Part shown: positions 1-64,000 of the stretch, in pieces
How the letters are laid out: each line of letters opens with the position of its first letter
Position numbering within the stretch: position 1 is the first letter of the stretch
DNA from: Liolophura sinensis
Taxonomy: Eukaryota; Mollusca; Polyplacophora; Chitonida; Chitonidae
Direction of reading: 5' to 3'
Length of the DNA stretch: 64,000 bases
NCBI RefSeq assembly: GCF_032854445.1
Contig: NC_088304.1
Coordinates: 12,661,704-12,725,703 of the forward strand
Program-made: the position numbers and the translations under genes
The notes under the pieces: generated by a model
The model's input: only the letters and a program-made list of their open reading frames with translations
Told to the model about the DNA's origin: nothing
Databases searched by the model: none

Positions 1-317
1 TAAAATCGATAAAAAATGTTATTGGAAAGTTATACAAACGAATAAATTATTCAGTAAGAACCATTAACAAATTCAACTATCAATCTTGATTCATTCCTTA
101 ACAACTTAAAATACATGTACATTGCTGAATAAAACCATCTGGGCCTCATGAAAACCATTCTATATTAACAAAGTTCATATCACATGTAAAGTGATTTATT
201 TGTTTCTTTGCTTCAGTACCGCCTAAAATAATTAGATTAGTGTTTATACCTTATTAACTTTAATAAATTTTTTATAGTAAAATTGTTTTCAGTACTTTAG
301 TAACGTATGCGACATAC
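1..317 (-). other. Intron 2 of A1 (partial)
   Basis: AT-rich intronic sequence between A1 exon 2 and an exon 3 that must lie beyond the left edge, judged from the A2 and A3 layouts. I see no coding signal or transposon here. Confidence 0.7.
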
Positions 318-1529
318 CTTTGGTTTCCATGACAATTTTGCGAATGCCTCCATAGCCATCCAGGTCCATGACATACATGGAACAAAGCGTCTGCTGAATG
401 TCGGGGTTGTTGAAATAGACTGGGTCTGGATATCCTCTTCTGGCTGGATCCTCTGTACACTGGCAAAACAAAAATAGAAAACATTACCGATATGGTGTCA
501 TAAGCTGCAACGCATGCGCATTTCCAGAAACAGACACAAAGATGCTCAGGGCAGTTAATAAGAAAGATATATACGAGCATTTTGATGGACGTCATGCATG
601 CCAACAGTATTTTTTAGTGAATTTATGGTGAAATCAATAACAATCTATCAAACTAGGTGGGAGGAAATTTAAACCCGTTTTATGGACATAATGCATTGTG
701 TTAAACAAGGTCCACTTTGAAGATGTATAGGTTGCCTCTGCTCAATTAACTTTTCAAAGATTTCGGCTACTGTGAAAGCGGGAATAATTTTGATCAGGAT
801 GCTTTTCCCGGTTTACATACTTCATCATTTTCAAAAACATTTCAACCAGATCAAATGAATAAAATGTCAGAAATGCAATCTGCTGTTATTATTGGTTATA
901 AATGCAAACAAATGGATTGTTATAGCTATGTACAAAAAGAAAAAAAAACAACAAAAAAGCGCAAATTTGCAATAGATAGCTGCGACATGTGGCAAACATT
1001 TTTTGCCACATTGTAGTTAGGTTTTTTTTTTTAAATGAATGACCCACGTCAAAGGAGAGAATGAAAAACAAATTCAGTGACCGACAGACTGCCAAGCAGC
1101 GTGGCCAAAAAATCTCCAAGTCGCAGCAGGAATAAAATAAGTTGTGGAGTTTAAGCTTTCTCGATCTGTTAATGTTTTCTGAACGAACATGAATGCCTAT
1201 ATGGCATGTGAAAAACATCCTAAAATATGGTTATCATTTCAAGATTCGCAATCATGTGGAGAGAAAAACAACTCCGATCTTACATTGGGGAATAGATCAT
1301 TCCTTAGGTCTGGGTTCAGCCATCGGCCAGTTCGGGATCCGATCACATTGTTTCCGGCGATGTAGATGTCTGCATCCAGTCCGTTGTGACTGTTCCATCG
1401 GTCCGTCTCAAACTGGGTGCGGCCACCCTGAGCCAAAATCTGGGGGTAGATCGTTACCGTAGACTGACAGGTTCCATGTGTAACTAATACCGAAAACAAG
1501 ACGGCGAAAATTGTTGGAATTGCAAACAT
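318..1529 (-). CDS. Type A secreted GH86-like glycoside hydrolase, copy A1 (exons 1-2, partial)
   Basis: Exon 1 is 1529-1284 (82 codons, ATG at 1529, donor GTAAGA, phase 0). Exon 2 is 459-318 (142 bp, acceptor gccag, donor GTATGT, phase 1). Exon 3 with the catalytic residues lies off the left edge. Exon 1 encodes a hydrophobic signal peptide (MFAIPTIFAVLFSVLVTHGT) followed by VTIYPQILAQGGRT and TDRWNSHNGLD, which are shared with every paralogue in the window. Exon 2 begins CTEDPARRGYPDPVYF. No lesion is visible in these two exons; MDLDGYGG replaces the QDLDGYGG of A2 and A3. It is transcribed divergently from C1. Whether the gene is functional cannot be judged without exon 3. The family call rests on the full-length copies. 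Confidence 0.75.
460..1283 (-). other. Intron 1 of A1
   Basis: AT-rich intron bounded by GT-AG sites. Equivalent introns with the same boundaries lie at 20,819-21,636 and 38,518-39,342. No other feature is seen. Confidence 0.7.
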
Positions 1530-1576
1530 CTCTGTGACGTGTCTTCACCTGTGACCAAGACTTCCGATGATCGAGT

Positions 1577-1590
1577 TCATATATCGCCAC
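1577..1590 (-). promoter_or_regulatory. TATA-like element upstream of A1
   Basis: Read on the minus strand, gcgatatatgaact lies about 50-60 bp before the A1 start codon, and it is kept upstream of A2 and A3 (about 39,634-39,646). A second TATA-like stretch (cctatatact) lies about 40 bp further upstream. This is motif inspection only. Confidence 0.3.
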
Positions 1591-2654
1591 AAAAACAGGT
1601 GAACTCACGTGACAGCGAGTATATAGGTCTCTAAATGTAGATCAAGTGGGCCTGTATTTAGATCGAGTCCTGGATTATACAAGTCGTCTGGACTCCGCTT
1701 AAAGATCTTATCAGAGATAAGATCACTGAAATAATGTACGTTTAAAGTGAAGGAGTACGCATAAAATATGTATATGGTAAGATAATTCAAAACTATATCC
1801 AAAATTGCTTATAAAGAGTCGAAAGATCAACGTTTTAGCTACAAATCGTTCAGCCCAAATTCAATTAAAGTTTTGGTATTTTCTGGGAATATAGTACATA
1901 ATTACCCTGCACAAAATACCCTTCTGTGCACGTGTTACCGTTCAAAATAAATATTAATGTTTGTCAAATTTTGCTTGAAAAAATAACGTTTTCAAACTTT
2001 AGAATCATTTTAACAGAATAAATGGTGCAGGTCCGTGTAGGAGCGTGGTGATTACTGAAAGGCCGTAATTTTATTTATTCTTGAGAAAATTCGATTTGAT
2101 TTTTTTTAGCTAAATTATTCATAAGATGAAGTGTAAGTATAATAGACTTCGATGTAATCGACTTTATATTTGAATAAAATAGTAAAAAAAAATGAGCTGT
2201 AAATGTTTTCTCACATTCACAAGATAATAAAACAACCGCTTAACCTCGTATATACGCAGGTTGGTGCCAAGTGATTGTCAAAGGGAGGCCATTTCTGTGC
2301 ATGGCAAACAGTCCAAACCCAGTAGCCTTAAACCCGTGCAAAGTTAAGGCATTCTGCCCATGCATGCTTTGAAGAAGAAAAAAAGATGGTCATTTGAGTT
2401 TTACATATGGCCATTGCTGGAATTACTTCGTATTACATGAAAATATCATAACTGACTTTATTTAGTACTCGTGCCCTATAAACGTGGATGGGCGAAACCG
2501 ATATTACCCACAGTCCTGACTAGAAGCCGCAGCCGAATTAGAAAGAGTGCTGTCTAATTAATCAGAAGTTAAGATATCTGTAAGTCGTTTTCAAGCGCCA
2601 TTTTCCTTGTTTTCTACTCTTGATCACTGGTCTTTAAGTTGAAAATTCAGGTGA

Positions 2655-2760
2655 AAAAATTTATTTATTTATATGATTAGAGTTTTACGCTGCACTGAAC
2701 AACATTTCACTTATACGATGGCGGCAAGCATTATGGCGGCAAAGGCTTTATAGCTTAAAG
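2655..2760 (-). mobile_element. SINE S2 core fragment
   Basis: The sequence ttttacgctgcactgaacaa, followed by the ttcacttatacgatggcggc core, matches the 3' part of SINE family S2 in reverse orientation. The same fragment is in unit 3 at about 40,712-40,820. Confidence 0.6.
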
Positions 2761-3397
2761 TATCAAATGTTGAACACTCTTTATCAGATTTTTCCTCTCC
2801 ACGGCCATGCGCAAAAGGCATGGTGCAAAGTGTCAAATCTAAGGTGGCCTGTTAGTGCCATTCGAACATTTTTAGCATTTTCTTCTAACTTAACATGATT
2901 CACACAATTTTCTACGTAAATTTATCATTTAAAAAAACCCAAGAATTTAAAGTGTATGTGCAACTGCGAATTAGCACAAACACAAAACACGTTTTAGACA
3001 ATATTAAATTTATTCATGAACCTCGATAAACACCGAGAAACTTTTCTCCTGGATGTTAACCGTTTTCTCCGCGGTGTGAAATTTTTATTACATCGCCGAA
3101 AAAAAACGTTTTTCATTGGTTTTTTTTTGGAAGTTTACAACTGAATTTAGCAACTTTTCCAAAATATTTTTGTGTTTGCGTTAATTGCCTTTTTCCACAT
3201 GCTTTAAATTCTTTGTCCTTAATAATAAGCTTTCAATAGAAAAAACCTTACACAACTGTAAATCCTTAGAAACGTTAAAAGTTTCGAATGGCACTAACAG
3301 GCTACCACACGAGCCCGATGATAAGTAAAGATTTTCATCTATCTGCACCCACCTGCCAGGTTTTATCAACAATGACCTTGTTTACAACTTAACAAAA

Positions 3398-4661
3398 ATG
3401 CCACAGCTAGACCGTCGTGTACCATTCACAGACATGTTTCAATTTGGGCTCTTTCTCCCGATTGTGTCTTGTTTCCTAGCACAATCCCAGTGCCGGCTAC
3501 ACAAGTCAGCTGTGCAGGTAACAATCTACCCACAGATTCTGTCCCAGGGTGGCCGGACCGGGTTTGAGACGGACCGATGGAACAGCCACAACGGACTGGA
3601 CAAAGAACTTTACCTGACTGGTAATAAAGTTGTTGGATCGAGGACTGGTCGGTGGATTTTTCCCGATTTTTACAATGGTATATTTGCCAATGTAAGTTTT
3701 AAATTAACTTAATGTCTTTATGAAATTTCAAATAATGTACAACGTATTTCAAAGAAAAGCATCAGCAGGATCCTGCATGTCACAATAATCATACATACTT
3801 GATCGTAACTACGATTATAACTATTTATGCCTACAACGCGTGTTGCTGCGGTAGTTACATTCAACTTAGCATACGATAGTTTGTAAAACAGAAATATAAC
3901 TTATCTTTCAGCATGACCCAGCGTTGTCTATATGTATGAGTAATCTTAAGCAGCCGGGAGTAATTTTAAGCAGTCGGGTGAAATACACATGGTGAAATGG
4001 TCGAATATAGTCAAAGATGTTAAAAACTGCAAAAGAATTAGCACTTGCGGTGTATCCGTTAGAGGTAAACAGTTAGTTTCAGAGTAATACTTACCTAAAA
4101 TGGGTCGGACAAAAAGTGACAAGTATGATCTTGCAAAAAACAAAAAAATAAATAAAAATAAAGAGAGAGGAAGATTAAAGGTCAACACACTCTTATTTAT
4201 AGTCAAGGTATTGTAATTGTTTTAAATTAAATTCATTCATGGGTATATCTCTCAATGGCGACAATCATTGTGGAATTGTTCCCGAATCATAACGGGACGG
4301 TATCTAAACAGGGTTTCTGTTTATAAATATCCAGTGTATAGAGGAGGAGACCCACGACCATCCGGAAGTTGGTGCCAGTCCTACCCATGCACGGCCGAAT
4401 AGGTAGCAAGGCATGAGCTGGACAAAACAGGAATCTGTCCTATACATCATAGGCGTTTCACTCACCAAGCCTAAAGTTAAAATGAATTATTTAACCGATG
4501 ACGTATCTCTATTATACAGGCTACCGAAGATCCATACAGACCTGGCTATCCTAACCCCAGCTATTTTCACAGTCCAGCAGTCCAACAGAAACTCTCTTGG
4601 GAACACGTTATGGATATAAACTTCTATGGGTTTAATAATAGTATAGTCATGGAACCAGGTG
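3398..4661 (+). pseudogene. Type C GH86-like hydrolase, copy C1 (exons 1-2 only)
   Basis: Exon 1 is 3398-3691 (98 codons, donor GTAAGT, phase 0) and exon 2 is 4520-4661 (142 bp, acceptor atacag, donor GTAAGG, phase 1). Both are open and splice-competent, and nearly identical to C3. Exon 1 has a secretory signal (from Met13: MFQFGLFLPIVSCFLAQ) and TDRWNSHNGLD. Exon 2 begins ATEDPYRPGYPNPSYF. No type C exon 3 follows: the sequence runs into a SINE and then an inverted C-like relic. Alone it cannot make an enzyme, since both catalytic glutamates are in exon 3. The next same-strand exon 3 is that of B1, in a compatible phase, so a chimeric transcript is conceivable but unproven. Confidence 0.8.
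3692..4519 (+). other. Intron 1 of C1
   Basis: Intron with GT-AG ends. It contains a reverse S2 SINE fragment at about 4,338-4,423. The unit 3 counterpart (41,750-42,759) holds a longer version of the same S2 fragment. Confidence 0.65.
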
Positions 4662-5079
4662 GTAAGGAAAATGTCTTTATTATTTTTGGCCAAACCGGAG
4701 AAATGCAGCATCTTTCTCAATTTGGCTTTGTTGTTGAGCAAGACAGTTGCATCAGATACGGTGTAAAACAACCTCAAATGTGTCGGAAGCACGTTAAGGA
4801 ACATTTACTGCTGGTCACACGCGCGTTATAAAACTTCGCTAGCATATAGCGATATCAGCCGAATGTTCTAACCAAATTAACCAACCTGTTGTGAAACTCG
4901 CTGAACCAACAGCTGTCCATGGCAATCCCGTTTGTTCATGAAAACTAATCACATTTCCTGAGCGTATACCAAACCAGTTATAGTGTGCCCACCTCCATCG
5001 GGCTGCCTTACTTAGACACCCTGAGGTTATGACCTTTATCAACCTAAATGCGGACAGATGCATGTGTGGCCGAGTCCAT
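4662..5079. other. Sequence after C1 exon 2
   Basis: This matches the first part of C3 intron 2 (42,902-43,320). No coding exon is seen. Confidence 0.6.
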
Positions 5080-5318
5080 GGATTATCTCCTTGTTGCAGG
5101 ACGGATTTCCACCGTTCTTTTATCTAGTGCTGCTTCCCTGAGACGCTTTACCGAAGGCAAGTAAGCCGCTCCGCCCGAGCCATTATACTGATATGGGTCA
5201 ACCAGTCGTTGCACTATCCCCTTCATGCTGAACGCCAAGCGAGGACGTTACAACTTCCTCTTTTAATGTCTTAGGTGTGACTCGACCCATGATTGGCCCT
5301 GGATGTACCGCTCCCAAA
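5080..5318 (-). mobile_element. SINE S1 copy at the rearrangement breakpoint
   Basis: Reverse-oriented S1 body (ttgcaggacggatttccacc, gccattatactgatatgggt). The tRNA-like head is corrupted at its end, where similarity with unit 3 (43,322-43,595) breaks off. The lost exon 3 of C1 should follow this point. Confidence 0.75.
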
Positions 5319-5581
5319 CAACACATTGTAGCATCACTCAGACAACAAACTTTCGATTAAATTTCACAGATTAATATTTTGAGTGTATAATCTAGAAGAA
5401 CAAGAAAACATACCATAATTGCCTATTTTAATGATCCAAAACCGACAGATGATCTCGTTCTCTCATCTCGTTAAAACTACCTTGAGACATTTTGTAAGGT
5501 TTGCTAAGATTGATAAAGATAGTTATAAGATTTTATAACAGGTGAATAAACTTTCTCAGGTGTCTAAATGATTTTCCGTAC

Positions 5582-7174
5582 CGCCTGGTTCCATGACTGC
5601 GATTTATGCCGTAGAAATTTACATGCATAAAGTATTCCGACGAGAGTTTCTGTTGAATTGTGAAAATATCTGGGGTTAGGATAGCCAGGTCTGCTTGGAC
5701 ATTCTGTAGCCTGTAAGATTATAATATGCGATAGCACATTTTATGCCTGTATGGTAATAGGTAAATATCACAAGTACTGTATGATAGATACCTTTATCGC
5801 AGTCCCAAATATGTTTCATACTGAAAGTAAAGAATACTTTATTACACCTGCTATCATTTTCTAGGACCTCTTGTTCAGTTGTGCACTAGAACCAGAGCCT
5901 AATATTCCTTTAGTGTGCGATACTTTTAAGATCCCGTTCGTCATTTATCTGTTTGACTCGCTGTTACCTCCTTGCTGTCAGTTCCAAATGTGTGTTATAC
6001 TGAAAGTAGAGTGAGTGAGTGGGTGCTTGGGGTTTAACGGTGCCCTAAGATTGTTTATTTGTTTAATTTGTTGGTGTTTTACGCTATACTCAAGAATATT
6101 TCACTTACACGACAGCGACCAGCATTATGATGGCAGGAAACCCACGACCATCCGCAGGTTGTTGGCAGACTTTCCCACGCACTAAAATTAAATCTTGTAC
6201 TCTTAGTTTTTAAGACCTAGTTCGTCATTCGTCAGTTAGTAGACTAGCTGGGTTTTTTTTTTTTTTTTGGTTTTTTTTATTGGAGAATTCATATTACTAA
6301 CTAATGAAGACAGTGTTTTGATGTGTGCAACATTATTTCTATCCTTTATCGACGTGTGGCGATTTACTCGGCCACTCCGTTTTCTTCCATCTGTAACACC
6401 CATCCCCACACCTGTCACACCACAACGATCCACGTCCTGTGTTACAGTAATCTTGGGTCGTTCTGACTGATGAGAGTAACTATGGTTGAATTGTACGATT
6501 TAGCTGGGACGGTGGGCAATAAAACTACAAACTCAGTTATGAGGTACCTCTTTTGCGCGCCATGAAGTCTTGGGTCAGAGCGGGACTTATTATTGTTCTC
6601 TTCTGATACATGGTTACAGGTTACCAGTTTGCCTACAAATTGTCATCGCAACGGCACGGTAGAACAATGCGGTACACTGCGTTTTCCCATCATCATTGAA
6701 AACTGTTGGCTGTTTCTCTTTGCATGTTTCCGTTCTAACTTTGCACTTTATATACTTTTTTTTTAGATCTTTGGTGGTTTGGGTTAAACGTCCTTTTGTA
6801 AACTGGTGATTATTTCCCAACAACGTCTACGGTGGTTGACGGCTGATATATGAATGTCGTTTTAGACGCATAGATAGAAATATATACAACTAATGGAAGA
6901 GTTACCTTTCACCAGAAAGGTTTCCCATTTTACTACTAGACATGTAATGGGCCTCTATCAACCAAACATAGGTATAACACATCAACAAAGAATGCAAATT
7001 TAGTTTACATTGGCGTTTACATTAACTGCCGGCCAGGTAAAGTTCTTTGTCCAGTCCGTTTTGACTGTTCCATCGGTCCGTCTCAAACCGGGTCCGGCCA
7101 CCCTGGGCCAGAATCTGTGTGCAGATTGCAAGAAGCGCATACGAAGCTACGAAAAAGAGTAAAACCTGGAACAT
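5582..7174 (-). pseudogene. Inverted type C-like relic D1 (exons 1-2)
   Basis: On the minus strand, exon 1 starts at ATG 7174 and reads a signal peptide (MFQVLLFFVASYALLA), TQILAQGGRT and TDRWNSQNGLDKELYLAGS, then stops at 7022, before the normal exon end. Exon 2 is 5710-5582. It retains an acceptor (ttacag), a donor-like GTACGG and ATE-PSRPGYPNPRYF, but is 129 bp instead of 142 bp, so it is frameshifted by a 13-bp loss. No exon 3 is found. Its exon 2 resembles type C most. With C1 it forms a tail-to-tail inverted pair whose centre, where both exon 3s would be, is missing. Confidence 0.72.
6062..6190 (-). mobile_element. SINE S2 fragment
   Basis: Reverse S2 3' part (gtgttttacgctatactcaa, cacgaccatccgcaggttg), inside the intron of the D1 relic. 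It is absent from unit 2 because of the roughly 1.9-kb deletion. Confidence 0.65.
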
Positions 7175-7297
7175 ATCTGAGAATGGGCTCGAATTCGTCT
7201 GTGAACTTTCACATACGTCTTGTTTTTTTTAGTACATAAGACTACAGTTGATAAAGACGTATTATGTTAGGGTACCGTGTTTAAAATCTTCAGTGCT

Positions 7298-7540
7298 TGG
7301 TGAAGCTGCTAAGTTGGTAAGAGCACACCGCAGCGTAATGACCCAAGAGCCTCTCACCAATGCCGTCGGTGTGAGTTCACGTCAATCCGCAGGTCCACGA
7401 CCATCCGCAGGTTGCTAGAAGAGTTTCCCACTTACGATCAGAAAGGAAGCAATGATGAGCTGGACTTGAAATCACCGCGACTGCATTAGTGGGAGCTTCC
7501 TAGGTCATTACTCTGCGTTGGCGTGCTAACGAACGTAAAT
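7298..7540. mobile_element. Head-to-head composite of two SINE S2 pieces
   Basis: Positions 7,298-7,375 read the S2 tRNA-like head on the plus strand (agcgtaatgacccaagagcc, gtgagttcacgtc). From 7,383 onward the element reads in reverse (cacgaccatccgcaggttgc, ending ctgcgttggcgtgctaac). A foldback arrangement of two copies is the simplest reading. The unit 2 copy is at 24,892-25,120. Confidence 0.6.
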
Positions 7541-7654
7541 ATTATACAACATGCATATAATACACAGTCATTAACCCTTAGTCGTACAAATTAGACTTAG
7601 TGGTATTTGGTGAGGTTTGTGACGTCATGGCAAGCGTCTTTTACTCCCAAGCCC

Positions 7655-7870
7655 GACCGGCTGCAATGGCGGAGTGAGTAGAACATCTTACTTGTAAACG
7701 GTAGATCCGGGGTTCGATCCCGAATTGAATCATACGAAGTGTCAGTATAATGTGACTCCGTGAGGCGTCGTGTCTGGTGTCCTTGGCAAGGCGTTGCAGT
7801 GAGGCAGAACTATAAATATGTAGAAATTGAGTCCAAGGAGACACCGGAAATAATGGTGAAAGCTACTTTA
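7655..7870 (+). mobile_element. tRNA-derived SINE, family S3
   Basis: A tRNA-like head contains a perfect Pol III B box (GGTTCGATCC at 7,711-7,720) and an A box-like tggcggagtgag. It is followed by a body with tgtcagtataatgtgactcc and cgtcgtgtctggtgtcc. The head does not fold as a full tRNA and runs straight into the body, so this is a SINE and not a tRNA gene. The same copy is in unit 2 at 25,245-25,460. Confidence 0.65.
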
Positions 7871-8082
7871 AACCCCAATCAAACAATCAAACTAAGATAA
7901 GGAGTTTTATTGTTTGACTGGCATATTGTCATCACATTGTCGGTTTGTTTGTGCGTCAATCTGAGTGGCCGTCTGTTCTCATCGTTGCGATCACCATATC
8001 TCTGGAGTTATTAAAAGAAAATATCCGCACCTACCTTTGCTGAGATGATGATTGTATCTCATATGTGCGTCTTCCTCTCCGG

Positions 8083-8232
8083 CCGTAAGTGGAAAGGTCT
8101 GCCTGCAACCTGCGGATGGTCGTGGGTTTTCCCGGGCTCTACCCGGTTTCCTCCCACCATAATGCTGGCTGCCTTCGTATAAGTGAAATATTCTTGAGTA
8201 CGGCGTAAAATACCAATCAAATTAAGTAAATA
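8083..8232 (+). mobile_element. SINE S2, 3' part
   Basis: The sequence ctgcggatggtcgtgggttt through ttgagtacggcgtaaaatac, ending in an A/T-rich tail. The unit 2 copy is at about 25,675-25,824. Confidence 0.7.
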
Positions 8233-8777
8233 AACATATATGTGCCTTTAGACCACTGCAGGTCTGTTGATCCTTCCAATAATTTATAAAATAATATAAT
8301 CCGTTTTATTTTGTATATATAAGCTAGTAATGGAAAGTTGGTTGAGCTTCACAGAAACAATATTCATGAATCTTTGCTTAGATTGTCGTCTAAAGCTGCT
8401 CATATAATAGGCTTTATAAGTCGTATTCATCTGTTCTTTTTTGTGATGTGAACACAGCCGTGACATTTCTTATTTCTGTTAAAAGTAATATGTCAATGAT
8501 ATTCCGTCAAACGCCATTGCAGCTTCATGATTAGTTCTATGTTTCTTATGTTTATACAATGATTTTGTTGGTGTAAATATGGAGAAAGTATCCAGAATCT
8601 CTGCTTCTTTACTGTGTCTAATTTCGTTTAAACTGGAACTAGGGATCGTATCTTCATTTAGTGAAACAAGGCGACATGTTTAAAACATGAACAGCTGGTG
8701 AAACTGAGACAAAGAATTGGATTAGCAACTTACGAACTAACATAGAATATGTATAACCGATTTGAATACTGGTCATT

Positions 8778-9097
8778 GTGGCCAGTCCCGAAGGCACATT
8801 TGGTAGAGCGTCCGGGGTAGACCCAAGGGCCAATCAGTACCTAAGAGATTCAGGCATTCAGCATTAAGGGGATAACGCAACAACTGGTTGATCTGTGCCA
8901 GTATAGTGACTCGGCGGGCAGCTTACTTTACTTCGGTAAGTGGTCTCAGTGAAGCAGCACTATATAAAAGGGCGATGGAAATCCGTCCTGCAACAAGGAG
9001 GCACATTACATACACTCTATGGATTTCTTCATCGTCATATGACTGAAAAATTATTAAGTATGACGTTAAACCCCCAGCACTTACTGACTCACTCTGA
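8778..9097 (+). mobile_element. SINE S1 (diverged)
   Basis: A tRNA-like head (cacatttggtagagcgtccg) followed by the S1 body (gaagcagcactatataaaag, acaaggaggcacattacata) and the tail region gacgttaaaccc. The unit 2 copy is at 26,371-26,685. Confidence 0.75.
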
Positions 9098-10887
9098 TCC
9101 TTGTGTCCTTCCGTCATCATTAAAAACTGGTGACAGCTTCTCTTTACATGAATAAATCCTAATTTCTTACTTCATATGTCTTCTTACTTCTTTAGTGGTT
9201 ATTGTTGAGCATTGTTTTGAGAACTGGGCTTGTAGTTATTGACCTGGAACGCCCAATTTAGTTGATGGTTAGCTTACCAATGTCTGTTTTGACGCATAGA
9301 TTTAAGCGGCTTTCCATATTATTTATGTCATATTAAGACATTTTCCCACTGACTAGGTTGACGGGCCTTGAACAGGGAATTTGTAGATTTGCCCGCTCTC
9401 ACTGTTGATAGGGACCTTAGTGACAACAACTCGATCGATGTCGCCCCTGTGGCCAACTCCCGTTGACAACCGCTTGTTTCCAACACTGTGTTGTGCATGT
9501 ATAAATTTATCTGTAGGTAGGGAAGTATGTCAGTGACTTGCCAAAAGTTCGGTGGATTACCCACGAAACTAGGTTTTCTTCTACCCATGCAAATTACCAT
9601 AATACACCACAATCCCGAAAAGATAAGACTTTATTATGACTCGGTGTGTCGGGATTGTATTTTGCCGTCATCACCTTCATGATTGTATACTACGTATGGG
9701 CCCAAGGCTTTTCAGTAGTAATTCAGGAGTGTTTGCACCATCGTATGAGAGGAAAATTCGCCAGTATAGCGTTAGCAACATGCAGTCAATCAGTCAATCG
9801 TAAATATTGCAGAAGTGGCGTTAAACCATAACCATTCATCAATCAGTCAGTCAAATATGTTGTTACCCATGCGGGCGATCAATAATATAACGTTGTCGTA
9901 TGAATCGCAAGTTGTACTCACAAAAACATTAAACTAAGAAGAAGTTAGTATGTACTTATTTATTTGATAATTTGATTGTTGCTTAATGTCATAGGCTTAT
10001 TCAAACAATTTTCACTCAATAGATTACGGTCAGTTTGATGGGAGGAGAAAACCACAGTGCCCGACGTAAATCACCCACCTTCGACAAGTTACTGAAGTGA
10101 TGAACAAATATGCAGACCATACTGATGGAAGACAAGTGGTCTACAGAACATGACTGCGCAAACGCACGCGAGCATTGTGTCTTTTGGTACAAACGTTTAT
10201 TGTCACCCTACGAACAGTGAATGTAAAGGAATCTAGAAATTCCCTGGATGTTTCTCTGCGATCGAGATGCAAGCACCATGAACCATTTGACGACGACACG
10301 TTTTAAAGTCGTTATCTTAACCCAAACCATGTGGTTGGTTCCAGCTACACTAATCTCCAATCGTTCTACATATATTAAGTAGATTATCTGTAAGCTCTCG
10401 GCACTCACATATAGAAATGTTCGAAGAGATGGATGCCGTTCTGTTGCTTGTTACACCCTTGTCGGCGTTTATCCCTCGCAGTACCTCTACCTACACGGTG
10501 ACGATCTACCCGCAGATTCTGTCCCAGGGTGGTCGGACCCAGTTTCAGACGGACCGATGGAACGGCCACAACGGCCTGGACCCGGAGAACTTCATCTCCA
10601 ATAACCTCGATGTGGGATCGCGGACTGGCCGATGGCTGAATCCTGACCTAAACAATGACATTTTCGTCAATGTAAGTTATTTCTGTTTGAGAGGTTCCCG
10701 ATGTCTGTTTTACATTGTTCAGTTCAAACCCAAAACGTTCTTATTTTTTTGACTGGTACTCCAGAAACTTTCACTATATTCTCACTCTTTCAAGTTGTTG
10801 CCTAGGTTTAGAAATATATAAAATCAATCAAATTCACTACCAACAATACCTTTATAGTGGGTATGTATCTCCTAATGTATATGAATT

Positions 10888-11232
10888 GACCGGCCCCGAT
10901 AACGTAGTTGGTAGAGCGCCCGTTTCGGGAGTGGTAGATCCAGGATCAATGCTGGGTCGAGTCACACCTAAGACATTAAAAGAGGAAGTTGTAACTTGGC
11001 TTTCAGCATGAATGCGATAGTGTAACGACAGGTTGACCCATACCAGTATAATGGCTCGGTCGGGGCTGCTTACTTGCCCTCGGTAAGGCGTCTCAGTGAA
11101 GCAGCACTAGATAAAAGAGGGGTGGAAATCCGTCCTGCAACAAGGAGGCACATTGCATGCACTCTAAGAATTCTTTCGTCGTCATATGACTGAAAAATTG
11201 TACGACTTTAAACCCCAGGCACTCACTCACTT
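10888..11232 (+). mobile_element. SINE S1 in B1 intron 1
   Basis: Nearly full-length S1. The tRNA-like head contains an A box-like gtagttggtagagcg and B box-like ggatcaatgctgg; the body is followed by ccaggcactcactcac. The same insertion is in B2 at 28,428-28,770, so it predates the duplication. Confidence 0.8.
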
Positions 11233-11536
11233 CCTCTATGTATTGTTTTTGGACAATATTGTCGTCAACCAATGCACTCAAGTCTTGGTCTATACAACAG
11301 TGTTCAGCACTATCAATTAGAAAAAAGTATTCCAACCACATTTTCTTGGAATCAATGTAGACCTACATAAACATCGTAACTATATATTGCTTAAACCAAG
11401 GACTTATTATGGTATAACACGTGTGACAGGTAACCAAAACCCACAAAGACCATGGGATAGCTTAAGCTTTTATCCATGATAACGAACGTTATCCTTGGAA
11501 AACTCGCTGATAGTGGCACATTTTAATTATCAAAAA

Positions 11537-11700
11537 ATGTCGTTTTACATATTTGTTGGTTACTTAGTCAACAGAGGACCCAAGCAAAACGAGTTATCCT
11601 GATCCGAACAACTTTAATGTCGTTTTATCATTTAGTTGGTTACTTAAGCTAACAGACGACCCACGCAAAAGGTGTTATCTTGATCCAAGATACTTCAAAG
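11537..11700 (+). repeat. Two 80-bp cassettes copying the intron 1/exon 2 junction of B1
   Basis: Two tandem units (11,537 and 11,617) each contain atgtcgtttta..., a tttgttggttactta-like acceptor stretch and the start of exon 2 (for example caacagaggacccaagcaaa, ttatcctgatccgaa). They carry only the first 45-50 bp of exon 2 and then revert to intron-like sequence. The unit 2 counterparts are at about 29,080-29,240. Confidence 0.75.
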
Positions 11701-12559
11701 TGAGCATACATTCAGCCACTAAACCTGAATTAATCGATAAAGTAGTATTCTAGAAATGTTGAAAAATATTTTAAAACGTCTACACGCTAATCAAGAAAGT
11801 AAATAGCAAACAATCAAGGTATGGCAGAAAATACAAGCAAAAGTGTCTGATACCTAACCAAAGTGTGTCAGCTGTTTTCCGTGTTCAAAAGGCCAGTGTT
11901 TCTTTTAGTTTGACGATTAGTCAATTCGATGTTCGTAGACACAGCTGCCCTGCTCGTCTTTGTCTTGCACGTGTGTAAGCATTTGGCCCAGCTGGCTGTA
12001 AAGACTTAAGGAATTTCCGAACATAGCAGGGCCATTTTATTGATAGTAGACCCTTTCGTTTGGATTTTAGGAAGATATTTTCGTAATAAATCTGACTTTG
12101 CTAAGGAAAAGTGTTGCAAATTCACAATATTTTTCTTCAAGCAATGATTCTCCCGAGGTGGTTTTCTTGTCTGCTCCCCCTGATATCCTGCCCAACATGT
12201 GCTCATTATGACACGGGCAGCCGTTCTCAGTTCCCTGCTCATAAATGTGTGATTCAAAATGCATTAGTTTAACACTTAAACTATCCGCAAAATCCAATTT
12301 ATTGCATCGATATCTGTCTCTCCACTAGAAGAAACCACACTGACCAAGTAGAGCTGATATTTGTTTTGACATGACAGCGCTGGTGATTGGCCAAGCTCAT
12401 GAGGGCCTTTTCAACATGGCTACTCGCAGTGAATTGTCCGTCGGTGCCATGTCCCCAATGCTGAACATGTTATCAAAACTTTACAGAATTTATTTAAGTT
12501 TTCTCTTTAATAACTGTGTTCTATATCATTTTTTCTGTGTATATATAGTGGCAGACTTT

Positions 12560-12720
12560 ATGTCGTTTTACCATTTCATTGGTTACTCAAGTCAACAGAC
12601 GATTAAAGCAAAATGGATTATCCTGACTCGAGGTACTTTAATGTCGTTTTATATTTTCATTTGTTACTCAAGTCAACAGAGGATCCAAGCAAAAGGGGTT
12701 ATCCTGATCCGAGCTATTTT
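12560..12720 (+). repeat. Decoy cassette plus the true B1 exon 2 start
   Basis: The unit at 12,560 is a degenerate copy of the same 80-81 bp cassette (caacagacgattaaagcaaa). The next unit, at 12,641, contains the genuine acceptor and exon 2 start at 12,673. In unit 2 the pair is at 30,063 and 30,144. Confidence 0.75.
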
Positions 12721-13028
12721 AGCGACCCATCGTTACAAGAGAGGCTCTGCTCAATCTACCTCAACAATCTAGATGGATATGGAAACAATCGGAACATTGT
12801 CATGGAAATAAAAGGTAATAAAAAGTTTTCAAAATTAAATTTTTTAAAGATTTTAAAATATTTTACCAAAATTCTGCGAACATCTGAAGGGCCGAAACGT
12901 TAGACCCTTGAAATCAAAGAACATGAGTGAAGTTTTAACGCCACTAGGCAATATTGTAGCGATATCGTTGTGAGTGGTATTGTACAGATTCTGGAAATTA
13001 TATGTTAGTGTGTTGTTCGGATTTTTCG

Positions 13029-13043
13029 GGGGGGGGGGGGGGG
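13029..13043. repeat. Poly-G run
   Basis: A 15-base G homopolymer in B1 intron 2 just before SINE S2 sequence. Unit 2 has gggaaggggaaggggcggg here. Confidence 0.9.
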
Positions 13044-13079
13044 TGGGGCAGCAGGGCAGCAGGGCAGCATGAAGCAATG

Positions 13080-13398
13080 ACCCCGGAAACCTGCGGATGG
13101 ACATGGATTCTCACCGGGCTCTGCCCGGTTTTCTCCCACCATAATGCTGGTCGCCATCGTATAAGTGAAATATTCTTGAGTATGGCGTAAACACCAATCC
13201 AATGAATAAATAACGGCCTAGGAGCCCCCACAACAATAGCTGTGAGTTCAAATCCAAATCATACTGTCTTCCTCTTCGGCCGCACGTGGGAAGGTCTCTC
13301 AGCAACCTGCAAATGGTCGTGAGCCCGGTTTCGTCCCACCACAATGCCGACCGCTGTCGTATAAGTGAAATGTTCTTTAGTACTGCTTTCACCATATG
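13080..13398 (+). mobile_element. Two SINE S2 copies in B1 intron 2
   Basis: Two consecutive S2 pieces (about 13,080-13,215 and 13,248-13,398) each contain a version of cataatgctggtcgccatcg and gtgaaatattcttgagta. Only the first (30,580-30,712) is present in B2, where the intron is about 440 bp shorter. Confidence 0.75.
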
Positions 13399-15352
13399 GC
13401 TTTACCAATATGACCCAGGTGCGTTATGTATGTGAAAGTTCATTGGTTACTTGGAAAAGGCCACTGATTTACTCTGGATACTAAGATTTTTTGCACAAAT
13501 TATGGCTGGACAGAGGTCGTCAGAGACCAATTAAGGAAACGCTCGATTGAAAATACTAAAAGATAAAAGTTTAGGAATTAAAAATGAAAAGGGTCATTGT
13601 GCATGCTGTGTACTGTACTGTCAGAACATTCGATTTAATGCAGTTTGCTCAAAATAAGGTCATAATCTAGGCTTATCAGGTGCTTGGTTATTTGGATTTT
13701 TGTAAGAAATATATCTAATGTATGAGCCAAAACATCATCCAATAAAACTGAACTAATAAGTTACGATAACTTATGATTCACCATTATCTATTTTTCTTTT
13801 TAGGTCAGTTCTGGCCCAAATGGATGAACACCTCTTTACATGGCGGTGTTTTCCCCAATAACCTAAATGCTGGAGCTGAAATGATCGCGTTACTGGTAGA
13901 CGCCGTGTACAACTACACAAAAGGACAAATCCCGGCGTTTTTCGAGGTCATTAACGAGCCAGACACGCTTTACCAATACGTCACGTGGGACAATGTTATC
14001 ACGTTCCACAAAATCGTCGCCGAAAAACTTCACACAAAGCACCCGCTTCTCAAAGTCGGTGGACCGACGAAGACAGGGGCGGTTTCCAATTTGGATCAGA
14101 AAGATTTCTTTCTCTGGCGACAGATGCGCGATTTCATGAACATGTCGCTGGAACATCTGGATTTCCTGTCCTTCCATCCTTACAATTCGCTAAACTCTAC
14201 TGGGAATTCACACGAGTTTCATGGCATCAACGAAGCTCGCTTGGTCGCTGTGATAGACATGGTAGAAAAGCTACGCCAGTCTTTTGCAAGATGGGAAATC
14301 TGTTCCTATCATCACTAGCGAGTACGGTCAAGGTCGCAGGTTCGTCGATTCGCAAAACTCCAGCCTCTCTCGTGAGGTGGGCATATGCCTTCATGCACAA
14401 TTCGCACATGTTCACTTTCCTGAACCATCGAGGAGTGATGGAACAAGCGGTAGCATTCCTCCTCACACACGTGTCTGAAAATTTCGGCAACGCCAGCATT
14501 TTTTATCAAAACGGCAGCGACACGATTGTAGCAAAGTCTTATCGATTCTGGAAAAATTTCGACGCCAACAACCAATTTCTGAGAGTGGATAGTCAGTACA
14601 ACGGCGAAGAAAGAACGGTTTCTCCGTTAACTCTGTTCAACTCCCAAACTGGTTCCGTTTATGTTCTGTTGAACAATTACATGCAGAAATGGCAAAACGT
14701 CGAATTAAACTTTTACAAGAACTGGGTCATTCCGTCAACTGCGCAATCTACTTGTTTGTATCTAGGTCCAAACAGAATTCCAATTTACCACGCAAACCAA
14801 ACCGTTAAACTTTTTGGCAATATCGTGGAAGTACCACCGGAAAGCACGTGCTTCTTTGCCTTATCGACCACCTTTGCATCACGTGACATTGCAATTGTTC
14901 ACGAATCTAGGGTATACTCCAAAGATATGGTTATTTCCTTTGAAAATCATATCGCTCAAGCTAACATCAACTTACGGGTTATCAACGACCTGGTTTACGC
15001 TCATCTGCGCTTTGCGGTCAGTACCAGCGACATGTCCGCACCGACTCAACCCACGTCAGTGACCATCAACGGTCATCCGACCCACGACTTGTACGCCTTG
15101 TACGATCCGGACAGGGTCACAGGTGTTACCCAGTGGGAGGTGTACAACTACCAAGTCTCCACTGCAGTACTAAAGACAGGCAATAACACCATCAGATTTG
15201 TGTTTCCCCAGACTGATGGTAGAGTGTCAACCGTAGCTCTTATTTTTGGAAAAATGAACCCTTAGCTCTTAGAGAAAATTGTTTTTGGGTGGGTGATGAC
15301 ATTCAACTACATCCTGTTTGCTTCTTTTTATCTATTTATTGATAAAAATTAA

Positions 15353-15358
15353 AATAAA
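15353..15358 (+). other. Poly(A) signal of B1
   Basis: AATAAA about 90 bp after the B1 stop codon. The equivalent for B2 is at 32,406-32,411. Confidence 0.55.
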
Positions 15359-15464
15359 CTTTTACAAGTACATCACCGATACTTTATGTTTTGTAACCTT
15401 GTGTTTAATACAACTGCTTGTTGTGAAAAGGATGAAAAAATTGAGGTAAGAGGCTTCTGAGTCA

Positions 15465-15535
15465 ATGCGCCGTGCTGGCGTGCAAACCACCTCGGCCACG
15501 GAGGCCCCAGAGTCCAATACAAAAGACTACAGCAT
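15465..15535 (-). mobile_element. SINE S2 head fragment
   Basis: Reverse-oriented tRNA-like head (accacctcggccacggaggc). The unit 2 copy is at about 32,510-32,575. Confidence 0.5.
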
Positions 15536-16112
15536 GGAGGGTAAAAGCAGAGCAGTTAAGACAGTGTGGCAGTTGGCAAATAGTCCCACATGATTGGTGA
15601 AATACAGCCTCTCGTCAGTATTTACCTTACTTAGGGTTTTACTGTAACTGTTCATGCAAATGCTTAAATAGTAGCAAATTACACGCCACTAATATCACAG
15701 CAAAGTAGAATTAGGTAAAAAAACATGCATTAATGGTAATTTCAAGTTACTATTTATACATCAGTGAATTCCCAGTGTTTTCTTCACTGATAAAAAATGA
15801 TATCTCCACTGGTTCGATATCACTTTTGTTATTACATTTTGCAATTCCGCGCAATATATAGTTCACAAAAAAGCAGAAATTCTTAATGTGCTTAATTTAT
15901 GTAAATACCTATATTGCGTTAGCATTAAGCACCTTTGTAGAATGTATAAGTACTTACAGACAGTGTTTATAACTGTAAAAGTTTTATGAGTGTGGACGTG
16001 AAGGAAATTGCAGCGCGTATGAATAGAATCCGAAATACGACGAAGATGGCACATTGCTTATTTTTTCACGCATTTATATAGATGTAGAGAAAATCTCAGG
16101 ATAGAAATAATG

Positions 16113-16270
16113 AATAGAATATTACACAGTGAAGGTTGAATACTGTATATATTGTTCTCGTGAAAGGTAGATAACCCCCTTAAAGCTTTGAGTCTTGTGG
16201 GTTATCATTTCCACCTCTCACTCCAACAGCATTTATGGTATTCAACCTTCGCTGTGCAATAGCCTCTATT
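16113..16270. mobile_element. Foldback MITE, copy 1
   Basis: The ends form an inverted repeat: attacacagtgaaggttgaa at the left, and ttcaaccttcgctgtgcaat at the right. An inner hairpin pairs gataaccc with gggttatc. The element is non-coding. In unit 2 (33,169-33,331) the inner arm is longer and more complete. A copy lacking most of the interior lies at about 59,434-59,495. Confidence 0.7.
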
Positions 16271-16541
16271 TGTTAGACAGTCACTGGTCTAGAATTACTA
16301 AAAAATGTTGTGTTGCCATTACATTTAACACACAATAACGTTGGGACAATGCAAAGGGAACAGGCGTCGGGAATGCTTTGTTCACTGGGTGTAACCCCGT
16401 TTATGTTGGAATGCAATATGAAACACTACAACATACAGAGCAAAACGAGTGGAGCGACGACAGCGTGCTAGTTGATAAATGGTCACATGTATCACTGGTG
16501 AAGTCCGGCCAAATGTCAGTTTACTTCAGTTAAGGTACCTA

Positions 16542-17674
16542 AACTGTGTCAAAAAAGAAACTCAAACCCGCATTTTAGAGATTTTAATATTTAGTTTTAG
16601 GACGGCACAACTTTTTTCTTATTGAAAACAGAAGTCAGAAATTTGTCAGAATAATAATAAAGATGGTCATGTTTAAAACTGTCTTTTCAAAAGTTATCTC
16701 ACAGACAACAGTTGTTCACCAGGGGGCGTCTTCCTCAGTATCGCGTATGACCACCATTGGGCTGGCAGATTCCCTGGAACGAATACCAAGTCTGATTTCT
16801 GGTTGTACGAGATGGCTCCCCAAACCATAACACTGCCTCCGCCAAATCTGTCCACCTGCCGGACGCAGATGGGCGCAAAGCGTTCATGACGTCTCCTATA
16901 CACACGCTGTCTTCCGTCATGACGTGTCAAAAGAAAACGGGATTCATCAGAAAACCAGATGCGCCTCCAGTTTTGTAAAGTCCATATCCTTACGTTGTTG
17001 CACCATCTCGTAGTCGTAGGCGTCGATGTAAGGGGCGTAGTACAGGTCCAACAACTGGTCTACAGGCACGCAAACCCGCTTCTTTCAGACGGTTCCTAAT
17101 CGTTTGAGCCGACACTCTCCTCAAACCTGGAATTTGTGTGGCAGTCACGGTTGGTAGGGCATGCCGATTACGTAGGTGAAGGACCCGGATGTACCGATCT
17201 TGAAGTGGGGTCGTGATTCTTGGCCTTCCACTTCTCGGGCGATCGTTGGTCGAATTAAAGTTGTTGCAACGGCTCCAAAGTCGGGATATCGTTGTTTTGT
17301 GAACATTTAGGTGTCGTGCAACAGTACCAAAACTTTCTCCTGCTTGAAGACGACCAATGGCGATATTTCGGTCGGCAGCAGTCAGTCGCGGCATTTTACC
17401 GACTGCCTTTCGTCGACGAATATATGAATAAAATACGAAAGCACATGGGCTTTTATACACCCCCCACACTATAACCATGCGTCCATGCGTTGTGACGTCA
17501 TAAGCAATAAAATACACTTAGGAGAGAAAAGGCAGTTGTTTGGATGGTAATCTTCACAAAAAACGTGTATAATTTCAATACATTTGGCTAAAATTTAGTT
17601 TGGAAGCAATAACTTTATTCGAACGAATTTTTGATATCCGAGGACAGGGGATGCGTTTCTTTTTTGACAGAGTT
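16542..17674 (-). mobile_element. Tc1-like DNA transposon, copy 1 (internally deleted)
   Basis: Terminal inverted repeats aactgtgtcaaaaaagaaac (left) and gtttcttttttgacagagtt (right) are flanked by TA (16,540-16,541 and 17,675-17,676). The element is 1,133 bp, against 1,482 bp in unit 2; about 349 bp of the transposase C-terminal half is missing at about 16,756. Its site is the same as in unit 2. Confidence 0.88.
16735..17394 (-). pseudogene. Tc1-like transposase remnant
   Basis: On the minus strand the N-terminal helix-turn-helix half reads MPRLTAADRNIAIGRLQAGE, VHKTTISRLW and RPRSGRPRIT. A frameshift follows the HRRLRLR stretch, after which another frame reads the first catalytic Asp region (RIWFSDESRF) and FGGGSVMVWGAI. 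The deletion removes the second Asp (DNARPHTA) and the Glu (SPDLNPIEHLW) of the DDE triad. The protein cannot be active. The frameshift is shared with the unit 2 copy. Confidence 0.85.
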
Positions 17675-18417
17675 TATATTACTGGTAAAATTCGGCCACG
17701 TGTCACTCTACCTGTTAAGGCAACTAAATATTCATGTAAGTCATTTCTGCACCTGTACTTCAACTGATTTCTTGATTTCCTCGATTTGCGATTCATAGTT
17801 GAAAATACAGCAATTCTTATCCTAAAAGAATCTGATGTAAAACTTCGATTTTTCATAAACAACAATTTGCCTTCTCATGGATTGGGTACCTCATTTCAAA
17901 ATTAAGATAAAAGATGACAATAATCAGTATATGTCGTGTTTTTTCTACTTGCAAAAGAAAGAGGTTTACAGTGGGAGTTTTACCACCTGTCTCGGACAAC
18001 TGGCAAATCTTTAATTATCAGCTTTATTTGGTTATCTTTTTTATTTTGATTGCTGTTAAACGTTATACTTCAAGATTTTCCAAAGGAACTTTCCCAAATG
18101 TGGTATGCAAACAATCACGTATTCTTGGTGAACGCCAAGAACCTTTCACCGATAACAGTGTGCAAATATGTTTAATCTCAAGAGCGGTGTAGATTTCTTG
18201 TCACCGAGTCTTCATAAATAGTGACAGAGGGGAAATCTACAAATTTCCTGTCCAAGCCCGGGATTGAACTCGCGCTGTGCATTGCTGAACCCGCACATAT
18301 TAACACACACACACACACGTTTTTATCCAAATTAGTTTCGTACTTTGTTCCACATCTCGATTTAAACCTAAATCTTAAAATCACAACAAATTATTAAAGA
18401 AGGAAACTTTGAAGACT

Positions 18418-18423
18418 TTTATT
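18418..18423 (-). other. Poly(A) signal of A2
   Basis: AATAAA on the minus strand about 50 bp past the A2 stop. The A3 equivalent is 35,822-35,827. Confidence 0.5.
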
Positions 18424-19934
18424 TATGTACAAGCACTGGAAAGGCTTTTAAATGGACTAGATATGGCATCCACTAATGTGTTATTTTATTATCTCTCGTA
18501 TTTCCAACCACAAGAGCCACGGTAGAAACGCGACCTTCAGTCTGATCAAACACAAACACGATCGTGTTGTTACCAGGCTTAAGTACCGTTATAGGGACTT
18601 GGTAGTTATACACCTCCCACTGGGTTACACCGGTGACTCTGTCTGGATCGTACAAGGTGTAGAAATCTTGGATCGAATGGTCATTAATGGTCACTGATGT
18701 GGGTTGACCTTGGGTGGACCTGTCGCTGGTGCTGACAGCGAAACGCAATCGAGCGTAAATAAGGCTGGTAATGCTACTGGGTAAGTTAATGCTGGTTTGG
18801 GCCACATTGCTTTCCAACGATATGACGATGTCTCTAGAGTACAGGGTTGATTCGTTAACGAATGTAACGTTATCTAAGGGAAAGTTTGCAGAAAATGTCA
18901 GAAAGCAAGTGCTTTCTGGAGGTAAATATAATAGATAGTTTCGGAATGTAACAGTTTGATTGACAAGGATGGGAATTTTGTTCTGATCAAGATACGAGCA
19001 TTTGGCTTCTGCTGTTTTGGTTTTAATCCAATCCTGGTAAAAGTTTAACTCCACACCTGTTGATGTTTGAGCGTAGTTATGCAAAAGAACCGTAACAGTT
19101 TTGAATGTGGAGTCTGCAATGGCTAAGGAAGGAACTAGTCTCTCTTGGCCATCGTACTGACTTTCCACTCTCAGAAATTGGTCTGTCGTCGTGAAATTCT
19201 TCCACAGCCTATAAGCCTTCGTTACGTATTTTTCCGTCCCGTTATGGTAGAATAGGATGCTGTTTTTGGAACTATAGGTGTTGTGACTGAGTATGAAAGC
19301 CACGGCTTGCTCCATCACCTCACGGTGGTTGAGGTACGTAAACATGTGAGAATTGTGCAAGAAAATGTACGCCCATTCAACCACAGACGCCGGGGTCGCC
19401 GGGTCGACGTCTACGCCACTTAAACCGTACTCACTGGTGATCAGTGGGACAACCTTCCCTCTCGTTAGAAGAGCGTAGCTTTCAACCATATCGATTACAG
19501 TCACTAGGCGAGCTTCGTTGATACCGTTAATCCGATGTTCGTTCTGGCGAGCGTAGAAGCTATTGTAAGGATGGAAGGAAAAGAAGTCCAACGACATGTT
19601 CATGAAATCTCGTATGGCTTTCCAGATGGTGAAATCTTCCTGATCCAAATCTGCAACGGCCCCAGTGTACGTTGGTCCGCCAACCTTGAGAAGTGGGTAT
19701 TTGGCGTGAAGCTTCTGGGCCACGATCTTGTGATATTCGATCACCGTATCTCACGTAACATGTTGTCATAAAGTGTCCGGTTCGTTGATGACTTCGAAAT
19801 AAACGGGTATCCGACCTCCAGTGTAATTATTGACAGCGTCTACGAGTAACAGAACCATTTCAGCTCCGGCATCCAGGTTGTTGGGAAACACACCAGCATG
19901 TTGTGAGGTGTCCATCCACTTTGGCAGAACTGCC

Positions 19935-20676
19935 CTGCAACGGGATCATCACCCTAATATTTTGGTCATAAGACATCATTCTAAAGATAGTTCAATAAAG
20001 CCAAATATATTTGCAACATGGAGTCTCTGTCGCTTCTCGGAGCTCTTCGTGTAGGATGTATTTGAGCATGTTCAAAATTGAATTGGAAAGATGAATAGAA
20101 ATTGTTTTTGGTGGTAATGGGTAATAATGGTTACATCAGTTCTGGTGATATTATCACATGTTTGGATATCGAAAGTTAAGACAAATTCTAAAGTTCTATC
20201 GTTGGAAATGGCTATCAGTTTAAATAAATCTCACAAGAGAGTAAAGATGTAATCATAAAATACAATGACGTAGAATGATGCAGGAGTCCGAATATGGTTT
20301 CAGTAAGTAGTTCAAACATTATATCGAAAATTCGTGACAGTGTTAACCAACACTTGTGTAATAAAATCGATAAAAAATTTATTGGAAAGTTTAACAAACG
20401 AATAAATTATTCAGTAAGAACCTTTAACAAATTCAACCATAAATCTTCATTTATCCTTTGACAAATTAAAATACATGTACATTACTGAATAAAACCCTTT
20501 GGGCCTCATCAAAACCATTCTATATTAACAAAATTCATATCACATGTAAAGTGATTTATTTGTTTCTTTACTTCAGTACCGCCTAAAATAATTAGATTAG
20601 TGTTTATACCTTATTAACTTTAATAATTTTTTATAGTAAAATTGTTTTCAGTGCATTAGTAACGTATGCGACATAC
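19935..20676 (-). other. Intron 2 of A2
   Basis: AT-rich intron, shorter than its A3 counterpart (37,349-38,375) because of loss just upstream of the acceptor. No other feature is seen. Confidence 0.6.
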
Positions 20677-20818
20677 CTTTGGTTTCCATGACAATTTTGC
20701 GAATGCCTCCATAGCCGTCCAGGTCCTGGACATACATGGAACAAAGCGTCTGCTGAATGTCGGGGTTGTTAAAATAGACTGGGTCTGGATATCCTCTTCT
20801 GGCTGGATCCTCTGTACA

Positions 20819-21636
20819 CTGGCAAAACAAAAATAGAAAAATTGACCGATGTGCTGTCATAAGCTGCAACGCATGCGCATTTCCAGAAACAGACACAGAG
20901 ATGCTCAGGGCAGTTAATAAGAAAGAAATATACGAGCATTTTGATGGACGTCATGCATGCCACCCGTATTTTTTAGTAAATTTATGGTGAAATCAATAAC
21001 AATCTATCAAACTAGGTGGGAGGAAATTTAAACCCGTTTTATGGACATAATGCATTGTGTTAAACAAGATCTACTTTGAAGATGTATAGGTTGCCTCTGC
21101 TCAATTAGCTTTTCAAAGATTTCGGCTACTGTGAAAGCGAGAATAATTTTGATCAGGATGCTTTTCCCGGTTTACATACTTCATCATTTTCAAAAACATT
21201 CAACCAGATCAAATGAATAAAATGTCAGAAATGCAATCTGCTGTTATTATTGGTTATCAAAACAAATGGATGGTTATAGCTATGTACAAAAAGAAAAAAA
21301 AACAACCAAAAAGCGCAAATTTGCAATAGATTGCTCCGATATATGGCAAACATTTTGTGCCACATTGTAGTTAGGTTTTTTTCTTAAATGGATGACCCAC
21401 GTCAAAGGAGAGAATGAAAAGCAAATTCAGTGACCGACAGACTGCCAGGCACCGTGGCCAAAAGATCTCCAAGGCGCAGTAGGAATAAAATAAGTTGTGG
21501 TGTTAAAGCTTTCCTGATCAGTTAATGTTTTCTGAACGCACATGAATGCCTATATGGCGTGTGAAAAACATCCTACAATATGGTTATCATTTCAAGATTC
21601 GCAATCATGTGGAGAGAAAAACAACTCCGACCTTAC
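20819..21636 (-). other. Intron 1 of A2
   Basis: GT-AG intron equivalent to 460-1,283 and 38,518-39,342. No other feature is seen. Confidence 0.6.
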
Positions 21637-22135
21637 ATTGGGGAATATATCACTCCTAAGGTCTGGGTTCAGCCATCGGCCAGTTCGGGATCCGATCACA
21701 TTGTTTCCGGCGATGTAGATGTCCGCATCCAGTCCGTTGTGACTGTTCCATCGGTCCGTCTCAAACTGGGTGCGGCCACCCTGAGCCAAAATCTGGGGGT
21801 AGATCGTTACCGTAGAATGATAGGTTCCATGTGTAACTAATACCGAAAACAAGACGGTGAAAATTGTTGGAATTGCAAACATCTCTGCGACGTGTCTTCA
21901 CCTCTGACCAAGACTTCCGATGATCGAGTTCATATATCGCCACAAAAACAGGTGAACTCACGTGACAGCGAGTATATAGGTCTCTAAATGTAGATCAAGT
22001 GGGGCCTGTATTTAGATCGAGTCCTGGATTATACAAGTCGTCTGGACTCCGCTTAAAGATCTTACCAGAGATAAGATCACTGAAATAATGTACGTTTAAA
22101 GTGAAGGATCGCATAAAATACGTATATGGTAATAT

Positions 22136-22250
22136 AATTCGAAACTATATCCAAAATTACATATAAAGAGTCGAAACATCAACTTTTTAGCTACAAATCG
22201 TTCAGCTCAAATTCAATTTAAGTCTTGTTATTTTCTGGGAATACGGTAGA
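22136..22250. repeat. Left direct repeat around the inserted exon fragment
   Basis: About 115 bp (actatatccaaaattacata, then ttttctgggaata) repeated at 22,584-22,695 with a handful of differences. It corresponds to a single-copy stretch in units 1 and 3. Confidence 0.8.
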
Positions 22251-22583
22251 TAACTCTTCACCGTATTCTTCGTTGATGACTTCGAAATAAACGGGTATCC
22301 GACCTCCAGTGTAATTATTAACAGCGTCTACGAGCAACATGAATCATTTCAGCCCCGGCATCCAGGTTGTTGGGAAACACACCACCATGTTGTGAGGTGC
22401 CCATCCACTTTGGCCAGAACTGCCCTGCAACGGGATCATCACGTGAAAATGGTGTTGGATATTAGATCAAAGTCATAGTTCCGTGCAACAACACACCGCA
22501 TGCTACATCTTTAATTTGTTATATTGCACTATTTTCAACATTCCGGATGAATGAATGAATGATTATAACTTAATGCAAATGAT
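22251..22583 (-). pseudogene. Inserted fragment of type A intron 2 plus exon 3 start
   Basis: On the minus strand this holds the end of intron 2, the cccgttgcag acceptor and the first about 60 codons of a type A exon 3 (GQFWPKWMGTSQHGGVFPNN to about FEVINE), ending before the substrate-binding half. It matches A3 (about 37,183-37,500) better than A2, since it retains the ggcc missing from A2. It lies in the A2-C2 intergenic region and cannot encode an enzyme. Confidence 0.8.
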
Positions 22584-22695
22584 AATTCGGAACTATATCC
22601 AAAATTACATATAAAGAGTCGAAACATCAGCGTTTCAGCTATAAATCGTTCAGCTCAAATTCAGTTTGTCTTGTTATTTTCTGGGAATATGGTAC
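22584..22695. repeat. Right direct repeat around the inserted exon fragment
   Basis: Second copy of the repeat at 22,136-22,250. It continues into the normal A-C intergenic sequence. Confidence 0.8.
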
Positions 22696-22910
22696 ATAAT
22701 CTTTTAAAAAATACCTTTCTGTGCACGTGTTACCGTTCAAAATCAATATCAACGTTCGTAAAAGTTCGCTTGAAAGATAAACTTTTGAACTTTAGAATCA
22801 TTTTAACAGTATAAATGGTGCAGGTACGTGTAGGAGCGTGGTCAACTCCCAGGTTTTATCAACAATGACCTTGTTTACAAACTTAACAACACGTTCGAGA
22901 GAACGTGAAA

Positions 22911-23205
22911 ATGTCACAGCTAGACCGTCGTGTACCATTCACAGACATGTTTCAATTTGCGCTCTTTCTCCTGATTGTGTCTGGTTTGCTAGCACAATCC
23001 CCAGTGCCGGCTACACAAGTCACCTGTGCAGGTAACGATCTACACACAGATTTTCTCCCAGGGTGGCCGGACCCGGTTTGAGACGGACCGATGGAACAGC
23101 CACAACGGACTGGACAAAGAACTTTACCTGACTGGTAATAAAGTTGTTGGATCGAGGTCTGGTCGGTGGATTTTTCCCGATTTTTACAATGGTATATTTG
23201 CCAAT
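22911..23205 (+). pseudogene. Type C GH86-like hydrolase, copy C2 (exon 1 only)
   Basis: Exon 1 from ATG 22911 to the GTAAGC donor at 23,206 is 295 bp instead of 294, because of an extra C at 22,999-23,002 (CCCC for CCC). This separates the signal peptide frame from the TDRWNSHNGLD frame. A second reading from about 23,026 keeps the conserved block but has no signal peptide. Exon 2 and exon 3 are absent: a deletion of about 1.9 kb relative to unit 1 joins the intron SINE directly to sequence near 6,270 of unit 1. Confidence 0.85.
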
Positions 23206-24621
23206 GTAAGCTTTAAATTAACTTAATGTCTTTATGAAATTTCAAATAATGTACAACGTAATTCAAAGAAAAAGCATCAGCAGGATCCTGCATGTCACAA
23301 TAATCATACATACTTGATCGTAACTACGATTATAACTATTTATGCCTACAACGCGTGTTGCTGCGGTAGTTACATTCAACTTAGCATACGATAGTTTGTG
23401 AAAGAGAAATATAACTTGTCTTTCAGCATAACCGAGCGTTGCCTATACGCATGAGTAATCTCAAGCAGCCGGGAGACTGATGAAATACATATGGTGAAAT
23501 GGTCGAATATAGTCAAAGATTTTAAAAACTGCAGAAAAATTAAGACTTACGGTGTATCCGATACAGCTAAACAGTTAGTTTTAGAGTAATACTTACCTAA
23601 AATGGGTCGGACAAAAAGTGACAAGTATGATCTTGCCAAAAAGATTAAAATTCAACACACTCTTATTTATATTGAAGATATTGTAATTGTTTTAAATTAA
23701 ATTTATTCATGGGTGTATCTCTCCATGGCGAAAATCATTGTGACTTTGTTCCTGAATCATAACTGCACGGTATACAAACAGGGTTCCTATTTATAAATGT
23801 CCAGTGTATAGCGTCACAAGTTTAGAGCTGAGCGCGGAGGAGACCCACGACAATGCGCAAGTTGGTGCCAGTCTTTTTTATTGAAGAATTCATGTCACTA
23901 ACTAATGAAGACAGTGTTTTGATGTGTGCAACATTATTTCTATCCTTTATCGACGTGTGGCGATTTAATCGGTCACTCCGTTTTCTTCCATCTGTAACGC
24001 CCATCCCCACACCTGTCACACCACAACGATCCACGGCCAGTGTTACAGTAATCTTGAGTCGTTCTGACTGATGAGAGTAACTATGGTTGAATTGTACGAT
24101 TTAGCTGGGACGGTGGGCAATAAAACTACAAGCTCAGTTATGAGGTACCTCTTTTGCGCGCCATGAAGTCTTCGGTCAGAGTGGGACTTATTATTGTTCT
24201 CGTCTGATACAGGGTTACAGGTTACCAGTTTGCTTACAAATTGTCATCGCAACGGCACGGTAGAACAATGCGCTACACTGCGTTTTCCCATCATCATTGA
24301 AAACTGTTGGCTGTTTCTCTTTGCATGTTTCCGTTTTAACTTTGCACTTTATATACTTTTTTTTAGATCTTTGGTGGATTGGGTTAAACGTCGTTTTGTA
24401 AACTGGTGATTATTTCCCAAAAACGTCTACGGTGGTTGAGGGCTGATATATGAATGTCGTTTTAGACGCATAGATAGAAATATATACAACTAATGGCCGA
24501 GTTACCTTTCACCAGAAAGGTTTCCCATTTTACTACTAGACATGTAATGGGCCTTTATCAACCAAACATAGGTATAACACATCCACAAAGAATGCAAATT
24601 TAGTTTACATTGGCGTTTACA
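23206..24621. other. Region between C2 exon 1 and D2
   Basis: Former C2 intron joined at about 23,868 to the flank of the D relic. No gene is seen. Confidence 0.55.
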
Positions 24622-24774
24622 TTAACTGCCGGCCAGGTAAAGTTCTTTGTCCAGTCCGTTTTGACTGTTCCATCGGTCCGTCTCAAACCGGGTCCGGCCA
24701 CCCTGGGCCAAAATCTGTGTGCAGATTGCAAGAAGCGCATACGAAGCTACGAAAAAGAGTAAAACCTGGAACAT
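24622..24774 (-). pseudogene. Inverted type C-like relic D2 (truncated exon 1)
   Basis: Essentially the same 50-codon remnant as D1 exon 1 (signal peptide, QGGRTRFETDRWNSQNGLD, stop). The D exon 2 relic of unit 1 has been deleted here. Confidence 0.75.
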
Positions 24775-24891
24775 ATCTGAGAATGGGCTCGAATTCGTCT
24801 GTGAACTTTCACATACGTCTTGTTTTTTTTAGTACATAAGACTACAGTTGATAAAGACGTATTATGTTAGGGTACCATGTTTAAAATCTTC

Positions 24892-25120
24892 AGTGCTTGG
24901 TGAAGCTGCTAAGTTGGTAAGCGCACACCGCAGCGTAATGACCCAAGAGCCTCTCACCAATGCGGTCGGTGTGAGTTCACGTCCAGGTCCACGACCATCC
25001 GCAGGTTGCTAGAAGACTTTCCCACTTGCGATCAGAAAGGAAGCAATGATGAGCTGGACTTGAAATCACCGCGACTGCATTGGTGGGAGCTTCCTAGGTC
25101 ATTACTCTGCGTTGGCGTGC
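24892..25120. mobile_element. SINE S2 foldback composite, unit 2 copy
   Basis: Counterpart of 7,298-7,540. Confidence 0.6.
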
Positions 25121-25244
25121 TAACGAACGTAAATATTATACAACATGCATATAATACACAGTCATTAACCCTTAGTCGTACAAATTAGACTTAGTGGTAT
25201 TTGGTGAGGTTTGTGACGTCATGGCAAGCGTCTTTTACTCCCAA

Positions 25245-25460
25245 GCCCGACCGGCTGCGGTGGCGGAGTGAGTAGAACATCTTACTTGTAAACGGTAGAT
25301 CCGGGGTTCAATCCCGAATTGAATCATATGTGTCAGTATAAAGTGATTCCGTGTGGCGTCGTGTCTGGTGTCCTTTGCAAGGCCTTGCAGTGAGGCAGAA
25401 CTATAAATATGTAGAAATTGAGTCCAAGGAGACACCGGAAATAATGGTGAAAGCTACTTT
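25245..25460 (+). mobile_element. SINE S3, unit 2 copy
   Basis: Counterpart of 7,655-7,870. The B box reads ggttcaatcc. Confidence 0.6.
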
Positions 25461-25674
25461 AAACCCCAATCAAACAATCAAACTAAGATAAGGAGTTTTA
25501 TTGTTTGACTGGCATATTGCCATCACATTGTCGGTTTGTCTGTGCGTCAATCTGAGTGGCCGTCTGTTCTCATCGTTGCGATCACCATATCTTTGGAGTT
25601 ATTAAAAGAAAATATCCGCACCTACCTTTGCTGAGATGATGATTGTATCTCATATATGCGTCTTCCTCTCCGGC

Positions 25675-25824
25675 CGTAAGTTGAAAGGTCTGCCTGCAAC
25701 ATGCAGATGGTCGTGGGTTTTCCCGGGCTCTACCCGGTTTCCTCCCACCATAATGCTGGCCGCCATCGTATAAGTGAAATATTCTTGAGTACGGCGTAAA
25801 ATACCAATCAAATTAAGTAAATAA
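25675..25824 (+). mobile_element. SINE S2 3' part, unit 2 copy
   Basis: Counterpart of 8,083-8,232. Confidence 0.65.
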
Positions 25825-26370
25825 ACATATATGTGCCTTTAGACCACTGCAGGTCTATAGATCCTTCCAATAATTTATAAAATAATATAATCCGTTTTAT
25901 TTTGTATATATAAGCTAGTAATGGAAAGTTGGTTGAGCTTCACAGAAACAATATTCATGAATCTTTGCTTAGATTGTCATCTAAAGCTGCTCATATAATA
26001 GGCTTTAAAAGTCGTATTCATCTGTTCTTTTTTGTGATGTGAACACAGCCGTGACATTTCTTATTTCTGTTAAAAGTAATATGTCAATGATATTCCGTCA
26101 AACGCCATTGCCCCTTCATGATTAGTTCTATGTTTATTATGTTTATACAATGATTTTGTTTGTGTAAATATGGAGAAAGTATCCAGAATCTCTGCTTCTT
26201 TACTGTGTCTAATTTCGTTCAAGCTGGAACTAGGGATCGTATCTTCATTTAGTTAAACAAGGCGACATGTTTGAAATATGAACAGCTGGTGAAACTGAGA
26301 CAAAGAATTGGATTAGCAACTTACGAACTAACACAGAATATGTATAACCGATTTGAATACTGGTCATTGT

Positions 26371-26685
26371 GACCGGTCCCGACAGCACAGTTGGTAGAGC
26401 GTCCGGGGTAGATCCAGGGCCAATCAGTACCTAAGAGATTCAGGCATTCAGCATTAAGGGGATAACGCAACAACTGGTTGACCTGTGCCAGTATAGCGAC
26501 TTGGCGGGCAGCTTACTTTACTTCGGTAAGTGGTCTCAGTGAAGCAGCACTATATAAAAGGGCGGTGGAAATCCGTCGTGCAACAAGGAGGCACATTACA
26601 TACACTCTATGGATTTGTTCATCGTCATATGACTGAAAAATTATTAAGTACGACGTTAAACCCCAAGTACTTACTGACTCACTCT
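26371..26685 (+). mobile_element. SINE S1, unit 2 copy
   Basis: Counterpart of 8,778-9,097, with head gacagcacagttggtagagc. Confidence 0.75.
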
Positions 26686-28013
26686 GATCCTTGTGTCCTT
26701 CCGTCATCATTGAAAACTGGTGACAGCTTCTCTTTACATGAATAAATCGTAATATCTTACTTCATATGTCTTCTTACTTCTTTAGTGGTTACTGTTGAGC
26801 ATTGTTTTGAGAACTGGGCTTGTAGTTATTGACCTGGAACGCCCAATTTCGTTGACGGCTAGCTTACCAATGTCTGTTTTGACGCATAGATTTAAGCCGC
26901 TTTCCATATTATTTCGGTCATATCACGACATTATCCCACTGACTAGGTTGACGGGCCTTGAACAGGGAATTTGTAGATTTGCCCGCTCTCACTGTTGATA
27001 GGGACCTTACTGACAACAACTCGATCGATGTCGCCCGTGTGGCGAACTCCCGTTGACAACCGCTTGTTTCCAACACTGTGTTGTGCATGTATAAATTTAT
27101 CTGTAGGTAGGGAAGTTTGTCAGTGACTTGCCAAAAGTTCGGTGGATTACCCACGAAACTAGGTTTTCTTCTACCCATGCAAATTAAAATAAAACACCAC
27201 AATCCCGAAAAGATAAGACTTTATTATGACTCGGTGTGTCGGGATTGTATTTTGCCGTCATCACCTTCCTGATTGTGTACTACGTATGGGCCCAAGGCTT
27301 TTCAGTAGTAATTCAGGAGTGTTTGCACCATCGTATGAGAGGAAAATTCGCCAGTATAGCGTTAACAATATGCAGTCAATCAGTCAATCGTAAATATTGC
27401 AGAAGTGGCGTTAAACCATAACCATTCATCAATCAGTCAGTCAAATATGTTGTTACCCATGCGGGCGATCAATAATACAACGTTGTCGTATGAATCGCAA
27501 GTTGTACTCACAAAAACATTAAACTAAGAAGAAGTTAGTATGTACTTATTTATTTGATAATTTGATTGCTCCTTAATGTCATAGGCTTATTCAAACAATT
27601 TTCACTCAATAGATTACGGTCAGTTTGATGGGAGGAGAAAACCAGAGTGCCCGACGTAAATCAACCACCTTGGACAAGTTACTGAAGTGATGAACAAATA
27701 TGCAGACCATACTGATGGAAGACAAGTGGTCTACAGAACATGACTGCGCAAACGCACGCGAGCATTGTGTCTTTTGGTACAAACGTTTATTGTCACCGAG
27801 GCCCCTACGAACAGTGAATGTAAAGGAATCTAGAAATTCCCTGGATGTTTCACTGCGATCGAGATGCAAGCACCATGAACCATTTGACGACGACACGTTT
27901 TAAAATCGTTATCTTAACCCAAACCATGTGGTTGGTTCCAGCTGCACTAATCTCCAATCGTTCTACATATATTAAGTAGATTATCTGTAAGCTCTCGGCA
28001 CTCACATATAGAA
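26686..28013. other. Upstream region of B2
   Basis: Matches 9,098-10,416 of unit 1 closely, including the CCAAT and catatattaag motifs within 60 bp of the start codon. No gene is seen. Confidence 0.55.
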
Positions 28014-31000
28014 ATGTTCCAAGAGATGAATGCCGTTCTGTTGCTTGTTACAGCCTTGTCGGCGTTTATCCCTCACAGTACCTCTACCTACACGGTGACG
28101 ATCTACCCGCAGATTCTGTCCCAGGGTGGTCGGACCCAGTTTGAGACGGACCGATGGAACGGCCACAACGGCCTGGACCCAGAGAACTTCATCTCCAATA
28201 ACCTCGATGTGGGATCGCGGACTGGCCGATGGCTGAATCCTGACCTGCGCTATGACATTTTTGTCAATGTAAGTTATTTCTGTTTGAGAGGTTCCCGATG
28301 TCTGTTTTACATTGTTCAGTTCAAACTGAAAACGTTTTTATTTTTATTTTTTTGACTGGCACTCCAGAAACTTTCACCATATTCTCATTCTTTCAAGTTG
28401 TTGCCTAGGTTCAGAAATATATATGAATTGACCGGCCCCGATAACATAGTTGGTAGAGCTCCCGTTTCGGGAGCGGTAGATCCAGGATCAATCCTGGGTC
28501 GAGTCACACCTAAGACATTAAAAGAGGAAGTTGTAACTTGGCTTTCAGCATGAATGCGATAGTGCAACGACAGGTTGACCCATACCAGTATAATGGCTCG
28601 GTCGGGGCTGCTTACTTGCCTTCGGTAAGGCGTCTCAGTGAAACAGCACTAGATAAAAGAGGGGTGGAAATCCGTCCTGCAACAAGGAGGCACATTGCAT
28701 GCACTCTAAGAATTCTTTCGTCGTCATATGACTGAAAAATTGTACGACTTCAAACCCCAGGCACTCACTCACTTACTCTATGTATTGTTTTTGGACAATA
28801 TTGTCGTCAACCAATGCACTCAAGTCTTGGTCTATACAACAGTGTTCAGCACTATCAATTAGAAAAAAGTATTCCAACCACATTTTCTTGGAATCAATGT
28901 AGACCTACATAAACATCGTAACTATATATTGCTTAAACCAAGGACTTATTATGGTATAACACGTGTGGCAGGTAACCAAAACCCACAAAGACCATGGGAT
29001 AGCTGAAGCTATTATCCATGATAACGAACGTCTTTCCGTGGAAAACTCGCTGAAAGTGGCACATTTTAATTATCACAAAATGTCGTTTTACATATTTGTT
29101 GGCTACTCAAGTCAACAGAGGACCCAAGCAAAACGAGTTATCCTGATCCGAACAACTTTTATGTCATTATACCATTTAATTGGCTACTTGAGCTAACAGA
29201 CGACCCACGCAAGACGTGTTATCTTGATCCAAGATACTGCAAAGTGAGCATACATTCAGCCACTAAAGCTGAATTAATCGATAAAGTAGTGTTCAAGAAA
29301 TGTTAAAAATTATTTTAAAACGTTTACACGCTAATCGACAAAGTAAATAGCAAACAATCAAGGTATGGCTATGGGAAAATACAAGCAAAAATTTCTGATA
29401 CCTAACCAAAGTGTGTCAGCTGTTTTCCGTGTTCAAAGGGCGATTGTTTCTTTTAGTTTGACGATTAGTCAATTCGATGTTCGTGGACACAAACGTCGCG
29501 TTTCAACTGCCCTGCTCGTCTTCGTCTTGCACGTGCGTAAGCATTTAGCCCAGCTGGCTGTACCGATTTAAGGAATTTCCGAACGTAATAAATCTGACTT
29601 TGCTAAGGAAAAGTGTTGCAAATTCACAATATTTTTCTTCAAGCAATGACTCTCCCGAGGTGGTTTTCTTGCCTACTCCCCCTGATATCCTGCCCAACAT
29701 GTACACGTTATGACACGGGCAGCCGTTCTCAGTTCCCTGCTCATAAATGTGTGATTCAAAATGCATTAGTTTCACACTTAAACTAACCGCAATATGCAAT
29801 TTATTGCATCGATATCTGTCTCTCCACTAGAAGAAACCACACTGACCAACCAGAGTTCATATTTGTTTTGACATGACAGCGCTGGTGATTGGCCAAGCTC
29901 ATGAGGGCCTTTTCAACATGGCTACTCGCAGTGAATTGTCCGTTGGTGCCATGTCCCCAATGCTGAACATGTTTTTTAAAACTTTACAGAATTTATTTAA
30001 GTTGTTTTCTTTGATAACTGTGTTCTATATTATTTTTTCTTTGTATATATAGTGGCAGACTTATGTCGTTTTACCATTTCATTGGTTACTCAAGTCAACA
30101 GACGATTAAAGCAAAATGGATTATCCTGACTCGAGGTACATTAATGTCGTTTTATATTTTCATTTGTTACTCAAGTCAACAGAGGATCCAAGCAAAAGGG
30201 GTTATCCTGATCCGAGCTACTTTAGCGACCCATCCTTACAAGAGAGGCTTTGCTCAACCTACCTCAACAATCTAGCTGGATATGGAAACAATCGGAACAT
30301 TGTCATGGAAATAAAAGGTAATAAAAAGTTTTCAAAATTAACATTTTTAAAGACCTTAAAATATTTTACCAAAATTCTGCGAACATCTGAAGGGCCGAAA
30401 CGTTAGACCCTTGAAATCAAAGAACATGAGTGAAGTTTTAACGCCACTAGGCAATATTGCAGCGATATCGTTGTGAGTGGTATTGTACAGATTCTGGAAA
30501 TCATATGTTAGTGTGTTGTTCGGATTTTTCCGGGAAGGGGAAGGGGCGGGTTACAGCAGAGCAGCATAAAGCAATGACCCCGGAAATCTGCCAATGGCCA
30601 TGGATTTTCACCGTGCTCTGCCCGGTTTTTCTCCCACCATAATGCTGGTCGCCACTGTATAAGTGAAATATTCTTGAGTACGGCGTAAACACCAATCAAA
30701 TAAATAAATAACGGCCTAGGAGCCCCCCACCTAGGCTTATCAGGTGCATGGTTATCTGGATTTTTGTAAGAAATATATCTAATGTATGAGCCAAAACATC
30801 ATCCAATAAAACTGAACTAATAAGTTACGATAACTTATGATGCACCATTATCTATTTTTCTTTTTAGGTCAGTTCTGGCCCAAATGGATGAACACCTCTT
30901 TACATGGCGGCGTGTTTCCCAATAACCTAAATGCTGGAGCTGAAATGATCGCGTTACTCGTAGACGCCGTGTACAACTACACAAAAGGACAAATCCCGGC

Positions 31001-32318
31001 GTTTTTCGAGGTCATTAACGAGCCAGACACGCTTTACCAATACGTCACGTGGGACACTGTTATCGCGTTCCACAAAATCGTCGCCGAAAAACTTCACACA
31101 AAGCACCCGCTTCTCAAAGTCGGTGGACCGACGAAGACAGGGGAAGTTTCCAATTTGGATCAGAAGGATTTCTTTCTCTGGCGACAGATGCGCGATTTCA
31201 TGAACATGTCGCTGGAACATCTGGATTTCCTGTCCTTCCATCCTTACAATTCGCTAAACTCTACTGGGAAATCACATGAGTTTCATGGCATCAACGAAGC
31301 TCGCTTGGTCGCTGTGATAGACATGGTAGAAAGCTACGCCAGTCTTTTGCAAGATGGGAAATCTGTTCCTATCATCACTAGCGAGTACGGTATAGATCGC
31401 AGGTTCGTCGATTCGCAAACTCCGACCTCCCTCGTGAGGTGGGCATATGCCTTCATGCACAATTCCTACATGTTCACTTTCCTGAACCATCGAGGAGTGA
31501 TGGAACAAGCGGTAGCGTTCCTGCTCGCAGACGTGCCTGTCAACGCCACCATTTTTTATCACAACGGTAGCGACACGATCGTAGCAAAGTCTTATCGATT
31601 CTGGAAAAATTTCGACGCCAACAACCAATTTCTGAGAGTGGATAGTCAGTACAACGGCGAAGAAAGAACGGTTTCTCCGTTAACTCTGTTCAACTCCCAA
31701 ACTGGTTCCGTTTATGTTCTGTTGAACAATTACATGCAGAAATGGCAAAACGTCGAATTAAACTTTTACAAGAACTGGGTCATTCCGTCAACTGCGCAGT
31801 CTACTTGTTTGTATCTAGGTCCAAACAGAATTCCAATTTACCACGCAAACCAAACCGTTAAACTTTTTGGCAATATCGTGGAAGTACCACCGGAAAGCAC
31901 GTGCTTCTTTGCCTTATCGACCACCTTTGCATCACGTGACATTGCAATTATTCACGAATCTAGGGTATACTCCAAAGATATGGTTATTTCCTTTGAAAAT
32001 CATATCGCTCAAGCTAACATCAACTTACGGGTTATCAACGACCTGGTTTACGCTCATCTGCGCTTTGCAGTCAGTACCAGCGACATGTCCGCACCGACTC
32101 AACCCACGTCAGTGACCATCAACGGTCATCCGACCCACGACTTGTACGCCATGTATGATCCGGACAGGGTCACAGGTGTTACCCAGTGGGAGGTGTACAA
32201 CTACCAAGTCTCCACTGCAGTACTAAAGACAGGCAATAACACCATCAGATTTGTGTTTCCCCAGACTGATGGTAGAGTGTCAACCGTAGCTCTTATTTTT
32301 GGAAAAATGAACCCTTAG
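28014..32318 (+). CDS. Type B secreted GH86-like glycoside hydrolase, B2 (intact)
   Basis: Three exons, 28014-28268, 30176-30317 and 30868-32318, encode 615 residues with GT-AG introns (phases 0 and 1). Residues 1 to about 25 form a signal peptide; exon 1 then has VTIYPQILSQGGRT and TDRWNGHNGLD. Exon 2 has STEDPSKRGYPDPSYF. Exon 3 has the likely acid/base in FEVINEPD (Glu184), SFHPYNS, the likely nucleophile in IITSEYG (Glu305), and from about residue 440 a beta-rich C-terminal region. Several N-x-S/T sites suggest glycosylation. A clan GH-A barrel is well supported. GH86 (agarase/porphyranase) is my best family guess and implies extracellular digestion of red-algal galactans. GH39-like enzymes are the alternative. 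AATAAA follows at 32,406. Confidence 0.78.
28428..28770 (+). mobile_element. SINE S1 in B2 intron 1
   Basis: Same insertion as 10,888-11,232; the head reads gttggtagagctcccgtttc. Confidence 0.8.
29080..29240 (+). repeat. Two exon 2-start cassettes in B2 intron 1
   Basis: Tandem 81-bp units at 29,080 and 29,161 correspond to 11,537-11,700. Confidence 0.75.
30063..30225 (+). repeat. Decoy cassette plus true B2 exon 2 start
   Basis: Units at 30,063 (degenerate) and 30,144 (containing the real acceptor at 30,175). Confidence 0.75.
30580..30712 (+). mobile_element. SINE S2 3' part in B2 intron 2
   Basis: Contains ccaccataatgctggtcgcc and ttgagtacggcgtaaacacc. Confidence 0.7.
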
Positions 32319-33168
32319 CTCTTAGAGAAAATTGTTTTTGGGTGGGTGATGACATTCAACTACATCCTGTTTGCCTCCTATTATCTCTTTAATGATAAAA
32401 ATTAAAATAAACTTCTACAAGTACATCACCGATACTTTATGTTTTGTAACCTTGTGTTTATTACAACTGCTTGTTGTAAAAAGGATGAAAAAATTGAGGT
32501 AAGAGGCTTCTGAGTCAATGCGCCGTGCTGGCGTGCTAACCACCTCGGCCACGGAGGCCCCAGAGTCCAATACAAAAGACTGCAGCATGGAGGGTAAATC
32601 CAGAGCAGCTAAGACAGTGTGGCAGTTGGGAAATAGTCCCACATGATTAGTGAAATACAGCCTCTCGTCAGTATTCACCTTACTTAGGGTTTTACTGTAA
32701 CTGTTCATGCAAATGCCTAAATAGTAGCAAATTACACGCCACTAATATCACAGCAAAGTAGAATTACGTAAAAAAACATGCATTAATGGTAATTTCAAGT
32801 TACTATTTATACATCAGTGAATTCCCAGTGTTTTCTTCACTGATAAAAAATGATATCTCCACTGGTTCGATATCACTTTTGTTATTACATTTTGCAATTC
32901 CGCGCAATATATAGTTCACAAAAAAGCAGAAATTCTTTATGTGCTTAATTTAGGTAAATACCTATATTGCGTTAGCATTAAGCACCTTTGTAGAATGTAT
33001 AAGTACTTACAGACAGTGTTTGTAACTGTAAAAGTTTTATGAGCGTGGACGTGAAGGAAATTGCAGCGCGTATGAATAGAATCAGAAATACGACGAAGAT
33101 GGCACATTGCTTATTTTTTCACAGACACCAGTTGCTCATGTAGAGGAAATGTCAGGATAGAAATAATG

Positions 33169-33331
33169 AATAGAATATTACACAGTGAAGGTTGAATACT
33201 ATATATATTGTTCTCGTGAAAGGTAGAAATGATAACCCCCTTAAAGCTTTGAGTCGAGTGGGTTATCATTTCCACCTCTCACTCCAACAACATTTATGGT
33301 ATTCAACCTTCGCTGTGCAATAGCCTCTATT
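33169..33331. mobile_element. Foldback MITE, copy 2
   Basis: The outer inverted repeat is as in copy 1. The inner hairpin is more complete: aggtagaaatgataaccc pairs with gggttatcatttccacct around a 21-nt loop. Copy 1 has lost seven bases of the left inner arm. Confidence 0.72.
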
Positions 33332-33601
33332 TGTTAGACAGTCACTGGTCTAGAATTACTAAAAATGTTGTGTTGCCATTACATTTAACACACAATAACG
33401 TTGGGACAATGCAAAGGGAACAGGCGTCGGGAATGCTTTGTTCACTGGGTGTAACCCCGTTTATGTTGGAACGTAATATAAAACACTACAACATACAGAG
33501 CAAAACGAGTGGAGCGACGACAGCGTGCTAGTTGATAAATGGTCACATGTATCACTGGTGAAGTCCGGCCAAATGTCAGTTTACTTCAGTTAAGGTACCT
33601 A

Positions 33602-35083
33602 AACTGTGTCAAAAAAGAAACTCAAACCCGCATTTTAGAAATTTTAATATTTAGTTTTAGGACGGCACAACTTTTTTCTTATTGAAGACAGAAGTCAGAA
33701 ATTTGTCAGAATAATAATCAAGATGGTCATGTTAAAAACTGTAATTTCAAAAGTCATCTCACAGACACCAGTTGCTCACCAGGGGGCGTCTTCCTCAGTA
33801 TCTCGTATGACCACCACGAGCTGCAATCACTGCACGGCATCTCTTTGGACAAGAACGGATAAGACGCCGGATTCTCTCCTCGGGAATGGCCCTCCACTCC
33901 TCCTGTAACGCAACGGCAAGTTGTTGAAGCGTCTGTGGCGGTGGCTGACGTTGACGCACGTGTCGATCCAGAGTATCCCACAGGTGTTCAATAGGGTTGA
34001 GGTCTGGTGATTTAGAGGGCCACGGCAAGACATTGACGTTGGAATCCTGCAGAAAGTTCATTGTTGCACGTGCAGTATGAGGCCTGGCGTTGTCCTGTTG
34101 AAAAAGCTGTGTCTGTCGGTCAATAATCGGGAGAAGGTGAGGCTGTAACACGTGGCTGATGTAACGTTGGGCTGTCAGGTTCCCTGGAACGATCACCAAG
34201 TCTGATTTCTGGTTGTACGAGATGGCTCCCCAAACCATAACACTGCCTCCGCCAAATCTGTCCACCTGCCGGACGCAGATGGGCGCAAAGCGTTCATGAC
34301 GTCTCCTATACACACACTGTCTTCCGTCGTGACGTGTCAAAAGGAAACGGGATTCATCAGAAAACCAGATGCGCCTCCAGTTTTGTAAAGTCCATATCCT
34401 TACGTTGTTGTACCACCTCGTAGTCGTAGGCGTCGATGTAAGGAGCGTAGTACAGGTCCAACAACTGGTCTACAGGCACGCAAACCCGCTTCTTTCAGAC
34501 GGTTCCTAATCGTTTGAGCCGACACTCTCCTCAAACCTGGTATTTGTGTGGCAGTCACGGTTGGTAGGGCATGCCGATTACGCAGGTGAAGGACCCGGAT
34601 GTACCGATCTTGAAGTGGGGTCGTGATTCTTGGCCTTCCACTTCTCGGGCGATCGTTGGTCGAATTAAAGTTGTTGTAACGGCCCCAAAGTCGGGATATC
34701 GTTGTTTTGTGAACATTTAGGTGTCGTGCAATAGTACCAAAACTTTCTCCTGCTTGAAGACGACCAATGGCGATATTTCGGTCGGCAGCACTCAGTCGCG
34801 GCATTTTACCGACTGCCTTTCGTCGACAAATAAATGAATAAAATACGAAAGCACATGGGCTTTTATACACCCCCACATTATAACCATGCGTCCATGCGTT
34901 GTGACGTCATAAGCAATAAAATACACTTAGGAGAGAAAAGGCAGTTGTTTGGATGGTAATCTTCACTAAAAACGTGTATAATTTCAATACATTTGGCTAA
35001 AATTTAGTTTGGAAGCAATAACTTTATTCGAAAGAATTTTTGATATCCGAGGACAGGGGATGCGTTTCTTTTTTGACAGAGTT
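33602..35083 (-). mobile_element. Tc1-like DNA transposon, copy 2 (near full length)
   Basis: 1,482 bp, TA-flanked (33,600-33,601 and 35,084-35,085), with the same roughly 20-bp terminal inverted repeats and insertion site as copy 1. It contains a nearly complete transposase gene on the minus strand. Confidence 0.9.
33795..34804 (-). pseudogene. Tc1-like transposase with one frameshift
   Basis: The N-terminal part starts at ATG 34804 (MPRLSAADRNIAIGRLQAGE) with helix-turn-helix regions and RPRSGRPRIT, and runs to the HRRLRLR stretch, where the frame is lost (about 34,430). The remainder continues in another frame with RIWFSDESRF (first Asp), DNARPHTA (second Asp) and KSPDLNPIEHLWD (Glu), the DD34E signature of Tc1 elements, ending at TGA 33,795. 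Copy 1 has the same frameshift, so the element was already dead when the segment was duplicated. Confidence 0.87.
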
Positions 35084-35876
35084 TATATTACTGGTGAAAT
35101 TCGGCCACATGTCACTCTACCTGTTAAGACAACTAAATATTCATGTAAGTCATTTCTGCACCTGTATTTCAGCTGATTTCTTGATTTCCTCGATTTGCGA
35201 TTCATAGTTGAAAATACAGCAATTTTTATCCTAAAAGAATCTAATGTAAAACTTCGATTTTTCATAAACAACAATTTGCCTTCTCATGGATTGGGTACCT
35301 CATTTCAAAATTAAGATAAAAGATGACGATAATCAGTATATGTCGTGTTTTTCCTACTTGCAAAAGAAAGAGGTTTACAGTGGGCACTTTACCACCTGTC
35401 TCGGACAACTGGCAAATCTTTAATTATCAGCTTTATTTGGTTATCTTTTTTATTTTGATTGCTGTTAAACGTTGTACTTCAAGATTTTCCAACGAACTTT
35501 CCCAAATGTGGTATGCAAACAATCACGTATTCTTGGTGAACGCCAAGAACCTTTCACCGATAACAGTGTGCAAATACGTTTAATCTCAAGAGCGGTGTAG
35601 ATTTCTTGTCACCGAGTCTTCACAAATAGTGAGGGGAAATCTACAAATTTCCTGTCCAAACCCGGGATTGAACTCGCGCTGTGCATTGCTGAACCCGCAC
35701 ATATTAACACACACACACGCACGTTTTTATCCAAATTAGTCTCGTACTTTGTTCCACATCTCGATTTAAACCTAAATCTTAAAATTACAACAAATTATTA
35801 AAGAAGGAAACTTTGAAGACTTTTATTTATGTACAAGCACTGGAAAGGCTTTCAAATGGACTAGATATGGCATCCA

Positions 35877-38800
35877 CTAATGTGTTATTTTATTATCTCT
35901 CATATTTCCAACCACAAGAGCCACGGTAGAAACGCGACCTTCAGTCTGATCAAACACAAACCCGATCGTGTTATTACCAGGCTTAAGTACCGTTATAGGA
36001 ACTTGGTAGTTATACACCTCCCACTTGGTTACACCGGTGACTCTGTCTGGATCGTACAAGGTGTAAAAATCTTGGATCGAATGGTCATTAATGGTCACTG
36101 ATGTGGGTTGACTTTGGGTGGACATGTCGCTGGTGCTGACAGCGAAACGCAATCGAGCGTAAATAAGGCTGGTAATGCTACTGGGTAAGTTAATGCTGGT
36201 TTGGGCCACATTGCTTTCCAACGATATGACGATGTCTCTAGAGTACAGGGTTGATTCGTTAACGAATGTAACGTTATCTAAGGGAAAGTTTGCAAAAAAT
36301 GTCAGAAAGCAAGTGCTTTGTGGAGGTAAATATAATAGATAGTTTCGGAATGTAACAGTTTGATTGACAAGGATGGGAATTTTGTTCTGATCAAGATACA
36401 AACATTTGGCTTCTGCTGTTTTGGTTTTAATCCAATCCTGGTAAAAGTTTAACTCCACACCTGTTGATGTTTGAGCGTAGTTATGCAAAAGAACCGTAAC
36501 TGTTTTGAATGTGGAGTCTGCAATGGCTAAGGAAGGAACCAGTCTCTCTTGACCATCGTACTGACTTTCCACTCTCAGAAATTGGTCAGTCGTCGTGAAA
36601 GTCTTCCACAGCCTATAAGCCTTCGTTACGTATTTTTCCGTCCCGTTATGGTAGAATAGGCTGCTGTTTTTGGAACTATAGGTGTTGTGACTGAGTATGA
36701 AAGCCACGGCTTGCTCCATCACCTCACGGTGGTTCAGGTACGTAAACATGTGAGAATTGTGCAAGAAAATGTACGCCCATTCAACCACAGACGCCGGGGT
36801 CGCCGGATCGACGTCTACGCCACTTAAACCGTACTCACTGGTGATCAGTGGGACAACCTTCCCTCTCGTTAGAAGAGCGTAGCTTTCAACCATATCGATT
36901 ACAGCCACAAGGCGAGCTTCGTTGATACCGTTAATCCGATGTTCGTTCTGGCGAGCGTAGAAGCTATTGTAAGGATGGAAGGAAAAGAAGTCCATGTGCT
37001 CCAACGACATGTTCATGAAATCTCGTATGGCTTTCCAGATGAGGAAATCTTCCTGATCCAAATCCGCAACGGCCCCAGTGTACGTTGGTCCGCCAACCTT
37101 GAGAAGTGGGTATTTGGCGTGAAGCTTCTGGGCCACGATCTTGTGATATTCGATCACCGTATCCCACGTAACATGTTGCCACAAAGTGTCCGGTTCGTTG
37201 ATGACTTCGAAATAAACGGGTATCCGACCTCCAGTGTAATTATTGACAGCGTCTACGAGTAACAGAACCATTTCAGCTCCGGCATCCAGGTTGTTGGGAA
37301 ACACACCACCATGTTGTGAGGTGTCCATCCACTTTGGCCAGAACTGCCCTGCAACGGGATCATCAGGTGAAAATGGTGTTGGATATTAGATCAAAGTCAT
37401 AGTTCCGTGCAACAACACACCGCATGCTACATCTTTAATTTGTTATATTGAACTATTTTCAACATTCCCAATGAATTAATGAATGATTATAGCTTAACGC
37501 AACACCGATAAAATTGTAGCCAAATCGCATCATTCCTGAGGATTACGTGGAACGAAACACTGAATGTTGCCTCTTTAATTCGATTTATTGAGCCATTTTC
37601 ATCATTCCTGAAGAAATGGATTAATGATTGATTACAATTTATAACGCAACGCCAATATTTCGGTCATAGCTCATCATTTCTAAAGATAGTTTAATAAAGC
37701 CAAATATATTTGCAGCATGGAGTCTCTGTCGCTTCTCGGAGTTCTTCGTGTAGGATGTATTTGAGCATCAAAATTGAATTGGAAAGATGAATAGAAATTG
37801 TTTTTGGTGGTAATGGGTAAAAATGGTTACATCATGTGATATTATCACATGTTTGGATATCGAAAGTTAAGACAAATTCTAAAACTAAGTTCTATCGTTG
37901 GAAATGGCTATTGAGTCTAAATAAATCTCACAAGAGAGTAAAGATGTAATCATGATATACAATGACGTAAAATGATGAAAGAGTCCGAATATGGTTTTAG
38001 CAAGTAGTTCAAACATTATATCGAAAATTCGTGACAGTGTTAACCAATACTTGTGTGGTAAAATCGATAAAAAATGTTATTGGAAAGTTATACAAACGAA
38101 TAAACTATTCAGTAAGAACCTTTAACAAATTCAACTATCAATCTTGATTCATTCTTTAACAACTTAAAATACATGTACATTGCTGAATAAAACCATCTGG
38201 GCCTCATGAAAACCATTCTATATTAACAAAGTTCATATCACATGTAAAGTGATTTATTTGTTTCTTTGCTTCAGTACCGCCTAAAATAATTAGATTAGTG
38301 TTTATACCTTATTAACTTTAATAAATTTTTTATAGTAAAATTGTTTTCAGTACTTTAGTAACGTATGCGACATACCTTTGGTTTCCATGACAATTTTGCG
38401 AATGCCTCCATAGCCATCCAGGTCCTGGACATACATGGAACAAAGCGTCTGCTGAATGTCGGGGTTGTTGAAATAGACTGGGTCTGGATATCCTCTCCTG
38501 GCTGGATCCTCTGTACACTGGCAAAACAAAAATAGAAAACATTACCGATATGGTGTCATAAGCTGCAACGCATGCGCATTTCCAGAAACAGACACAAAGA
38601 TGCTCAGGGCAGTTAATAAGAAAGATATATACGAGCATTTTGATGGACGTCATGCATGCCAACAGTATTTTTTAGTGAATTTATGGTGAAATCAATAACA
38701 ATCTATCAAACTAGGTGGGAGGAAATTTAAACCCGTTTTATGGACATAATGCATTGTGTTAAACAAGGTCCACTTTGAAGATGTATAGGTTGCCTCTGCT

Positions 38801-39588
38801 CAATTAACTTTTCAAAGATTTCCGCTACTGTGAAAGCGGGAATAATTTTGATCAGGATGCTTTTCCCGGTTTACATACTTCATCATTTTCAAAAACATTT
38901 CAACCAGATCAAATGAATAAAATGTCAGAAATGCAATCTGCTGTTATTATTGGTTATAAATGCAAAAAAATGGATGGTTATAGCTATGTACAAAAAGAAA
39001 AAAAAACAACCAAAAAGGCGCAAATTTGCAATAGATAGCTGCGACATATGGCAAACATTTTTTGCCACATTGTAGTTAGGTTTTTTTTTTTTAAATGAAT
39101 GACCCACGTCAAAGGAGAGAATGAAAACAAATTCAGTGACCGACAGACTGCCAGGCACCGTGGCCAAAAGATCTCCACGTCGCAGCAGGAATAAAATAAG
39201 TTGAGGAGTTTAAGCTTTCTCGATCAGTTAATGTTTTCTGAACGAACATGAATGCCTATATGGCATGTGAAAAACATCCTAAAATATGGTTATCATTTCA
39301 AGATTCGCAATCATGTGGAGAGAAAAACAACTCCGACCTTACATTGGGGAATAGATCATTCCTGACGTCTGGGTTCAGCCATCGGCCAGTTCGGGATCCG
39401 ATCACATTGTTTCCGGCGATGTAGATGTCTGCATCCAGTCCGTTGTGACTGTTCCATCGGTCCGTCTCAAACTGGGTGCGGCCACCCTGAGCCAAAATCT
39501 GGGGGTAGATCGTTACCGTAGACTGACAGGTTCCATGTGTATTTAATACCGAAAACAAGACGGTGAAAATTGTTGGAATTGCAAACAT
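35877..39588 (-). CDS. Type A secreted GH86-like glycoside hydrolase, A3 (intact)
   Basis: Exons 39588-39343, 38517-38376 and 37348-35877 encode 619 residues (phases 0 and 1; donors GTAAGG and GTATGT; acceptors gccag and ttgcag). The signal peptide is MFAIPTIFTVLFSV. Exon 1 carries TDRWNSHNGLD and exon 2 carries CTEDPARRGYPDPVYF. Exon 3 carries YFEVINEPD (Glu181, likely acid/base), FSFHPYNS, LITSEYG (Glu301, likely nucleophile) and a C-terminal beta-rich domain ending near VSTVALVVGN. It is the only type A copy in the window seen complete and without lesions. It faces C3 divergently and B2 convergently. Poly(A) signal at 35,822-35,827. The clan GH-A assignment is firm; GH86 is a best fit. Confidence 0.78.
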
Positions 39589-41455
39589 CTCTGTGACGTG
39601 TCTTCACCTGTGACCAAGACTTCCGATGATCGAGTTCATATATCGCCACAAAAACAGGTGAACTCACGTGACTGCGAGTATATAGGTCTCTAAATGTAGA
39701 TCAAGTGGGCCTGTATTTAGATCGAGTCCTGGATTATACAAGTCGTCTGGACTCCGCTTAAAGATCTTATCAGAGATAAGATCACTGAAATAATGTACGT
39801 TTAAAGTGAAGGAGTACGCATAAAATACGTATATGGTAAGATAATTCAAAACTATATCCAAAATTGCTTATAAAGAGTCGATAGATCAACGTTTTAGCTA
39901 CAAATCGTTCAGCCCAAATTCAATTAAAGTTTTGGTATTTTCTGGGAATATAGTACATAATTACCCTGCACAAAATACCCTTCTGTGCACGTGTTACCGT
40001 TCAAAATAAATATTAATGTTTGTCAAATTTTGCTTGAAAAAATAACGTTTTCAAACTTTAGAATCATTTTAACAGAATAAATGGTGCAGGTCCGTGTAGG
40101 AGCGTGGTGATTACTGAAAGGCCGTAATTTTATTTATTCTTGAGAAAATTCGATTTGATTTTTTTTAGCTAAACTATTCATAAGATGAAGTGTAAGTATA
40201 ATAGACTTCGATGTAATCGACTTTATATTTGAACAAAATAGTAAAAAAAATGAGCTGTAAATGTTTTCTCACATTCACAAGATAATAAAACAACCGCTTA
40301 ACCTCGTATATACGCAGGTTGGTGCCAAGTGATTGTCAAAGGGAGGCCATTTCTGTGCATGGCAAACAGTCCAAACCCAGTAGCCTTAAACCCGTGCAAA
40401 GTTAAGGCATTCTGCCCATGCATGCTTTGAAGAAGAAAAAAAGATGGTCATTTGAGTTTTACATATGGCCATTGCTGGAATTACTTCGTATTACATGAAA
40501 ATATCATAACTGACTTTATTTAGTACTCTTGCCCTATAAACGTGGATGGGCGAAACCGATATTACCCACAGTCCTGACTAGAAGCCGCAGCCGAATTAGA
40601 AAGAGTGCTGTCTAATTAATCAGAAGTTAAGATATCTGTAAGTCGTTTTCAAGCGCCATTTTCCTTGTTTTCTACTCTTGATCACTGGTCTTTAAGTTGA
40701 AAATGCAGGTGAAAAAATTTATTTATTTATATGATTAGAGTTTTACGCTGCACTGAAGAACATTTCACTTATACGATGGCGGCAAGCATTATGGCGGTAA
40801 AGGCTTTATAGCTTAAAGTATCAAATGTTGAACACTCTTTATCAGATTTTTCCTCTCCACGGCCATGCGCAAAAGGCATGGTGCAAAGTGTCAAATCTAA
40901 GGTGGCCTGTTAGTGCCATTCGAACATTTTTAGCATTTTCTTCTAACTTAACATGATTCAAACAATTTTCTACGTAAATTTATCATTTAAAAAAACCCAA
41001 GAATTTAAAGTGTATGTGCAACTGCGAATTAGCACAAACACAAAACACGTTTTAGACAATATTAAATTTATTCATGAACCTCGATAAACACCGAGAAACT
41101 TTTCTCCTGGATATTAACCGTTTTCTCCGCGGTGTGAAATTTTTATTACATCGCCGAAAAAAAACGTTTTTCATTGGTTTTTTTTTGGAAGTTTACAACT
41201 GAATTTAGCAACTTTTCCCAAATATTTTTGTGTTTGTGTTAATTCCCTTTTTCCACATGCTTTAAATTCTTTGTCCTTAATAATAAGCTTTCAATAGAAA
41301 AAACCTTACACAACTGTAAATCCTTAGAAACGTTAAAAGTTTCGAATGGCACTAACAGGCTATCACACGAGCCCGATGATAAGTAAAGATTTTCATCTAT
41401 CTGCACCCACCTGCCAGGTTTTATCAACAATGACCTCGTTTACAACTTAACAAAA
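39589..41455. other. A3-C3 divergent intergenic region
   Basis: Full-length 1.87-kb bidirectional promoter region, nearly identical to 1,530-3,397, with an S2 core fragment at about 40,712-40,820. Confidence 0.6.
39634..39648 (-). promoter_or_regulatory. TATA-like element upstream of A3
   Basis: The minus strand reads gcgatatatgaact about 50-60 bp before the start codon, as for A1. Confidence 0.3.
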
Positions 41456-44400
41456 ATGTCACAGCTAGACCGTCGTGTACCATTCACAGACATGTTTCAA
41501 TTTGGGCTCTTTCTCCCGATTGTGTCTTGTTTCCTAGCTCAATCCCAGTGCCGGCTACACAAGTCAGCTGTGCAGGTAACAATCTACCCACAGATTCTGT
41601 CCCAGGGTGGCCGGACCCGGTTTGAGACGGACCGATGGAACAGCCACAACGGACTGGACAAAGAACTTTACCTGACTGGTAATAAAGTTGTTGGATCGAG
41701 GACTGGTCGGTGGATTTTTCCCGATTTTTACAATGGTATATTTGCAAATGTAAGTTTTAAATTAACATAATGTCTTTATGAAATTTCAAATAATGTACAA
41801 CGTATTTCAAAGAAAAGCATCAGCAGGATCCTGCATGTCACAATAATCATACATACTTGATCGTAACTACGATTATAACTATTTATGCCTACAACGCGTG
41901 TTGCTGCGGTAGTTACATTCAACTTAGCATACGATAGTTTGTAAAACAGAAATATAACTTATCTTTCAGCATGACCCAGCGTTGTCTATATGTATGAGTA
42001 ATCTTAAGCGGCCGGGAGTAATCTTAAGCAGTCGGGTGAAATACACATGGTGAAATGGTCGAATATAGTCAAAGATGTTAAAAACTGCAAAAGAATTAGC
42101 ACTTGCGGTGTATCCGTTAGAGGTAAACAGTTAGTTTCAGAGTAATACTTACCTAAAATGGGTCGGACAAAAAGTGACAAGTATGATCTTGCAAAAAAAA
42201 AAAATAAATAAAAAAATGAGAAAGAAAGGTTAAAAGTCAACACACTCTTATTTATAGTCAAGATATTGTAATTGTTTTAAATTAAATTCTTTCATGGGTA
42301 TATCTCTCAATGGCGAAAATCATTGTGGAATTGTTCCCGAATCATAACGGGACGGTATCTAAACAGATTTTCTGTTTATAAATGTCCAATGTATAGCGGA
42401 GGAGACCCACGACCATCCGGAAGTTGGTGCCAGTCCTACCCGTGTACGGCCGAAGAGGTAGCAAGGCATGAGCTGGACTTGAACCCACAGCGACCGCATT
42501 GGTGGGAAGGCGCTAGATCATTGCGCCAAACTGGCGTGCTAACTCCCTCAGCAACGGAGACCCAACCCCCCTCTCCCGCTCCCCTTCTTGTCATAGTAGT
42601 TCCTCTGTTAGAAATCTGGTCGCAGTTCCGACGCATATATTCTGTGCTGCCTCACTGAATGACAAAACAGGAATCTGTCCTATACATCATAGGCGTTTTA
42701 CTCACCAAGCCTAAAGTTAAAATGAATTATCTAACCGATGACGTATATCTATTATACAGGCTACCGAAGATCCATACAGACCTGGCTATCCTAACCCCAG
42801 CTATTTTCACAGTCCAGCAGTTCAACAGAAACTCTCTTCAGAATACGTTATGGATATAAACTTCTATGGGTTTAATCATAGTATAGTCATGGAACCAGGT
42901 GGTAAGGAAAATGTCTTTATTATTTTTGGCCAAACCGGAGAAATGCAGCATCTTTCTCAATTTGGCTTTGTTGTGGAGCAAGACAGTTGCAACAGATACG
43001 GTGTAAAACAACCTCAAATGTGTCGGAAGCACGTTAAGGAACATTTACTGCTGGTCACACGCGCGTTATAAAACTTCGCTAGCATATAGCGATGTCAGCC
43101 GAATGTTCTAACCAAATTAACCAACCTGTTGTGAAACTCGCTGAACCAACAGCTGTCCATGGCAATCCCGTCGGTTCATTAAAACTAATCACATTTACTG
43201 AGCGTATACCAAACCAGTTATAGTGTGCCCACCTCCATCGGGCTGCCTTACTAAGACCCCCTTATGTTATGACCTTTGTCAACCTAAATGCGGACAGATG
43301 CATGTGTGGCCGAGTCCGTGGATTATCTCCTTGTTGCAGGACGGATTTCCACCGTTCTTTTATCTAGTGCTGCTTCCCTGAGACGCTTTACCGAAGCCAA
43401 GTAAGCCGCTCCGCCCGAGCCATTATACTCATACGGATGATTTAGTAGTTGCACTATCCCCTTCGTGCTGAACGCCAAGCCAGGAAGCTGCAACTTTCTC
43501 TTTCAAAGTCTTAGGTGTGACTCGACCCAGGACTAACCCTGGATCTCACGCTCCCGAAGCGGACGTTCTAACAAATATGTTAGCAGGGGCCGGTCACGTG
43601 AATACGAAAAAGAGATTCAAATGACGCGACCGCAAAAGGTTAGGCCATGAAAATGTCCTTTTTTGTCAGTTTGTGCTATCATTTATAAATATCATGGACC
43701 ATTTTTTGGTTAGGCTAATCTAAGAACGGGTTGGTTAATGTGGAGGGACATGCTGGTGATCTCGATTTATGCCTGGGTAAATGTTCCTTACCTTAAATCC
43801 GACACATTTGAGGCTGTTTTACACCGTAAATCTCGCAACTGCGTTGCTCGATGAGAGTTACCTCTCTCCGCAACTAAATTTAACTCAGAATTTTATTCTA
43901 GCTGTTCATGTAAATGTTTAAATAGTAACACTCCTTTCACCATAACCCAAAACAAATTATGAATGGGAGGCGAAAATATTTTTTTAATCTCGTGAGGTGA
44001 TTCAAAGTGCAGGACTTTGAATCACTATTACGTCTAGAATGGATTGCAAAGTAACGTCTACACCGCTACAGTGTATCAGTTTCTGTCGTAATGTCGCACT
44101 GTCTTTGATGTGACGTCATCATGATGAACTGGGAAAGAAACATTTGACGTCAGTAAAATGACGTCAAGGTCCTGCAACTAAGCGTTTGACAGTTCATCTC
44201 TCAGTTTCCCAGTATGACATTTAATAACGGTAACGTTCACAGCTCATATACCATGTACACTTCATGTCAGTTACCAAATGGAATGGTTAAAATGCCAACC
44301 TTTCTCTGTACAAATATGGTAGATTTTCTCCCTCAAATGTAGCCTAAACTTTCACTCTACCAGATTCAAACTTATATATCTCTTCAGATATCTCTTCACC

Positions 44401-46613
44401 AAACTGGACACTTTCATTCAACAAATGTGGCGATCACTTTAGTCAAATAAAACAAATGACAGCCCAACCGTAACAAATTTTCTTACAATCAAAAAAGTCA
44501 TCATTGACTCTGCCGTCAATGGTATCTGGCATTCTAGTGTATAGCCCTCGAAATTACTAAGTTAACACTGCCTGCTTCTTCCAGGGAGCTAACTACTGTT
44601 CTGCTCATTTGCGTTTATAACAAATCATAATACCAAAATATTCCAACAATGAAAGCGAACATAAAACACATGTGTTGTATGAACACAAACTTGTGCTCTT
44701 TGCAACAAAAGTCTTGTGTAATATTTGAACAGTTACTATGTTGTGTTGGAATTAAAAGAAGGCCTTGTTTGTGTTTTATTATTTTGTAGCACAAACATGT
44801 GTACTTCATATTTACACATGTATGTGTTCTTTGTGTTGGGGTAACACATTTTTGTGTTGGGGTAACACATTTTTACGTTGAACGAAACAACATAAATTTC
44901 AACACAGGAGTGTTTTTGTGTGAGAAATATACTTCAGCCACTGTCTTCCTGAGACTGACTCTCCGGAATGGGATTTCTTTGTTTCGCGGTATGTTATAAT
45001 TTATGTAATGATATAATTAAAGGCTTAGAGCACAGACAGAAAAACCCGAGCAGCGACGACAGTTACCAAGTTAGAGGTTTATCGGTATTCCAACTGTACA
45101 CATAAGTTCTCATATCTGAGCCAATTATAGGCCCACTACCACTGTGGCTATGACATTTTTTGCAGGAAAGTTTTGGCCCAAGTGGATGAACACCTCACAA
45201 CATGGCGGCGTGTTTCCCAACAACCTGGATGCTGGTGCCGACATGATGGTTCTAATGGTAGACGCTGCTTATAACTACACTGGAGGACAGATCCCGGAGT
45301 TGTTCGAAGTCATGAACGAGCCCGATAGCCTGTGGCCGTACATTGTTTGGGATACCGTGATTCAATTCCACCAGATGGTCGCCCAAAAGCTTCATGCCAA
45401 ATATCCTCGACTAAAAGTCGGTGGTCCGACGAAGACGGGGGCCATTGAAAATCTGGATCAAACAAATTTCAAACTCTGGTACCAGATGCGGGATTTTATG
45501 AACATGTCCTTGACCCACATGGACTTTTTGTCCTTTCATCCTTACAATTCATTGTACTCTGAAGTAAACACCCACCATTTTACTGGGATAAACGAAGCCC
45601 GGCTCGTTGCAGTGATTGATATGTTAGAAAGTTATTCGCACCTCTTAAAAGGCAAGTCCGTTCCGCTTGTCATCAGCGAGTATGGTTTAGGTCCTATTTA
45701 TTTGGATGACGATACCCCCTCGTCTCTGATACAATGGGCGTATATCTATCTTCACAACGCTCATAGATTCACATATCTCCACCATCGAGGAGTCATTGAA
45801 GACGGTATAGCGTTCCTACTGAGCCGCGACAATGGTCGCTTCAAAAACGCCAGTATTTTCAACCTGAACGGCACACAGTCTCATGTTGCCAAGGCATATT
45901 TATTCTGGAAAAACTTCAACAGCGCTGACCAATTCCTTAGAGTAGACAGTCAGTACAATGCTCAAACGAGAATGGTGTCCCCGTCTGCGGTTGTTGATTT
46001 TGGTTCCAGCACACTTAAGGTTCTTTTGCATAATTACGAAGTGGTGTCAGTCCCTGTTAAGATAAACTTTGACCAGAACATGGTCATTTCATCAACAGCC
46101 AAATCAACCTGTATCTATTTAGATTCAAATAAATCTCCAGTCCTTTCAGTGAATCAAACGGTCCAGTTCATCGGAAATACTGTAATTTTACCACCAGAAA
46201 GTTCCTGTTTCTTTGCATTCCGCACGACTTTTCCTCAAAGAAGTATCGTAGTTGTCGAAGAAAAGACGATTTATTCACGGGATCTGGTTATCCCTGTTAC
46301 AAATAATATCGCCCAAACTCGCATAAACTTGCCCAATGTTAAGAATTTGGTTTACGCCAAGCTGCGCTTCGCGGTGAGCTTGACTGATAAAACTGCCCAG
46401 ACGAAACCGAGTGCGGTGAGTGTTAATGGCTATATCACTAACAGTCTATACTCTCTGTACGATGCTAACAGGAACGTAAGTACTACATTATGGGACGTAT
46501 ACATCTACCCAATCCCTGTAACTGCTCTAAAATCTGGCTTCAATGCAATTAACTTGAATTTTCCGCAAAATGGTGGTCACGTGACTACAGTGGCATTGCT
46601 TGTCGGGAGTTGA
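41456..46613 (+). CDS. Type C secreted GH86-like glycoside hydrolase, C3 (intact)
   Basis: Exons 41456-41749, 42760-42901 and 45166-46613 encode 627 residues (phases 0 and 1). Translation may start at Met1 or at Met13; MFQFGLFLPIVSCFLAQ is a better signal peptide from Met13. Exon 1 has VTIYPQILSQGGRT and TDRWNSHNGLD, and exon 2 has ATEDPYRPGYPNPSYF. Exon 3 has LFEVMNEPD (Glu197, likely acid/base), LSFHPYNS, VISEYG (Glu317, likely nucleophile) and a C-terminal beta-rich region. It is clearly diverged from types A and B across exon 3 but has the same architecture. It is the only copy of type C that keeps exon 3. Poly(A) signal AATAAA at 46,635-46,640. Confidence 0.78.
42398..42560 (-). mobile_element. 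SINE S2 copy in C3 intron 1
   Basis: Reverse S2 reaching the tRNA-like head (gagctggacttgaacccaca, then cagcaacggagac). C1 keeps only the first about 80 bp of this element. Confidence 0.7.
43322..43595 (-). mobile_element. SINE S1 in C3 intron 2
   Basis: Reverse S1 with an intact head (gaagcggacgttctaac, gcaggggccgg). It is the intact partner of the breakpoint copy at 5,080-5,318. Confidence 0.75.
44111..44166. promoter_or_regulatory. Cluster of three perfect CRE palindromes
   Basis: TGACGTCA occurs at 44,111-44,118, 44,145-44,152 and 44,159-44,166. This is the full consensus site of CREB/ATF bZIP factors. It is intronic to C3, about 1 kb before exon 3. Function is inferred from the motif alone. 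Confidence 0.5.
44830..44874. repeat. 21-bp tandem duplication
   Basis: Two exact copies of tttgtgttggggtaacacat(t), set in a stretch rich in acacatgtgt-like inverted motifs (44,660-44,900). Confidence 0.85.
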
Positions 46614-46634
46614 AAGTGTCAACATTATTTGGTG

Positions 46635-46640
46635 AATAAA
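46635..46640 (+). other. Poly(A) signal of C3
   Basis: AATAAA 22 bp after the stop codon. Confidence 0.6.
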
Positions 46641-46962
46641 AGCATTTCACAACCCGTTTTCTCTGTACGACATTCGTTTTTCACTGTCAACTGACAACGA
46701 TGGGAACTAAAAATTTGTACCTGATTGGCAACCTTTCTATGATTGTAATAAAACTTCATTTTCAAACTTTTTTATAGTTCTTTTTTTTTAAAATTTAAAT
46801 TATTGTTTCAAGAGAAGTATACAGCACTTATCTTGAAAAAAACTTGGAGATAGAGGTATATCGTGTGCTTCATACTGGGCTTTTGAATTCTATATTATAC
46901 TTTAAATAACCGAATTATTGAAAAGCAGCATGCCGGACGACAGATTGTGCAAATCGCTTCAG

Positions 46963-47290
46963 ACCGGCCCGGATAGCACAGTTGAACGTCCGCTTCTGGA
47001 GGGGTAGATCCAAGCTCAATCCTAGGTGGAGTCACACCTAATACTTTAAAAGTTATATCTTCCTCGCTTAGTGTTCAGCATGAAGGGGATAGTGCAACGA
47101 CAGGATGGGTAGGGCGGGGCCCCTTACTTGCCTTCAGTAAGTCGTCTCAGTGAAGCAGCACTAGATAAAAGAGCGGTGGAAATCCGTCCTGCAACAAGGA
47201 GGTACATTACATACATCCTAAGGATTCCATCGTAGTCATACGGCTGAAAAGTTGTTGAGTACGACATTAAACCCCAAGCACTCGCACTAA
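46963..47290 (+). mobile_element. SINE S1 with target-site duplication
   Basis: The head accggcccggatagcacagt carries an A box; the body is typical of S1. It is flanked by a perfect 13-bp duplication caaatcgcttcag (46,950-46,962 and 47,291-47,303). Confidence 0.88.
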
Positions 47291-47303
47291 CAAATCGCTT
47301 CAG

Positions 47304-48109
47304 TCACATCCAAGGTACGCAGGATACGTCAGGGAATCAGACTGCCCGGATCTTTCATTCCATGCGTCAACTAAACTGGCACCTAGTCAAAACCCGTGAT
47401 GCTTATGAGGTGAAAATCCTTCTGTTGCATGTAGTTGTTCAATGTAACATTTGACCAACTTAACGTGACAGGTCCCATTGGGCAGCAGCAGTTTGCTATC
47501 TTTACACTGACACCCTAGTGCAGGGCACTTTTATATTAATAGTCACAGTGGCACTCCCAAGTCTTTAAGGTTTCAGTGGTACTGTGCCACTTACAAGGCA
47601 CCAGACGTAGAGTTTAACGCTGCGTTCGTAGCTTAAGTCTCAAATTTAAAATTTGCGCAAAAAACTGGCGTGGCATATTGTCTATAAATGAATCTATACT
47701 ACAGCAACATTGCTGCCAAGCTCATTGCATGGTGCATTTAGGTCACCGTTTTATTTATTGGCCTAAAAGCTACGGAATCACGGAAGGGACATACATGTAG
47801 TTTCTTTAAATCTTTTTTTATTGACCATTACAGAAAAAGAGAATAAAAAATAAAATGATGACATTTGAAATACTATCTTTTCATTAGCCAGTCGGGGGAA
47901 ATTAACAGGATTTACATTAATCATTCTTTTTTGTCTCCTGTATTAGAAGAATAGTTTTATTCTTTATTATAATGACAAATAAATATCAATAAAGAAAAAT
48001 TAGGCAACTATGTCCCTTCCGCGGTTGCGCAATTCACTGGTACCATGTCTACGAATGCGATGATGATCACAAATATAATGTTTGTCATTTATTCACATGT
48101 AGTCTATTT
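47304..48109. other. Gene-poor spacer with a MITE-like inverted repeat
   Basis: cggaagggacata at about 47,778 is inverted at about 48,007-48,021 (tatgtcccttccg), enclosing about 230 bp of AT-rich sequence. I see no gene. Confidence 0.4.
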
Positions 48110-48365
48110 AACAAGGCGATCTATTGGTTTCAGCGTCCGCCTCGAAGTCGGGAGACCCCTCAATCAAACCAGAGACTTCATAAATGGTACATGCTGCTGC
48201 CTCACTTGGTGCGCACCGCTAAGAGTTTAGATTAAGGAAACGACTGGCTGGCTCGGTGTCAATATTTGACTGAGGTGGGTGTCATGTCTGGTGTCAGTGG
48301 CGGCAGCTGTGACTGCCACAGTACATGCACGGCTAAGTAAGACGTTAAACCCCAGGCATACGTAC
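48110..48365 (+). mobile_element. SINE related to family S3
   Basis: Body motifs tgctgcctcacttggtgc, ggtgtcatgtctggtgtc and agacgttaaaccccagg. Its upstream part is tRNA-like (cgcctcgaagtcgggagacc). A relative lies at 58,650-58,900. Confidence 0.55.
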
Positions 48366-48599
48366 ATATATGTTTTATTTAACAGTGACCAATATCGGCG
48401 AGGGAACCAAGCACGTGGCATTTATAATGTATGGGTTTACATATTTAGGTTAGTGGTACTTGTGTCCTAGCGAGCACTGAATTGGTTCGACCCGATTCTG
48501 TGGGATATTTCTTTTGAACTTTGTAAACCAGCGTGCCATATCTGACTCGTGCAAAAGCTACTTCAATAAAAGGACAATTTATTGACTGACTGATGCTTA

Positions 48600-48750
48600 A
48601 GGGCAGGTCTTCCAGCAACCTGCGGATGGCCGTGTATTTTCCCCGGGCTTTGCCCGTTTTCCCCCCACCATAACGCTGGGCGCTTTCGTATAAGTGAAAT
48701 ATTCTTGAGTACGGCGTAAAACACCAATGAAAAAAATCAATTAAATAAGT
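48600..48750 (+). mobile_element. SINE S2, 3' part
   Basis: Contains gcaacctgcggatggccgtg, accataacgctgggcgcttt and ttgagtacggcgtaaaacac. Confidence 0.75.
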
Positions 48751-49558
48751 AAGACTGGTGCTTAACGGCGTACTCAACAATTTTTCGCTCATATGACGGA
48801 GGTCAGGTTTATGAGTGGGGTGGAGGAAACCGGTGTGCCTAGAGAAGATCTACACCAGGTATACCTTTACCTGACAACACTCCTCAAACTCCTTAAAGCA
48901 AAAGCCAAAACAGAAACAGCTGGAATACTGAATAAAAAAAAGAAAGAAAACTTCATTTGTACGCTTTTATGGCAGAGGTACATCTCCTTGACATGTTAAA
49001 ATGTAATAACAAGTGGGTGTGGATCGAAATAGGGTGTTTCCACAGTCAACCATGGAAAAAAAAGAACAAGGAAAAAATACATTGAATAAAAAAAAAACCA
49101 AAAAAAAACATAAGAAGAATCTAGTTTATTTGACACTTCAGATGATTATTTCATCAAACTACGAGTCGATTCGATTTGATTACAAAGACCGCAGAAAATG
49201 AAATGAGCATCAAAAGAGGGCCATCATCTCGAAAACTATGCACTCTCCAAATGTTTTTAGTTATGAACCATACCATTGCTAGTGTCAAGGTACGTGTACA
49301 CTGACGTCACGTCACAATTTTATATTCACTTATTCAGGTGAAGCCTTACTTTATTATCTTCCATTCATTTTAACGCCGCACAAAGGAATATTTCACTTCC
49401 ACGACAACAGTAGGTTTCATACGGCTGAAGGAAACCGCCAAAAGAAACATACAACTTTTTACACATCTCAGTATTTGTCTACGAACATCCAACCGTAGTT
49501 TTTTTTAACCCATACATGTAATAAGGTGAAAGTTATGACACGTATGAGGAATTTATGT
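48751..49558. other. Gene-poor spacer
   Basis: AT-rich, with A-rich low complexity at 49,050-49,110. No supportable gene. Confidence 0.5.
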
Positions 49559-49571
49559 GACCACATCAGTT

Positions 49572-49680
49572 TATTTATTTATTTATTTGACGGGTGTTTT
49601 ACGCCATACTCAACAATATTTCACTTTTAGGATTATGGTGGGAGGAAACCATAAGTCCTGGGGAAACCCACGATCATTGC
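49572..49680 (-). mobile_element. Short SINE S2 with target-site duplication
   Basis: Reverse, 5'-truncated S2 of 109 bp beginning with a (TTTA)n tail, flanked by gaccacatcagtt (49,559-49,571 and 49,681-49,693). Confidence 0.8.
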
Positions 49681-49755
49681 GACCACATCAGTTAACCTTC
49701 TTTGGCCTTTTGTTGTTAATATACTACTTCGGCGCCTTACTGGTTTTGTTTGTTT

Positions 49756-49860
49756 GATTGTTGTTTTACGCGGTACTCAACGGTATTGCAATTATACGAC
49801 GGCGGACAGCATTATGGAGGGAAAAAAACCCGGGGAAAACCATTCGCTGGCTGCTGGCAC
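49756..49860 (-). mobile_element. SINE S2 fragment
   Basis: Reverse S2 core (ttacgcggtactcaacggta, gacggcggacagcattatgg). It lies inside a 177-codon open frame that is therefore not a gene. Confidence 0.6.
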
Positions 49861-50521
49861 AACCACGTTTTCAGTAAAATATCTCGACCACTTAATATGT
49901 GGGACACGCCACTGTTCTGGTGCTGCACAGAAAGAGGTTTAAGCACCCTCTATGTAGTTACACTTGAAATACACGGATCATTGCCATCCATGAAAATCCG
50001 TGATACGTCACAATGTACCAGTCAAAGTACGTTCACCAGTCACGTGACATCTGTCGTGCCGTCAACATCTAGGAGATGTTTGTACTTTGGGCCAAGTGTT
50101 TCCCAGGAGAACCTATCCAAGTCTAAGGCATTCTGGAAAAGGAAAAAAGGCATACTTTCAAATCTTTCCATGTACTCTAACATTTATGACTTCTTTAAAA
50201 TAGTTTCACAAGACACACGCCATTTTATGGAGGGTTATATTAGAGTAACAATTACAGTTACAACGAAAAATATCATTTCATAAAATACATTAATAAAATA
50301 CATTAATAAAATACATTAACAAAATACACTTTCCAGCATTTTATAAATGGACGAAGATGAGGAGCAACAGCACAAGCGCCCTCAACACTAGTGTTCTCGC
50401 GCGGCTCATTTTAGTCAGCATTTATGAATTGTTTCAGGCGTTGGTTAGAATCATCTTGCGCATACTCTATAGGTAAAGAGAACGTAAGTGTATAAAGTAT
50501 TAACAGCACCAAAGGCTGTGG
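49861..50521. other. Gene-poor spacer
   Basis: Contains a short triplet of taaaatacattaa repeats at about 50,281-50,325. No supportable gene. Confidence 0.5.
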
Positions 50522-50858
50522 GTGAGTGAGTGCTTGGGGTTTAACGTCGTACTTTACGATTTTTCAGTCATATGACGAGGAAGGAATCCTTACAGTGCAT
50601 GTAATGTGTCTCCTTGGCGCAGGGCGGATTTCCACCGTTCTTTTATCTAGTGCTGCTTTACTGAGACGGCTTACCGAAGCCAAGTAAGCAGCCCGCCCGA
50701 GCCATCATGCTGATAAAAGTCAACTAGTCGTTGCACTATGCCCTTATGTTGAACGCCAAGCGAGGACTTACGGTCTTAGGTGTGACTCGACCCAGGATTG
50801 ACCCTGGATCTATGGATCCCGAAGCGGACGCTCTACCAACTGTGCTATAGGGGCCGGG
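50522..50858 (-). mobile_element. SINE S1
   Basis: Reverse, near full length: tail gtgagtgagtgcttggggtt, body, and head ending gctctaccaactgtgctata. Confidence 0.82.
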
Positions 50859-51599
50859 TTCGTATAATGCGAACGCTGGAGAGCGAAATTAATGTTTTTT
50901 CTTTATAATGTTTTTATAAACATCACGGTCACTGGGCCGTCTTAATTTGCCCACCTAGAACAAGATAAGTTTATTGACATCGCTTCAAATTGCGACTTCA
51001 GTCAGTACAGGTTTGCGGGATCTGTCCCAAATCACGTGACCAGTATGACGACAGTCTTCAATGTGCAATGTTTAACATTAACAATCATGTTTGTCAAATC
51101 CTTTCAGACACATCATGCAGCAGTGTTTACAAAGCTGTTATATACAGTGAAACATTCATTACGATTGACGTCTTTATCGGCATAGATTATCACGGTAAAG
51201 CGTTCACTCCACTATGTTCGTGTTTTATAGTTAATAGCACACCGTACCTTCATAACACATGTTAACGGTTCTCTTTCGCTTCGCTGCAGTAGAGCTCTTG
51301 GCTGAATTGAACACTGCAGACAGTTCGACCTATAGTGACAGGTTTATCTTCCATATTACATGTGACGACTTTACAGCGTTTTGTGTATTTCTAGACCAGA
51401 TCTATGCAGTTTTTCTCAACCTAATTCTACTTAAGTCATGGTGCTTTGTCTTGAATGATACATGTTAAGAATGAATGAATGAATGAATGAATGATTACGG
51501 CCTAACGACACTTATAGCTTATGACGGTAATACTATAGCCATATTGTGGCGAGCGAACAGCCGAGAAACAAAGATGAGCGGCTTTGTGAAAACTGTGTT
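50859..51599. other. Spacer without supportable gene
   Basis: Includes a (GAAT)n microsatellite at about 51,470-51,494. Open frames of 69-91 codons here show no recognisable motif. Confidence 0.5.
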
Positions 51600-52090
51600 G
51601 TAGCCTGCCATTACATGTTGTAGCTTGCCACTAAATGTTTGTAGTAACTTGCCACTAAACGTTTGCTGCGGATTGCCACTAGAAGTTTGTTGTAGCTTGC
51701 CACTAAACGTTTGTAGTAACTTGCCACTAAACGTTTGCTGCGGATTGCCACTAGAAGTTTGTTGTAGCTTGCCACTAAACGTTTGCTGCGGATTGCCACT
51801 AAAAGTTTGTTGTAGCTTGCAACTAAATGTTTGCTGCGGATTGCCACTAAAAGTTTGTTGTAGCTTGCCACTAAACGTTTGCTGCAGACTGCCATTAACA
51901 ATTTGCTGTAGCTTGCTACAAGGTTTGATGTAGCTTGTCACTAAATGTTTGTTGCAACCTGCCACTAAAGTTTGTTGCAGCCTGCCAATAACACTGTGTT
52001 GTAGCTTGCCAATTGAAGTGCGTCGTAGTGTGTCAATGAAATCATACTGTAGCCTGACAATACAACTTTGTGTAGCCAATAAAATTTTGC
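51600..52090. repeat. 24-bp minisatellite with higher-order structure
   Basis: The 24-bp monomer resembles gtttgttgtagcttgccact plus aaac. Between about 51,635 and 51,778 three monomer types form a 72-bp block that repeats twice; then a 48-bp block repeats twice; outward to 52,090 the monomers decay. Because 24 is divisible by three, long frames stay open in several frames on both strands (for example an eight-residue LQQTFSGK repeat on the minus strand). I do not call a gene. Confidence 0.88.
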
Positions 52091-52382
52091 TTTTGCTTGT
52101 TAATAACATACTCTGGTTGCACTTTTGAACGACATAAAGAGAACAATTTTATGAAAGCCGATATACTCTCGATGTATTGAAATATTGTTACAATACATGT
52201 GGGTTATTATGTTGGCCATCGTCATGTAATACCTAGACGGAATAAAAATTATTTACCATCCACAAAGGATCATCATCTTCCAGATGCAACAATGCAATGG
52301 ACAGTCACAGAATATGAAATCGAATGTGAATAAAATTCCCCAGTATCATGCAGAACTGTTATCACTTTCTGAATCTCGAACG

Positions 52383-52453
52383 TAACATGGTGCACGAAGT
52401 AAATCGCAATAGATTATATCACATTTTTCATCTATCCCAACAAACCTATAAGG
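52383..52453. repeat. 71-bp direct repeat, left copy
   Basis: Perfectly identical to 54,219-54,289 (starts taacatggtgcacgaagtaa, ends caaacctataagg). It lies just beyond the 3' end of the receptor-like gene. Confidence 0.95.
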
Positions 52454-52528
52454 AAACTACAAATCTTTACAATCTCATTGTTTCGAATGTATTCATGTAC
52501 TCAACAATCACTTTGTCGATAAGTTTAA

Positions 52529-53524
52529 TCAACAACCACAGCGCATTTTAATGCTTCTTTTCATCTTGTTAAAGCCGTCCCTGAGAACTTTACTGGGTGC
52601 AGCGCACATGCCATGGAGACAGACCACGGTGAAAAACACGATGGACACTGTTCTATTTTGCCAGGATACAACAACGTCACAGAAAACACTTAGATGCATA
52701 AGGACGATGATACCGCTATGGGATAATGTATACAGTATCGACAATATCCAACTCACGCATCCCTTCAAGAAAAGTTTTCGGTCATATAGTACACCAGATG
52801 GCGTCTCTCCTTCTTTGAAGGAGTCTATCTGGCGGCGTGTTGCCAAGGATATGTGCGCCACACGGGTCATGAAACCATACGCCCCTAAGGAAGCTGGGAA
52901 GATAATTCCGAAATCCACGAAATACACCACTGCTCTTGGGATAGAGCTGAACGTGCATTGATAAGGTAGTCTCACGGACAACTCGCGAGAAGAAGGGCCA
53001 AAAGAGCAGCCGAGAATTATTACAATATCTGCTAACCAGATCCCAACGAAAACAAGTACGGCACTTTGGATCGAGACAGAGGATTGCAGAAAAGGTTTCT
53101 CTACGACCAGCCACGCCAAAAATGCTTGACAGAACACAGCTACATAAAAGCTTGAAATCGCGATGAACTGAACAACTTGTACCGCCAAGCACGAGAAGTA
53201 GTCGTACTGCCCAAAGAAAGGCTGAATGGTCACCAGGTACAGAGCTATTCCTGATACAAATTCTGAGACGAACAAATTCGTGGTCATAACCTTTAAGAGT
53301 TGACACAGTTCCGAGTGCAGGTAAGCTCCGATAAGAATTGGGTTAGTGGCCAACAGCGTGGTGGCGATAAGCACGGCAAAGACTGTCACTATGTAATCAG
53401 CCACTGTTGGCAATAAGAGATCCTCTGTTGGTGAAATAGCTGTGGTCAAGTTTGCGATTCCAACCAGGGAAAGACTTGAGTTTTTCAAAGCACCGCTGTC
53501 TCCAGAGTTTTTCAGCTGAAGCAT
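52529..53524 (-). CDS. Intronless seven-transmembrane receptor-like protein
   Basis: From ATG 53524, 331 residues. The N-terminus has two N-glycosylation sites (NSS, NLT). Seven hydrophobic segments follow, with class A-like features: a Cys at the top of TM3 (YFSCLAVQ), a matching Cys in loop 2 (YQCTF), a Trp in TM4 (VGIWLAD) and a Pro in TM5 (IIFPASL). The DRY position reads LVVEKPF and the NPxxY region reads CAAPSKVL, so both signalling motifs are atypical. It ends in a basic and Cys-containing tail. Loop 3 is short. I infer a divergent rhodopsin-class GPCR of a lineage-specific, possibly chemosensory, family; ligand unknown. An in-frame TTG lies upstream, but ATG 53524 is the first ATG. 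It is flanked by the 71-bp direct repeat. Confidence 0.7.
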   Translation of the reverse strand: MLQLKNSGDSGALKNSSLSLVGIANLTTAISPTEDLLLPTVADYIVTVFAVLIATTLLATNPILIGAYLHSELCQLLKVMTTNLFVSEFVSGIALYLVTIQPFFGQYDYFSCLAVQVVQFIAISSFYVAVFCQAFLAWLVVEKPFLQSSVSIQSAVLVFVGIWLADIVIILGCSFGPSSRELSVRLPYQCTFSSIPRAVVYFVDFGIIFPASLGAYGFMTRVAHISLATRRQIDSFKEGETPSGVLYDRKLFLKGCVSWILSILYTLSHSGIIVLMHLSVFCDVVVSWQNRTVSIVFFTVVCLHGMCAAPSKVLRDGFNKMKRSIKMRCGC

Positions 53525-53566
53525 GTCAAACAGGGAAATGTACTGGCGTATAACAAGTCTGTTCAA

Positions 53567-54218
53567 ACGGTCTACTAACGGTGTTCCTTTCTATTGTATA
53601 ATTGCGCTCATGATGTGTTGGCAGGAAAAGTTGAGCGATCACATTCCAAGAACCTTTCAATGTAAACTCTTCCCAAAATAAAACGGTGTATGGCCAAAAT
53701 TATCTTGAAAACCAATAATGAGAATTCATATTGTCCTATAATCCTTCGAATTTTAAAAAGAACTGAAAGATATTTTCAAACTTTCATGAAAACAAATTTT
53801 CAAGTTGGTGATGTGTTTGCCATTAATTAGGGCGTACACATTTAACGTCTCTGACAAATGAACTGTCAATCAAGAACACACATCTCACCAATCATAAGGA
53901 AAACTGTTGCAAATATGTTAACCAGTTGTTGCGCGCACAAATTACTTGCCAATGTTCACTCACTGTGTGGCCATGGCGTCAAAATTGCTCTCAACCAGAA
54001 TGTGATGAAAATTAACGCTTTCGCTAGAAAGGGTGGAAGGCCGACGGGCGTGTCGGATTCATGCATCCCAAGACGATATTGCCCAGTCGTCATCAATAAA
54101 GAAAGACACCACTCAGTATTTCGTAACCATATATCCTGGCTGCCAAGTTAAAAACGGCAATAACACCATGGGGATGGGAGAGATCAGAAAGGCTCTGCAT
54201 ATCTTCTCCAGACTAACT
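53567..54218. other. Upstream region of the receptor-like gene
   Basis: No supportable gene. A 14-bp match (ggcaataacaccat, about 54,154-54,167) to the hydrolase 3' end is too short to mean anything. Confidence 0.45.
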
Positions 54219-54289
54219 TAACATGGTGCACGAAGTAAATCGCAATAGATTATATCACATTTTTCATCTATCCCAACAAACCTATAAGG
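54219..54289. repeat. 71-bp direct repeat, right copy
   Basis: Perfect copy of 52,383-52,453, about 1.77 kb away, upstream of the receptor-like gene. Confidence 0.95.
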
Positions 54290-54926
54290 TTCTGCTAATG
54301 ATAAATTCTACATTTTACATTTCGAGCGTTAAATAAGCCAGTTTCAAATTGAAGTAGACGATGTGTGCACTAGCACCAACCAGTGTACAATGAGTTTTGA
54401 CTGGAACCAATTATGCATGCACATTAACACACTGCGGCAACATACATAAACAAACATCATAGCCATTAATCGCTGTGGATACGGTTATTGGGTATTGACA
54501 CAGCTCTACAAAGCATCTCTACTATAAAGGGATGTAACCCGAATAGATGATGTCATAGCGAAAGTATTGGTATCAATACTGTAAGATGGCTTTCGTCTAA
54601 ACTATCCCTGACACTCAACACTGGGCCATGGAGCTCGATTGGTTTAACAGTAACGTCGACTTGATTGGTCAGTTTACCGACAGTTGTTGCCATGGGACCC
54701 GGCAATTTAGTTTCTGAAAATTCACCTACTTAACTGAAAGACAACAGGGAAATGACGTACAGAAAGTCATCAAAATCTTTCGGTTTTACCTGGCTTTCGA
54801 GCAATTCCTCTAGGCTTTTCGGAGGAAAATTAATTCTTAAAGCATTCCTTGAAAGTGTGAGAGATTTTTTGAAGTTTATACTTTCATTTCATTAATCGCC
54901 AAGAATTTCTATGATCTCTCCTCTAT
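54290..54926. other. Spacer
   Basis: No gene is seen. The missing last GTDC1 exon could lie here or beyond, but I could not identify it. Confidence 0.4.
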
Positions 54927-54941
54927 CTCTTTCGCGGATGG

Positions 54942-55305
54942 ACCGGCCCGGATAGCACAGTTGGTAGAGCGTCCGCTTCGGGACCGGTAGATCCAGGATC
55001 AATCCTTGACCGAGTCACACCTAAGACTTTAAAAGAGGAAGTTGTAACTTCCTCGCTTGGCGTTCAGCATGAAGGGAATAGTGCAACGACTGGTTGACCC
55101 GTATCAGTATAATGGCTCGGGCGGGGCGGCTTACTTGCCTTCGGTAAGTCGTCTCAGTGATGCAGCACTAAATAAAAGAGTGGTGGAAATCCGTCCTGCA
55201 ACAAGGAGGCACATTACACGTGCATGCACCCTAATGATTCCTTCGTCGTCATATGACTGAAAAATTGTTGAGTACGACGTTAAACCCCAAGCACTCACTC
55301 ACTCA
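54942..55305 (+). mobile_element. Young SINE S1 with 15-bp target-site duplication
   Basis: Full-length 364-bp S1. The head accggcccggatagcacagt matches the Pol III A box consensus (TAGCACAGTTGG), with a B box-like ggatcaatcct; the tail is (CACT)n. It is flanked by ctctttcgcggatgg (54,927-54,941 and 55,306-55,320) with no mismatch, so the insertion is recent. Use it as the reference S1 copy. Confidence 0.93.
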
Positions 55306-55890
55306 CTCTTTCGCGGATGGTGAACATTAGCTGTGCCCAGACAATCTGCCATTTTGTAAAATGCTGTGTGAAACATTGACGTGATAGGATTGGCAAATGT
55401 CTATTAACTGATAGCTTTGCAGCGATGTCATAGCCGCTCTGAGCCACTCATTTGATCATAAGCACACTCCTTAGTTACGTGATTAACTAAGTACTATTTA
55501 ATGCAGGTAAGATGGGCACTGAAGACGATTTTAGCATAAAAAATATAGCTTTCAGGTAAGAAATTCTTGAAGGAAAAGTAATCAAAATGTATCTAGCCTT
55601 CAGCCATGATAGTTTCAGAGCCCAAAGGTAATAAACTTGAAAATCGGCAAAAATCAGTATTTGTCCCATTTAGCTCCATGTTATTTTTCACCTCCTAGTC
55701 CTTGCGAGGTACCCAAGTGCTCTAAACACTGCAGAACGGTCTGCAGAACGCCTGCATGTTTATAGGCTATCCTTAGACAATTTCATAGTAAATTCAAGCA
55801 AAAATTCTGCATATAAACGTATACACGATATTGCATGATATGGATAATATTTAAATGTACCACAGAACAAATTAGCTATGTAATACTTAC

Positions 55891-58800
55891 TTTCACGGGA
55901 CTTGATCGGGCTAAGTGTGGGCGTCTACACAACTCTCTCAGTCTCTTGTACAGCTGCTGGCTGGTGTTGTACAGACATTCCTCTGCAAACAAGATTCATA
56001 GCTGCCATTTAGAAAGCAGTTTCACTACATGTAGTTCTAGAAAGTACTTGCCTAGTGATCTCATTGGCCAAGCTCAATATCACTATAAATGTCAGATTTA
56101 GTAGCTGTTGCTCTTTACACTGACTTGCTGCTTTAGCGAGTGAGTGCTTGGGGATTAACGTTGTATTTAACAATTTTTCAGTCATCTGACCACAAAGGAA
56201 TCGTTAGAGTGGATGTAATGTGCCTCCTTGTTGCAGGACCGATTTCCACTACTCTTTTATCTAGTGCTGCCATGCTTCATTACTCACCGAAGACAAGTAA
56301 GCCGCCCCGCCCAAGCCATTATACTGATACGGGTCAACCAGTCGTTGCACTATTCCCTTAATGCTGTTCTGCATTAGTGGATCTGAACTCTAAACACATT
56401 CCCATCTAGTTTCTTATTTGTCCTATAGATGTCTTGCTTTCACATTTTGTGTAGTAATGTCGGCTATTTTGATTGGCTGCATAAATCTTTATATTTTAGG
56501 TACTTCACTTTGAAGAACTGACACGATATATGTTAGTGGAAAGAACGCAAGAAGCAATATTCAAATCTACCGTTCAGAAGAAAACTTAGACATGGTGTGA
56601 AAAGAGGGACTGTTGATGTATTATAAGTTATCCACATGTTGGGAAGGGTATAGTATTTTGCCAATTCATCTCGCACCCTGGAACACAAAGCGATCTTAGA
56701 CTTAAAGTTAAAATATCTGTCAAAAAATTTGGTGTGTTCCTTTTCGTTATTATAGCTGTACAATTTCTTGTACAATATCTTACCCAGAATTTATGTTATC
56801 AAGCCAAATTTTCACCTTATTACATAAGAAATAATAATTAAGTCATTTGAAATTTTGACTTAAGTCTAAGATAGCTCTTGTGATAAGGGGGCCTGACTGC
56901 CGTCATATATCAGTGATATACTTTTGAGCATGGTCTCCATCCACCAGTGAATAAAAGAGTTATTACAGGTAAAACCATGTGAGTTGACATGGTGAAAATC
57001 TTATACACGTACCTTCAGTTAATACCAATGACACAACACAACAAAATATATCTGTCTCCATGACCTCATAATCTAGCACAGCTCTAAGGTATTAAAATTC
57101 ATATTACAATTCAGACTGGAACAATTTTCGCTCAAGTCAAGTCTTTGTTGAGCTTCGAAGACAAACACAACATGAAAAATTCATTAAAAATTCTGAATAT
57201 AAACAGAATCTAACATACTTGGGAATATTTCGGGGTACACCAATCTGTTTGGGCACAGAGGGTAACACCCCAGATGGACAGCTTCTAACCTAGATTATAA
57301 AAAGAACAAAAACATTATCAGGTTTAACATATTCGAAGTCAAGCTTCTTCAAAGCAAAAAAAAAAAAAACCAAAAAAAAAAAACTAGGGTTGTATTTGTT
57401 GTTTTTTTAGTTGTTTTTTATTTTTTTATTATTATTATTTTGTGGCATGAAATATAATATTTCTTTGAAAACAAGGTGAGGTGTCATGTAGCTACAAGTT
57501 ATCTTTAGGAGTTCCTGTTGTTAAATTGGCACACATGAGAGGAAGTAATGGGATTTTGAAAAAAAAAAAAGAAGAAAAAAAAAAAAAACTCTCCGGCCAT
57601 ACGTGGGAAGGTCTTCCAGCAATCTGTGGATGGTCGTGGGTTTCCCCCCGGGTTCTGCCCAGTTTCCACCCACCATAATGCTGGTCGCCGTTGTATGAGT
57701 GAAATATTCTTGAGCATGGCGTAAAACACCAATTAAAAAAATAAATAAATAAATTGAAAAAAAAGCTTCATCTTTCAAAGTTACCAAAAGAAATCTTTTA
57801 GAAGCAAAAGGTATGTCTTCCCACATATAAAAGAAGAGCTATAATGTGATCTGTTTCTAAGCAGATTAATTTTGGCACAGCCTTTCTGGAGATGTCAGAC
57901 AGACAAGCCCGAAATGAAAGTCAAAATTGTGATGTGTCTACAAACACCAACGACCAAACCCCTAAATTTGTACAGTCAACTCCCTTGTCGTTATGAAACT
58001 GCAAAATAAATTCCACTACATTTTACCCAGTAGTTTCAGAGACACACAGACGTTATCAGCTGCTGTGAATGATCAGATAGACATAACAATGAAGATATAC
58101 ATGTGCCTACATAGCTACACCAAAGAACTCATGTAGAGCGGTTGATACAGCAACATCTGCCTTTAGGAGAACCCTGTAGTAGTCTCCCTTGTTGCCCTGG
58201 TAACCCCATGCGGATATGTGATTGGACAGTTTCTCTTTGGCCTCTTGAAAAACATCTGAAATCATGAAAGAAGCACGTTAAATGTTTTCAAAGAGGTATA
58301 TTGCAAAGACCATATTATATTTTGGGATGGTATAAATGCAACCTTATTTTTATATTTATATATGTTTTATTCCTCCATGGCTCAGTTGGTTAGTGCGCTA
58401 GCGCAGCATTTGACCCAGGAGCCTCTCACCCATTCGGTCCCTGTGAGTTCAAGTCCAGCTCATACTGACTTCCTCTCCAATGTAAGTAGGAAGGTCTTCC
58501 ACCAACCTTCGGATGGTCGTGGGTTTCCCCCTGGCTCTGCTTGATTTCCTTCCACCATAATGCTGGCCGCCATCGTATAAGCGAAATATTCTTGAGTACA
58601 GCACAAAACATCAACCAAAGAAAGAAAAAAAAGTCATACTATAGACTTGAAAAATGGTACTTATTGCTGCCTCACTTGGCACTCAACACTGGGTGGTTAG
58701 AAAATGGAAACAGAACTGGTTGGCCAAGTGTCAGTATCATGTGACTGGGTGGGGTGTCATGTCTGGTGACTTCAGCTTGATGCTTCAGTGGCGGCAGTAT

Positions 58801-61800
58801 TTGGCGGCACGAACGCAACCTTCCACAAGAGGACACATTACATACACACCTAACCACTCTTCCTCGTCATACGACTTAAAAATTAAGTCTGACTAGCATT
58901 TATGTACATATTAGTGATTAACAACTAATTCACCTACCTGGAACATCTAAGAACTGTTCTCCCATCACAGACAAGGTAAAACTTAACCCCTCTGATGAAA
59001 GTTTGTACAAGACCTGGAAAAATGTCTGGGGATCTTTGTCGTGTTCCCTGTGAAAGATGTAAATACATACACGTTTGTTACACTTAACTGTTTATTATAT
59101 AGAAGGGAAGTGTCAGGATTTTCTTCGTCGACAAAGGCGTTATATCACATGTTAAATACCACTTCAATCTCTCATTACACTTTGATATTTCATATAGACG
59201 CCATGATATTAAAAAACTTATTTTTTTTTTTATGACATTCCAATCTCAGCGCAGCAATATGATGTCAAAATAAACGTTCAGTCAACTTTAACATTCTCTA
59301 CATCACGTAACAAGGTAATTTCATGCTATATACATGTCCATGAAGGCTTACAGCTAAAAAAAAAACATCTAACCTACAAACATTCAAATACACATTCTAA
59401 AAAAATCATCACATTGTAAAAATATAAAAAGTAGATAGAATATTACAGTGTTATTAATGGTATTCAACTTTCACTGTCCAATAGACTGTATTTACCCTGA
59501 ATAATCTAAAAATTCAACCAGTAAAAAGTATTTTCTGAAGCAAAATCAATTTCATGAGATATTACTTCTGGTGCAAAAATTTACATTTCCCCAGTAGGAT
59601 ATCATCCTACCTTCCAAACACATCTGAAAGCACTTTTCCAAAATCAATAAAACTCCCAGCAACTAGAAAAATGACCAACTTAGTCATGGATAAAGTTTGG
59701 GTCATTTAGGGTATTTGATTGTTGTTAAATGCAGTATTTATTTATTTATTTATTTGATTGGTGTTTTACGCCGTACTCAAGAATATTTCACTTATACGAC
59801 GGCGGCCAGCATTATGGTGGGTGGAAACCGGGCACAGCCCGGGGGAACCCACAACCATCCGCAGGTTAAATACAGTACCTTTTCACTTAGGTGAATATGA
59901 TGGCAGACAGGATTACTGACTTTGTCAACCTTCTCTAAATACCTGACAACCCCCCAACCCAGTTCCATCATTTACATGTACATGTTGTTTAACGCCATAA
60001 TTAAGAATTTTTCACTTATACAATGGTTTTAGTTTCACTGGTGGGGGGAAGCAAGTGCTGGGAGTAAACAGTTGACCTCTGACAAGATTCTGATGAACTT
60101 TCATGTGTAATGTGCAGACATTCACACCATAATATTGAAGACAAGCGGTCTTTAAGAAATGTTACACTATGCAGACATACAAGTATTATTTTGTGAACCA
60201 CTTTATAATGTCATCAAGGCCTCATGATCTGTGAGGGTTCTAAGAGAATGATAAACGCACACACAGTTGTTACATTGCCAATGGTTATCTCCCTTGAGTG
60301 CTGCCATTGTACTGCTGGGACTAATCTTATCTGGTACTGAAGTACTTTGTAACATGTCAAACTCATATTAAACAGGGGTCAAAATATTTTTTTCTGCCTG
60401 TCGCAAGTAAGAGATAATTTTTTTATACAGTACCTGTACACATATTGGTCGTGGGTTTCCCCGGGCTATGCCCGCTTTCCTCCCAGCACAATGCTGGCTG
60501 ACATCGCATAACTGACATACCCTTGAGTACGGTGTAAAACACCAATCAAATAAATAAATACACTTGTATAAAATTTAGCATATCTGTCTCAGGGGGTAAG
60601 TGCCATAGCATTTTCAGACAAATACAAAACTGCAGACAATTAAGTTAAAAGACAACTATTAACATGTTAATATGCTGAATTTTGAACCCAAAAATTGTTT
60701 TGAGTGAGTGAGTGCTTGGGGTTTAACGTCGTACTCAACAATTTTTCAGTCATATGGACGACGAAGGAATCCTTAGGGTGCATGTACGTGTAACGTGCCT
60801 CCTTGTTGCAGGACGGATTTCCACCGCTCTTTTATTTAGTGCTGCATCACTGAGACGACTTACCGAAGGCAAGTAAGCTGCCCCGCCCGAGCCATTATAC
60901 TGATACGGGTCAACCAGTCGTTGCACTATCCCCTTCATGCTGAACGCCAAGCGAGGAAGTTACAACTTCCTCTTTTAAAGTCTTAGGTGTGACTCGATCA
61001 AGGATTGATCCTCTATCTACCGGTCCCGAAGCGGACGCTAAAATTGTTTTGAAATTTATGTGAATAATTAATGTGCTGGAAGGAAAGCTTATCAGGGGCA
61101 AGGGGACACCAAATTATTTCAACAACTGTTATGCCGGCATAACATCAAGTAAAGTAGCATTTCTAACTCATAACACAAAAGAGAGTTCAACATCGCTGAC
61201 CTTCAGAAAGCAAAGCACTTTCTGCGTCTGTAAATGATGCTTCAGAGAATGAAAAATTCAGCAGTTTAATTAGTATGCATCTTAGAAAGTTATAAATGAT
61301 TACATGCAAGTGAACATTTGTACACACAAAGCAAGTTGACAAGAAAATGAATCTGACGGTTTCTTCCATTTCCATTAGAGTTTTCATTTAGCCGTCAAAA
61401 CTGGCAGGCTTTACAGAAAGATCTAGACAATGGACATCTGCAAACATAATCACCAATTTGCCACAACAGATATGCATGTACATGCAAGTATATAGATATA
61501 ATTCATGAATTTTACACCTAATTCCATTACACTTACCATCTATGAGACCACACAATGTGCAAAGGTTTCTGTACACCGATACCGTCTTCCACAGATTTCG
61601 TTTGATTTCCACATGATTTTGCCTGAAAATTTGCAGCTTTCTTTTTTTTTCTGTCTAAATTCTCATGATAAACATCACAAGTCACTGATTCTGATATCGC
61701 AGAATTGTTGCTGCACTGGTTGTCATGGAATCCTTTGGTAATAGTCATTTTATCACCATGGCAACCATATGTTGTTGTTGTTGGCTCACAATCTGACATA

Positions 61801-63280
61801 CTGATACACGTTTTCTGCGAAGTGACTTTTTCACCATTTTTACCATCCACATCCAAATCATCATTAACAAGTTCAGAAAGAGAGCCTTCTTTTGCGATGT
61901 GAGATAAATTAAGAGGAAAGTATAAAACTAACGACTTGGGTCGTATCTGTTCTTCTAGTTGTAAGGACTTCTGGTCAGGTATGATGTTTAGAAAAGTCTT
62001 GATAGAGCCGAGGAAGGAGTCGCGATTGTACTGGGAGTTGAATACAACAACATCAGCTACCAAACTGAAAAAATAAAGGGAATTAATATCACTAGATATT
62101 AACAAAACATAGGCAAAAGTTAACATAACCCAATATGTCATCACATTTCCATAACTATAATTACCCAGTGAAGCATTAAACTAGGTGTAGATATGAAAGC
62201 AATTAGGCTGCAGCTGATAATTAAGTTTTCAATTCTTGAGACTATAACTCATGTAACTTTTTTAGGCATATATATGCATGTATAAACTAAATTACAGATC
62301 ACTACAGTGGACATGTATTAATATAATTTTCATTGACCTTGATTATGCTCGAGTCGAGTTTAAAGTCGAGTTTACAAAACAAATATTACATTTTTTTTAT
62401 TATTTTTTAAAAATATTTTGTTAGTCATAAGAAATAAGCAATCAATGAAAATTGGCTTCACTAACCAATCATTTATTTATTTATTTTATTTATTTGATTG
62501 GTGTTTTATGCCGTACTCAAGAATATTTCACTTATACGACAGCGGCAAGCATTATGATGGCAGGAAACTGGGCAGAGCCCAGGGGAAAGACATAACCATC
62601 TGCAGGTTGACCAATCATTTAAACATATTGCTTAGTTCTAAATTGTATGTACATTTATATTACACAGAGCTTACCTAGATAGAATCTGATTATATCCATA
62701 CTGAAAGTCTCTGTCCTGTTGTTTGCGGACTGGATAGACTAACTGATTTTCATGAAAGTAGAGGATCTTCTTCAAATGCCCCAAGTCTGGACGCAATGCC
62801 ACTAACTCAGCTAGATTAAGCACAGAGCTACAAAACAGTACTCTGAAACAAACAGAAATTATGGGAACTGAAAAAAATATGTGCTAGTAATCATCTCAGT
62901 GCCTGTAGCTCTGGTAGAAAAATTCTAAATCCACAAAGGAACTGTTAAAATTATGGAAATTATGTCAACGATGATCTGGGATAAGCTTAGCGCCCTCAAT
63001 TGGAACTAAAAAGCCCATGTACGTGTACAACGGCTATGGACAACTGTCAATGGCTGATCAGCCATGCTTAAAGCAGCTTTTTAGGTCCTTACCTGTAATT
63101 GGAATTAGATGGAATCACCTGGCTAAAGTGTAATGCTGATGTCCTCGCTCTCCAGTGCCACTTCTTGGAGGGCATCGTGAAGAGGGCGTGGTCACCAGTC
63201 TCCATGGTTATAAGATCCAGCAACTGTTTATGTGAGCCCCCGTAAAAGGGCTCTACAACAACAACCATTGGACTGGACAT
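55891..63280 (-). CDS. QTMAN: tRNA-queuosine mannosyltransferase-like (GTDC1) gene, exons 1-7, last exon not found
   Basis: Seven coding exons join in phase into 434 codons: 63280-63093, 62842-62675, 62064-61537, 59047-58938, 58255-58111, 57289-57219 and 55982-55891, all with GT-AG borders. Exon 1 has [11 protein letters not shown] and [16 protein letters not shown]. Exon 2 has [11 protein letters not shown] and [11 protein letters not shown]. Exon 3 has [10 protein letters not shown], then a hydrophilic linker of about 110 residues, then HIVWSHRW. Exons 4-6 have [10 protein letters not shown] and the EX7E glycosyltransferase motif in [11 protein letters not shown] (a codon split across exons 5/6). 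Exon 7 has [12 protein letters not shown]. These match animal GTDC1, renamed QTMAN, which mannosylates queuosine in tRNA-Asp. About 25 C-terminal residues are missing. The introns are full of SINEs. Confidence 0.93.
56137..56367 (-). mobile_element. SINE S1, 5'-truncated
   Basis: Reverse S1 from gcgagtgagtgcttgggg to ccagtcgttgcactattccc, inside GTDC1 intron 6; the head is missing. Confidence 0.8.
57588..57752 (+). mobile_element. SINE S2, 3' part
   Basis: Contains tccggccatacgtgggaagg, ccaccataatgctggtcgcc and an (AAAT)n tail, next to a long A-rich tract, in GTDC1 intron 5. Confidence 0.8.
58372..58625 (+). mobile_element. SINE S2, near full length with tRNA-like head
   Basis: The head cctccatggctcagttggtt contains a good A box (TGGCTCAGTTGG), and gtgagttcaagtccagc contains a good B box (GAGTTCAAGTCC). 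The body (tcggatggtcgtgggtttcc, taatgctggccgccatcgta, gaaatattcttgagtac) ends in an A-rich tail. It defines family S2 and shows that the many core-only copies are 5'-truncated. It sits in GTDC1 intron 4. Confidence 0.87.
58650..58900 (+). mobile_element. SINE related to family S3
   Basis: Contains attgctgcctcacttggcac, gtgtcatgtctggtgac and a tail near cgtcatacgacttaaaaatt. It directly follows the S2 copy. Confidence 0.55.
59434..59495. mobile_element. Interior-deleted remnant of the foldback MITE
   Basis: The sequence agaatattacagtg is followed almost at once by tggtattcaactttcactgt and ccaatagactgtattta. These are the two ends of the element at 16,113 and 33,169, without its centre. Confidence 0.6.
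59737..59864 (-). mobile_element. Short SINE S2 with target-site duplication
   Basis: Reverse, truncated at ccgcag. Flanked by gttaaatgcagta (59,724-59,736) and gttaaatacagta (59,865-59,877), one mismatch. Lies in GTDC1 intron 3. Confidence 0.8.
60447..60565 (+). mobile_element. Short SINE S2
   Basis: Plus-strand 3' part, ggtcgtgggtttccccgggc to accaatcaaataaataaata. Confidence 0.78.
60704..61039 (-). mobile_element. SINE S1 with target-site duplication
   Basis: Reverse S1 truncated inside the tRNA-like head (gaagcggacgct), flanked by aaaattgttttga at 60,691-60,703 and 61,040-61,052. Confidence 0.87.
62476..62609 (-). mobile_element. Short SINE S2 with target-site duplication
   Basis: Reverse, truncated at ctgcaggttg, flanked by accaatcattta (62,464-62,475 and 62,610-62,621). 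Lies in GTDC1 intron 2. Confidence 0.82.
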
Positions 63281-64000
63281 TAATACGTTAACTTAAATCT
63301 CACTCAACCTCAATCATTTTTCTGCAAAGGAGCAAATGGTCAAGTAAAAAAAATCATGCTTGTCCTTCCTCCTTTGAGAAACCTGTCAGTCTTTAGTGCC
63401 CAATAAAATCTGAAAAAGAAGATGACGAAGTAAATAAGATGAGCTTAGTTTAAATGAATTTTGAACATCTGTGCAAAATGCAATGCAATTTGAGGAATTA
63501 ATTTTAGATTCCTACAGTTGCTGAGTTAATTGGAGTTTCAACACATCATTTGCATTTTGAATCCTTACAAAAAAGCAAAAGAAAAACTAAAATCCGAAAT
63601 GTTAAACAGTCTTAAACATCAACCTGGATTTAACTAGGAGACCTATGTCTACTAGTAGGCCTACAAATGAACTATTTAGCTGAATTGAATAAACAACTGA
63701 ACAATTTAGCTGAATTGAATGAACAACTGAACAATTTAGCTGAATTAAAGGAAAAGACCTCTAAAAATCAAAGTAGGCATCACTAAATAGACCACTTAAA
63801 ACTATGTGCATATATACTTTCATTTATTTTTTTCAGATTTTTGTGAAAAGAGTTTATCCAACATTAATGACGACACTGAAAGATAGAATAACTCTTTTTA
63901 CCTGTGAGTAAATGATTACTGAAATAATGTTCCCAAAAATCCCTACCTTCTGGTAAACATCAGGAAAAAAAAAAGGTGAAGTGATATCTAAGTTTCTAAA
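63281..64000. other. Upstream region of GTDC1
   Basis: AT-rich 5' flank, probably promoter and 5' UTR of GTDC1. It contains the 30-bp tandem repeat listed below and no recognisable gene. Confidence 0.45.
63667..63786 (+). repeat. 30-bp tandem repeat forming a 39-codon open frame
   Basis: About 2.7 copies of aacaatttagctgaattgaa plus tgaacaactg. From ATG 63667 the plus strand reads a decapeptide repeat (NLAELNEQLN) and then stops at 63,786. The composition is coiled-coil-like, but nothing else supports a gene. Confidence 0.7.

Follow-up and report, generated by a model that had tools for sequence, protein, structure and literature searches.

Intron-bearing GH86-family genes in two clusters of a chiton genome suggest that the animal may digest red-seaweed jelly itself

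In marine grazers, the breakdown of agarose is generally attributed to gut bacteria, and most known members of glycoside hydrolase family 86 (GH86) come from marine bacteria. The described enzymes closest to the genes reported here are bacterial. BuGH86 (5ta0, 5ta1 and 5ta5) is an endo-beta-agarase of Bacteroides uniformis NP1 that PMC5849685 places in an agarose utilisation locus; the same text describes 5ta0 (E322Q) as a nucleophile mutant, sets T82 of this agarase against F77 of a porphyranase at the -2 subsite, and names M396 as a second specificity residue. That porphyranase is BpGH86A (4aw7), a beta-porphyranase of Bacteroides plebeius. The third enzyme, Aga86A_Wa (8h97), groups in one of our trees with a gene of Wenyingzhuangia aestuarii (row L041). 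The closest animal comparison is with the families of presumed bacterial or fungal origin (GH1, GH3, GH5, GH16 and GH39) treated in PMC6011409; these too are glycoside hydrolases that animal genomes encode, and molluscs have diverse sets of them. The paper's main text does not mention GH86. A literature search covering few subscription journals returned no report of an animal GH86.

We analysed a window of 64,000 nucleotides from the chiton Liolophura sinensis. It covers part of an array in which three-exon glycoside hydrolase genes stand in tandem, on an animal contig of 36.6 Mb (Table 1). Three of the window's genes are intact. In each, a phase-0 intron separates exons 1 and 2 and a phase-1 intron separates exons 2 and 3, with GT/AG splice sites; their N-termini carry a hydrophobic stretch that, by sequence, resembles a signal peptide. 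The sequence-only reading of this DNA had proposed an amplified family of at least three diverged types, A, B and C, with one three-exon design. The three types are present (56-62% identity over exon 3), and the design holds for A3, B2 and C3 but not for every copy, as two further genes (A1 and B1) have a broken exon 3 and several other exons are fragments or stand alone. Amplification was borne out by a whole-genome search, which found 12 catalytic exons of full length with no internal stop; every one lies on the same contig. They fall in two arrays 6 Mb apart that have the exon plan in common: array 1 continues beyond the left edge of the window, reaching about 12.54 Mb on the contig, and array 2 lies at 18.735-18.784 Mb.

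Table 1. Exons, genes and gene fragments of the array in and beside the window (window positions unless marked contig).
Feature	Position	Strand	Remarks
Gene A3	28026-32318	+	611 aa, intact
A3 exon 1	28026..28268	+	hydrophobic N-terminus and start of barrel; motif GSRTGRW; donor GTAAGT, phase 0
A3 exon 2	30176..30317	+	TEDP..RGYPDPSYF
A3 exon 3	30868..32318	+	remaining barrel, catalytic E180 and E301 (protein numbering), C-terminal domains, stop TAG
Gene B2	39588-35877	-	619 aa, intact
B2 exon 1	39343..39588	-	hydrophobic N-terminus
B2 exon 2	38376..38517	-	
B2 exon 3	35877..37348	-	E181, E301; stop TAG
Gene C3	41492-46613	+	615 aa, intact
C3 exon 1	41492..41749	+	
C3 exon 2	42760..42901	+	
C3 exon 3	45166..46613	+	E185, E305; stop TGA
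A1, A-type, broken	10477..15262	+	exons 10477-10674, 12676-12816, 13803-15262; exon 3 frameshifted
B1, B-type, broken	18476..21882	-	exons 21882-21628, 20815-20675, 19924-18476; two in-frame TGA in exon 3
B-type edge gene exon 1	1275..1529	-	partner exon 3 just left of window
B-type edge gene exon 2	316..456	-	same gene as exon 1 at 1275..1529
B-type edge gene exon 3	contig 12659525-12660994		open across full length
C-type exons 1 and 2	3506..4666	+	exon 1 3506-3709, exon 2 4523-4666; no C-type exon 3 adjoining
Lone C-type exon 1	23020..23223	+	no C-type exon 3 adjoining
Degraded fragments	5596..7183	-	exon-1-like 7183-7025; exon-2-like 5707-5596, broken frame
Extra B-type exon 3 fragment	22269..22461	-	

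Considering the bacterial distribution of GH86, bacterial contamination or misassembly might be suspected. We rejected it as having a negligible probability: each gene has two introns, the contig is of chromosome scale, and pieces of a Tc1-like transposase are located inside the array. Nor was any close bacterial sequence found. Patterns derived from the chiton profile matched zero relatives in the bacterial genome contigs scanned, and only 5 of 72,556 plasmid records matched, at no more than 29.9% identity. A further scan that used two bacterial GH86 sequences matched 31 loci. The GC content of the array (0.37-0.42) is close to that of the remaining window (0.37-0.41).

The sequence-only reading had placed the genes in a GH86-like family, and four lines of evidence support this. 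Firstly, a profile of the seven full-length chiton proteins, searched against the PDB, matched BuGH86 (5ta1, E = 1.6e-35, aligned over 73 to 611 of 617), Aga86A_Wa (1.6e-31) and, more weakly, BpGH86A (1.4e-22), whereas the next family, GH39, reached only 0.016. Single third exons also had GH86 chains as their top PDB matches (3.9e-12 for A3, to Aga86A_Wa, and 3.9e-14 for C3). Secondly, alignment of the chiton profile with nine bacterial GH86 sequences by hhalign gave a probability of 100 and an E-value of 1.4e-44 over 569 columns, nearly the whole length. Thirdly, the array-2 protein G3 exceeded the Pfam cut-offs for two GH86 domains, BPA_C (34.9 against 26.2) and Porphyrn_cat_1 (30.9 against 27); in a six-frame search the BPA_C cut-off was passed at four places in array 2 and at none in array 1. 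The fourth line, the predicted fold, is described below.

The sequence-only reading had named significant HMM matches to another GH family only as a refuting outcome, and on this count the Pfam results for the window genes alone were ambiguous. All GH86 domains fell below cut-off in the window third exons, and the only domains to pass were Glyco_hydro_39 in A3 (26.5) and the A1 piece (28.8), against a cut-off of 26, and Cellulase in B2 (28.3 against 23.5); C3 exon 3 and the B1 piece had no Pfam domain over cut-off. NCBIfam gave no match for three third exons and PHROGs none for C3 exon 3. A Pfam GH39 match at E up to 0.1 was found in six of the seven full-length proteins (best 5.8e-6). These matches would suit an animal hydrolase akin to GH39 or GH30 (iduronidase or xylosidase kin) that resembles GH86 only through general clan GH-A likeness. 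The profile searches resolve the ambiguity, since one and the same profile separates the two families so widely, and GH39 membership was rejected on that ground. The C-terminal domains also match those of GH86. The sequence evidence weighs strongly against a GH39- or GH30-like enzyme, which, also in view of the fold search, we regard as highly improbable. The family is GH86.

An AlphaFold model of C3 exon 3 (pLDDT 77.5) had GH86 structures as its best seven Foldseek matches, with query TM-scores of 0.68-0.75, the highest to Aga86A_Wa; GH30, GH51 and GH39 ranked far below. Only exon 3 is modelled, and the input alignment included 29 bacterial GH86 rows, which biases the comparison so that it is not independent; a model built from the three window rows alone had a pLDDT of 37.4. 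With that caveat, the modelled fold agrees with solved GH86 structures, and a (beta/alpha)8 barrel followed by two Ig-like domains, the GH86 architecture, is indicated both by this model and by the Pfam domains of G3. The predicted fold is common to the chiton proteins, BuGH86 and BpGH86A. Identity to BuGH86 in the structural alignment with the chiton model is 20-21%. Aga86A_Wa is similarly distant. Both agarases are bacterial, whereas the chiton genes have introns and stand in tandem arrays.

We then compared catalytic residues. The glutamates of the NEP and SEYG motifs lie 121, 120 and 120 residues apart in A3, B2 and C3, in agreement with the spacing of 120-121 given by the sequence-only reading. 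Both are present in six of the seven full-length chiton proteins, including all three from the window; in array-2 protein E, an alanine replaces the nucleophile glutamate. The two residues (E52 and E172 of C3 exon 3) are invariant across the three window rows and 29 bacterial rows. By analogy with clan GH-A, the NEP glutamate would be the acid/base. The SEYG glutamate aligns with the mutated Q of 5ta0, and its position as nucleophile is common to BuGH86 and BpGH86A. At the -2 position, read by local alignment at this one residue, the chiton proteins have T in all three from array 1, as at T82 of BuGH86, and S in all four from array 2, in contrast to the F77 of BpGH86A. Bacterial rows, sorted by tree placement and not by assay, had T in six of seven of agarase type and F in all three of porphyranase type. 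The T82 position was read from row L011, which is 99% identical to 5ta1. The printed BuGH86 chain has no methionine at 396 under the numbering that fits E322, and M396 was left unused.

In three unrooted trees with 64, 58 and 73 non-chiton rows (Planctomycetes and other phyla being outside the sampling), the chiton proteins grouped in a single clade, which sat on a very long branch and was separate from every bacterial clade sampled. Its stem measured 2.6-3.5 changes per site, and the path from chiton to the nearest bacterial row (4.8) exceeded the largest bacterial distance (3.9). Given that path, and an identity of 19-25% between C3 exon 3 and the 29 bacterial GH86 rows, the substrate may have changed. 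The genes might represent an animal family in its own right, a sister group of GH86 in which fold and mechanism were retained but which now acts on a different galactan or other glycan, for example one of the animal's own galactans or a further algal polymer. The isolated clade, its long stem and the S at the -2 position in array 2 are consistent with this, and purifying selection would fit any function. We nevertheless consider it rather unlikely, as the GH86 architecture, the top-ranking GH86 chains, both glutamates and the agarase-type T of the window genes count against it. Ancient transfer into the animal, also put forward in the sequence-only reading, is compatible with these trees and may have occurred; the chiton clade was not nested in any sampled bacterial subclade, in trees that are unrooted, long-branched and limited in their bacterial sampling.

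Several copies are decayed, which would be expected if these genes were relics of a family that had lost its role. Broken or partial copies are A1, B1 and three further ones at contig positions 12541, 12630 and 12655 kb; one copy lacks the nucleophile, and exon 1 of G1 and exon 2 of G2 differ from G3 by single-base indels. However, the 12 open catalytic exons persist, splice sites are clean, and four pairs of recent array-1 copies gave dN/dS values of 0.20, 0.29, 0.20 and 0.26. These recent copies are under purifying selection, and we consider decay of the whole family very unlikely. The dN/dS values, together with third exons of 482-490 open codons, also exclude a chance origin.

We think it probable that these are chiton host genes for secreted GH86 enzymes of the agarase type. 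In this model, the predicted protein would be secreted into the gut and would cleave internal beta-1,4-galactosyl bonds of red-algal galactan, chiefly agarose and to a lesser degree porphyran, by the double displacement of clan GH-A, with the E of SEYG as nucleophile and the E of NEP as acid/base. An ancient transfer, from a bacterium or an unsampled source, may have brought the family into the mollusc lineage; both introns would already have been present before arrays 1 and 2 separated, with later divergence carrying the proteins far from bacterial GH86, and tandem duplication may have increased the dose and given rise to the separate types. That a chiton has such genes of its own in two clusters suggests that the animal may digest red-seaweed jelly itself. 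More tentatively, chitons might possess an ancient animal-encoded agarase family, sister to all known bacterial GH86, that opens red-algal walls without microbes, with the nucleophile-less paralogue being a galactan-binding protein and not an enzyme. With intact, duplicated host genes of an agarase family, the question of who digests agarose would become open to direct test in a chiton, for which published Liolophura japonica RNA data include the digestive gland (PMC11068029), and a family known from bacteria would gain a deeply divergent branch from animals.

Among the degraded pieces within the window, the exon-1-like fragment of 7183-7025 was seen again at 24783-24625.

The window lies inside a 36.6 Mb contig (C10) of a 609 Mb genome, and its long open frames at 13770-15265, 18473-19750, 30834-32318, 35877-37385 and 45120-46613 each correspond to all or part of a third exon from a single gene family. 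Searching the window with exon peptides and then checking splice sites gave models for three intact genes, A3, B2 and C3, named for the diverged types A, B and C. Intron 1 is in phase 0 and intron 2 in phase 1 in all seven modelled full-length genes, namely these three and D, E, F and G3 from a second cluster on the same contig (array 2; array 1 is the cluster that includes the window). The sequence-only reading, which described a tandem array of three-exon genes, holds for A3, B2 and C3, but copies A1 (frameshifted) and B1 (two TGA codons) are broken. Between the window copies, the exon-peptide search found solitary or degraded exons. In a DNA self-comparison, the gene-bearing region contains repeated segments, the longest 4.6 kb, that are approximately 94-98% identical. 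Tc1/mariner-like transposase pieces (HTH_Tnp_Tc3_2, DDE_3) at 33795-34906 and 16990-17517 (-) edge or lie within duplicated segments.

Modelled genes and other frames in the window, with catalytic glutamates as positions in the protein
Feature	Position	Strand	Structure	Catalytic glutamates
Gene A3	28026-32318	+	intact, three exons, 611 aa	E180/E301
Gene B2	39588-35877	-	intact, three exons, 619 aa	E181/E301
Gene C3	41492-46613	+	intact, three exons, 615 aa	E185/E305
Repeat frame	51519-52148	-	short tandem repeats (QQTFSGKL/NP units)	
Receptor-like frame	52529-53590	-	353 codons, several hydrophobic stretches	
Mannosyltransferase exon	61533-62180	-	QTMAN_N, 9.1e-16	

These genes had been read as GH86-like (agarase/porphyranase-type). 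Pfam searches of the third exons alone gave the strongest result against this reading: the only cut-offs passed were those of Glyco_hydro_39 (cut-off 26; A1 piece, 28.8; A3, 26.5) and Cellulase (cut-off 23.5; B2, 28.3), the C3 third exon and the B1 piece passed no Pfam cut-off, and the GH86 domains Porphyrn_cat_1 and BPA_C fell under theirs wherever they were present in window third exons. However, structure and profile searches favour GH86. Against solved structures, the A3 third exon matched GH86 chains only, the C3 third exon matched both GH86 (3.9e-14 to 6e-10) and GH39 (0.14), and a profile of the seven full-length chiton proteins matched GH86 at 1.6e-35 to 1.4e-22 and GH39 at 0.016. Profile-profile alignment of the chiton proteins with nine bacterial GH86 sequences gave an E of 1.4e-44 over 569 columns, exon 1 included. 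The array-2 protein G3, for which alone the comparison with cut-offs is given, exceeded both GH86 cut-offs; counted at E <=0.1, the seven members matched BPA_C (7/7), Porphyrn_cat_1 (6/7), Glyco_hydro_39 (6/7) and Cellulase (4/7). In a six-frame search with BPA_C, the cut-off was exceeded at four sites, each of them in array 2. The predicted model of C3 exon 3 (pLDDT 77.5, pTM 0.82) had GH86 chains as its top seven fold-search matches, although its alignment held 29 bacterial GH86 rows (31 loci minus the truncated L036 and L039), which bias this result; with an alignment of window rows only, the prediction was too poor to use (pLDDT 37.4).

As in clan GH-A generally, the glutamate of the NEP motif would be the acid/base. 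The 5ta0 structure of BuGH86, the Bacteroides uniformis agarase, has Q at the nucleophile position and aligns there with the chiton SEYG motif; the BuGH86 paper names E322 as the nucleophile, and T82 in agarase and F77 in porphyranase as -2 subsite determinants (PMC5849685). At the T82/F77 position, a 17-row MAFFT alignment has T in all three window proteins, S in all four array-2 proteins, T in six of seven agarase-type bacterial rows (A in L033) and F in all three porphyranase-type rows, these types being set by place in the 71-row tree described below. Given this T, our best guess is that the window proteins would use the -2 subsite in an agarase-like way. The N-termini are hydrophobic and N-glycosylation sequons number 9-10 per window protein versus 1-3 in four array-2 proteins, features that would fit secretion.

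Genome searches, whose counts are lower bounds, found at least 23 matches to A3 exon 3 and again at least 23 to the exon 3 frame of G3, in both cases all 23 on C10. At least 12 full-length catalytic exons matching A3 exon 3 had no stop within the match. Array 1 contributes six of these (two A-type, three B-type and one C-type); the other six, D, E, F, G1, G2 and G3, make up the array-2 set at 18.735-18.784 Mb. The D match to the G3 query extends further and contains one TAG; the modelled D exon 3 is open. Single-base indels relative to G3 in G1 exon 1 and G2 exon 2 may be sequencing errors or genuine damage. Gene E (C10:18741507-18745287; L001 8507 to L002 2287) is uninterrupted and full-length and retains NEPD, with its nucleophile E replaced by A (VSAYG), so its product may be a pseudoenzyme or may bind galactan. 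The nearly identical G2 and G3 are separated by frames of a non-LTR retrotransposon that encode endonuclease and reverse transcriptase (L005 2918-6526).

Over exon 3, dN/dS was 0.20 for A3/A0, 0.29 and 0.20 for B2 paired with each of two further B-type copies, 0.26 between those two, 0.13 for G2/G3 and 0.26 for G1/G3. Synonymous sites between types were near or beyond saturation (dS 1.6 to 3.7 or not computable). The family thus combines recent duplications with old types.

The bacterial GH86 sample comprised 31 loci plus genome searches with the chiton profile, which found 3 of 395 (cut-off 1e-8), 12 of 299 (1e-15) and 2 of 244, 22 of 196, 15 of 341 and 4 of 295 (1e-10 each) in genome groups that overlap in part and each include their seed genome. 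In an unrooted tree (71 rows: 62 bacterial loci, two duplicates being left out, 2 PDB stretches and 7 chiton proteins; 625 columns), the chiton proteins formed a single clade with support of 100/100 and a stem of 3.31. Removing six long or odd rows (65-row quick tree) gave a stem of 2.60, with the nearest bacterial row at a path of 4.83 versus a longest bacterial path of 3.91. Another unrooted quick tree, of 80 rows, dropped five earlier rows and gained 14 new ones drawn from 15 additional loci; it again placed the chiton clade apart (stem 3.54). Long branches were flagged, the chiton stem itself in an earlier quick run. These trees show that the family was not recently imported from any sampled bacterium, but, being unrooted and long-branched, they do not establish the ancient transfer that had been proposed. 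A literature search, largely of titles and abstract openings and mostly outside subscription journals, found no report of an animal GH86, from molluscs or otherwise; the term GH86 does share a text with 'mollusc' or 'metazoa' in three papers (PMC8360166, PMC2386152, PMC10108472). A term search found no occurrence of 'hydrolase' in a chiton genome paper (PMC12005716).

Elsewhere in the window, the repeat frame is probably a minisatellite. The receptor-like frame resembles a single-exon seven-helix receptor by eye and had no Pfam match over the cut-off. Past the right end of the array, one exon matches tRNA-queuosine alpha-mannosyltransferase. Contig C99, with seven COX1 matches spaced approximately 15.5 kb apart (8348-102844), looks like a head-to-tail mitochondrial concatemer, produced in assembly or inserted in the nuclear genome. 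In the mitochondrial contig C632, whose genes were identified by eye in the translations, one strand carries cox3-nad3-nad2-cox1-cox2 and the opposite strand nad1-nad6-cob-nad4L-nad4-nad5, a gene order known from chitons and certain other molluscs.
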